Assembly (NCBI GenBank): GCA_002682825.1
Contig: NOKP01000069.1
Coordinates: forward strand, 1,289 to 65,288
Direction of reading: 5' to 3'
Length of the DNA stretch: 64,000 nt
Source of the DNA: Neonectria sp. B-13
Lineage: Eukaryota > Ascomycota > Sordariomycetes > Hypocreales > Nectriaceae
Part shown: positions 1-64,000 of the stretch, one piece after another
Numbering within the stretch: position 1 is the stretch's first letter
Layout of the letters: each line of letters begins with the position of its first letter
Position numbers and translations under genes: made by a program
The notes under the pieces: generated by a model
Database searches by the model: none
What the model saw: the letters and a program-made list of their open reading frames with translations, nothing else
What the model was told of the DNA's origin: nothing

Positions 1-1202
1 TAGCAAAGTCCGTCTTTACTGTACCTAATCTCGAGTACTTTCTTGGCGTCTATGCCTATACAATCCGGTCATATCATCCTATTCTTCACATCCCGACCTT
101 TAGCTATGAGCAGGTTTCGCTACCTCTTTTGTTGGCCATATTCCTCTTAGGGGCCCTCTTTTCTCCACCTATGGATCATGCCGTCTCAGCCCGCCATTTC
201 TTCCACATTTCAGAGGAGTTTATCTTCAATCACCCAACTTTCAGACAGCTGCTCGGAAGCAATTCTCCTACGGATCCGACAATCGAGACTATAGAAATAC
301 TGCAGGCTGCCTTGACTATTCTCATTATCCAGTGTGGCATAAACGATCAATTAACTCGTCGTCGAATTCGAGTGGAGAAGAATCCCCTTTTAAATGCTGC
401 GGTCCGATTGTCTGGCGTTCTCCGCATTAAGCATCGAATCTCCATAACTGAGTACACTGCTAAGGATTGGACCATATTTATTCAACACGAAAGCTGCATC
501 CGGTAACTGAATTCGAAATCTGTTTGCTGTCCCTAACTAATCAGAGATGCAGCCTAGCACATTGGACTCAGATCTATGCTAGTCTTATGGCAAGCGCGCT
601 CAACACCAATCCGCTAATTTCTGTGTCCGAAATGATCGGCGATATGCCCTGCCGAGAGGAGCTTTTTGAAGCGGAGACAGCTCAAAAATTTGAGCAATTA
701 TTGTCGCTGGAACCTGCCGGGATACCGTCTAAACCATTAGCAGATTTTATTTTCCTTCTGCTCTCAGATGCTTGCCCAGGACCAGAGGATGAATCTTTCA
801 GCCGGCTCACACCCACTGATTTGTTCATTATTATTAGTGGTAAGGCACTGCCCAGTCTTACAGCCCGAGCCGTCACTTATACTGTCTTTAGCTCTAGGAT
901 TGATTGTATCAGTTGCGAAGGCAAACTGTCTCACTTTCACACTTTCTAATACCTTACACCGTGCTTGTGGGCGATGGAAAGCGTTTTGGGACATAGCGGT
1001 GGCAAAAGTAGAAGCAGACCTTGCCGCTCAGCCTGGATTCGCAAAGTATGCAATAGAGCTATGGTGGTTTGTGCTAATAATTATAAGGGTGGCTCGTTCT
1101 GGGGATCGGACATCTGATTATATGAGCGGCATGGCGGTTGACTCTTTAGCAATGATTAATAACTTTCTATATCAATATAGAGGCTTGGAAAATTTGGTAT
1201 AA
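1..1202 (+). CDS. 3' part of fungal-specific transcription factor gene (Fungal_trans domain), spliced
   Basis: The 5' end lies outside the window. My model has exons 1-502, 553-839 and 898-1202, giving 363 residues before a TAA. The first intron (50 bp) has a GTAACT donor, a CTAAC branch site and a TGCAG acceptor. The second (58 bp) has a GTAAGG donor and a CTCTAG acceptor; an alternative acceptor at 891 also keeps the frame. The translation reads like the middle-homology domain of Zn-finger regulators: a PILHIPTF-type motif, then LLLAIFLLGALFS, an HESCIR motif directly before the first splice, PLISVSEMIGDMPC after it, and a C-terminal RWKAFWD segment. Such proteins are nuclear DNA-binding regulators. 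The DNA-binding finger would be upstream and is not visible, so C2H2 versus Zn2Cys6 type is undecided. No frameshift is needed. Base composition is normal, unlike the RIP-mutated DNA just downstream. Confidence 0.72.
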
Positions 1203-1883
1203 GAATTATTATAGCAAATGGCTTACTCACTGCTATTACTACTACTACTATATGTATCAACCCTGCCTTTTTCACTGCAAAGGGATACCCTGACCCCTGT
1301 CCCGTTAATACCATTCGCCGCCATGCTGTCCTAGCTAATCATAAACCCCTACATTCTCCTTTTTCACTGTAAAATAGTATCCCTTCCCAATTAACACTGC
1401 CACTGCCGCCCCGACTTACCAGAGTCTAGGGTCCCTCTAACTACCAATCCTCTGGTATCTTAGGTAAAATACCATTTTTGCATAAGTGCTAATTGGCCCA
1501 ATCTAGAGTAGAGCCTCTATAAGAGAGTAAGATACTATAAGGGTAAGATACTATTTAGGGTTAAGAGCTCTCCCTCTGCCTATATTACAGTCTAGCTTTG
1601 TCTTTTAGTATTATCTTAACTATAAGCATTTAAAGATATAACTTAACCTCTTATAATTAGAATCTTACTATTCCTTATTCTATTATACTATTATATCTAT
1701 TAAAAGTAAGAATTATTAGATAGTACTATATAAGGATAATTAATAATAACCAGTTAATAGAATAGTTAATATTTATCTCTTTAACTTAATCTAGTCTAAC
1801 TAGCTAGCTAGCTAGTTAATTAGACTATATAATAAACTAGCTCTTTTACTATTCTATTTATTATATCCTTATATATATATTAT
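1203..1883. other. Gene-free transition into RIP-mutated DNA
   Basis: No gene seen. A short CTA trinucleotide run lies near 1238-1252. Composition changes from ordinary sequence (to about 1500) to strongly A+T-rich sequence with abundant TA dinucleotides, marking the edge of the mutated transposon block. Confidence 0.6.
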
Positions 1884-3215
1884 TACAGCTTAGGTTAAAA
1901 CTAAGTAGTTACAATCAGTAGAACTATAATATACCTACTCTTTTTAATATTTATATTTCTAAACTTATTCTAATTATATAAGCTAGACTATTTAGCTCAC
2001 TCTATTATAATAAGTTATAATAAATAGACTTATTATTACTTAGTAAGCTTATTTAGATATAATAGTCCTTAGTAATATATACTTAAAGAAGGGGCTAAAG
2101 GTTAAATAGTATAAAAGAAAATAGAAAAAATAATAGTATAATAGGCTTAATACCTAAGCCTAAGGCAATAATAACTTAAGAAGATAAAAGTTTCTATTAT
2201 AAAGTTAAAGTATAAGTTTTATTACTCTAATCAGCTAGAAATGCTAGATCTTAAAAAAGCTAAATCTTAGAAAAGTTAAATCTTAGAAAAGGCTAAAACC
2301 TCTTAAGATAAAAGCCTAGCTTATAAGGCTTTATACTTTCTAGGTTACTTCTTTATATTCTATTTAACCTTTTATATAATATAATAATTATACTACTAAT
2401 TATATAAAATAACTACTTTTATTTAAATCATATTATAGCTTAGTAAGCCCTTACTAAGCTATATATATAAGCTCTTATATAACTTATATAGTAAATTAGA
2501 AGAATATCTAAGCCTTATTTTTATACTATAAATTATAGCTTAAAAGTCTAACCTAAGGTATATAAAATAGCCTATAATTAACTACTTTAGACCTAAGAAG
2601 TTAGTTCAATTAATAATCTTTAGCTATAATATCCTACTATAAGAAGAAATACAGCTTAATATAGTAATAGCCTAATAAATTGCAATAGAATAGCTCTTTT
2701 TAGAGAGGCTAGTTCTAAAGCTAGAAAGGAATAATAATATTACTTTTATAGAGAAGGAGTTCCTTAAGAAGCTATACAACCCTATCTATGCCTTATAGAT
2801 TATACAGTTAATAGGTAATATTATTCTAACTAATCTATAGCTAAAGGAGTAATGCATTGGAAACCAAGGGAATCCTACTGTATAAAGGGTTTTAGTAGAG
2901 GGAGTTCTAGGAAGCTGGAGGGAGTAAAAGTCAATAATTAGGTTTAAAATCCAAAGATTTCAGTGTAATTGCAGATAAGTAGAAATAGTAGTTTAAATAG
3001 TAGTTTTAACAGTGTTAGTAAGCTTATATAATTACTATAGTATATAATTATATTTATTAGTATACTAAATAAAAGCCTTAAGCTCTTTAGCTATTAATAC
3101 TCTTACTTAATTATGTAATAACTTATTATTATATATTATTATTATAATCTATATTACTTATTATAATATCCTAATTTACTTAATTATTAAATTATATACC
3201 TTAGACTTACTTTAG
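1884..3215 (+). repeat. Dispersed repeat C, interrupted by an insertion at 2053-3014
   Basis: The two outer pieces, about 1884-2052 and 3015-3215, are the reverse complement of one continuous stretch at about 11720-12085. Both copies are RIP-mutated, and this one more heavily. The continuous copy acts as an empty site and shows that the segment between the pieces was inserted later. I could not assign repeat C to a transposon class. Confidence 0.65.
2040..3027 (+). mobile_element. Short copy of the helicase-element 3' end, flanked by a 13-bp target duplication
   Basis: Positions 2053-3014 match the 3' kilobase of the telomere-linked-helicase-like relic in the arms (about 37914-38930): the GCTAAAGGTTAAA stretch, the 16-bp minisatellite (three units here, five there), and the tail GCAGATAAGTAGAAATAG. 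The sequence TTAGTAAGCTTAT occurs at both ends (2040-2052 and 3015-3027) and once in the uninterrupted repeat C copy near 11926. A segment of about 45 bp present in the arm copy (about 38850-38895) is missing here. A truncated 5' end with a long direct repeat fits target-primed reverse transcription, but the mechanism is inferred. Confidence 0.6.
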
Positions 3216-4669
3216 ACTCCTATGTTATATCTAATTGTTATAAGAAGACTAATATATAAGTTTTTACTTACTGCTTAGCTATTTAGAGTGCTTCTTAAAG
3301 CTTATTATAAGTTTCTATTATTATATCTCCCTATTTAAGGATTACTATATTATTAATAAATCTAATAGAAGTAGTATTCTCTGTTAGATTATAGCTCTTA
3401 ATAAGATCTATATTATAGAAAATATAAAGGATTAGTAAGAGCAGTAAGCTTTATACTATTCTAGTTAAGATCTTATATTACTTGGTTTTAAATCTATTAA
3501 TTGAGATCTTAGTATATTAGTCTTTAAGAAAACTTAATATCTATTAAACTATCTTCTTATTAATTTTCCTCTTCTATAAGTTATATAAGAGTTACTTATA
3601 TAATATATTATTAAAGGCACTAAAGATATTAAATAATAGTAAGCTAGTAATTTAGCCTTAGCCTTTATTCTATACTTTATAGATCTTATTAATAATATAA
3701 TATATAGTATTTATATTTATAGTAATTTTAGCCTTAGTTAATATTATCTAATAGATTAAGATAATACAGTAGATAACATACAGCAGTTAATACAGTAAGA
3801 TACTATACCTAGTACTATTAATCCTAATAACTTAAATACAATAAGCTTTCCTAGTAATATGGTTTATATTAATATTATACCTTAAGCCTATTTTTATAAC
3901 CTATTTAAATCCCTCTCTTTAACCTTAATGTCTAATTCATAAAAAGCTTATCCTAAACTATAGTACATATAAATAACCATCTCTTATCAAGCTAATAAGT
4001 CCAATCAGCCTTCTTCTTTCTTTCTTAATATACTATAATATAGTATAATACAACTATAATACATTCTACTATTACCTACTGTATCTTATAACCTAGTAGT
4101 AAGAAACAGAGCTATAAGGCATATAAAACAGAATACTATTACTCTCTAGATAGAGAGATCAAGCCTACTAAGTATAAACAGTAGCTTTATTAGGCTAAAA
4201 TCTATAACCTTAGTAGCTTTAAGTCTAGCTATATAGCAGTTAGTACTATCCAAATAGTACATCTAGCCATATTTAACTACTACTTACTCTTAAACAATAA
4301 AGGTACTAAAGTCAATAATATTAACTTTATTAGAAAGGAAAAGGAGTTTCTTAAAAAGCTTACTAAAAGATTAGAAGCTAGGTTATCCTAGGATAAAGCT
4401 ATTACTAACAAATTAACTAGAGATAAATATGCCCTATGGTTCTAGGAGCTACTAGGGTGTGTAGAGCTAGTGTAGATAGCTAGCTAGTACATTATGAAAT
4501 CGGGGGGAAGGATCATATACTAGGAATAGGGTTAAGGAAAAACTTAGACTGAACAGAAAAGGTAGATAGGTTTAGGTTAGATGCAAAGGTTAATAAAGAA
4601 CTTTAAAACCAACCAGGCTTGAGACAAAGAAATCAATGCGTAATACAGTAATTATTACACATTAGGTTC
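3216..4669. other. RIP-mutated transposon remnants, unassigned
   Basis: A+T-rich sequence without an open gene. The plus strand at about 4085-4490 gives a ghost reading frame interrupted only by TAA/TAG, so it was once coding, but I do not recognise the protein. The stretch 4490-4669 is less mutated and shows no coding signal. Confidence 0.5.
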
Positions 4670-4975
4670 CCTTATAGAGGGATAATATATAGTATACTTA
4701 ATAGATCTTATCTTTCTACCTTCTATATAGGTTAAAGGGAGGAGGTTATATGTTTTTACTATATAGCTTAGGCAGTATACTATTATAGTATCCATAATCT
4801 TACCTATAGTGTTTAATAACTCTATTAGCTAATATGACCTAGGAATAATATAATTATCCTTTCCTTGTTTCTTTAGTATAACTATTATTAATTCCCTAAA
4901 GTATTATAAGCAGTAATTAAGATTAAGGCTTTAATTGAAGATTGCTACTAAATAAGGCTTAATCTATATTACTGC

Positions 4976-5385
4976 TGTATTGGGGCTAGCAGACATTGAG
5001 GTCCGGATAAGGTACAGGCGTCACAGTGCTTTTACTGGCTAGTGACCTCTTTCAACAATTGGTCCAAATTAGCTAGGATTAAAAGGGAGATGGAGACTGA
5101 TAAAGTCTGTCAAGGAAGTAAGCAAGAACATCAGCATAAGCAATGAATTTGAGAGCTATGATTGTCCAATTTTTGGCCAGACTTGAATGATTCTATTGAT
5201 CTTGAGACCCTTATTGTAGTGGTCTTGACAGTGTTATGATTGCAGTCAATTTGACTGACTTTTCCCTGCCTACCGAGAAGCCGCGAGGACAGATCGTGTC
5301 TCTTCCCCTGCTGCGACCGCAGCAAAGCTGGTTGGGTGTCCAGAGCTTTGTCAGCCGTCACAGAGTCACCCTCACGCCAAACACA
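4976..5385 (+). mobile_element. Solo LTR (family S), 410 bp, 4-bp target duplication
   Basis: The sequence starts TGTATTGGGG and ends AAACACA (TGTGTT/AACACA inverted ends, with one RIP-type G-to-A change). It is flanked by CTGC at 4972-4975 and 5386-5389. It is homologous along its whole length to 11057-11467. No internal retrotransposon region adjoins it, so it is a solo LTR left by recombination. It sits inside the LINE relic. Confidence 0.8.
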
Positions 5386-5819
5386 CTGCCAGTTATAGTA
5401 CCTTATTCAGAATGCCATTAGGGCTAGGAGCCTTAAGTGGTGAGACTTCTTGTATAGCTCTTTCTACTTCTTATTCTATGATAGGTAGCATTACTATCCG
5501 ATCTAGGTATATTATACCTTTAATATCATTGATCTCCACTTTCAGCGGGGAGGGAAAGAAGGCTTTCCTGAATATCTCTGCCTTTTCCACTGGGTCTAAG
5601 GCCATTTGAAAGGTGTCTGGGTGCTATAGCATAGGTGTCACCTCTGATGCCTATACGTTCCTGTTTCTAGTCTACTTCGCCATTCTCCAGAGGGTCTCTG
5701 GTGACTCTGAGGCTTTCTCCACATTCTCTCGATGCACTCTTCTAAGTTCTCTACCCGAGCTTTGCGTAGATTTAAGCACTAGATACTCTAGCTCAGCACG
5801 TCCTGTGCCCCAATAGGGG

Positions 5820-5872
5820 ACTTTTACGGGCCTTACAGCCCCCGGACGAAAAATATACATACATACATACAA
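5820..5872 (+). repeat. LINE-type 3' tail with TACA microsatellite
   Basis: The motif CAGCCCCCGGACGAA is followed by about four TACA units (5856-5870). A related arrangement, CCCCCGGGCGAATAGAA followed by TACC repeats, occurs at 6170-6210. Both resemble microsatellite-tailed 3' ends of fungal LINEs. The orientation is opposite to the RT relic that overlaps it, so this may be the junction of two fragments. Confidence 0.4.
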
Positions 5873-6227
5873 GTTTGCGATGAAGACGGGAAGACTGGGA
5901 GTGAAGTAGGAGAATGGGACATACTAACAACCCCAGAACCAGGAAACATTGACACAACACTAACACAATGCAGCCTCATTTTGACAGACCATGCTTCAGC
6001 TGCTGAGGATAGGATGCTGAACACTTGGAGAAATTGGCCTTCAAGCAGGCCTGTCATGGCATATACACCAGATTGGATCAGTCATTCAAAATGAAAATTG
6101 TTGGGCTTCGGGTGATTATGCAAGCTCTGTACGAAACGGAAATGGCTTAGTGCAATGGCCCTCTGGGGTGTGTCCCCCGGGCGAATAGAAACCTACCTAC
6201 CTACCTACCACTCCGTGCGAGTGAGAA
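5873..6227. other. Gene-free repeat-derived stretch
   Basis: No gene seen. About 5985-6050 resembles about 11568-11632 (shared TGCTTCAGCTGCT and CTGAACACTT), so it belongs to a dispersed repeat also found after the second solo LTR. A TACC microsatellite lies at 6191-6210 (about four to five units). Confidence 0.45.
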
Positions 6228-6424
6228 TGTGGCGGTATCTCACGATGGACATCGTGAGATGCTCCCCAGACCATGCCTATAAAAGACCACACAACACTCC
6301 TTAAACACTCCTTAAACAGACACTCTAGCTACTTCAGCTTTTCAATACAATTCGATTACTCAAGAATATTTCTTGACATTATCGGACGTGATACCCTACG
6401 CTCAGTACGCTACGCCCCGTCACA
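6228..6424 (+). repeat. LTR-like fragment with hairpin and TATA box
   Basis: An almost perfect palindrome with 11-bp arms (ATCTCACGATG and its complement, 6237-6260) is followed by TATAAAAG at 6278-6285 and a tandem ACACTCCTTAA pair near 6294-6316. The stretch is bounded by TGTG and CACA. This layout is typical of fungal LTR promoters, but I find no target duplication and no partner copy in the window. Confidence 0.4.
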
Positions 6425-7588
6425 ACTGCCAACATAAACCAATCGGGTTACGGTTTACTACGTTGGGAACCTTGACCGTCACACTTGCCCCACATTGCCA
6501 ACGGATAGTAGAGTTCTGAGGTTACAGCATCTGTAGGACTGATTTGGGGATGTTTTCAAGAAGGTGTCAGGACACACCTCCGGGATTACACTAACCAATG
6601 GTAAGGATTCGACCGTAGCTAGACTAAGGCAGCCGAATTCCGAAGTAGGCTCGTATTTTCTGTCCCCCGCTCCCAAACCAGCAAAGCTAGCCCTACAACC
6701 CAATCAGTCCGTGGCAGGGTAGACCTCAAATTTGGGTCTCGGCCCTGCCAAGACAATACCCTAACACGGTGACATTCAGGGGCTAATTTGCAAGCGGGGG
6801 TAGTAACTCCTCGGCATTCGGATGAGGAAGAGAATCTGGCCACTTCACTCTGTGCGGATAATATCATTAACGATATATCTTAATCATCGCTGCTCAAGAT
6901 TGGACGGCATAGCTTGAATCTTGTCGTGGTTGGCCAAAGGGGATCTCGCGTCGGTCCGGCATTCGATAGCCAGGATCGACTTGTCTATATCGTTGCTACG
7001 GTTTGCCTGAATGGATGAGTTCAGCTTCAGAAACTCTATCGCGTTCTCATGGTCTTCTCCAGATGCAGTTATTCATCAATGTGTGGAAGAGCTCGTTGAT
7101 GGCCGAGGTTCTTGTCTGTTCAGCACCGACCGTTAGCTCCTCATAAAATATGTAAATACCATGTGTCAAACGGCTGGTGCCTAATCATACCGTTACGAGC
7201 GCCGCCATAGCCCCGAAGTTCTGGACAGAGACGAGCTTTTTCACAATCGGCCGTTTCTTGGACGGCTGGTGGGCACCTCGGGCGAGGTTCGGATTGACGG
7301 CAGCATGGAGCATTTTTAGAGTAAGGCCAACGGCAACGCTAATGTTGAACGCGCAACGTTTGCCCAGTCTCCATTAGGACAAGGTACAGCCGGAGAATCC
7401 CAAGACAGATCGCCCAGCCAGAGGACCACCTATCCGTGATGCAAACCAATTGGCCAAGTTAGAAGACAAGTACGTGTTTATAACAAAGACGAGTAATGAA
7501 ACCTTTCGAGAAGAACGGAATTCATCTTGGTAGATACGCGCGAACGCAAACTATTGGATGTTCTGCCCTCATTTACCAGATGGTCCCT
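6425..7588. other. No confident gene; decayed coding on the minus strand possible
   Basis: Composition is normal. On the minus strand at about 6890-7370 fragments in different frames look protein-like (for example AINELFHTLMNN and ENAIEFLKLNSSIQ), separated by stops or frame changes. This could be a decayed or intron-rich gene. I recognise no family. Confidence 0.3.
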
Positions 7589-8812
7589 TCAATCCGAGTC
7601 AGGAGGCGACTTGGGCCATGTCTCCCAGTCCACCACATCCTCCCAGCGGAGAATCTCATCATCACGACTGTCATATTGCCAGATGTCGCCCTCCTCTCCA
7701 CCGTAATCATTTCTTGCCGCGTGTGGTGCTTTCCCTACCCGCCTTTGGGAGCGCTTTCTGTTTCTTCCTCTTTCAGAATAGAATGACTTCCGCGCCATTT
7801 CCCCCCATTGTAGCAACTCGACCGGATGGCCAAGACACCATAAAGCTAGCTCTCGTGCTGCCATGGTGTCCTCCATTTCGTTATGAGCCCCAGATCCCTG
7901 GCGAATTTGCAGGTGCAGCAGTTCCTTGCACAGCGATTCAAGACCCCATCTGCGGCCTACACTTTCCCCCCTGCCGAAAGCAGCTTCCGCGGAAACAATG
8001 GCAGTGTCGAAAATCTTGGTGTGTACCACTCGCAGAGCTTTCAAGTCGTGTTGGAGGGACTGTCCCACAAGCACGGTATCCTCGTTGACGTGCTTCCAGA
8101 GTTCTTCACGCGCTGCCTGCCAGCCATCGAGAGCTTGCCGACGAGCGACGGCTATCGATATGATCGCGGGTGTTATGCCATTAATGTTACTGCGCCATTC
8201 AAGAATGGGCTCCCGTGGCTTGACGAGGGAATTCATCAACACTTCTCTAGTGAAGAAGTCGACCGCGCAGATTGATACCACTTCACTTCTCCCACCCTCA
8301 ACACCTACCATCTCGCAATCGAAAGCGACAGCCTTTCTTTTGGGGAATAGGAGGTCACAAAAAGGCGAAGGAAGACTTTGCTTCAAGATCTCGGCTTGCT
8401 TCTTTCCCCTGCGAGACTCCTTATTCAGGTCATCTGGCAGAATATATCCCTCCCTTCTGAGGTGGTCTTGCGAATGACAAGCGACGAGGAGGAGATCATA
8501 AACGACGTTCAGGTCGAGCGGCTACAAGGGTTTGTATTCTCGGTCTGTGAAAGTGTATGATCCAAGAGCAGGGGATGACAGTGTGCTAGCACCCGTGTCC
8601 GGCACTGAATGGAGGTTTGATGATTGCGTGTGTTTAGCGACTCTATGCTGCGCCAGAGATTCCTTGCTGCCCAACCACTTGACGCATTGTTGACAGCACT
8701 GGTCGGCTTGATGTCCGGTTTGCAAACAGTGCTTAGCAAGATCAGGGAGGCTTTTGACGAAGGCGAGGCATATTTCGCATTGCCGTTGTCTGTCTGGCTG
8801 CTTCTTCGCCAT
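7589..8812 (-). pseudogene. C2H2 zinc finger-REX4/ISG20-like DEDDh exonuclease with one in-frame stop
   Basis: The frame starts at ATG 8812 and runs 408 codons to 7589, with a single internal TAG at codon 97 (8522-8524). Upstream of the stop are two zinc fingers: C12-x2-C15..H28/H34 and C40-x2-C43-x12-H56-x4-H61. Downstream is a complete DEDDh 3'-5' exonuclease: Exo I AFDCEMVGVEGG (D165, E167), Exo II GQSLQHDLKALRVVHTKIFD (D256, D269), and Exo III GAHNEMEDTMA (H310, D315). Family members act on RNA, for example in rRNA maturation. The TAG sits where a CAG codon would fit, a single C-to-T change as RIP makes. There are no frameshifts, so inactivation is recent, or the stop is a sequencing error or is read through. 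A start downstream of the stop would keep the nuclease but lose the fingers. Confidence 0.75.
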
Positions 8813-10048
8813 TTTCTTTGCTTTTTCCAGTATAAAGTGTTGACAAAAGAGAAGTAACGGCGGTCGAAAATCGCTCAGGCCTACTTGAATCTCTAATCAT
8901 CGGGCGTCAATAAGGCACACCACGTCTTGAGCCTACCCTATACCACTATGATAGACCCGACCGCCATCGTCTCCCACCTTCCTTTGTCATCTTACTTTCT
9001 TGGCATGCAGATGTTAAGAAAGTAGCTCTAATTACACCATTTCCCCTAACAAGTGCACCGCAACAACCACAACCCTGCGCTTCGCGCAGCCGATGGCGGC
9101 GGCGATGGTATCGGCCACCCGCCCGCCTGCTGTCCCAGACCCTTTCGACCTGGGAATCCATGCTCCCGCCAATCTCAATCGAGGAGCCCACAGCCCTGTT
9201 GAAAAACAGCCCCGCTATTGTGAATTGACCTATTAGTGTTCCGCCCGCAGTCCGGACCCATATATCCCAGAAACTCGGAGTGGACCCACGCAAGATCCCG
9301 CGGGTACTCCAAGTTAGGTCCGGATGGGGTCGTCCTCACCGCCGACATAACCACCCGCGACCTCCTTGTGCAGAGACAAACGGAATGGGCAAACGGCCTA
9401 GGGGCGGCCGTCATAGAGACATCACGCCCAGCGGCTGCGGCCCCAGTGTCGGTGCCTTCTACCCGCGAGGCGCGCATATGGCCACCCGTTATACTGTTGT
9501 CTGCGGGTTGAGAAACGAGGTTCTTGTGTACTCCGTCCACTGCCGGGAAGCCCATCTCGAAATGGTGAAAACCCAGACCATTTATCGCACTGAGCGTGCT
9601 TAAAGGGTTAAAGTGAATACGATGAGCAGCAGCAGCGTGTTGATTGATGTCTAAAGTGCGGGGTACTCCATCCCACAGATTTTACTTGAAGCACACAGTT
9701 TGATTATTAAGTGCCGTTGTTTCCTGAGGCTCGTTGCGACATTCCGAATATGTCACCAGCCTTGAGCGCTAAAAGCGGGGCAAAGAGTGAGTCGGTACGG
9801 CCAGTATGCCTTAGCTGTTGCAAAGGGATAAAGTACGTAGGCGTAAATTGGGATGCAGGCAAAACCCGGGTCTGACACCCCGAGCCCCCACTATCGGAGG
9901 AAAACGGAGTGGGGCAGAAAACAAACTATTAAAGGCTGTCGGTGTCATTTCTGCAGCTAGAGCAATCACATATCATCCATCAATTAAGACAAACCACACA
10001 ACGTATCCTTACGCCAAAGAGTTACAAATCCATTCCACATATTCGAAA
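8813..10048. other. G+C-richer interval without a recognised gene
   Basis: About 9000-9600 is open on both strands in several frames, which G+C-rich sequence does readily. No frame shows a motif I know. The stretch 8980-9026 shares about 50 bp, including a TACTTTCTT...AAGAAAGTA inverted repeat, with 32980-33031. The stretch 9602-10048 shows nothing further. Confidence 0.35.
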
Positions 10049-10750
10049 ATGGAGGGGCATGCAACGACATTCGACCCTTACAAACGTTACACCTGTAATC
10101 CAATCGCCCTCAGAGAGGCGCTAGACCTCTCGAAAGCTATCGTTACTGGTCTATGGGCGCTTCCCATGTTTATTGGCGACGACGAAGCCTTTCTGAAGGA
10201 CCTGAAGAGCTATCCTCTAGACATTGTCATTCCTAAAGGCAATGATTGGGAACCAATCAGCACAGTCCTCGAAGGCGATAATTACCAGCTACGTAGCCAT
10301 CCCACAGCACAGCACGGAGGACTGTTATTTGTTCGCAAAAACGGAGACGATCTATCGCTGAAGCTCGACAACAAGCCAGATCTCGGTTGGATGAATCCAG
10401 GGTCTTTGGAGGCAAGAACCTTACGGGCAGCAACGACCGAGGGGCTTGGGTGCTTCATGACTTCTAAGTACGCCGTGCTCGCCTGCGCGCTTCAACCTGC
10501 CTCCACAGGAAGAGTGCCTGAGATCGATACACTCCGCAAATTAGTTATCGACAAATATGAAGCACAACCACAAGGAAGTGCCAAGAAAAGATGGGAGAAA
10601 CTTGGGAATAGGATTTGGGGTATTGTGGAATTAGATAACCTGCATACCGAGCATACCTTTAACAACTTCCTCTCTCAGCCCGACATATTTTCATGGCTAT
10701 CGATATTGCCCACCGAGAGCGACAACTACTTCAATAACGTCGCCAGATAA
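10049..10750 (+). CDS. Hypothetical protein, 233 aa
   Basis: I chose the ATG at 10049 (context CGAAAATGG). The frame is open upstream but has no earlier ATG before 9818, so an upstream exon cannot be excluded. The product is 233 residues, soluble, mixed charge, with no signal peptide or membrane segment. It begins MEGHATTFDPYKRYTC and contains LPMFIGDDEAFLKDL and a W-rich C-terminal region (NRIWGIVELDN, DIFSWLSILP). I do not recognise the family. Composition is normal and there is no RIP damage although transposon remnants lie on both sides. It could be a real orphan gene or the last exon of a longer one. Confidence 0.5.
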   Translation: MEGHATTFDPYKRYTCNPIALREALDLSKAIVTGLWALPMFIGDDEAFLKDLKSYPLDIVIPKGNDWEPISTVLEGDNYQLRSHPTAQHGGLLFVRKNGDDLSLKLDNKPDLGWMNPGSLEARTLRAATTEGLGCFMTSKYAVLACALQPASTGRVPEIDTLRKLVIDKYEAQPQGSAKKRWEKLGNRIWGIVELDNLHTEHTFNNFLSQPDIFSWLSILPTESDNYFNNVAR

Positions 10751-11056
10751 GGAGTAACAGGTACTTAATCAAAGTTCTTTAGCTATGATGCTATCTGATA
10801 GCTGAACGAGATGTAGCTAACTGAGAGAGGCAAATAATGTTAGATTGGATTATGTACACATTATCTCCAGGGTGGTCATGTGACCACCTTGGTGGTCAAC
10901 AGACAGCTCGCCTAACCCTTGCCGGCTGTAGCCCGAACAGGAAGGCGGTCAAGGAAGGAGATATCCCCTGAACACCACAGAGATAGCCCAGGGGGACAAG
11001 GACATAGACACAATACAAGTCATCTGAGTGCTACGCTAGTTTTCTGACAAATGCAA
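10751..11056. other. Intergenic, with GGTGGTCA palindrome
   Basis: No gene. A perfect inverted repeat GGTGGTCA-TG-TGACCACC lies at 10871-10888 and is followed by GGTGGTCAA. The stretch to 11050 resembles an LTR remnant in style, but I find no second copy here. Confidence 0.35.
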
Positions 11057-11467
11057 TGTGTTGGGGCCAGCAGACATTGGGGTCCGGATAAGGTGTAGGC
11101 GTTGAAGTGTTTTTATTGGCTAGTGGCCTCTTGCAACAATTGGTCCAATTTCAGCCGGCTTTTAAAAGGGAGATTGGGACTGATAGAGTCCATCAAGGAA
11201 GTTAGCAGAGACATCAGCTTAGGCAGTGAATTTGAAAGCCAAGGATGTCAATTTTCTGGTCAATTTTTGAGTGATTCTATTGATCTTTTGACCTTTATTT
11301 TGATGGTCTTTTCGGTTTCACAATTGCAGTCAATTTGACTGACTTTTGCCTTGCCTACTGAGAAGCCGAAAGGACAGACTGTGTCTCTTCCCCTGTGGCA
11401 ACTGCAGCAAAGCTGGTTGGGTGTCTTCAGTCTTGCTAGCTGTCTCGAGTCACCCTCACTAAACACA
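11057..11467 (+). mobile_element. Solo LTR (family S), 411 bp, 4-bp target duplication
   Basis: It starts TGTGTTGGGGCC and ends AAACACA, flanked by GCAA at 11053-11056 and 11468-11471. It is homologous end to end with 4976-5385 but has a different target duplication, so the two are independent insertions and not the ends of one element. Confidence 0.8.
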
Positions 11468-12455
11468 GCAACTTAACTAGGGAGACAGGCCTCTCTCTAT
11501 CAACCCTCTTTCACACCTACTATTTCAACTTTACCCTACCTTTACCCCATGCCAAAATAGCAAACACTGCTTCAGCTGCTATAGATAAGACACTGAACAC
11601 TTAAAGAATAGGCTTTAAGCTAGTTCACTGTTAATATTACTAACCCATAGGAACTCATAGAGAAGAAGGAATATGTTATATCTATCAGCTGTTAAGTGTA
11701 ATAGTCAGGTCTATCCTAAGGGTATAGGGTAGATCTAAGGTATATAGTTTAATGATTAAGTGGATTAGGATATTATAGTAAGCAATATAGGTTATAATAA
11801 TAATGTACAAGGGTAAGTTATTGTATAACTAAGTAGGAGTATTAATAGCTAAGAAGCTTAAGGCTCTTATCTAATGTACTAAGTGAATGTAATTATATAC
11901 TATAGTAATTGTATAGGCTTACTAAATGATAGTAAGTCTATTATTATAGCTTATTGTAATAGAGTGAGCTGGATAGTCTAGCTTATATATTTAGGGTGAG
12001 TTTAGGAATATGAATATTGTAAAAAGTGGGTATGTTATAGTTCTGCTGATTGTAACTGTTTGGTCTCAACCTGGGCTATAATATTAAGACTGCTATTAAG
12101 ATATATTTACTTTTTCCTGCTTTTCATATAGAACTCAAATGCTTACTAATACCAGTCTTCTAGGATCCGGTCTAAAGACTGTTACTTTCTCTATCTTAAG
12201 GACCTTATTACAGCCCCTAGGATAATAAAGGTATCTTTATATATAGGAGCTGCTATAAGCCTTCTATTAGATAGAAAACAAGAGCTTTCAATTTATATCT
12301 TAAATATACTATTCTTATTAGATACAATATAATATATAATAGGAAAGAAAGTATAAGTAATAAAAGGTCTTAATATAAGCTAAAGAAGACTATAATACAA
12401 TTTAAGTAATATATATGTATTTTAGTACTTAGTACCCTTTTAGCTTTAGTACTAT
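11468..12455 (-). repeat. Dispersed repeat C, uninterrupted copy, with flanking RIP-mutated DNA
   Basis: About 11720-12085 is the reverse complement of 3215-3015 joined to 2052-1884. It lacks the insertion and carries one copy of the target sequence near 11926. About 11568-11632 resembles 5985-6050. The rest (12090-12450) is A+T-rich with no gene. Confidence 0.6.
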
Positions 12456-13013
12456 TATAGTAGGGGCAAAGGACTAAGTGGGCTAGCTGGTTGCTAATAG
12501 GGATATAATTGGGTATAGAAGGGGAGGGGCAGCCATAAGGGAGGTTAAGAAGGGAAGGAGGAAAGGGGTCTTTTTCTTTCAAGGAGGCATAATCAAGAGA
12601 GACAAGAGACTCAAGAGATTCTTTCTATAGAAAGACAAAAGATATAAGCTTATTAAGCTTAAAGCTTTAGACTTTACTTTTGTTTTCTAGGAGTTTATTC
12701 TATAATTTTATATTAAAAGTTACTATTTAATTCTAGATTAAACCTCTATCTTCTATAATACTAATTACTAAGCTAATAATAGGCTATTTTAATGCCTTAT
12801 TAATACTCTTTCCTACTTTTAATTTAATAATCTACTTTATAAAATATTTTCCTATTAAAAGGTACTAAATATTAGACTATTTAATTATATATATACTATT
12901 TAGTATAGCTTTAGGCTAACTAACTAAGATACTTATATAATACATTTCTATATACCTCCCTAAGGAACTATTATCTATTTAAGGTATTATTTCTTATCTC
13001 TTTCTACTATTAA
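12456..13013 (+). repeat. 5' LTR of the Gypsy element, heavily RIP-mutated
   Basis: Aligns end to end with 16186-16742 and 25006-25563. Its start TATAGTAGGGG corresponds to TGTGGCAGGGG and its end CTATTA to CTGCCA, differing by C-to-T and G-to-A changes. Confidence 0.8.
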
Positions 13014-16000
13014 ATTTAAAGGTTATAGTAGAATAGTAAGTTAATTAATCTAGCCTATTAAAGGGATTAATTAATGCACTTTTAAGCTACTACTATTAAA
13101 TATAAGGAAAGTAGAAAGATAATAAGAATTAAAAAAGAAAAAGGATTAAGACTTCTCTAAAAAGACTTTAGACCTATAAACCTAAAAAAATAGTAATAAA
13201 TTAATCTAGTAAAAAGGGAAATATAAGGCTTAATTAAGACTATCTTAAGAAGTAAGATAATATTAGATACTTAAACTCTAAACTATACTATTTACTATTA
13301 TACTTATTCTTCTACTCTATAAGTTCTAAAGGAAAATAGAGTATACCTAAACTCAAATAGATCTTATAGTATAATATTATTAGATTTCTATAATTATAGA
13401 GATTCTTTATAAGAATATAAGTATTATTTCCCTTTATTAAGCTATAGGTAGAGAGAGAATATATATTAGCTTGTATAATAGGAAGGTATTACTAAGATAA
13501 TTATTATATGGTTTCTAATAGAGGATAGGTATCTAGCTACTCTAGCTTTAATAACTCTTTATATTATAAGAAGTTAGAAGCTAAGGGAAAAGAAGGAAAG
13601 GAAGGATTTATTAAGAAAGAGAAGGAAGAGATAAAAGATTAATAAGTAGGCTAAAAAATATTAAGAGAATTAACCTACTTAGAGAGATTATTATAATAAC
13701 TATAAAGATAGACTATCTAAATTGAGCAATTAACTTAATTTTTATTCTATATTTTTATTTATTTATTATTCATTTTATTCTTTAGTTACTTTCTTATTTT
13801 ACTAAGAGAGATATAATAATAACTAAGCTTTTATTTTAGTATAATTAGTAAAGGCTATATTTAGAGGAAAGAATTACTCTCTAATAAGTAAGGATTCTAT
13901 AGATAGAAAACTAGATTTTATTACTACTATTAGAGGAAAAGGAAGAAAGAAGAGAAAGAAGGTATTTTATATAATACCTATAAGGATAATACACTAGAAC
14001 CTAAACTAATTAGATAAATATATAAAGTTATTATTAGTACCTATTATACTCTTATATAAGGACTCTTTATTAATCTAAATACTAATTAAATCTAATACTA
14101 AGATTAATAAAATAGGTATAAAGCCTTTAGATATAATAGAGAGAGGAAAGATAAGTAAAGAACCTAATGCCTTTTTCCCTATTTATATGTTTAATTGTAT
14201 CTTTAAGAGAACTAATATTATTAGTTACCTAAGGATATTTAAGAACTATATTAAGGGATAGATTTACTTAAATAAAAAGAAGGCTTAACTAATAATATAC
14301 TTTATCTATAAGGATATTAGAATAAAGGTACTAAAAGCCTATAAAAGTAGTACCTAGAAGATAATTAAGGCAAAGCTTTAGGAAGATTTTAAGAAAGGAG
14401 ATAAAGAATAATAGATCTAATCCCTCTAGAAGGTCCTTAAGATAAACATTCAATCTATAAGGAATGTAATAAACAAGAAGATTCTTACCTAGCTTAAGAC
14501 CTATAAAGAGTTATATAATACCCTTAATAATAGTGGAAAGTTTAAGGAAGGAAATTCTTATACTATCTTCTATACTCTTTTCTATAAAGTTATTATCTAG
14601 GTATATTAATAGAAGAATATCCTAATCTAAGAATTATAATCTAAGCCTTATAATATAATAGTTAATCTTATCTTATGCTTATTAGAATAGGACTAATCTT
14701 TTAAAGATCTAATTAAGGAACCTTAAGAGAGAGAATTAGATTAGGATAAATAACCCTCTAAGAAGGATATAAAACTAAGAATCTAGCCTCTAAATAAGCT
14801 AAACATAGATATAGTAATTAACTTTCTTACTTAAATAGTCTAAAATATAAGTATTAATATTTTAAAGAGATATAAGGACTTAAAGGTATACTTTATAGTT
14901 ATTCTCTAAGGGAATCTTAATAAGCAAAGGTTTTTTAACCCCTCTATTAATAGTAACTATCCTATGTACATAGGATCCTTTATAGTAAATAACTAGGATA
15001 TTCTTATTAATATTAGCTATAGGTAGAAATAGTTAAAGTATTTCTATTACTATATTATAGATTTCTTTCTAAACTAATACTATAAGTTGAAAAAGGATAA
15101 GGAATCTAACTATTATAACTTTGACTTAGAAGCCAGTATAGCCTAGATAGGATAAAGAGAAGCTATTCTCCCCCCTAAGCTTATTTAGAAGATAGGATTC
15201 CTTAGAGGAGTTAAGAAACTTATTATTATATAAATAAGAAAGTTCCTAAAGTTACTTACTATAAGATTTCTTAATAGATTAATATTTAGATCTACTATCT
15301 AAAATTAGAACCCTAATTAGGAAGAGTAAGACTTAGTAATTAACTTTATAAAGAGAAGTTAAGACTTTCTATTTAAAGATATAATTATTAATAGAACTAG
15401 TAGAAGAATAGAGCTTTCTAAAGAGGACCCTTTAGTTAATAGGATAATAAAATCTAATATTATTCTAATCAATAAAGATAACTATAATAAATCCATTAGA
15501 ATCTTAAATAATAATATTACTTTTAATATAGCTATAACTAAGAGGCAAAGGATAAATAAGAAGCTAGAAGAAGCTAAGTAAAGCTAGCCTATTCTTATAG
15601 TAATCCTTAGGATCCTTAAATAGATAAACCTAGAAGATTAAAAGATAGCTAAAGCTATTATAAAGAATAGACTTAAAGGTAACTCTTATTTAACCTTATT
15701 AATTAAGAATAGAGCAGTCTTAAAGCAAAGGATCCTAACTATAAAGATTAAAGTTACTATTCCCTAGATTATTATAAATAACTTTAAGTTTAGATAATCT
15801 ATAATAAAGGAATTAGCTAATCTTACTAATAGAGTTATAAAGACTATCTAGATAAATCTTAACCTAACCTATAAGATAAAGAGGTCTAAGGAGGTTAAAA
15901 TAAATAATATTATAAAATAGATTGACTTAAGCTTCTTTAATGCTTATTTTAATGAATTATCTTAGTAGTATAGAATTAATTCTATTATAATTAGTTAAAG

Positions 16001-16185
16001 GAAATTACTTATAAAATCCTATAATAACTTCTAGCTTACTCTAGGAGACTATCTAGTGATAAATAGTAACTTAATGATAAAGGTCTCCTATAGGAAGAAG
16101 GTTAAAAGACCTAATCTAGAAGTACTAAATGAGATAATTATATAAGTTAATTTAACCTTAATTTAACCTTAGGATAGTAAGATAC

Positions 16186-16742
16186 TGTGGCAGGGGCGAA
16201 GGACTAATTGGGCTAGCTGATTGCTAGCAGGGATATAATTGGGTGTGGAAGGGGAGGGGCAGCCATAAGGGAGGTTAAGAAGGGAAGGAGGAAAGGGGTC
16301 TTTTTCTTTGGAGCATCATCATTAAGAGAGACCAGAGACTCAAGAGCTTCTTACTGCAGAGAGACAAGAGATATGAGCTCATTGAGCTCAAAGCTCTAGA
16401 CTTTGTCTTTGTTTTCTAGGTTTTTATTCTGCAATTTTACATTCAAAGTCATCACTCAATTCCAGGTTGAACCTCTATCTTCTACAACGCCAATTGCCAA
16501 GCCGACGGTAGGCTATTTTGATGCCTTACTAACACTCTTTCCCGCTTTCGACTTGACAATCTACCTCATGAGATGCTTTCCTATTAGGAGGTACTAAACA
16601 CTAGACTGTCTGACCATATACGTGCTGTCTGGTGTAGCTTCAGGCTGACCAACTGAGACGCCTATGCAACGCATTTCTATGTACCTCCCTAAGGAACTGT
16701 CATCCATTTGGGGTATTGTTTCTTGTCCCTTTCCGCTGCCAA
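16186..16742 (+). mobile_element. Nested solo LTR, nearly free of RIP
   Basis: Same family as the Gypsy LTRs but much richer in G+C. Terminal inverted repeat TGGCAG/CTGCCA. Its flanks GATAC (16181-16185) and AATAC (16743-16747) differ by one RIP-type change and suggest a 5-bp target duplication. The internal region of the older element resumes right after it. It therefore arrived later as a solo LTR, or as an element that then recombined to one. Confidence 0.65.
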
Positions 16743-19700
16743 AATACTCTTATTATACTAAGATCTTTTAAGGCTATAAGTAAGACTTAGGAATCCTAAT
16801 AGTTATACTTAGGAAGCTATTATTAATATAGAAATAGAAGGGAATATTATTTCTAATAATATTATTAAGATTAGTAAGCTTAATATTTAACCTATTAAGA
16901 CTAAGACTACTTCTTTCTTAAAGGACTATATTATAATAGTAAGAATAGTTAAAGTTAAAGTCTATTTAGATAATATCTTTATTGATTAAAAGATATATAT
17001 AATCTTAATCTCTATAGTGTTAATTCCTTTTATCTTAGGGATGCTTTTTATTAGAAGTATAAAGATTACCTTTAACTATACAATTATTCCTAGAGAGATA
17101 TTAATAAGCTATTAATTAGGAAATATTAAGATTATATCCTTAGTTATAGGAGGAATTAGATAGGAATATTTAGTTACTACTTAAGAAGTACTAAAAAGGC
17201 CCTATTAAGTAGGAAAGTTCCCTTTAAACTAGAAAGAATAAATATCTATAGTTTAAAAGAGGATAATATTAAGTATCTTATAAGATATATTAATAAAAAG
17301 ATAGCTTAAAAAGTCTTTAAGATTATTCTTAAAGACTAAATAAAAAAGAATAATCTAATAGTAACTAAAGTAGAAAAAGTATAATAATTAAGATTAGAAG
17401 TTAATTATAAGAATATAACTATATAGGTTAATATAATATATAAAAGGAAGGTAGATAAGATCTAGCTAAAGGATAATATTCCTTTTAATGGATTTATACT
17501 AGAAGAAGACTTGTTCTAAAGGGAGAAGAGGTAGGAAGAAGTAAAAGAGGACCTAGAGTACAATTTACCTTATTCTAACTATATTATACTTAAGTTCTTA
17601 AAGATTAAGAAAAGCTTTAAGCTCTTTAGGGAGAAGCTTAAAGTGATTATAGATTAAACAAAGGATACCCTTAGGGATATAGAAAGGGATATCCTCTATT
17701 AGATCCTTTTCAACTGAGAAGAAGCATTATCCTAGACCTTTAAGGAAAAAGAGGAAATTAACCTAAGGGTTATACCTCCCTAAGTCATTAAAATCATACT
17801 CTATATTACTTAGTATTATAGAAATATAGTAATTCCTTATAGAACTAAGAAAAAGGTTATTAATCTTCTAAAAACCTAGCTAAAGAATAAGCTTATTAAG
17901 GAAAGTTATACTTCTTATAGAAACTATTAGATGCTTATAGCTAAGAAAGATAGAAGGTTATACCTTATTAACTTAGCAAAGTAATATAATACTTATACTA
18001 TTAGAGATAGTATAATTCCTCTAGGGATAGATAACTTCTTAGCTGAATTTAGGATATATAAAATCCTTTCTATACTAGACTTCTTTTTAGGATATAATCA
18101 AGTAAAGCTAGCAGTAGAAAGTAGGGATCTTATAACCTTTAATATACTAATAGGTCTAATAAGACTATACTTACTATTATAAGGTACTATAAACTTAGTA
18201 GCTTAGTTTACTAGGATTATAATAAGGATCCTTTTTGACTTACTTCTAGATAAAACTAGGGCTTTCCTAGATAATATTAGTATTAAAGAACTAAAGACTA
18301 ACTATAGTAAGGAGAAAGCTCTTTCTAATATAAGAAGGTTTATCCTAGAGTATTTTATTAATCTTAATACTATCCTAGTTAATATTAAGCTAGCTAGTTA
18401 TATAATTACTATTAAGAAGTTAGCTTAATATTAAAAGACTGCTTTTATTATAAGGTACCTCTATAGTATAAGTAAAAGAAAGCTAATAGAAGAGAAAGTT
18501 ATTAAGATCATTAAATAGGTAGATTGTAAGACCTTAACTAAAGTAAGAGCATTCCTTAGTATTACTAGTTACTATAGAATCTAGATTAGAAACTATACTT
18601 GGATTATATAGCCTCTTACTAAGCTACTAAAGAAAGACTCTACTTAGGACTAGAGTAAGGACTAGTAGGCTGTAATAATAATACTAAAGGAAAAGATTAT
18701 ATTAGCTCTTATTCTTATAATCTTTAACCTTTTAGAAGGAGCTAGAAAAGTTATTTTAATAATTAATATAAGTATCTTAGGCTAAGGAGCTATCTTAATA
18801 TAGGTTATTTAAGGGAAATACTATCCTATAAGATTTAAATTAGGAACCTAGATAGATACTAAGAAGAAGTATAATATAATTAAGCTAGAGTGTAAAAGAG
18901 CTCTTTATATAATATAGTACTTATAGATATATATTTATAGTTATCTATTTACCTTAGAAATAGACTCTAAAGTACTAGTTAACTAGTTGAATAATTAGGT
19001 AAATAATATACTAGGAGCTATAATTATTAGATAGCTTAGCTATTTACTGCTTTTTGACTTTATAATTAAGTATATCCTTAGAAAGAAGAATACAGTTATA
19101 GATAGTCTATTAAGGAAGGGTTAGGGACCTTCTGACCTTTTAGACTAGAAAGCTAAAATAGATATTAAGGATGAAATTAATACTTATCTTAACCTTATTC
19201 TTCTTAGACCTAAAAACAATGCCCTTATAGATAACTATAAAGGTAAATAGCTTACCTTAGCTAATTATCTTACATTTCTATAAAGACTAAAAGGCATATT
19301 AGTAAAAGACTTTAAGAGACTAAGAGTAAAAGTAACTTAGTTCTTTATTAGGGGAGATTAGATCTAAAAGTAAGAACTAAGAGAAGGAGATAATCCTACA
19401 CTAGTTATTAATAATAATAACCTTTAAAAGCATCTTATAACTTTATATTATTATTATAAAGGCTATAAAGGATAGAAAGCTATAATAAAAATCATTTCTT
19501 AGTACTATTTTTAGTAAGGCCTAAGACACTCTTTAAAGACAATCATTCAAAAATGCTTAATCTATTAAGAATATATAATACAATAAATAACTAAATAGGC
19601 TAAGCTTACTACTCCTTAGTATTTAATAATAAAGATCCATATTAATAGATAGTACTTACCTCTTAATAAAAGCATAAAGTTCTTACTAAAAGCTAGATAT

Positions 19701-22439
19701 AATCTAATAGAATAAATTAAAGCTATAGCTATTAGTAATCTTATTATAGTTAATATTAAAAGATTTATAAAAAGGATTATTTACTATTATAGAATACTAG
19801 TAAAGATTATTATTAATAATAGAAGGGAACTTACTAAAGGGATCCTTAATAAGCTAAAAGACTTAAGCATTAAGATATTTAAAATCTCTTTCTATAACTC
19901 TAAGTCTAATAGGCTAATTGAAATAGGGTATATATTTATAACTAATTACTTTAAGAAGCTTAAAAGGCTAGGGAAATAGGTAGATTTAGTTAACTTAGCC
20001 CTTCTTATAGATAGGTTAGTAATCTAGGGATTATATAGCTGCTCTTCCTTCTAGCTCCTTTATAACTAAGAACCTATCCTTCCCCTTAAAGTTAAGATCC
20101 TAACTTAGAGACTTATTGACTAGGATAACATTAAGGATAAGAAAGATAAGATTCTAGTTAGAATATGAATTCTAGAGAGATATAAAGAGAATATTAAAGC
20201 TACTTAAGTAAAGGTTAAAGAATATTAATAAACCCTAGCTAGAAGAACTAATAAGTTAAATACCTTTAAGCTAAAAAAGATACTCTTATTACTAAGTAAT
20301 CTAGTCTTTTAGTATAATATATAAAACTATAATAATCTCTTTTTAACTATAAAGCTTAAGCTAAGATAGAAAGGACTATATAGGGTTTATAAAGCTCTTA
20401 TAGAAACTAAGACTTATAAGCTTAAGACTCTTACTAGAATTAAGCTTTTAGGGACCTATTATAGAGACTGGTTAAAGGCTTTTTAGAAGGATAATTAAGG
20501 CTAGTAGATAAGCCCTAATGATAAAGAAATAATAGGACTATTATCTAATAATAAGAATAAAGAATCTAATAAAGAAGTATCTTATAATATACCTTATAAG
20601 CTAAGTAAGGCAAATTCCTTATCTAATAACTCTAAGCTAAAGCTTATTATTTAATTATAAAAAGAGCCTAAAGGAGATTTTTAAGTCTATATTCTAAAGA
20701 TAACTATAAAAGCTAAAAGTTAATATATAGTAATTTAAGTATCTTATAAGATACTAGGGATATAGTATTAACTAAGGATAGTAGTATTACTATATAAAGA
20801 GGTAGGAAGAGGAGGAATACAATAGGGTTACTAGAGAAGATTGAATATACTATATCTATAAGGGAAAAGACCTAGAAATAACTATTTAGATTAAACTTTA
20901 TACCTACTATAAGACAAATGAACCTTATAGTAAAGGAAGAATAGGATAAAGAGAGCTTATCTAAAAGAGAAGAAAGTAATAATAATTAAGTAATAGTACT
21001 AAAGATTAGGTATTTACTACTTATTGCTTATTCTAAAGGGAAGAAGAAGTCTTTAGATAAGGGGAGGTATTAATCTAGTTAGCTAAAAAGCCTAATATCT
21101 ATCTTAAAGGGCCTTAGTAGAAACTAGAGTAGTCTATCTATAGATTTTAGTATTAGAAGAGCTATCTAATTTAGAAGAATACTTTAAGATAATATAAGGG
21201 TAAGAGTAAGGATTAAAGATATCTAAAGTAAAGGAGATTAATATATTCAGAATAATAGCCCTACTACCTAAAGGGAACTTCTAAGGACCCTCCTAATAAT
21301 CTAAAGCTAGGTATCTATAGAGGAACTTCTAATTATAATTAGAATAATTATACTAAATATAATTAGTATATTAGCTATTTATAAAGCTAGGAACTAAAAT
21401 ATAAGTATAAAAAGGCATTAGGATATACTTATTAAAGTAGGTAGTTATTAAAAAGTAACTATAGATATAGTAATAATATATAACTAGGTAAATAACCCTA
21501 ATAAAAGCAATAATAAAGACCTTAAAGAGATATAATTAAGAGAGGAGGTTAATAAAGAAGTACTTTTTAGGATAAGCCTAATCAGCTAAAATAAAGATAG
21601 ACTAAAGAGTATAAATTACTAAAAGCCCTATCCTAGAGGTAATAGTTAAATCATAAAAAGAAAGTTATTAAAGGAATTAAATAAGAAAGATTAAGTAATT
21701 ACTAGAAGAAGAAAATTAAATATTTAACTTAATATATAATAAGTAGCTAAGTTAATTAAGAGCCTAGAAACTATAGAACTAAACCTAGAATAACTTTAGG
21801 ACCTAAAGAAGTATCTTATTAGATTACTTAACCTAATAAAAGGAAGAAAAAGGAACTTACTAAAGTAAGAACTAAGTTAAGATGTAAAATTGAGAAGGGC
21901 TTAAGGAGAATGTTATTATAACCTTTTTAGTAGGTACTATCCTAATGATTGAATGAACTAGTATTAACCTAGTACTTAGTAAGATAATAGACATTTAGAA
22001 GCTTTAACTAAGAAAGACCTAAAAGGATAATAAGCTTATCTTAATAAGAAGCTATTATAGTTAGTTAAGCTATTAAAGGATAATAAGGAAGAAAGAGATT
22101 ATAGGAAATATAAGGGAATAATAAGTCTAGAAGGAAGAAAAGTAATATAAGAAGCATTAAGTATAAAGGTTTAAGCCTTAGGGCTAATCTAATAGGGCTT
22201 TATATAAGAGAGGAGAGTTTCTAAGAAATAGGTATTTAAGTTTACTATAATGAATAAAGAGAACTTAGTAAGAAGGTCTAAAAAATAAGGACTACTATTA
22301 CTATAATTTACTATTATAAAGAATATAGTACCTTATAATAAGGAAATTATTAATATATAATCTCTTAGAAATATCAATATATATATACTCTCTTTATACT
22401 CTAGCCCTAAGGAAAATCTATATTATAACTTAAGCCTTA

Positions 22440-24990
22440 ATACTATAATTTTCCTCCTTTTAAGTCTAAATTTCAATAAGAATCTTATTCCTTACTTCCC
22501 TATAATTAGACTGACTTTTAGAAGTATTTTTACTCTTTAAAATACTATAGTAATAGCTACTTCTAGAGAGAATACAAAGGAAAAGGAATAGTTCTACTGT
22601 ACTAGTAATAAGCTAATACTCTATAAAGGGATTATTTATAATAAAGAGGGCAAATAAAGCTTCTTATATTTAGAAGAGCTTATATCTAAGATATTACTTT
22701 ATTAGAACCTAATTAATTAATCAACTTTTTACTCTTCTTAACTTAATTAGTCTTACTAAAGAAATATAGGCCTAAAGTACTTAGCCTTAGGAGATAGAGA
22801 TATAATTAAAGCCTAGGTTAAGACTATTTAATCTTATTTAGACTTTAGTAAGAAAGACTTTAGCCTTTAGGGTAAGTATTATATAGATTTATAGGAACTA
22901 TTAAGTAATCTTTAGAATAAAGAAATATCTATTAACTTTAGCCTTCTTATGTTCTTATATCTAATGACTTATAATATAAGGGACCTAATTGCTATTACCT
23001 TAAACAGCCTTAATCTTAATACCTTTAAGATTAAAGCTAATAAATAGGAATAATTTAACTATTTAATTAAGCTTATTAGAAAGATTACTTTTATTATAAA
23101 AAACTAATTCTTCTTAGGATTCTAATTACTTTAAGAAACTTAATTCAACTAAAGATTTCTTATTAAGATTATCTACTTTATTAATTGGACTTATTGAATT
23201 ACTTATATCTAGGACTTAAAGGAAAAGTACCTCTATATCTTTAATACTCTAAAGAAAGAAAAGAAAGAATAATTTATAGTTCTTACTATTGCCTAAAGAG
23301 AGATTATAGCTCTTAATAGTATACCCTATGAATTCCTTATTTATAGAATACCTACCTTTTACTAAGATAGTTAGTAAGAGTATAACTTCCTTAGAATCTT
23401 TCTTATTATACTAGCTATCTAAGGGCTAGTAGGACTTATAAAGAAGTAGATAATAAAAAGTGGGATTGCTCTAAAGGAACTTATTGTTTAGGTAAAAGAG
23501 GAGATACTTAAAGGGACTGAATTTACTCTATGCTTTTATAACTAAAAGCTTAGTTGATTAGTAAAGGTAAAGAAGGATAATAAGAGAGCTAAAGCTTTTA
23601 ACTTAGATTAAGTTAAAAGTTTCTTTAGTTATACTATTATAAAGAAGCCAGGCATTAAAGACCTAAAGTATAGCCTAGGGAACTAGAATTATACTATTAA
23701 TTAGGTATCTAATATATACTATTAGCTCTTATTAATAGGCTAAAAGCTTTAGACCTTTAATATCTTTATTTATTATAATAGCTTTCTAACTATTATATAA
23801 TTAGGCCTTAAGCTTAATAAACTCTTAGATAACTACTAGCTTATTCTATATCCTATTATACCTTTTAGCAAAGAGATTTAAAGTTCTTTAATGTACTAAT
23901 TAGATATTAGTAAGCTTAAGTTCACTTTACTTTCTAATCTTACTAAAGCCTTTATTAAAAAGGGGTTTATAATTAATAATAGACTTCTTAAGTAGCCTAA
24001 AGATAAGCTTAGAAGTATTATCTCTTTTAGCTTAAGTAATTCTTAGAAGTAATTACTAATCTTAGTTCTTTCTTTATTTAGGAAATTACTAACTATAGTC
24101 CTTTTATCTAAGAAGTCTTTTATCTTAATCTTTTCATTTAGAAAGATACCTTTAATTATAGAGACTCTAATAAAGGATAATACCTTTATTAAAGGAATTT
24201 AATATAACTTACTTAGGTTAATATCTAAACTAGTAGAAGGAGTTAAGAGCATTAAATCTTTATAATTAATCTTACCTAAGATACCCTTAAGAGCTCTTAT
24301 AGTATTACCTAAGCCTATAAGGAGTAATGTTTTAATAAGGGATATGCTTAAAAGCCCTATAAGAAGTAATATCTTAATAAGAGATATATTACTAGCTCTA
24401 ATACCCTAAAGGACTTAGACTACTTAGATAGTAATTATATTTATAGTCTAATTTATTAATAAAGGTTTACTAGTCTATATAGATAATTAAAAGGTCTTTA
24501 AAGGAAAAGATTATTATCTTAGTATTATAATAAATACTAAAGTAAAGAAAATAACTATTAATACTAACCTAATAGACTTACCTTAGATTACTAATTAATC
24601 TATATTACTTATACTAAAGATAAGGTTTTATACTATATATATTCCTAAGGGTTTAATTTCTCTTGCTTAATAGAAAGGCATTATTGATTTTATATATAAT
24701 AATATTATCTCTCCTTCTATTATAAAGATCAGTTAGAAGGAATAATATTAATAGTAGGAGGTATAAAAGTAATAATACTTTAGAAGGGTTTATTATTCTT
24801 AGTTAAGAAAGTAGATATAGGATTAGGGAGGTAGATTAGAAAATGGATTTCTTTTGTTTTCTAATATTAGACTTTAAGAAGGTCTTATAAGATACTTCTT
24901 TACTATATATATATATTTCTTTAGTCTAATTTAGAAAGAGGAAGAAGTTCTAGTATTTATAATCTTATCCTAATTAAGGATAATTATTAG
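22440..24990 (+). pseudogene. Ghost reading frame 3' of pol in the Gypsy element
   Basis: One plus-strand frame reads through more than 2 kb with interruptions almost only at TAA/TAG (Q or W codons after RIP) and a few TGA. It has protein-like segments such as NLNTFKIKANK and KKPGIKDLKYSLGN, and a tandem-repeated IRSNVLIRDM/IRSNILIRDI pair near 24315-24395. It lies downstream of integrase and upstream of the 3' LTR, where envelope-like or accessory genes occur in some retroelements. I do not recognise the protein, and low-complexity A+T-rich DNA can mimic a frame. Confidence 0.35.
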
Positions 24991-25005
24991 ATTATAAGGG
25001 AGGTA

Positions 25006-25563
25006 TATAGTAGGAGTAAAGGACTAAGTGGGCTAGCTGATTGCTAGTAGGAATATAATTAGGTATAGAAGGAAAGGGGCAGCTATAAGGGAGGTTAAGA
25101 AGGGAAGGAGGAAAGAGGTCTTTTTCTTTTAAGGGAGTATAATTAAGAGAGATAAAAGACTTAAGAGATTCTTTCTATAGAGAGATAAGAGATATAAGCT
25201 TATTAAGCTTAAAGCTTTAGACTTTGCCTTTGTTTTCTAGGAGTTTATTCTATAATTTTACATTAAAAGTTACTACTTAATTCTAGGTTAAACTTCTATC
25301 TTCTATAATACTAATTACTAAGCTAATAGTAGGCTATTTTAATGCCTTACTAATACTCTTTCCTACTTTCAACTTAATAATCTACCTTATAAGATACTTT
25401 CCTATTAGGAGGTACTAAATACTAGACTGTCTGACCATATATACACTGTCTAGTGTAGCTTTGGGCTGACCAACTAAGATGCCTATACAATGCATTTCTA
25501 TATACTTCCCTAAGGAACTGTTATCTATTTGGGGTGTTATTTCTTGTCCCTTTCCGCCGCCAA
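25006..25563 (+). repeat. 3' LTR of the Gypsy element, unevenly RIP-mutated
   Basis: The first 400 bp carry dense C-to-T and G-to-A changes relative to 16186-16742. From about 25420 to the end it is close to the unmutated copy (CTGTCTGACCATATA, GGGCTGACCAACTAAGATGC), so the mutated tract ends inside this LTR. Confidence 0.8.
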
Positions 25564-25568
25564 ACTAT

Positions 25569-26625
25569 TAAGTATAATAAATTATATTATATTATTATTA
25601 AGACAGATAGTTCAAACAAGCCTTATAAGAAAGTTTAGTATATTATATTGAACTTTATAGGAATAGCATAGGCCTTTATATTAAAAACGCGCCGCATTTT
25701 GCGTTTTTGCTAAATATGCCTAGACTGGAAGTATAGTACACTTCTAGACTGGAAAATGGGGCTAGAGATCTAAAGGCTATGATTGGTGTAGAATTGGAAA
25801 TGCGGCACACTTCCATTGTGCATGCTTGAGTATATAGGGTCCAAAGACTCGATCGCGTGCACGGACGAAAAACGTGTATTTCGATGAAATCCGAGAGGGA
25901 CATAACAACGTGCACGGACCAGTTTGGTTGTATTTCATCGAAATCCAGTGCACCCTTGGTACAGTAGGTGTTCTTCAATAGCTGTGCGACCTCAGCAGAT
26001 ATAGCGGCTTGTGTCATCCTCGCAGAGCTGATAACTAATGCCATCATAGAACATACTGAGAAATCGAATAGGCGCAGCACCTAGCAATGGTCGGACCGCT
26101 TTGTAGATCTCATCTGGGTCTTATCTCAATGGCAGATGATTGAAGGTCTATATAAATGACTAAATTATAGTAGATTTATGAATATGCATTGGATTATGGT
26201 AGAGGTGGATATGATGGGAAATATCAGTTTATAGTATAGTTTTATACTTCTTATATATAATAATCCGCTATAAGGAATTGTGATAAAAGAGGTTATTAAG
26301 ATCCATGATTGGGCTGTCTTGGGAGTGATTCAAGATGATTTCTTCAAGAACAAAAATGTACATTGAAGAGCAAGGAAGCATGCTATAACACAAGTACTAC
26401 GATAAGACGCGACGAGACGCGTTAAGACGTATAAATGAGTAATCAAGAAAAAGCAATGAGGGCATCATCTTGAGTTAGTATAACTAATGACGGAAATAGA
26501 CCGGGTTTAGAGGGCAGCCATATTTTTACAGGGCAGGCGACAATTGAGGGCACACGACAATTAATAATAGAAGAGTAGTAGGGCGTGATAAGCAAAGTGC
26601 TGCTCATTCCGCCGCCCCGAATAAG
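25569..26625. other. Intergenic region downstream of the HET gene
   Basis: No convincing gene. An AAAAACGC/GCGTTTTT hairpin lies at about 25683-25710. Two GTGCACGGAC copies (near 25857 and 25911) accompany two inverted copies of an ATTTCGATGAAATCC-type motif. A 134-residue minus-strand frame spans these repeats (25676-26080), but it has no recognisable domain and is probably chance. Near 26538-26575 a GGGCAGGCGACAATTGAGGG motif resembles one at 33773-33815. Confidence 0.45.
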
Positions 26626-29600
26626 TTAGATCAAACGAATCACACCATCAGCAGACTTCGGCCGCTCGACAGCCGTTGCCATAGCCGAGTAGCACTCGCC
26701 AACCATTTCGAAGTCATCGCCATTAGATCGCAAAACCAACGGCACGATTCCACCCTTGCAACTCCAAATCTGGTCCTTAATACAAGACGCTTCAGGGACA
26801 AGAGCCAAGGATCCAGATTTCAGCCTGGTCAATCTCCTCAACTCCATGTTGTCAAAGTCTTCCCAGCCTTCCGGAGATATCAAATTTGGCATGAGCTGAA
26901 AGCACCAATACCACATCGAGGAAAAAGCCACCACTGGGAAGCACCAGTATAGCATGATTCGCTCCAAAATACCACTTCCTGTCCAAGCGGTGATTGCAAG
27001 AGGTAGTATAAAAAGATACGCGAAAATGCTCTTGACCAGTGTGGGTAAATTGCGCACACTTCTCGAACGATAGTCAGCGAGAAGCCGCATTACGCTGCCT
27101 TCGTCGTAAGTGTTGCTCGACCCACAGGTCACGGTGGAAATGAAGTTCTCCCAAAAGGAATCGCCTGGTGTAGAGGATCGGAATTGTTTCTCCCATTTGC
27201 CGAAGACCTCAAAGCGATGGTTTTCCGACATGGTGAAAGAATACCTGATACTGAACCAGATGCTGCTTTGAGCCTTCTCTGTATTGCAGACTTCGCCAAG
27301 CTCTACAATATCATCTAGAAAACGTCCTGATAGCCAGATATGTTGCGAATCTGGGGGTGAACTAAGACACGTCAGTCATAATCGTACTCTAGGTGGCAAT
27401 ATGTCGACCTCCGTGTTTGTCCCTACACCGAGGCTAAACTAACCTCAGCTGATATGAATCAAAGTGGTATTCTGTATCGTGCTCCATATCCAATGCACTA
27501 TTCTGAGGCAGCATGAGGCTTAGGGCCGTCGCCACGCTGCCCGTGTCACTCCAGTCTGGCACCCACGTGGGAAGGGGTTCAGTTTGTCTTCCCCTGAGCC
27601 AAATTCTCCGGTAGAACCTAAGGAGGAAATCGGAGTTATTTGGCGGCCGGCGATTAACTGTAGAAAATAAGTGCAAACTATTCTGGGAGGATAAAATGGT
27701 TCTGCTCGTGCTGATGTAGGCCCGGTTTCTGTGGTAGGGGTCATCCCGTGAGTACATTGGCGAAATGCCGTACGTGCTTCCCTCTCGGATCTGCTCGCAA
27801 AGTCCCAGAAGACCGAAGAGTTTATCAACTGGGTCCGTGGCGTGACTGCGCCTGAACAGAGCTGCTACAAACAATATGTCCCTGGACTGGGGCAATCCTC
27901 TCTGCGTAATGGTCTGGAAGTTCCAGGCCTGATCGATCCGTCCACTCCGAGCTGCCCACGGCAACAGGGCTCGAGCTACCAAAATGTTTTCTAAACCTGC
28001 AGCACTCTTGCTGCCGAGGGCAGCAACAAGTACGGTGGCCGCGCCAATTGCAAAGTCGTCCCAGGATATTCTGTCGTTCCCGCATACGACCTCGATACTG
28101 TGGCTGAGCGCCACCTCCTGAATAATCCATACGCGAGTGAAGTATGAACGCCGTAGGAGAAGTAGAATTAGAAATGGGCGAAGAAGACCCAAAGGATCCC
28201 ATGATCGTGAGAATTTTGATGAAGGCGATGGGTCAGGGCTGTGTTGAGGCTTTGAGGCTATCGCCGACATCGAGCAAGCCCGGAACGCTTCTCGGGACAA
28301 AAAGCTGCCGTCCCCAAGCCAGATAATTGTGCACTTCGAGCGGCGATATATCTCACCCATCCTCTGAACCTGGTTTTCTTTCTCCTTATCGTTTTTCTGA
28401 TCGATGCAGATGGCGTCAATCCAGAGACTAATGTCGGAACCTGGATCACGAAGATGAACCAGGGCAGAGTAGAGATTGCTTGTGACGAGGAAGCCAACTC
28501 CGTTGCACTGGATCTTGCGCAGATTCCTCCTGGGGTTGCCCCATTGGTACGATAACGTTTTATAGTCCAGGTCAGGTTGCTGAGATTGCTCGCCTGGTTT
28601 CTCGGCCGAAGCTGCTGCTGTCGGAGGCAGTAGCCTTTTCTCCAAGGCACAGGTAATGTCATCCTGGCCGGATCCGCGGTGAAGATGTAGAACACGAACA
28701 TCGAATGTCCCGAGACCCAGTGCGTTGTTGTCGTAGAAGCCACTGGTGACAGGCCCAGGCTCTAGATAATTGAATGGCCGCATTTGGACCCTGCTTTTGA
28801 CCTTGCTTACTGACGCCGTTTCTTGAATATCGTCCTGTACGACCTCCCGGCAGGCCAACCTGTGGTGAGACAAGGCATACCATGGGAGCCATGATTGGCA
28901 TTGTGAACATCTCTCATCACCAGACACGTGCGAAGCACTGTCGTCAGTGACGCCTGAATCGGAAAAGCTATCATCTTCAGGGTGAGACTCTCCTTGACCT
29001 GACTTATCTTGAACTTTCTTTATGGCCTCATAAAGTGCCGCTTCGCATCCTTTCCGAATATGGATTGCTGTGGCCATCTGGACCGAGCTCTGGAGCTTAG
29101 CGAGTTCGTAGAGGGAAAAGGTGAGGTTATCGCATGCATGGTTGATTCTTTGTTCAGATTGAGAAATAGATGCACTTGAATTTCAAGAAGTTAGTAACTT
29201 CCGTGTCGTTAAATGGCTAATATTATTATACTTCTCGTCAACGCCTTTGATAGATTGTCCCGCTTTCGTTCCCATCTCTTGTACGTTTCTCAGAATAGTG
29301 TCCGACTCCTCATTGATTCTCTTGAGGATTGCCACTAGAGCATCGAAGAGAGTTGGTTCCCTTTCTGCCGGAATCGCGGAAAAGGTTCCGTTCCCGACTG
29401 TGCAATCTGATATCCATATTGCGAGACGGAGTCGATGCTCATGGACTCTACTTTGAGCAAGTTTCAAGGTAGTCCGTGTGAATGCGTGATCGCCTTTGGC
29501 AGCGACCTCTACGGCATCCACACAACGCCGGAGGTTTTCCAGACACGAGCTACATTGTAAATACAAATCCTTCTCGCTGGGAGGCAACGGAGTGGCCACT

Positions 29601-29716
29601 TCGAACAGGGTTAGCGTGGGGCCCCAGAGCAGGCTTGATAGTTCGCACTTACGAGGAAGGGACTTCGTTGTATCAGCAGAGCTGATACCTGGAGATTCCA
29701 TAGCTTCGCTTTGCAT
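26626..29716 (-). CDS. HET-domain (heterokaryon incompatibility) protein, 983 aa, left-arm copy
   Basis: My three-exon model on the minus strand is 29716-29232, 29174-27444 and 27361-26626. Intron 1 (57 bp) has a GTATAA donor, a perfect TACTAAC branch site and a TTCAAG acceptor. Intron 2 (82 bp) has GTTAGT and CTTAG. All joins stay in frame. Residues 1-195 are helical and resemble the N-terminal region of fungal C2H2/STAND-associated proteins. A Cys/His cluster (C251, C254, H265/H266, C270) follows. The HET domain starts near residue 365 with LSYQWG (369-374), WIDAICIDQ (413-421) and a WIIQE block (about 511). Residues 848-865 and 874-889 are two hydrophobic segments, likely membrane spans. 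The C-terminus has the family's GIVPLVLR and FEMVGECY motifs. HET proteins trigger incompatibility cell death. The gene is intact in both arms. Confidence 0.85.
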
Positions 29717-30019
29717 GCCGATATGATAAATGTTGCAGCTCGGTAGACGTTGTCGAAGAGGATGATGGAGATCAGAAGGAAAATATCTTTATTGCAGGTT
29801 AAATCACACCTCAGCCGAGTCGATAGTTTGATGCTTATGGATGGCTCAGTAACCTATGCCAGAGTTTCCTGATTCCCCTCATGCTGATTCACTGGGTGGG
29901 GTTAGTAGCACACAGTTGGCATGTGAAAGTAAGTAGCACACAGTTGACATGTGAAATGATCCAGTCTGATACCCAAACCATACTAGCGCCGATTCCCCTA
30001 ACATTCTGTCTCCCCCCGG

Positions 30020-30553
30020 TACAATAAGTGTCAGAAAGTCTGTAACCCCCCCAACCACACCGCCTTTTCACCGCATCATCATCACCATGACGTTCTCAAC
30101 ATTCCTCAATTGACAACGCCCAAGATATCGCAAGGAAGCAATTTTGGTATTGAAATAAGCGGAAATCGCCAAAGAAACCATGATTTCAGTTCTGAGGCAA
30201 AGGTTGCTATATTAGCCAAGCTAGATGAGGGATACTCCCTCCGGGAGGTTGCGCGTCAGTTCAATACTATCCATCCGACCGTCGCGAAGGTCAAAAATGT
30301 TACGGCTTGGTCCCCCGTAAGCGATAGAGGCTTCATAAGGCAGCTGGTGCACCTAGTTGATTGCTACAATTGCGATTAATACCCAATCTTTTGCCCTGTG
30401 GCGTAACGGTCAAGAAGAGAGCTTTCTAATGATATAGAATTTATTGCAATTAACCTTCATTTGGCTGCGCAATATATGCTCAAAGGTGTGTGATAATAAT
30501 GTGGTGGTGGCCCCACGGGTGGTGTGGTTACAGACTTGCTAACATTTACTGTA
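30020..30553 (+). mobile_element. Deleted Tc1/mariner element (MITE-like), 530 bp
   Basis: Bounded by TA dinucleotides. The terminal inverted repeats match at 22 of 26 positions: CAATAAGTGTCAGAAAG at the left against CAGTAAATGTTAGCAAG read inward from the right, and both continue TCTGTAACC. The interior keeps a frame from about 30110 to 30379 resembling the N-terminal helix-turn-helix of Tc1-like transposases (SSEAKVAILAKLDEGYSLRE, then VARQFNTIHPTV). It has no ATG and no catalytic DDE/D region. It cannot move by itself. Confidence 0.75.
30089..30379 (+). pseudogene. Truncated Tc1-like transposase N-terminus
   Basis: The frame has ISGNRQRNHDFSSEAKVAI followed by a helix-turn-helix (YSLREVARQFNTIHPTVAKV), typical of Tc1/mariner DNA-binding domains. 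After about 70 residues homology is lost and a stop follows at 30377-30379. There is no in-frame ATG upstream. A decayed fragment inside the MITE-like element. Confidence 0.6.
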
Positions 30554-31005
30554 ATACATTATTGACATGTGAAATAATATCATTTGATTTACGCAGCTGC
30601 GCAGAGCTTATTAGCGCCACAGCCTCCTGACACCCCATTTCTCCAGACTTCTGTTCATATGGTTGGGTGGTAATGCACTTTTCAGTTTGCTCTATAGAGT
30701 AGGCAAAAGCATACTTACGCCACAGTTCCCTAACTAGGTTGAAGTGCATTCAAACACCTTTCCTAAATCACTCACTACGTCTATGATTGGCTCATGTATG
30801 TATTAGACGCAGAGCTTTTCCGTTCAATAGTATAGGGTAGAGACTTAGGGCCCATGTTTTTCATGTAAGCATTGCGCCGTTCCTCCCGTGGTCCGTCGCT
30901 ATATCAGGTCCCCAGCACTGGGCATCGCACTCCTCTCCGGTTCCCGACCATTCCTGCCATTTCTCACCTCGTTACAAACCCATCACGATCTTATCGTTAA
31001 TTTCC

Positions 31006-32766
31006 ATGCCTGACCCCGTGACCATCTCGATTTGGGCGGCTACATGCGCCACTATCAATACCATCAACATCGTCAAAACATGGATTATTGAACTCAGAGA
31101 TTTCGTACGCAACATCCAGCAGGCAGGAGAGACGATGCGACGAATGGAAAATGAGTGCGCGATATTTCAAGCGGACTTCGAATTGTGGGCAAAAATGTGG
31201 GGGATCGACCAGAACGTCTCAAAGAGATATCTATTGGCGCTGTGGGGAAGAACTAGTCGCATTATCACGCGACAAATGGAATTAATCCGAGACGAGCATC
31301 AAGAAATCGAGCAGACATTCCTGAAATTCCGGGGAGACGGGACAAGACCACAGCTGAACGGTGTACGACGGTCGGCTGAATTTGTCACAAGGACAGGCCC
31401 AGAAATAATTCGAAAGCTTGAGAGTACCCAAAGCCAGCTGACTAGAGTGAAACAGCTGGCCAGAAATGCATTTCAGATCCATCACCAAATACCGGTCCCC
31501 GAGGAAATTCTTCTAAGATCGACACTGGAACAGCCACAAAGGAACCTTTTGTTCCAATTGGTGTACGAGTCCAGACTGGCGTCCAGGGAACTATACCAAA
31601 GTTGCTATAGAGCAAGGGAAGGCTTTGGATCGGGGGACCTCAACCTTGACCTCGACGCCTTCCGACAAAGTCTTGACCTCGCAACTCTAGTACTCAGTAC
31701 ACAAGATGCGCTTATACAAGATGCGCTTCGACTGCGTTATCAATTCCTCTTTACCTTGAAGTCTACGCTTTATGAGCTCTCGGTTGAAGGTCCTTTCCCA
31801 TCAGAAAGCGATCGCGATCCACGGTTGTATGTCGGGGTGAGGTCCGATTTCTACCAAGCCTGCCTGGCAACAACTCAATTGAACCAGGGCCATGAGCTTC
31901 TGAAAGCCTCGGACGATGCTGACGCGAGATGGTTTCGCGTAAGTGTGCCTCCAGAATCTCGTCGCATAGCGAAGGGAGTAAGTTCGCAAAGCTTCTCGCA
32001 ACAATTCAAATCACTGGAATCACTCTTGTATGACCTCCGTGTGGTCATAGATGATGAGCCTGTTGATAGGTTTCCTCGCTCGGAGAGGCTTCGATTTGCC
32101 TGCAAAGTTGCAGAATGCGGATTCTTTCTCTCGGGTACCTCCTGGTTGGTTGATCTGTGGTCTTCGAATATAAGATCCGCCCGGGATTACGAACACGATC
32201 GTCACTTTCTTCTTGAAACAAAAGCATTCCGAGAAGTTTACAACGACGGTCACTTTGGGCAGTTCGCTGCGCATGTACATGCCATCGGAATCCTGCTCGC
32301 CGAGATAGGAATCGGTCGACGCATAGGGAATATCTTACGGCGCTCGAGCACCGTGGGATATACCTTCCACTTGTATCAAGCTGGAAACAATCCGCCATCG
32401 AATCCCTACGAAGAACCCGAGTCTGTGGTGCTGAAGACGCTCCGCATTAACATGGGTGATAAATACGCGGAGGTCGTGAAGACTTGTCTAGAGAGTAGAG
32501 AGAGTTGGAGACAAGCTAGGGAACACACAGCCGAGCAGCGACCGGACAAATACGCAACAATGTTGACAGAATACTACTCAAAAGTATACTCACCGTAAGA
32601 CTCCTATCTGAGGCTGAGGCAGAGGTCCTAGGAGCTCAAACTAACTTCATGTGCTCGCAGTCTGCAAAATCTTCAAAAGCAAGTTGATTCAGAATTCAAT
32701 CTAAAGTTGGCTACTCCTTATGCGTCACAATGTCTTTCGTTGAAAGGTGAGAATGCGGAGGGGTGA
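31006..32766 (+). CDS. HeLo/DUF7580-like fungal protein, 564 aa, left-arm copy
   Basis: ATG 31006. Exons are 31006-32594 and 32661-32766. The 66-bp intron has a GTAAGA donor, an actaac branch site and a GCAG acceptor. Splicing replaces an early stop with 35 codons and restores the KVYSPLQNLQ ending usual for this family. The N-terminal 80 residues are helical with FELW (58-61), MWG (64-66) and LALWG (77-81), reminiscent of HeLo-type domains. The C-terminal half has RLRFACKVAECGFFLSGTSW (361-380) followed by LVDLW, then FAAHVHAIGILLAEIGIG, as in DUF7580 proteins. HeLo domains form membrane-permeabilising cell-death effectors in fungi, but this protein's role is not known. Divergent from the HET gene. 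A 12-bp internal duplication encodes a repeated QDAL (about residues 233-240). Family assignment is moderately sure. Confidence 0.72.
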
Positions 32767-34479
32767 TTATAGGGGGTTAAGCTGTCAATGCTGGTTTTCA
32801 GGGCAGGTTTTAGCCGGTGTCGGTGGTTTTCAGATGCAAATGTAGCAAGGAATGTATTCTATGAAAAGTTAACAATAGTAATATCAGTCAAGAAAATTAT
32901 ATCAGTTGAAAGCGAAAAATGGCACACATCCCATAGACTTACCCTAGGTATTATTCTCACTCTACTCAAGTATTTAAGTCCACCTTCCCTTGTTATCTTA
33001 CTTTCTTAGTATACTAATATTAAGAAAGTAGCCTAACTGTTAGGCTGCAGTCATTGAGTGCATTACTAATGCACTTAATAACTGTTTCTAGCACTGCTAT
33101 TGGCTGTGGCCTATGTGTATAGGCCTATAGGTAGAGCCTAGGTATTATTCACAGCTAATTCTCCCAGAATCAGAGTGCCCTACTCATACAAAATCCCAGC
33201 CTAGCCTAAGTGTTTCCATAGGATTAGATTACTATAGGATTAGCCCAGTGATTAGCTGTATTATTATACCTATCCCTACTATAGAGTTAGACTCTAGAGT
33301 TACTATCCTAAGGTTATAGAAGGGTACTTATTATATTTCCCTAATATTCTAGCTATCTACTTAGCTATATTTACTCTATTTATAAAACTATTATAGTTAT
33401 AGTTAGAGTAATTATAGCTTATATAATATAAGTATTAATATAAGACTAAATAACTATATATAAAGAGGGATTTTATATTAAGTCTAATTTAACTGCTTAA
33501 GTATTATTTATAGTTAATTCTTCTAGAATTAGAATATCTTACTTATATAAAATCCTAGTCTAACTTAAGCATTTCTATAGGATTAGATTATTATAAGATT
33601 AGTCTAATAATTAGCTATATTATTATACTTATTTTTATTATAAGATTAGATTCTAAGGTTATTATTCTAAAGTTATAGAAAAATACTTATTATATTTCCC
33701 TAAGACTATAGGTTGTACTATTTAGTAGATAGCAATTAACTTTAGGTATAAAATCAAAACACATTAGTATATTATAGGGCAGGCAGCAATTAGAATCTAG
33801 ATAGCTAGCAATTAATAGTTTCTCAACCATAAGACATAGAGTAAGTCTAAAAGTTAAACAAAGTATTACTCTTAATTATATAATTCAAATTATAGTCTTA
33901 TTTTCTACTAATCTATACTTTTTATAATACTATATTATATCTTCTTCTTAATATAGTTTTTAATATTCTTTAGCTAATAGAAGTAGTATATATAGACTAA
34001 TAAATCAAAATACTATTTATTCTTATTAGAATATAATAGCTACTATAGCTATAGTACTAATAATTAATTAAAGAAAAGTAAATTATATTTTAAAGAAGAG
34101 AAAAAGGAGTATAAAGTAGTAATAAGTAGAAAGGAATTTTCTATTCTATTCTATTTTACCTTTTCTTTAAAAGTAATAGAATAGAATACTTTTCTTATTT
34201 ATAAGAACTCTATATTCTTAGTTATTATACTTATAAGACTATTATTATTAAGTACTAGATTAAACTATATTTCTATATACTATCTTATAAGCTAAGTAAA
34301 ATATAGATTAAGAAAATATAAATATAAATAGTTAAGCTTAATATTATTTAAGAATAGAATAATATCCTTAGAATACTAATTCTATTAGATAATAGTATAT
34401 TAATTAAAGCACTTAAAAGGCTTAAGACTAAAGGGTTTTAATATATATTTATACCTAACTATTATTTTATAGGCTTTAG
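32767..34479. other. Gene-free edge of island and RIP-mutated repeats
   Basis: The gene island ends at about 33050. A TACTTTCTTA/TAAGAAAGTA inverted repeat lies at 32999-33030 within about 50 bp shared with 8980-9026. A GTGCATTACTAATGCAC palindrome lies near 33058-33074. Beyond the direct repeats (33139-33702) the sequence is RIP-mutated, with a GGGCAGGCAGCAATT motif at 33778 resembling one near 26538. Confidence 0.5.
33139..33702 (+). repeat. Direct repeat pair, 2 x 205 bp
   Basis: Copy 1 is 33139-33343 and copy 2 is 33498-33702, separated by 154 bp. They share start (TATTATT.A.AG.TAATTCT) and end (ACTTATTATATTTCCCTA). Copy 2 carries many more C-to-T changes. Possibly LTRs of a very small element; no target duplication found. 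Confidence 0.6.
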
Positions 34480-37400
34480 GTTAAAGAGAATCTAAAAGTA
34501 TTTAAAAAGTACTTATTAATAGGATTAAAAGCTTAAAAAGGGCTATTAATCAACTGCTTAGACTAAAGAGGAATAGGCAATTGTACTATAGAGAAGTAGA
34601 GTCTTATATTAATAGTTCTTTACTAAGGGTCTCTATAGTAAATACTTTAAGATTATAAGAAGTTAAGATCTTTATACTTTAAGGGCTAAAGTATAAAGAG
34701 TAAAGGTAAATATCTAATAGGCCCTAGAAGCATTTTAGTTAAAGGTAATATATATCTAGAAGTAAGAGGCTAAAGATATTAAAGAGTAGAGCAATTTTAC
34801 TTTTCTAACTATATAGCTTTACTAGCTTAAAATAGCTATCTACCTAAAGGAATTCAATAGGAAGAAGGAGTTCCTATAGGGTCTAATTTTACTTTAATAT
34901 ATTATTAACCTAGATAACCTAAAGAGTAATAGTAATAATAACTAACTCTAATATATATACTCTATAGTTAAGTATTTTATCTATTGTATAATAGCTACTA
35001 TAAAGCTAAGTATTATCTTATAGAATATATTATTTAAGGTTAACTAGAAAGAGTTTAATAAGGAGTAGAATATACTATTCTACTTTAGGTTTAAATAGAT
35101 AACTTAAAAGAGATATATTATAGTATACTTATAGCTTTTAGTATATATTATTTATACTATAACTTTTAAGGATCTAGCTAACTAACTATTATTCAAGCTT
35201 AATAAACAGTAGTCTACTATATATAGGGCTATAATATAATATATAAATAACCTAATTAATATATTAAAAGAGTATAATAGTAACCTAAAGGTATTATAAG
35301 TAGTTAAACTGTATATTTTACTAAAGAAGGCTATATTAAAGCTCTATATTTTTATTCTTAATTATTTTATAAAAACTATAGAATATTAAAGTATTCTTAT
35401 TAACTTCTTAATAGTATTTAGCCTTTATAAGGATAATACATAGAAGACCTATAGTAACTTTATACTTAAGCTCTCTACTATTATAGCTATCTTATATCTT
35501 TTACTTATTAAGTATACTATTAATAAAAGAGTTTAGTCTATCTAATAAAAGAGATAATAAGACTAGAGCAAAAAGGATATAGAGGAGAATAATCTAAGCT
35601 ATTTCAAACTTATTTCTAAGATAATATACCAATTTATAATTAAAGGTAGTTAAGGCTAGAATACTATACTAATATAGTTCATTATATAACTTTATAATTA
35701 TAGTATAATAATAAATAGTAATAAGACTATAAATAGTTCTATTAGCTAGAACTAGAATAATACTATTTATAAGAGCCTTTAGATTAATATTCTTAGTATT
35801 TAGTTAATACTTTAGTCTATTCTATAATAGATTAAATTACTACTCTATATAAAGTTACTTTTCTATTAGGATTTTAAGGATTAATTACTAATTAAGCTTA
35901 AGCTATTTAAGATCCTATAGGATAATCTTATTAATAATACTACTAATACTACTATTAGCTACTTATTTATAGAAAGCCTCTTCTAGTTAGACTCTATAAG
36001 TAAAGGCTAGCTCTTTCAAAAGATATAAAAGGATAATAAACTCTAAAGGGGCTAGGTTTAGTTCAACCTAAAGACTAGGTTTATACTCTATAAAAAGGCT
36101 ATATTATACTATAGAATAGATCTAGAGGAGTTTCTTAAGGTTTTCTTATTTCTTATTTATCTTAATAGTAAGCAACTAGTATAATTACTTAAGCTCTTTA
36201 CCCTATAGTATTATAATACTATAAATAGTAGGATATAAAATATCTTAGTAGACTATAGACTTATTATACTTATTATTAATTATTATAAAGAGTTCTTAAA
36301 GATAGAATAACTTAAGATTATCTATTAGTTTATACTCTAAAAGATTAGTATTCTTCTAGTCTATTATCTCTAGTTTATATTACTATACTAGGAGGATATA
36401 TAAGCTAATATTTAAAAGATTAACCAGTTTAATACTAATCTTTAGACTACTAAAGAAATATTAAATAATAATATAAGTAATAATAATAGTAAGTATAAGT
36501 TAGATTTAGGGAAAGCTAAATATAAGAGAGAGCTATAATAAGAGCTTAAGTAAGAATTATACTAAGTTAGTTTTAAGTAGTATTAAATATTACTCTAGAT
36601 AACTTATATCCTATAATAGATAAGCTAACCTACCTATAAGAAGAAGGTTACTATTAGTAGTTAAAAGTATCTCTTGATTATATTTATATACTAATATTTC
36701 TAGAATATAACTATAGCTTATATAACCCTTATAGGAAAGGTAGATAAAGACTATAGTAATAATAGTAATAATAAGAGTAATAAAAACAGCCTATAGAATA
36801 TCTAAGCTAAGTATAAATCCTTAGTTACAGGCCTAATCTATAGGCAGCTTATTACTAAGGGCTACTTTAAGACAAATAAACAGTATATTAACTTCTAATT
36901 TATCAGTTAGAAGTAGTATAAGCTTCTTAGGTTTCTATCTACTATTACTAGATTTAGAGAGGTTCTTATACTTAAGCATAAGTAGAAGAATCTATTATTA
37001 TACTATAAAGTAATATAAGAACTTTAACTCTAGTAGTAAAAGGTCCTATAGTAGATTAATATTAATTATAAATTATACTACCTATATAAAGATTAAATAC
37101 ACTTCTAGGGTAAATAGTAAGAAATAGTTAAGTTAATTATAATAAATAAGAGCCTAATTATAATAGTAATAAGGACTAGTATTAGTAAGAGCTTCTACTT
37201 TATACTATTAGCTATAAGCTATCTTAATAGAGTTATAATTATAATTATTCTACTTATCTCTCTCTAGGGCAATATATTAGACTAATATTAAAAGCTAAAC
37301 ATTTTTTATACTAAATAGAAGAGTAATTAGATTCTAAGGAATATTTTAATTATATTTATAATACTTAAGTTAGCTATAATAAAGCAGTTTTAGAACTATA

Positions 37401-38930
37401 TTAAGTTACTATAGATTATAGTATAACTAGACTAATTTATTATTAATAAGACTTATATAATCCTTAAGAGTACTAAAGTATTTTAACCTATACTATAAAA
37501 GCTAGATAGTTTTACTCTTATTAAAGTATAAATAGTCTATCTTACTATAATACTCCTATTAACCTAAGAGGATATACTCTTTAGTCTTATTTATATAAAG
37601 CATAAGAATATTATTATAATCTAAATGAGGATAGTATATACTAATATTATTTATAGTATAAGGACTATCCTAGTTATAATTATAGTAAAGGTAATAATAG
37701 TAGTTCTTTTTATAGTTAGAGAGATTATTAACTAAAAGCTAAAGGAATACTTATAGCCTATTAAGGTTATTATATATTATTAATAGATAAAGGCAATAGA
37801 AGTATTAGCTAAAGAGCTAAGCTATAATGTATATTACTATAAGGTTAATATATATAATAATAAGGCTAAAAGACTATAAGTCTAGATAAGTAGGTTAAAG
37901 TAGAACTAGTATTTAGATATAATAGTTCTTAGTAGCATACACCTAGAGAAAGAGCTAAAGGTTAAACAGTATAAAAGAAAACAGAAAAAACAATAGTATA
38001 ATAGGCTTAATACTTAAGCCTAAGGCAATAATAACTTAAGGAGATAAAAGTTTCTACTGTAAAGTTAAGGTATAAGTTTTGCTGCCTTAATCAGCTGGAA
38101 AAGCTAGATCTTAGAAAAGCTAGATCTTGGAAAAGCTGGATCTTAGAAAAGCTAGACCTTGGAAAAGCTAGATCTTGGAAAAGGCTAAAACCCCTTGGGA
38201 TAAAAGCCCGGCTAACCTCTGCGCTTTCCAGGCTACCCCTTCGCATTCCATCCAACCTTCCATATAATATAAAGACCACACAACCAATCACACAAGATGA
38301 CTGCCTTCTGAATCGCACTACAGCCCAGCGAGCCTTCATCAAGCTATACTTATAGGCTCTTATATGACCTATATAGCCTATTTCAAGAGGATCCAAGCCT
38401 CATTTCTAAGCTACAAATTATAGTTCAAAAGTCTAATCTATAAGATATAAAAGAGGTTAAAACCAATTAATGCCTTAAGGCTAAAGAATTAGTCTAGTTA
38501 GTAGTCTTTAGTTATTGCATTCTACTATAAGATAGAATCTAGCTTAATAGAGTAATAGCCTAGTAGATTGCAATAGAATAGATCTTTCTAGAGGGGCTAG
38601 CTTTAAAGCTAGAAAGAAATAGTAATACTACTAATATAAAGAAGAGGTTTATTAATAATCTAAAGTATAATAACTATATCTTATGGGTTATATAGCTAAT
38701 AAGTAATACTATAATAACTAACCTATAACCAAAGGAGTAATAACTGTATTAGAAAGTGAGAGAATCCTACTGTATAGAGGGATTTAGCAGAGGGAGTTCT
38801 ATGAAGGAGGCAAAAGTCAATAATTAGGTTTAAAATCCAAAGATCTATCCCTTTATTAAGCTTAAGCAAAGGAAATATATAACTGTTTAGTGCAATTGTA
38901 GATAAGTAGAAATAGTAGTCTAAATAGTAG
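34480..38930 (+). pseudogene. RIP-destroyed telomere-linked-helicase-like (RecQ-type) element
   Basis: The plus strand keeps a ghost frame with nearly all breaks at TAA/TAG. About 36120-36420 reads EFLKVFLFLIYLNSKQLV, then LVDYRLIILIINYYKEF and ISILLVYYL, matching the conserved block upstream of the helicase in fungal telomere-linked helicases (YHKG..VIHRYLPREVGELLVYYLWLVLPF-type). About 37170-37570 reads as helicase motifs after RIP: TSISKS for the Walker A TGxGKS, VIIIILLISL for motif Ia, INKTYIIL for DExH, and LTIILLLT for TATLPPT. Downstream are a 16-bp minisatellite (38097-38176) and a less mutated 3' region. Intact homologues lie next to telomeres in many fungi. Boundaries are approximate: the 3' end is set by the short copy at 2053-3014. 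Confidence 0.7.
38097..38176 (+). repeat. Minisatellite, five 16-bp units
   Basis: Unit GGAAAAGCTAGATCTT with A/G and C/T variants, five complete units followed by GGAAAAGGCTAAAA. The truncated copy near 2240-2295 has three recognisable units, so copy number varies within the family. Confidence 0.8.
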
Positions 38931-39342
38931 TTTTAATAGTAGTAGAACTAGTATAGTAATAGAAGAGTAATTATAGTAATAAATACACTTAGTCTTAGTA
39001 TTAATATCCTTAATATCTATATTATATTATACTTAAAAATACTATTAAAAATAACTAACTATATATAGTAAAGTAGGTAAGCTAGCTAGGATAGGCTATA
39101 AAGTAAAGCTATTATTATCTAGCTAGATATTAAAGGTATATTAGCTAGGATTTAAGCTTTTATTCTAAAAGATACTTTTATAGAAAAGTATATTAGTAGA
39201 TAGGTATACTACTATATAATTATAAACTCTATTATTAATAAGTAGACTAATTAAGATAGATATAAAAATAGGAAAGAACTATATAATATCTATTAAGCCT
39301 AAAGTAAAGTTATAAACCTAAAGGACTTAAGTATTTCTAAAG
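38931..39342. other. RIP-mutated DNA up to the palindrome edge
   Basis: A+T-rich, no gene, no further homology recognised within the arm. Position 39342 is the last base that pairs with the right arm (39642). Confidence 0.6.
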
Positions 39343-39541
39343 ATATCGGAGGTGGTTCTAGGGTCAGGGTCAGGACTGTGTGTCGTGGGACTTAGTGCAA
39401 TTCCAAGCGGGCAGCGAAAACAGAGAGAAAAATGCACAGAAATACGACAACACTGATGCATAAGGTAAAATAGACATCAATCGATAGAGACAAGCGTAAT
39501 GAACACACTCCCATAGAGTAAATGAACTTTTAATATTATGG
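39343..39541. other. Non-repeated spacer at the palindrome centre
   Basis: 199 bp of ordinary composition that directly abuts RIP-mutated DNA on its left and the gap on its right. No gene. It contains TAGGGTCAGGGTCAGG (about 39359-39374), loosely like TTAGGG telomere repeats, but only two imperfect units. Confidence 0.7.
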
Positions 39542-39641
39542 NNNNNNNNNNNNNNNNNNNNNNNNNNNNNNNNNNNNNNNNNNNNNNNNNNNNNNNNNNN
39601 NNNNNNNNNNNNNNNNNNNNNNNNNNNNNNNNNNNNNNNNN
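39542..39641. other. Assembly gap, 100 N
   Basis: Exactly 100 undetermined bases, a conventional placeholder for a gap of unknown size. It separates the spacer from the right arm, so sequence does not prove the two arms are physically joined. Confidence 0.99.
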
Positions 39642-40053
39642 CTTTAGAAATACTTAAGTCCTTTAGGTTTATAACTTTACTTTAGGCTTAATAGATATTA
39701 TATAGTTCTTTCCTATTTTTATATCTATCTTAATTAGTCTACTTATTAATAATAGAGTTTATAATTATATAGTAGTATACCTATCTACTAATATACTTTT
39801 CTATAAAAGTATCTTTTAGAATAAAAGCTTAAATCCTAGCTAATATACCTTTAATATCTAGCTAGATAATAATAGCTTTACTTTATAGCCTATCCTAGCT
39901 AGCTTACCTACTTTACTATATATAGTTAGTTATTTTTAATAGTATTTTTAAGTATAATATAATATAGATATTAAGGATATTAATACTAAGACTAAGTGTA
40001 TTTATTACTATAATTACTCTTCTATTACTATACTAGTTCTACTACTATTAAAA
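39642..40053. other. RIP-mutated DNA beside the gap, right arm
   Basis: Mirror of 38931-39342; no gene. Confidence 0.6.
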
Positions 40054-43000
40054 CTACTATTTAGACTACTATTTCTACTTATCTACAATTGCACTAAACA
40101 GTTATATATTTCCTTTGCTTAAGCTTAATAAAGGGATAGATCTTTGGATTTTAAACCTAATTATTGACTTTTGCCTCCTTCATAGAACTCCCTCTGCTAA
40201 ATCCCTCTATACAGTAGGATTCTCTCACTTTCTAATACAGTTATTACTCCTTTGGTTATAGGTTAGTTATTATAGTATTACTTATTAGCTATATAACCCA
40301 TAAGATATAGTTATTATACTTTAGATTATTAATAAACCTCTTCTTTATATTAGTAGTATTACTATTTCTTTCTAGCTTTAAAGCTAGCCCCTCTAGAAAG
40401 ATCTATTCTATTGCAATCTACTAGGCTATTACTCTATTAAGCTAGATTCTATCTTATAGTAGAATGCAATAACTAAAGACTACTAACTAGACTAATTCTT
40501 TAGCCTTAAGGCATTAATTGGTTTTAACCTCTTTTATATCTTATAGATTAGACTTTTGAACTATAATTTGTAGCTTAGAAATGAGGCTTGGATCCTCTTG
40601 AAATAGGCTATATAGGTCATATAAGAGCCTATAAGTATAGCTTGATGAAGGCTCGCTGGGCTGTAGTGCGATTCAGAAGGCAGTCATCTTGTGTGATTGG
40701 TTGTGTGGTCTTTATATTATATGGAAGGTTGGATGGAATGCGAAGGGGTAGCCTGGAAAGCGCAGAGGTTAGCCGGGCTTTTATCCCAAGGGGTTTTAGC
40801 CTTTTCCAAGATCTAGCTTTTCCAAGGTCTAGCTTTTCTAAGATCCAGCTTTTCCAAGATCTAGCTTTTCTAAGATCTAGCTTTTCCAGCTGATTAAGGC
40901 AGCAAAACTTATACCTTAACTTTACAGTAGAAACTTTTATCTCCTTAAGTTATTATTGCCTTAGGCTTAAGTATTAAGCCTATTATACTATTGTTTTTTC
41001 TGTTTTCTTTTATACTGTTTAACCTTTAGCTCTTTCTCTAGGTGTATGCTACTAAGAACTATTATATCTAAATACTAGTTCTACTTTAACCTACTTATCT
41101 AGACTTATAGTCTTTTAGCCTTATTATTATATATATTAACCTTATAGTAATATACATTATAGCTTAGCTCTTTAGCTAATACTTCTATTGCCTTTATCTA
41201 TTAATAATATATAATAACCTTAATAGGCTATAAGTATTCCTTTAGCTTTTAGTTAATAATCTCTCTAACTATAAAAAGAACTACTATTATTACCTTTACT
41301 ATAATTATAACTAGGATAGTCCTTATACTATAAATAATATTAGTATATACTATCCTCATTTAGATTATAATAATATTCTTATGCTTTATATAAATAAGAC
41401 TAAAGAGTATATCCTCTTAGGTTAATAGGAGTATTATAGTAAGATAGACTATTTATACTTTAATAAGAGTAAAACTATCTAGCTTTTATAGTATAGGTTA
41501 AAATACTTTAGTACTCTTAAGGATTATATAAGTCTTATTAATAATAAATTAGTCTAGTTATACTATAATCTATAGTAACTTAATATAGTTCTAAAACTGC
41601 TTTATTATAGCTAACTTAAGTATTATAAATATAATTAAAATATTCCTTAGAATCTAATTACTCTTCTATTTAGTATAAAAAATGTTTAGCTTTTAATATT
41701 AGTCTAATATATTGCCCTAGAGAGAGATAAGTAGAATAATTATAATTATAACTCTATTAAGATAGCTTATAGCTAATAGTATAAAGTAGAAGCTCTTACT
41801 AATACTAGTCCTTATTACTATTATAATTAGGCTCTTATTTATTATAATTAACTTAACTATTTCTTACTATTTACCCTAGAAGTGTATTTAATCTTTATAT
41901 AGGTAGTATAATTTATAATTAATATTAATCTACTATAGGACCTTTTACTACTAGAGTTAAAGTTCTTATATTACTTTATAGTATAATAATAGATTCTTCT
42001 ACTTATGCTTAAGTATAAGAACCTCTCTAAATCTAGTAATAGTAGATAGAAACCTAAGAAGCTTATACTACTTCTAACTGATAAATTAGAAGTTAATATA
42101 CTGTTTATTTGTCTTAAAGTAGCCCTTAGTAATAAGCTGCCTATAGATTAGGCCTGTAACTAAGGATTTATACTTAGCTTAGATATTCTATAGGCTGTTT
42201 TTATTACTCTTATTATTACTATTATTACTATAGTCTTTATCTACCTTTCCTATAAGGGTTATATAAGCTATAGTTATATTCTAGAAATATTAGTATATAA
42301 ATATAATCAAGAGATACTTTTAACTACTAATAGTAACCTTCTTCTTATAGGTAGGTTAGCTTATCTATTATAGGATATAAGTTATCTAGAGTAATATTTA
42401 ATACTACTTAAAACTAACTTAGTATAATTCTTACTTAAGCTCTTATTATAGCTCTCTCTTATATTTAGCTTTCCCTAAATCTAACTTATACTTACTATTA
42501 TTATTACTTATATTATTATTTAATATTTCTTTAGTAGTCTAAAGATTAGTATTAAACTGGTTAATCTTTTAAATATTAGCTTATATATCCTCCTAGTATA
42601 GTAATATAAACTAGAGATAATAGACTAGAAGAATACTAATCTTTTAGAGTATAAACTAATAGATAATCTTAAGTTATTCTATCTTTAAGAACTCTTTATA
42701 ATAATTAATAATAAGTATAATAAGTCTATAGTCTACTAAGATATTTTATATCCTACTATTTATAGTATTATAATACTATAGGGTAAAGAGCTTAAGTAAT
42801 TATACTAGTTGCTTACTATTAAGATAAATAAGAAATAAGAAAACCTTAAGAAACTCCTCTAGATCTATTCTATAGTATAATATAGCCTTTTTATAGAGTA
42901 TAAACCTAGTCTTTAGGTTGAACTAAACCTAGCCCCTTTAGAGTTTATTATCCTTTTATATCTTTTGAAAGAGCTAGCCTTTACTTATAGAGTCTAACTA

Positions 43001-44504
43001 GAAGAGGCTTTCTATAAATAAGTAGCTAATAGTAGTATTAGTAGTATTATTAATAAGATTATCCTATAGGATCTTAAATAGCTTAAGCTTAATTAGTAAT
43101 TAATCCTTAAAATCCTAATAGAAAAGTAACTTTATATAGAGTAGTAATTTAATCTATTATAGAATAGACTAAAGTATTAACTAAATACTAAGAATATTAA
43201 TCTAAAGGCTCTTATAAATAGTATTATTCTAGTTCTAGCTAATAGAACTATTTATAGTCTTATTACTATTTATTATTATACTATAATTATAAAGTTATAT
43301 AATGAACTATATTAGTATAGTATTCTAGCCTTAACTACCTTTAATTATAAATTGGTATATTATCTTAGAAATAAGTTTGAAATAGCTTAGATTATTCTCC
43401 TCTATATCCTTTTTGCTCTAGTCTTATTATCTCTTTTATTAGATAGACTAAACTCTTTTATTAATAGTATACTTAATAAGTAAAAGATATAAGATAGCTA
43501 TAATAGTAGAGAGCTTAAGTATAAAGTTACTATAGGTCTTCTATGTATTATCCTTATAAAGGCTAAATACTATTAAGAAGTTAATAAGAATACTTTAATA
43601 TTCTATAGTTTTTATAAAATAATTAAGAATAAAAATATAGAGCTTTAATATAGCCTTCTTTAGTAAAATATACAGTTTAACTACTTATAATACCTTTAGG
43701 TTACTATTATACTCTTTTAATATATTAATTAGGTTATTTATATATTATATTATAGCCCTATATATAGTAGACTACTGTTTATTAAGCTTGAATAATAGTT
43801 AGTTAGCTAGATCCTTAAAAGTTATAGTATAAATAATATATACTAAAAGCTATAAGTATACTATAATATATCTCTTTTAAGTTATCTATTTAAACCTAAA
43901 GTAGAATAGTATATTCTACTCCTTATTAAACTCTTTCTAGTTAACCTTAAATAATATATTCTATAAGATAATACTTAGCTTTATAGTAGCTATTATACAA
44001 TAGATAAAATACTTAACTATAGAGTATATATATTAGAGTTAGTTATTATTACTATTACTCTTTAGGTTATCTAGGTTAATAATATATTAAAGTAAAATTA
44101 GACCCTATAGGAACTCCTTCTTCCTATTGAATTCCTTTAGGTAGATAGCTATTTTAAGCTAGTAAAGCTATATAGTTAGAAAAGTAAAATTGCTCTACTC
44201 TTTAATATCTTTAGCCTCTTACTTCTAGATATATATTACCTTTAACTAAAATGCTTCTAGGGCCTATTAGATATTTACCTTTACTCTTTATACTTTAGCC
44301 CTTAAAGTATAAAGATCTTAACTTCTTATAATCTTAAAGTATTTACTATAGAGACCCTTAGTAAAGAACTATTAATATAAGACTCTACTTCTCTATAGTA
44401 CAATTGCCTATTCCTCTTTAGTCTAAGCAGTTGATTAATAGCCCTTTTTAAGCTTTTAATCCTATTAATAAGTACTTTTTAAATACTTTTAGATTCTCTT
44501 TAAC
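40054..44504 (-). pseudogene. Telomere-linked-helicase-like relic, right-arm copy
   Basis: Mirror of 34480-38930, transcribed toward the gap like its partner. The helicase motif region is at about 41414-41814 and the upstream conserved block at about 42564-42864. Both copies share the same RIP stops, so the mutations came before the duplication. Non-functional. Confidence 0.7.
40808..40887 (-). repeat. Minisatellite, right-arm copy
   Basis: Five 16-bp units, the mirror of 38097-38176 with the same unit variants in the same order. Confidence 0.8.
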
Positions 44505-46217
44505 CTAAAGCCTATAAAATAATAGTTAGGTATAAATATATATTAAAACCCTTTAGTCTTAAGCCTTTTAAGTGCTTTAATTAATATACTATTATCTAAT
44601 AGAATTAGTATTCTAAGGATATTATTCTATTCTTAAATAATATTAAGCTTAACTATTTATATTTATATTTTCTTAATCTATATTTTACTTAGCTTATAAG
44701 ATAGTATATAGAAATATAGTTTAATCTAGTACTTAATAATAATAGTCTTATAAGTATAATAACTAAGAATATAGAGTTCTTATAAATAAGAAAAGTATTC
44801 TATTCTATTACTTTTAAAGAAAAGGTAAAATAGAATAGAATAGAAAATTCCTTTCTACTTATTACTACTTTATACTCCTTTTTCTCTTCTTTAAAATATA
44901 ATTTACTTTTCTTTAATTAATTATTAGTACTATAGCTATAGTAGCTATTATATTCTAATAAGAATAAATAGTATTTTGATTTATTAGTCTATATATACTA
45001 CTTCTATTAGCTAAAGAATATTAAAAACTATATTAAGAAGAAGATATAATATAGTATTATAAAAAGTATAGATTAGTAGAAAATAAGACTATAATTTGAA
45101 TTATATAATTAAGAGTAATACTTTGTTTAACTTTTAGACTTACTCTATGTCTTATGGTTGAGAAACTATTAATTGCTAGCTATCTAGATTCTAATTGCTG
45201 CCTGCCCTATAATATACTAATGTGTTTTGATTTTATACCTAAAGTTAATTGCTATCTACTAAATAGTACAACCTATAGTCTTAGGGAAATATAATAAGTA
45301 TTTTTCTATAACTTTAGAATAATAACCTTAGAATCTAATCTTATAATAAAAATAAGTATAATAATATAGCTAATTATTAGACTAATCTTATAATAATCTA
45401 ATCCTATAGAAATGCTTAAGTTAGACTAGGATTTTATATAAGTAAGATATTCTAATTCTAGAAGAATTAACTATAAATAATACTTAAGCAGTTAAATTAG
45501 ACTTAATATAAAATCCCTCTTTATATATAGTTATTTAGTCTTATATTAATACTTATATTATATAAGCTATAATTACTCTAACTATAACTATAATAGTTTT
45601 ATAAATAGAGTAAATATAGCTAAGTAGATAGCTAGAATATTAGGGAAATATAATAAGTACCCTTCTATAACCTTAGGATAGTAACTCTAGAGTCTAACTC
45701 TATAGTAGGGATAGGTATAATAATACAGCTAATCACTGGGCTAATCCTATAGTAATCTAATCCTATGGAAACACTTAGGCTAGGCTGGGATTTTGTATGA
45801 GTAGGGCACTCTGATTCTGGGAGAATTAGCTGTGAATAATACCTAGGCTCTACCTATAGGCCTATACACATAGGCCACAGCCAATAGCAGTGCTAGAAAC
45901 AGTTATTAAGTGCATTAGTAATGCACTCAATGACTGCAGCCTAACAGTTAGGCTACTTTCTTAATATTAGTATACTAAGAAAGTAAGATAACAAGGGAAG
46001 GTGGACTTAAATACTTGAGTAGAGTGAGAATAATACCTAGGGTAAGTCTATGGGATGTGTGCCATTTTTCGCTTTCAACTGATATAATTTTCTTGACTGA
46101 TATTACTATTGTTAACTTTTCATAGAATACATTCCTTGCTACATTTGCATCTGAAAACCACCGACACCGGCTAAAACCTGCCCTGAAAACCAGCATTGAC
46201 AGCTTAACCCCCTATAA
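44505..46217. other. Gene-free repeat stretch, right arm
   Basis: Mirror of 32767-34479, holding the 205-bp repeat pair and the TACTTTCTTA inverted repeat (45954-45985). Confidence 0.5.
45282..45845 (-). repeat. Direct repeat pair, 2 x 205 bp, right-arm copy
   Basis: Units 45282-45486 and 45641-45845. The unit nearer the gene island (45641-45845) is the less mutated one, as in the left arm. Confidence 0.6.
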
Positions 46218-47978
46218 TCACCCCTCCGCATTCTCACCTTTCAACGAAAGACATTGTGACGCATAAGGAGTAGCCAACTTTAGATTGAATTCTGAATCAA
46301 CTTGCTTTTGAAGATTTTGCAGACTGCGAGCACATGAAGTTAGTTTGAGCTCCTAGGACCTCTGCCTCAGCCTCAGATAGGAGTCTTACGGTGAGTATAC
46401 TTTTGAGTAGTATTCTGTCAACATTGTTGCGTATTTGTCCGGTCGCTGCTCGGCTGTGTGTTCCCTAGCTTGTCTCCAACTCTCTCTACTCTCTAGACAA
46501 GTCTTCACGACCTCCGCGTATTTATCACCCATGTTAATGCGGAGCGTCTTCAGCACCACAGACTCGGGTTCTTCGTAGGGATTCGATGGCGGATTGTTTC
46601 CAGCTTGATACAAGTGGAAGGTATATCCCACGGTGCTCGAGCGCCGTAAGATATTCCCTATGCGTCGACCGATTCCTATCTCGGCGAGCAGGATTCCGAT
46701 GGCATGTACATGCGCAGCGAACTGCCCAAAGTGACCGTCGTTGTAAACTTCTCGGAATGCTTTTGTTTCAAGAAGAAAGTGACGATCGTGTTCGTAATCC
46801 CGGGCGGATCTTATATTCGAAGACCACAGATCAACCAACCAGGAGGTACCCGAGAGAAAGAATCCGCATTCTGCAACTTTGCAGGCAAATCGAAGCCTCT
46901 CCGAGCGAGGAAACCTATCAACAGGCTCATCATCTATGACCACACGGAGGTCATACAAGAGTGATTCCAGTGATTTGAATTGTTGCGAGAAGCTTTGCGA
47001 ACTTACTCCCTTCGCTATGCGACGAGATTCTGGAGGCACACTTACGCGAAACCATCTCGCGTCAGCATCGTCCGAGGCTTTCAGAAGCTCATGGCCCTGG
47101 TTCAATTGAGTTGTTGCCAGGCAGGCTTGGTAGAAATCGGACCTCACCCCGACATACAACCGTGGATCGCGATCGCTTTCTGATGGGAAAGGACCTTCAA
47201 CCGAGAGCTCATAAAGCGTAGACTTCAAGGTAAAGAGGAATTGATAACGCAGTCGAAGCGCATCTTGTATAAGCGCATCTTGTGTACTGAGTACTAGAGT
47301 TGCGAGGTCAAGACTTTGTCGGAAGGCGTCGAGGTCAAGGTTGAGGTCCCCCGATCCAAAGCCTTCCCTTGCTCTATAGCAACTTTGGTATAGTTCCCTG
47401 GACGCCAGTCTGGACTCGTACACCAATTGGAACAAAAGGTTCCTTTGTGGCTGTTCCAGTGTCGATCTTAGAAGAATTTCCTCGGGGACCGGTATTTGGT
47501 GATGGATCTGAAATGCATTTCTGGCCAGCTGTTTCACTCTAGTCAGCTGGCTTTGGGTACTCTCAAGCTTTCGAATTATTTCTGGGCCTGTCCTTGTGAC
47601 AAATTCAGCCGACCGTCGTACACCGTTCAGCTGTGGTCTTGTCCCGTCTCCCCGGAATTTCAGGAATGTCTGCTCGATTTCTTGATGCTCGTCTCGGATT
47701 AATTCCATTTGTCGCGTGATAATGCGACTAGTTCTTCCCCACAGCGCCAATAGATATCTCTTTGAGACGTTCTGGTCGATCCCCCACATTTTTGCCCACA
47801 ATTCGAAGTCCGCTTGAAATATCGCGCACTCATTTTCCATTCGTCGCATCGTCTCTCCTGCCTGCTGGATGTTGCGTACGAAATCTCTGAGTTCAATAAT
47901 CCATGTTTTGACGATGTTGATGGTATTGATAGTGGCGCATGTAGCCGCCCAAATCGAGATGGTCACGGGGTCAGGCAT
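46218..47978 (-). CDS. HeLo/DUF7580-like fungal protein, 564 aa, right-arm copy
   Basis: Exons 47978-46390 and 46323-46218 with a 66-bp intron; identical in translation to the gene at 31006-32766. No substitution was seen in the 530 residues of exon 1. In a genome with active RIP, an old duplicate of this length would be expected to carry C-to-T damage, so the identity points to a very recent or artefactual copy. It is divergent from the HET gene at 49268, with the same deleted mariner element between. The function inference is as for the left copy. Confidence 0.72.
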
Positions 47979-49267
47979 GGAAATTAACGATAAGATCGTG
48001 ATGGGTTTGTAACGAGGTGAGAAATGGCAGGAATGGTCGGGAACCGGAGAGGAGTGCGATGCCCAGTGCTGGGGACCTGATATAGCGACGGACCACGGGA
48101 GGAACGGCGCAATGCTTACATGAAAAACATGGGCCCTAAGTCTCTACCCTATACTATTGAACGGAAAAGCTCTGCGTCTAATACATACATGAGCCAATCA
48201 TAGACGTAGTGAGTGATTTAGGAAAGGTGTTTGAATGCACTTCAACCTAGTTAGGGAACTGTGGCGTAAGTATGCTTTTGCCTACTCTATAGAGCAAACT
48301 GAAAAGTGCATTACCACCCAACCATATGAACAGAAGTCTGGAGAAATGGGGTGTCAGGAGGCTGTGGCGCTAATAAGCTCTGCGCAGCTGCGTAAATCAA
48401 ATGATATTATTTCACATGTCAATAATGTATTACAGTAAATGTTAGCAAGTCTGTAACCACACCACCCGTGGGGCCACCACCACATTATTATCACACACCT
48501 TTGAGCATATATTGCGCAGCCAAATGAAGGTTAATTGCAATAAATTCTATATCATTAGAAAGCTCTCTTCTTGACCGTTACGCCACAGGGCAAAAGATTG
48601 GGTATTAATCGCAATTGTAGCAATCAACTAGGTGCACCAGCTGCCTTATGAAGCCTCTATCGCTTACGGGGGACCAAGCCGTAACATTTTTGACCTTCGC
48701 GACGGTCGGATGGATAGTATTGAACTGACGCGCAACCTCCCGGAGGGAGTATCCCTCATCTAGCTTGGCTAATATAGCAACCTTTGCCTCAGAACTGAAA
48801 TCATGGTTTCTTTGGCGATTTCCGCTTATTTCAATACCAAAATTGCTTCCTTGCGATATCTTGGGCGTTGTCAATTGAGGAATGTTGAGAACGTCATGGT
48901 GATGATGATGCGGTGAAAAGGCGGTGTGGTTGGGGGGGTTACAGACTTTCTGACACTTATTGTACCGGGGGGAGACAGAATGTTAGGGGAATCGGCGCTA
49001 GTATGGTTTGGGTATCAGACTGGATCATTTCACATGTCAACTGTGTGCTACTTACTTTCACATGCCAACTGTGTGCTACTAACCCCACCCAGTGAATCAG
49101 CATGAGGGGAATCAGGAAACTCTGGCATAGGTTACTGAGCCATCCATAAGCATCAAACTATCGACTCGGCTGAGGTGTGATTTAACCTGCAATAAAGATA
49201 TTTTCCTTCTGATCTCCATCATCCTCTTCGACAACGTCTACCGAGCTGCAACATTTATCATATCGGC
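47979..49267. promoter_or_regulatory. Shared divergent upstream region, right-arm copy
   Basis: Mirror of 29717-31005, with the 25-bp direct repeats at 49028-49052 and 49056-49080. Confidence 0.5.
48431..48964 (-). mobile_element. Deleted Tc1/mariner element, right-arm copy
   Basis: Mirror of 30020-30553, with the same TA borders and inverted ends. The transposase fragment occupies 48605-48895 on the minus strand. Confidence 0.75.
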
Positions 49268-52200
49268 ATGCAAAGCGAAGCTATGGAATCTCCAGGTATC
49301 AGCTCTGCTGATACAACGAAGTCCCTTCCTCGTAAGTGCGAACTATCAAGCCTGCTCTGGGGCCCCACGCTAACCCTGTTCGAAGTGGCCACTCCGTTGC
49401 CTCCCAGCGAGAAGGATTTGTATTTACAATGTAGCTCGTGTCTGGAAAACCTCCGGCGTTGTGTGGATGCCGTAGAGGTCGCTGCCAAAGGCGATCACGC
49501 ATTCACACGGACTACCTTGAAACTTGCTCAAAGTAGAGTCCATGAGCATCGACTCCGTCTCGCAATATGGATATCAGATTGCACAGTCGGGAACGGAACC
49601 TTTTCCGCGATTCCGGCAGAAAGGGAACCAACTCTCTTCGATGCTCTAGTGGCAATCCTCAAGAGAATCAATGAGGAGTCGGACACTATTCTGAGAAACG
49701 TACAAGAGATGGGAACGAAAGCGGGACAATCTATCAAAGGCGTTGACGAGAAGTATAATAATATTAGCCATTTAACGACACGGAAGTTACTAACTTCTTG
49801 AAATTCAAGTGCATCTATTTCTCAATCTGAACAAAGAATCAACCATGCATGCGATAACCTCACCTTTTCCCTCTACGAACTCGCTAAGCTCCAGAGCTCG
49901 GTCCAGATGGCCACAGCAATCCATATTCGGAAAGGATGCGAAGCGGCACTTTATGAGGCCATAAAGAAAGTTCAAGATAAGTCAGGTCAAGGAGAGTCTC
50001 ACCCTGAAGATGATAGCTTTTCCGATTCAGGCGTCACTGACGACAGTGCTTCGCACGTGTCTGGTGATGAGAGATGTTCACAATGCCAATCATGGCTCCC
50101 ATGGTATGCCTTGTCTCACCACAGGTTGGCCTGCCGGGAGGTCGTACAGGACGATATTCAAGAAACGGCGTCAGTAAGCAAGGTCAAAAGCAGGGTCCAA
50201 ATGCGGCCATTCAATTATCTAGAGCCTGGGCCTGTCACCAGTGGCTTCTACGACAACAACGCACTGGGTCTCGGGACATTCGATGTTCGTGTTCTACATC
50301 TTCACCGCGGATCCGGCCAGGATGACATTACCTGTGCCTTGGAGAAAAGGCTACTGCCTCCGACAGCAGCAGCTTCGGCCGAGAAACCAGGCGAGCAATC
50401 TCAGCAACCTGACCTGGACTATAAAACGTTATCGTACCAATGGGGCAACCCCAGGAGGAATCTGCGCAAGATCCAGTGCAACGGAGTTGGCTTCCTCGTC
50501 ACAAGCAATCTCTACTCTGCCCTGGTTCATCTTCGTGATCCAGGTTCCGACATTAGTCTCTGGATTGACGCCATCTGCATCGATCAGAAAAACGATAAGG
50601 AGAAAGAAAACCAGGTTCAGAGGATGGGTGAGATATATCGCCGCTCGAAGTGCACAATTATCTGGCTTGGGGACGGCAGCTTTTTGTCCCGAGAAGCGTT
50701 CCGGGCTTGCTCGATGTCGGCGATAGCCTCAAAGCCTCAACACAGCCCTGACCCATCGCCTTCATCAAAATTCTCACGATCATGGGATCCTTTGGGTCTT
50801 CTTCGCCCATTTCTAATTCTACTTCTCCTACGGCGTTCATACTTCACTCGCGTATGGATTATTCAGGAGGTGGCGCTCAGCCACAGTATCGAGGTCGTAT
50901 GCGGGAACGACAGAATATCCTGGGACGACTTTGCAATTGGCGCGGCCACCGTACTTGTTGCTGCCCTCGGCAGCAAGAGTGCTGCAGGTTTAGAAAACAT
51001 TTTGGTAGCTCGAGCCCTGTTGCCGTGGGCAGCTCGGAGTGGACGGATCGATCAGGCCTGGAACTTCCAGACCATTACGCAGAGAGGATTGCCCCAGTCC
51101 AGGGACATATTGTTTGTAGCAGCTCTGTTCAGGCGCAGTCACGCCACGGACCCAGTTGATAAACTCTTCGGTCTTCTGGGACTTTGCGAGCAGATCCGAG
51201 AGGGAAGCACGTACGGCATTTCGCCAATGTACTCACGGGATGACCCCTACCACAGAAACCGGGCCTACATCAGCACGAGCAGAACCATTTTATCCTCCCA
51301 GAATAGTTTGCACTTATTTTCTACAGTTAATCGCCGGCCGCCAAATAACTCCGATTTCCTCCTTAGGTTCTACCGGAGAATTTGGCTCAGGGGAAGACAA
51401 ACTGAACCCCTTCCCACGTGGGTGCCAGACTGGAGTGACACGGGCAGCGTGGCGACGGCCCTAAGCCTCATGCTGCCTCAGAATAGTGCATTGGATATGG
51501 AGCACGATACAGAATACCACTTTGATTCATATCAGCTGAGGTTAGTTTAGCCTCGGTGTAGGGACAAACACGGAGGTCGACATATTGCCACCTAGAGTAC
51601 GATTATGACTGACGTGTCTTAGTTCACCCCCAGATTCGCAACATATCTGGCTATCAGGACGTTTTCTAGATGATATTGTAGAGCTTGGCGAAGTCTGCAA
51701 TACAGAGAAGGCTCAAAGCAGCATCTGGTTCAGTATCAGGTATTCTTTCACCATGTCGGAAAACCATCGCTTTGAGGTCTTCGGCAAATGGGAGAAACAA
51801 TTCCGATCCTCTACACCAGGCGATTCCTTTTGGGAGAACTTCATTTCCACCGTGACCTGTGGGTCGAGCAACACTTACGACGAAGGCAGCGTAATGCGGC
51901 TTCTCGCTGACTATCGTTCGAGAAGTGTGCGCAATTTACCCACACTGGTCAAGAGCATTTTCGCGTATCTTTTTATACTACCTCTTGCAATCACCGCTTG
52001 GACAGGAAGTGGTATTTTGGAGCGAATCATGCTATACTGGTGCTTCCCAGTGGTGGCTTTTTCCTCGATGTGGTATTGGTGCTTTCAGCTCATGCCAAAT
52101 TTGATATCTCCGGAAGGCTGGGAAGACTTTGACAACATGGAGTTGAGGAGATTGACCAGGCTGAAATCTGGATCCTTGGCTCTTGTCCCTGAAGCGTCTT

Positions 52201-52358
52201 GTATTAAGGACCAGATTTGGAGTTGCAAGGGTGGAATCGTGCCGTTGGTTTTGCGATCTAATGGCGATGACTTCGAAATGGTTGGCGAGTGCTACTCGGC
52301 TATGGCAACGGCTGTCGAGCGGCCGAAGTCTGCTGATGGTGTGATTCGTTTGATCTAA
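49268..52358 (+). CDS. HET-domain (heterokaryon incompatibility) protein, 983 aa, right-arm copy
   Basis: Exons 49268-49752, 49810-51540 and 51623-52358. The branch site TACTAAC of intron 1 is at 49788-49794, 15 bases before the acceptor. Exon 2 alone contains an ATG at 49907 that would give a shorter HET protein, but the upstream exon joins in frame through 33 extra codons and keeps a helical domain, so I prefer the longer model. Likewise the apparent stop just after the HYQLR-like end of exon 2 lies in intron 2; splicing restores SGRFLDDIVELGEV, a typical HET C-terminal motif. Identical to the left-arm copy, so this arm adds no independent evidence of selection. Confidence 0.85.
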
Positions 52359-53415
52359 CTTATTCGGGGCGGCGGAATGAGCAGCACTTTGCTTATCACG
52401 CCCTACTACTCTTCTATTATTAATTGTCGTGTGCCCTCAATTGTCGCCTGCCCTGTAAAAATATGGCTGCCCTCTAAACCCGGTCTATTTCCGTCATTAG
52501 TTATACTAACTCAAGATGATGCCCTCATTGCTTTTTCTTGATTACTCATTTATACGTCTTAACGCGTCTCGTCGCGTCTTATCGTAGTACTTGTGTTATA
52601 GCATGCTTCCTTGCTCTTCAATGTACATTTTTGTTCTTGAAGAAATCATCTTGAATCACTCCCAAGACAGCCCAATCATGGATCTTAATAACCTCTTTTA
52701 TCACAATTCCTTATAGCGGATTATTATATATAAGAAGTATAAAACTATACTATAAACTGATATTTCCCATCATATCCACCTCTACCATAATCCAATGCAT
52801 ATTCATAAATCTACTATAATTTAGTCATTTATATAGACCTTCAATCATCTGCCATTGAGATAAGACCCAGATGAGATCTACAAAGCGGTCCGACCATTGC
52901 TAGGTGCTGCGCCTATTCGATTTCTCAGTATGTTCTATGATGGCATTAGTTATCAGCTCTGCGAGGATGACACAAGCCGCTATATCTGCTGAGGTCGCAC
53001 AGCTATTGAAGAACACCTACTGTACCAAGGGTGCACTGGATTTCGATGAAATACAACCAAACTGGTCCGTGCACGTTGTTATGTCCCTCTCGGATTTCAT
53101 CGAAATACACGTTTTTCGTCCGTGCACGCGATCGAGTCTTTGGACCCTATATACTCAAGCATGCACAATGGAAGTGTGCCGCATTTCCAATTCTACACCA
53201 ATCATAGCCTTTAGATCTCTAGCCCCATTTTCCAGTCTAGAAGTGTACTATACTTCCAGTCTAGGCATATTTAGCAAAAACGCAAAATGCGGCGCGTTTT
53301 TAATATAAAGGCCTATGCTATTCCTATAAAGTTCAATATAATATACTAAACTTTCTTATAAGGCTTGTTTGAACTATCTGTCTTAATAATAATATAATAT
53401 AATTTATTATACTTA
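52359..53415. other. Intergenic region downstream of the HET gene, right arm
   Basis: Mirror of 25569-26625. It holds the same hairpin and GTGCACGGAC repeats and no convincing gene. Confidence 0.45.
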
Positions 53416-53420
53416 ATAGT

Positions 53421-53978
53421 TTGGCGGCGGAAAGGGACAAGAAATAACACCCCAAATAGATAACAGTTCCTTAGGGAAGTATATAGAAATGCATTGTATA
53501 GGCATCTTAGTTGGTCAGCCCAAAGCTACACTAGACAGTGTATATATGGTCAGACAGTCTAGTATTTAGTACCTCCTAATAGGAAAGTATCTTATAAGGT
53601 AGATTATTAAGTTGAAAGTAGGAAAGAGTATTAGTAAGGCATTAAAATAGCCTACTATTAGCTTAGTAATTAGTATTATAGAAGATAGAAGTTTAACCTA
53701 GAATTAAGTAGTAACTTTTAATGTAAAATTATAGAATAAACTCCTAGAAAACAAAGGCAAAGTCTAAAGCTTTAAGCTTAATAAGCTTATATCTCTTATC
53801 TCTCTATAGAAAGAATCTCTTAAGTCTTTTATCTCTCTTAATTATACTCCCTTAAAAGAAAAAGACCTCTTTCCTCCTTCCCTTCTTAACCTCCCTTATA
53901 GCTGCCCCTTTCCTTCTATACCTAATTATATTCCTACTAGCAATCAGCTAGCCCACTTAGTCCTTTACTCCTACTATA
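53421..53978 (-). repeat. 3' LTR of Gypsy element, right arm
   Basis: Mirror of 25006-25563, with the same sharp change in RIP density near 53564. Confidence 0.8.
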
Positions 53979-56900
53979 TACCTCCCTTATAATCTAATAA
54001 TTATCCTTAATTAGGATAAGATTATAAATACTAGAACTTCTTCCTCTTTCTAAATTAGACTAAAGAAATATATATATATAGTAAAGAAGTATCTTATAAG
54101 ACCTTCTTAAAGTCTAATATTAGAAAACAAAAGAAATCCATTTTCTAATCTACCTCCCTAATCCTATATCTACTTTCTTAACTAAGAATAATAAACCCTT
54201 CTAAAGTATTATTACTTTTATACCTCCTACTATTAATATTATTCCTTCTAACTGATCTTTATAATAGAAGGAGAGATAATATTATTATATATAAAATCAA
54301 TAATGCCTTTCTATTAAGCAAGAGAAATTAAACCCTTAGGAATATATATAGTATAAAACCTTATCTTTAGTATAAGTAATATAGATTAATTAGTAATCTA
54401 AGGTAAGTCTATTAGGTTAGTATTAATAGTTATTTTCTTTACTTTAGTATTTATTATAATACTAAGATAATAATCTTTTCCTTTAAAGACCTTTTAATTA
54501 TCTATATAGACTAGTAAACCTTTATTAATAAATTAGACTATAAATATAATTACTATCTAAGTAGTCTAAGTCCTTTAGGGTATTAGAGCTAGTAATATAT
54601 CTCTTATTAAGATATTACTTCTTATAGGGCTTTTAAGCATATCCCTTATTAAAACATTACTCCTTATAGGCTTAGGTAATACTATAAGAGCTCTTAAGGG
54701 TATCTTAGGTAAGATTAATTATAAAGATTTAATGCTCTTAACTCCTTCTACTAGTTTAGATATTAACCTAAGTAAGTTATATTAAATTCCTTTAATAAAG
54801 GTATTATCCTTTATTAGAGTCTCTATAATTAAAGGTATCTTTCTAAATGAAAAGATTAAGATAAAAGACTTCTTAGATAAAAGGACTATAGTTAGTAATT
54901 TCCTAAATAAAGAAAGAACTAAGATTAGTAATTACTTCTAAGAATTACTTAAGCTAAAAGAGATAATACTTCTAAGCTTATCTTTAGGCTACTTAAGAAG
55001 TCTATTATTAATTATAAACCCCTTTTTAATAAAGGCTTTAGTAAGATTAGAAAGTAAAGTGAACTTAAGCTTACTAATATCTAATTAGTACATTAAAGAA
55101 CTTTAAATCTCTTTGCTAAAAGGTATAATAGGATATAGAATAAGCTAGTAGTTATCTAAGAGTTTATTAAGCTTAAGGCCTAATTATATAATAGTTAGAA
55201 AGCTATTATAATAAATAAAGATATTAAAGGTCTAAAGCTTTTAGCCTATTAATAAGAGCTAATAGTATATATTAGATACCTAATTAATAGTATAATTCTA
55301 GTTCCCTAGGCTATACTTTAGGTCTTTAATGCCTGGCTTCTTTATAATAGTATAACTAAAGAAACTTTTAACTTAATCTAAGTTAAAAGCTTTAGCTCTC
55401 TTATTATCCTTCTTTACCTTTACTAATCAACTAAGCTTTTAGTTATAAAAGCATAGAGTAAATTCAGTCCCTTTAAGTATCTCCTCTTTTACCTAAACAA
55501 TAAGTTCCTTTAGAGCAATCCCACTTTTTATTATCTACTTCTTTATAAGTCCTACTAGCCCTTAGATAGCTAGTATAATAAGAAAGATTCTAAGGAAGTT
55601 ATACTCTTACTAACTATCTTAGTAAAAGGTAGGTATTCTATAAATAAGGAATTCATAGGGTATACTATTAAGAGCTATAATCTCTCTTTAGGCAATAGTA
55701 AGAACTATAAATTATTCTTTCTTTTCTTTCTTTAGAGTATTAAAGATATAGAGGTACTTTTCCTTTAAGTCCTAGATATAAGTAATTCAATAAGTCCAAT
55801 TAATAAAGTAGATAATCTTAATAAGAAATCTTTAGTTGAATTAAGTTTCTTAAAGTAATTAGAATCCTAAGAAGAATTAGTTTTTTATAATAAAAGTAAT
55901 CTTTCTAATAAGCTTAATTAAATAGTTAAATTATTCCTATTTATTAGCTTTAATCTTAAAGGTATTAAGATTAAGGCTGTTTAAGGTAATAGCAATTAGG
56001 TCCCTTATATTATAAGTCATTAGATATAAGAACATAAGAAGGCTAAAGTTAATAGATATTTCTTTATTCTAAAGATTACTTAATAGTTCCTATAAATCTA
56101 TATAATACTTACCCTAAAGGCTAAAGTCTTTCTTACTAAAGTCTAAATAAGATTAAATAGTCTTAACCTAGGCTTTAATTATATCTCTATCTCCTAAGGC
56201 TAAGTACTTTAGGCCTATATTTCTTTAGTAAGACTAATTAAGTTAAGAAGAGTAAAAAGTTGATTAATTAATTAGGTTCTAATAAAGTAATATCTTAGAT
56301 ATAAGCTCTTCTAAATATAAGAAGCTTTATTTGCCCTCTTTATTATAAATAATCCCTTTATAGAGTATTAGCTTATTACTAGTACAGTAGAACTATTCCT
56401 TTTCCTTTGTATTCTCTCTAGAAGTAGCTATTACTATAGTATTTTAAAGAGTAAAAATACTTCTAAAAGTCAGTCTAATTATAGGGAAGTAAGGAATAAG
56501 ATTCTTATTGAAATTTAGACTTAAAAGGAGGAAAATTATAGTATTAAGGCTTAAGTTATAATATAGATTTTCCTTAGGGCTAGAGTATAAAGAGAGTATA
56601 TATATATTGATATTTCTAAGAGATTATATATTAATAATTTCCTTATTATAAGGTACTATATTCTTTATAATAGTAAATTATAGTAATAGTAGTCCTTATT
56701 TTTTAGACCTTCTTACTAAGTTCTCTTTATTCATTATAGTAAACTTAAATACCTATTTCTTAGAAACTCTCCTCTCTTATATAAAGCCCTATTAGATTAG
56801 CCCTAAGGCTTAAACCTTTATACTTAATGCTTCTTATATTACTTTTCTTCCTTCTAGACTTATTATTCCCTTATATTTCCTATAATCTCTTTCTTCCTTA

Positions 56901-59900
56901 TTATCCTTTAATAGCTTAACTAACTATAATAGCTTCTTATTAAGATAAGCTTATTATCCTTTTAGGTCTTTCTTAGTTAAAGCTTCTAAATGTCTATTAT
57001 CTTACTAAGTACTAGGTTAATACTAGTTCATTCAATCATTAGGATAGTACCTACTAAAAAGGTTATAATAACATTCTCCTTAAGCCCTTCTCAATTTTAC
57101 ATCTTAACTTAGTTCTTACTTTAGTAAGTTCCTTTTTCTTCCTTTTATTAGGTTAAGTAATCTAATAAGATACTTCTTTAGGTCCTAAAGTTATTCTAGG
57201 TTTAGTTCTATAGTTTCTAGGCTCTTAATTAACTTAGCTACTTATTATATATTAAGTTAAATATTTAATTTTCTTCTTCTAGTAATTACTTAATCTTTCT
57301 TATTTAATTCCTTTAATAACTTTCTTTTTATGATTTAACTATTACCTCTAGGATAGGGCTTTTAGTAATTTATACTCTTTAGTCTATCTTTATTTTAGCT
57401 GATTAGGCTTATCCTAAAAAGTACTTCTTTATTAACCTCCTCTCTTAATTATATCTCTTTAAGGTCTTTATTATTGCTTTTATTAGGGTTATTTACCTAG
57501 TTATATATTATTACTATATCTATAGTTACTTTTTAATAACTACCTACTTTAATAAGTATATCCTAATGCCTTTTTATACTTATATTTTAGTTCCTAGCTT
57601 TATAAATAGCTAATATACTAATTATATTTAGTATAATTATTCTAATTATAATTAGAAGTTCCTCTATAGATACCTAGCTTTAGATTATTAGGAGGGTCCT
57701 TAGAAGTTCCCTTTAGGTAGTAGGGCTATTATTCTGAATATATTAATCTCCTTTACTTTAGATATCTTTAATCCTTACTCTTACCCTTATATTATCTTAA
57801 AGTATTCTTCTAAATTAGATAGCTCTTCTAATACTAAAATCTATAGATAGACTACTCTAGTTTCTACTAAGGCCCTTTAAGATAGATATTAGGCTTTTTA
57901 GCTAACTAGATTAATACCTCCCCTTATCTAAAGACTTCTTCTTCCCTTTAGAATAAGCAATAAGTAGTAAATACCTAATCTTTAGTACTATTACTTAATT
58001 ATTATTACTTTCTTCTCTTTTAGATAAGCTCTCTTTATCCTATTCTTCCTTTACTATAAGGTTCATTTGTCTTATAGTAGGTATAAAGTTTAATCTAAAT
58101 AGTTATTTCTAGGTCTTTTCCCTTATAGATATAGTATATTCAATCTTCTCTAGTAACCCTATTGTATTCCTCCTCTTCCTACCTCTTTATATAGTAATAC
58201 TACTATCCTTAGTTAATACTATATCCCTAGTATCTTATAAGATACTTAAATTACTATATATTAACTTTTAGCTTTTATAGTTATCTTTAGAATATAGACT
58301 TAAAAATCTCCTTTAGGCTCTTTTTATAATTAAATAATAAGCTTTAGCTTAGAGTTATTAGATAAGGAATTTGCCTTACTTAGCTTATAAGGTATATTAT
58401 AAGATACTTCTTTATTAGATTCTTTATTCTTATTATTAGATAATAGTCCTATTATTTCTTTATCATTAGGGCTTATCTACTAGCCTTAATTATCCTTCTA
58501 AAAAGCCTTTAACCAGTCTCTATAATAGGTCCCTAAAAGCTTAATTCTAGTAAGAGTCTTAAGCTTATAAGTCTTAGTTTCTATAAGAGCTTTATAAACC
58601 CTATATAGTCCTTTCTATCTTAGCTTAAGCTTTATAGTTAAAAAGAGATTATTATAGTTTTATATATTATACTAAAAGACTAGATTACTTAGTAATAAGA
58701 GTATCTTTTTTAGCTTAAAGGTATTTAACTTATTAGTTCTTCTAGCTAGGGTTTATTAATATTCTTTAACCTTTACTTAAGTAGCTTTAATATTCTCTTT
58801 ATATCTCTCTAGAATTCATATTCTAACTAGAATCTTATCTTTCTTATCCTTAATGTTATCCTAGTCAATAAGTCTCTAAGTTAGGATCTTAACTTTAAGG
58901 GGAAGGATAGGTTCTTAGTTATAAAGGAGCTAGAAGGAAGAGCAGCTATATAATCCCTAGATTACTAACCTATCTATAAGAAGGGCTAAGTTAACTAAAT
59001 CTACCTATTTCCCTAGCCTTTTAAGCTTCTTAAAGTAATTAGTTATAAATATATACCCTATTTCAATTAGCCTATTAGACTTAGAGTTATAGAAAGAGAT
59101 TTTAAATATCTTAATGCTTAAGTCTTTTAGCTTATTAAGGATCCCTTTAGTAAGTTCCCTTCTATTATTAATAATAATCTTTACTAGTATTCTATAATAG
59201 TAAATAATCCTTTTTATAAATCTTTTAATATTAACTATAATAAGATTACTAATAGCTATAGCTTTAATTTATTCTATTAGATTATATCTAGCTTTTAGTA
59301 AGAACTTTATGCTTTTATTAAGAGGTAAGTACTATCTATTAATATGGATCTTTATTATTAAATACTAAGGAGTAGTAAGCTTAGCCTATTTAGTTATTTA
59401 TTGTATTATATATTCTTAATAGATTAAGCATTTTTGAATGATTGTCTTTAAAGAGTGTCTTAGGCCTTACTAAAAATAGTACTAAGAAATGATTTTTATT
59501 ATAGCTTTCTATCCTTTATAGCCTTTATAATAATAATATAAAGTTATAAGATGCTTTTAAAGGTTATTATTATTAATAACTAGTGTAGGATTATCTCCTT
59601 CTCTTAGTTCTTACTTTTAGATCTAATCTCCCCTAATAAAGAACTAAGTTACTTTTACTCTTAGTCTCTTAAAGTCTTTTACTAATATGCCTTTTAGTCT
59701 TTATAGAAATGTAAGATAATTAGCTAAGGTAAGCTATTTACCTTTATAGTTATCTATAAGGGCATTGTTTTTAGGTCTAAGAAGAATAAGGTTAAGATAA
59801 GTATTAATTTCATCCTTAATATCTATTTTAGCTTTCTAGTCTAAAAGGTCAGAAGGTCCCTAACCCTTCCTTAATAGACTATCTATAACTGTATTCTTCT

Positions 59901-62241
59901 TTCTAAGGATATACTTAATTATAAAGTCAAAAAGCAGTAAATAGCTAAGCTATCTAATAATTATAGCTCCTAGTATATTATTTACCTAATTATTCAACTA
60001 GTTAACTAGTACTTTAGAGTCTATTTCTAAGGTAAATAGATAACTATAAATATATATCTATAAGTACTATATTATATAAAGAGCTCTTTTACACTCTAGC
60101 TTAATTATATTATACTTCTTCTTAGTATCTATCTAGGTTCCTAATTTAAATCTTATAGGATAGTATTTCCCTTAAATAACCTATATTAAGATAGCTCCTT
60201 AGCCTAAGATACTTATATTAATTATTAAAATAACTTTTCTAGCTCCTTCTAAAAGGTTAAAGATTATAAGAATAAGAGCTAATATAATCTTTTCCTTTAG
60301 TATTATTATTACAGCCTACTAGTCCTTACTCTAGTCCTAAGTAGAGTCTTTCTTTAGTAGCTTAGTAAGAGGCTATATAATCCAAGTATAGTTTCTAATC
60401 TAGATTCTATAGTAACTAGTAATACTAAGGAATGCTCTTACTTTAGTTAAGGTCTTACAATCTACCTATTTAATGATCTTAATAACTTTCTCTTCTATTA
60501 GCTTTCTTTTACTTATACTATAGAGGTACCTTATAATAAAAGCAGTCTTTTAATATTAAGCTAACTTCTTAATAGTAATTATATAACTAGCTAGCTTAAT
60601 ATTAACTAGGATAGTATTAAGATTAATAAAATACTCTAGGATAAACCTTCTTATATTAGAAAGAGCTTTCTCCTTACTATAGTTAGTCTTTAGTTCTTTA
60701 ATACTAATATTATCTAGGAAAGCCCTAGTTTTATCTAGAAGTAAGTCAAAAAGGATCCTTATTATAATCCTAGTAAACTAAGCTACTAAGTTTATAGTAC
60801 CTTATAATAGTAAGTATAGTCTTATTAGACCTATTAGTATATTAAAGGTTATAAGATCCCTACTTTCTACTGCTAGCTTTACTTGATTATATCCTAAAAA
60901 GAAGTCTAGTATAGAAAGGATTTTATATATCCTAAATTCAGCTAAGAAGTTATCTATCCCTAGAGGAATTATACTATCTCTAATAGTATAAGTATTATAT
61001 TACTTTGCTAAGTTAATAAGGTATAACCTTCTATCTTTCTTAGCTATAAGCATCTAATAGTTTCTATAAGAAGTATAACTTTCCTTAATAAGCTTATTCT
61101 TTAGCTAGGTTTTTAGAAGATTAATAACCTTTTTCTTAGTTCTATAAGGAATTACTATATTTCTATAATACTAAGTAATATAGAGTATGATTTTAATGAC
61201 TTAGGGAGGTATAACCCTTAGGTTAATTTCCTCTTTTTCCTTAAAGGTCTAGGATAATGCTTCTTCTCAGTTGAAAAGGATCTAATAGAGGATATCCCTT
61301 TCTATATCCCTAAGGGTATCCTTTGTTTAATCTATAATCACTTTAAGCTTCTCCCTAAAGAGCTTAAAGCTTTTCTTAATCTTTAAGAACTTAAGTATAA
61401 TATAGTTAGAATAAGGTAAATTGTACTCTAGGTCCTCTTTTACTTCTTCCTACCTCTTCTCCCTTTAGAACAAGTCTTCTTCTAGTATAAATCCATTAAA
61501 AGGAATATTATCCTTTAGCTAGATCTTATCTACCTTCCTTTTATATATTATATTAACCTATATAGTTATATTCTTATAATTAACTTCTAATCTTAATTAT
61601 TATACTTTTTCTACTTTAGTTACTATTAGATTATTCTTTTTTATTTAGTCTTTAAGAATAATCTTAAAGACTTTTTAAGCTATCTTTTTATTAATATATC
61701 TTATAAGATACTTAATATTATCCTCTTTTAAACTATAGATATTTATTCTTTCTAGTTTAAAGGGAACTTTCCTACTTAATAGGGCCTTTTTAGTACTTCT
61801 TAAGTAGTAACTAAATATTCCTATCTAATTCCTCCTATAACTAAGGATATAATCTTAATATTTCCTAATTAATAGCTTATTAATATCTCTCTAGGAATAA
61901 TTGTATAGTTAAAGGTAATCTTTATACTTCTAATAAAAAGCATCCCTAAGATAAAAGGAATTAACACTATAGAGATTAAGATTATATATATCTTTTAATC
62001 AATAAAGATATTATCTAAATAGACTTTAACTTTAACTATTCTTACTATTATAATATAGTCCTTTAAGAAAGAAGTAGTCTTAGTCTTAATAGGTTAAATA
62101 TTAAGCTTACTAATCTTAATAATATTATTAGAAATAATATTCCCTTCTATTTCTATATTAATAATAGCTTCCTAAGTATAACTATTAGGATTCCTAAGTC
62201 TTACTTATAGCCTTAAAAGATCTTAGTATAATAAGAGTATT

Positions 62242-62798
62242 TTGGCAGCGGAAAGGGACAAGAAACAATACCCCAAATGGATGACAGTTCCTTAGGGAGG
62301 TACATAGAAATGCGTTGCATAGGCGTCTCAGTTGGTCAGCCTGAAGCTACACCAGACAGCACGTATATGGTCAGACAGTCTAGTGTTTAGTACCTCCTAA
62401 TAGGAAAGCATCTCATGAGGTAGATTGTCAAGTCGAAAGCGGGAAAGAGTGTTAGTAAGGCATCAAAATAGCCTACCGTCGGCTTGGCAATTGGCGTTGT
62501 AGAAGATAGAGGTTCAACCTGGAATTGAGTGATGACTTTGAATGTAAAATTGCAGAATAAAAACCTAGAAAACAAAGACAAAGTCTAGAGCTTTGAGCTC
62601 AATGAGCTCATATCTCTTGTCTCTCTGCAGTAAGAAGCTCTTGAGTCTCTGGTCTCTCTTAATGATGATGCTCCAAAGAAAAAGACCCCTTTCCTCCTTC
62701 CCTTCTTAACCTCCCTTATGGCTGCCCCTCCCCTTCCACACCCAATTATATCCCTGCTAGCAATCAGCTAGCCCAATTAGTCCTTCGCCCCTGCCACA
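62242..62798 (-). mobile_element. Nested solo LTR, right arm
   Basis: Mirror of 16186-16742. High G+C for its surroundings and the same TGGCAG/CTGCCA ends. Confidence 0.65.
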
Positions 62799-64000
62799 GT
62801 ATCTTACTATCCTAAGGTTAAATTAAGGTTAAATTAACTTATATAATTATCTCATTTAGTACTTCTAGATTAGGTCTTTTAACCTTCTTCCTATAGGAGA
62901 CCTTTATCATTAAGTTACTATTTATCACTAGATAGTCTCCTAGAGTAAGCTAGAAGTTATTATAGGATTTTATAAGTAATTTCCTTTAACTAATTATAAT
63001 AGAATTAATTCTATACTACTAAGATAATTCATTAAAATAAGCATTAAAGAAGCTTAAGTCAATCTATTTTATAATATTATTTATTTTAACCTCCTTAGAC
63101 CTCTTTATCTTATAGGTTAGGTTAAGATTTATCTAGATAGTCTTTATAACTCTATTAGTAAGATTAGCTAATTCCTTTATTATAGATTATCTAAACTTAA
63201 AGTTATTTATAATAATCTAGGGAATAGTAACTTTAATCTTTATAGTTAGGATCCTTTGCTTTAAGACTGCTCTATTCTTAATTAATAAGGTTAAATAAGA
63301 GTTACCTTTAAGTCTATTCTTTATAATAGCTTTAGCTATCTTTTAATCTTCTAGGTTTATCTATTTAAGGATCCTAAGGATTACTATAAGAATAGGCTAG
63401 CTTTACTTAGCTTCTTCTAGCTTCTTATTTATCCTTTGCCTCTTAGTTATAGCTATATTAAAAGTAATATTATTATTTAAGATTCTAATGGATTTATTAT
63501 AGTTATCTTTATTGATTAGAATAATATTAGATTTTATTATCCTATTAACTAAAGGGTCCTCTTTAGAAAGCTCTATTCTTCTACTAGTTCTATTAATAAT
63601 TATATCTTTAAATAGAAAGTCTTAACTTCTCTTTATAAAGTTAATTACTAAGTCTTACTCTTCCTAATTAGGGTTCTAATTTTAGATAGTAGATCTAAAT
63701 ATTAATCTATTAAGAAATCTTATAGTAAGTAACTTTAGGAACTTTCTTATTTATATAATAATAAGTTTCTTAACTCCTCTAAGGAATCCTATCTTCTAAA
63801 TAAGCTTAGGGGGGAGAATAGCTTCTCTTTATCCTATCTAGGCTATACTGGCTTCTAAGTCAAAGTTATAATAGTTAGATTCCTTATCCTTTTTCAACTT
63901 ATAGTATTAGTTTAGAAAGAAATCTATAATATAGTAATAGAAATACTTTAACTATTTCTACCTATAGCTAATATTAATAAGAATATCCTAGTTATTTACT

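Follow-up and report, generated by a model that had tools for sequence, protein, structure and literature searches.

A perfect palindrome in a Neonectria contig as a probable product of assembly

Layout of the mirrored contig

The window, a stretch of 64,000 nucleotides, corresponds to G000:C93:1289-65288 in a contig of 80,271 bases (named C93), which belongs to an assembly of 60.9 Mb in 123 contigs. Positions below are those of the window unless a contig is named. The left arm (1..39342, forward strand) is one copy of a duplicated path; its exact reverse complement occupies 39642-64000 and continues up to the contig end. The left arm is followed by the 199-base end of the path (39343..39541, forward strand), which lacks a counterpart across the axis and consists of 2 local bases and 197 bases of a multicopy repeat (named S, 39345-39541). 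Behind a 100-N placeholder gap (39542..39641), which has counterparts of equal length at the axes of 16 other palindromes, the second copy of the path lies in reverse complement without its last 199 bases (39642..64000, reverse strand), and is very probably a false duplication. The left arm contains an open reading frame with a HET domain (27434..29077, reverse strand; PF06985, E=1.2e-30), whose apparent repeat, probably false as well, is placed by the mirror relation at 49907-51550 on the forward strand. An AT-rich relic (33698..37086, forward strand) has 81% identity over 3,389 bases to a stretch of contig C83 that adjoins S.

The original prediction held that positions x and 78984-x are complementary, and this relation holds without exception for the 24,359 pairs that run from 14984/64000 inward to 39342/39642, so that 14984-39342 (forward strand) is the part of the left arm that has its mirror inside the window. 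Position 14984 does not mark an arm junction but merely mirrors the window edge. The proposed minimum of 24.4 kb for the duplication is sound, and the arms continue beyond the window, with 39,342 bases each (C93:1289-40630 and C93:40930-80271). The centre had been described as a 100-N placeholder, which is indeed present at 39542-39641 but does not make up the whole centre, as the 199 unpaired bases at 39343-39541 are also located there. No mismatch was found among the compared bases of the two arms, which comprise all positions except C93:70000. The right arm stops exactly at the contig end and pairs there with the first non-N base, C93:1289, as C93:1-1288 consists of N. When a 1-kb arm probe was compared with the genome, two full-length copies, both in C93, and three partial matches of 55-90 bases were obtained, and chance is no issue as a source of the mirror match. 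As assembled text, the palindrome is genuine; as a feature of a chromosome, it very probably does not exist.

Recurrence of the layout in the assembly

At least 17 of the 123 contigs are composed of a sequence, exactly 100 N, and the reverse complement of that same sequence; the count is a lower bound, as the contigs examined are part of the 123. We directly observed in all 17 that the N run has a length of 100 and that exactly 199 bases beside the gap are missing from one of the two copies. Eleven of these palindromes have S at the axis, namely C93 and ten others in which S stands beside the 100-N run (C87, C68, C55, C117, C63, C50, C20, C1, C114, and C72). The other six (C38, C36, C41, C54, C59, and C112) came to light through mirrored match pairs, and their axes carry unrelated sequences, for example TTAATTAG repeats, ATT repeats, or a T run. 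Because these six further palindromes have axes without S, the repeat is not required for the formation of a palindrome. A fusion of chromosome ends, which was appealing while the spacer recurred at contig ends, was dropped after the six S-free axes had been found.

The arms were compared in full in C93, and in the other 16 contigs the comparison covered the axis, some far ends, and mirrored matches. Judged by geometry, an exact palindrome spans the whole contig in nine of the 17, the longest being 1.98 Mb. The far ends pair at 2,000 of 2,000 bases in each of the eight contigs tested for this length (C20, C68, C55, C114, C72, C117, C50, and C63), and at 400 of 400 bases in C38. The pairing sum of C114 is 1576202 at the axis but 1576193 at the far ends, so that a 9-base difference between its copies must lie somewhere in between, and the contig is a near-exact tenth whole-contig palindrome with arms of unequal length. 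Different branch choices or later editing could account for these 9 bases, which are the sole departure from perfect copying that we met and leave the rule of 100 N and 199 bases untouched. Besides the 17, C40 is a probable palindrome, as judged from mirrored match coordinates only.

Origin of the palindromes

The constant length of the trim is informative about its source. The trim is also 199 bases in C114 and C72, though S covers just 148 and 145 of those bases, respectively, and therefore it does not depend on the extent of the repeat. Direct comparison of C20 and C38 revealed that their first 199 bases are exactly common, after which the two contigs diverge. For the 14 ends with 196-198 bases of S, the bases of S and the bases before them that recur at another end add up to 199 in nine cases and to 198-201 in five. 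At the six ends where S spans just 98-148 bases, the sums are 100-151 and do not fit 199. A second exact copy of the outer arm end of C93 was not found, the best other match (in C51) having 98% identity. In a de Bruijn graph with K=200, two adjacent edges have 199 bases in common, and the 199-mer at the start or end of a contig tends to occur in another contig as well. The number 199 thus points to K-1 of such a graph, with a path joined to its own inverse. As a separate observation, a minority of ends lie about 150 or 100 bases into a repeat (C114, C72, C79, C84, C44, and C48 on the S side, and the starts of C36 and C41), which perhaps reflects other values of K.

We are close to certain that the palindrome of C93 is an assembly artefact. 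In the most plausible account, a path of a K=200 graph was linked to its own inverse, with the K-1 overlap trimmed off. The assembler would be a K=200 de Bruijn-graph program resembling DISCOVAR de novo. At position 39541, the path would have halted about 199 bases inside the multicopy repeat and, for want of an unambiguous true neighbor, would have been linked over a 100-N gap to itself in reverse complement. On output, the second copy may have lost its first 199 bases (K-1) as if they overlapped the first copy. The false self-link was presumably made by read pairs, perhaps inverted chimeric pairs, which may have won where the true neighbor was a collapsed repeat or absent. Among the options that the original prediction had left side by side, that of a scaffolding artefact is supported by the 100-N gap and the one-sided 199-base trim in all 17 contigs.

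Published descriptions of assemblers bear on this mechanism. According to passages of PMC4779211, DISCOVAR de novo writes exactly 100 N for gaps of unknown size, which are read-pair gaps, and its default k-mer is given as 200 in a part of PMC7301838; in these excerpts, both properties fit the palindromic contigs described here. Within the portions of the literature searched, DISCOVAR de novo included, no published account was found in which a path is joined to its own inverse. Supernova, as portrayed in sections of PMC5411770, adapts DISCOVAR, uses gap edges to join lines, and prints 100 N where a gap is bridged by read pairs. As a descendant of DISCOVAR that joins paths with a perfect 200-base overlap, it resembles the program sought, but with k=48 the k-1 overlap of its abutting edges is 47 bases, as against 199 here, and it was dropped as the direct source on this account (same sections of PMC5411770). 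A Flye-type scaffolder was considered and dropped owing to the 199-base trim. Contigs of 5-6 Mb are present in the assembly (C1 and C39). Since such lengths seem long for DISCOVAR de novo alone, a later scaffolding step is likely.

Three other origins were weighed. The first assumes long reads that fold back at natural DNA ends, as hairpins or as template and complement, so that the assembler or scaffolder joined contigs to themselves. Many axes lie at likely chromosome ends, and artificial palindromic reads have been documented after whole-genome amplification (excerpts of PMC6218980), which likewise lead to false inverted duplications in assemblies. The amplification palindromes of those excerpts, however, arise inside single chimeric reads, whereas in the present case a placeholder separates two copies of a whole contig (PMC6218980). 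Furthermore, a trim that is 199 bases long in every one of the 17 contigs and the 199-base start common to C20 and C38 resemble K-1 overlaps rather than those of long reads, and six axes are without S. We consider this origin very unlikely; in the earlier suggestion of a scaffolding or fold-back-read artefact, the scaffolding part is retained, and fold-back reads are unnecessary, as 199 equals K-1.

Even less probable is a real palindromic chromosome end, an isochromosome, or an arm fusion in the strain, for which the perfect arms of C93 and the subtelomeric-looking repeat S at 11 of the 17 axes could be taken to speak. A real palindrome offers no evident biological reason for 100 N and a one-sided trim of 199 bases in 17 of 17 contigs, six of them with unrelated axes, and this regularity contradicts the real palindrome or arm fusion that had been proposed for the locus. 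Instead of continuous sequence through the axis there are 100 N, with 199 bases on one side only, and instead of one or a few loci at least 17 of the 123 contigs have the same layout. Nine of the palindromes end exactly at both contig ends, with lengths of up to 1.98 Mb, and many perfect isochromosomes would be needed in one genome. Equally improbable are two near-identical haplotype contigs scaffolded end to end in opposite orientation, which would give near-perfect arms with a placeholder gap and could fit the 9-base difference in C114, but which are at odds with zero mismatches in the C93 arms (39,342 bases each) at the bases compared, with the lack of exactly 199 bases in one copy every time, and with arm ends that equal contig ends to the base in nine contigs.

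Self-joining of assembly paths, the preferred reading, has consequences for the use of this assembly. By geometry, the false duplication in the 17 contigs amounts to about 6.04 Mb, or 9.9% of the assembly. As these roughly 6.0 Mb (9.9%) are probably written twice, gene counts of the assembly are inflated, and its use for counting duplicated genes, for genome size, or for synteny would give wrong results. The caution raised earlier about gene-dosage claims was right, the duplication being false in our reading. A striking but false claim of a chromosome palindrome is thereby removed and the assembly is flagged. Assemblies of such a type can be checked by a simple test, that is, an exact run of 100 N with mirrored flanks, one of which is without 199 bases.

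The spacer repeat and its older copies

S is the start of a repeat that was found at no fewer than 20 contig ends or axes, with 196-198 bases at 14 or more of them and 98-148 bases at six more; this search scored 40 candidates out of 81, and the counts are lower bounds. S stands at the contig end in C83, C65, C73, C51, and C66, and four contigs end within it (C79, C84, C44, and C48). In six older copies compared with the young one, C>T or G>A accounts for 191 of the 215 counted changes. Three AT-rich blocks of the arm have TA/AT ratios of 1.57-1.61 and (CA+TG)/(AC+GT) ratios of 0.30-0.44. Judged from base composition and substitutions, the older copies of S and the AT-rich blocks of the arm have a RIP-like pattern.

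Searching with a 1.1-kb probe taken at the start of an older unit yielded at least 46 matches; 40 candidates out of 93 were scored, and a sequence present in both mirror copies counts as two. Orientation was judged in contigs of known length, which contain 43 of the 46 matches, and each of these 43 faces the contig end or palindrome axis closest to it. The three others lie in C53 and C123. The older units share their inner start base, and each is cut short by the next, head to tail (C79, C39, and C73). S looks like the invariant inner border of a subtelomere-like repeat unit. In a reading that we hold to be rather doubtful, such units would have been added repeatedly to chromosome ends from the same start base and pointing to the end, to be truncated by the next unit and then eroded by RIP.

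Directly inside S, C83:198-3000 encodes a fragment of a RecQ-type helicase, and it is to this stretch that the AT-rich relic of the window arm (33698-37086) has 81% identity. The fragment matches the DEAD family (PF00270) with 28.8 bits against a cut-off of 26, and TIGR00614 with E=3.8e-10, where a 62-residue piece reaches 39 bits against a cut-off of 219.8 for the full length. In the PDB, it matches chains of the RecQ family, with a best E=1.1e-4. Telomere-linked helicases of fungi are known by name. We tentatively raise the possibility, which we hold to be rather doubtful, of a mobile or recombining unit specific to chromosome ends, with a precise proximal boundary edged by S and linked to the RecQ-type helicase relic.

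No exact match to (TTAGGG)x4 was obtained in the readable part of the assembly, and a search of the assembly with TTAGGGTCAACATTAGGG gave no match. Telomeres maintained without telomerase were considered and dropped; the chromosome ends are taken as unassembled, and a telomerase RNA-binding domain (PF12009) is encoded at G000:C1:4390271-4390741.
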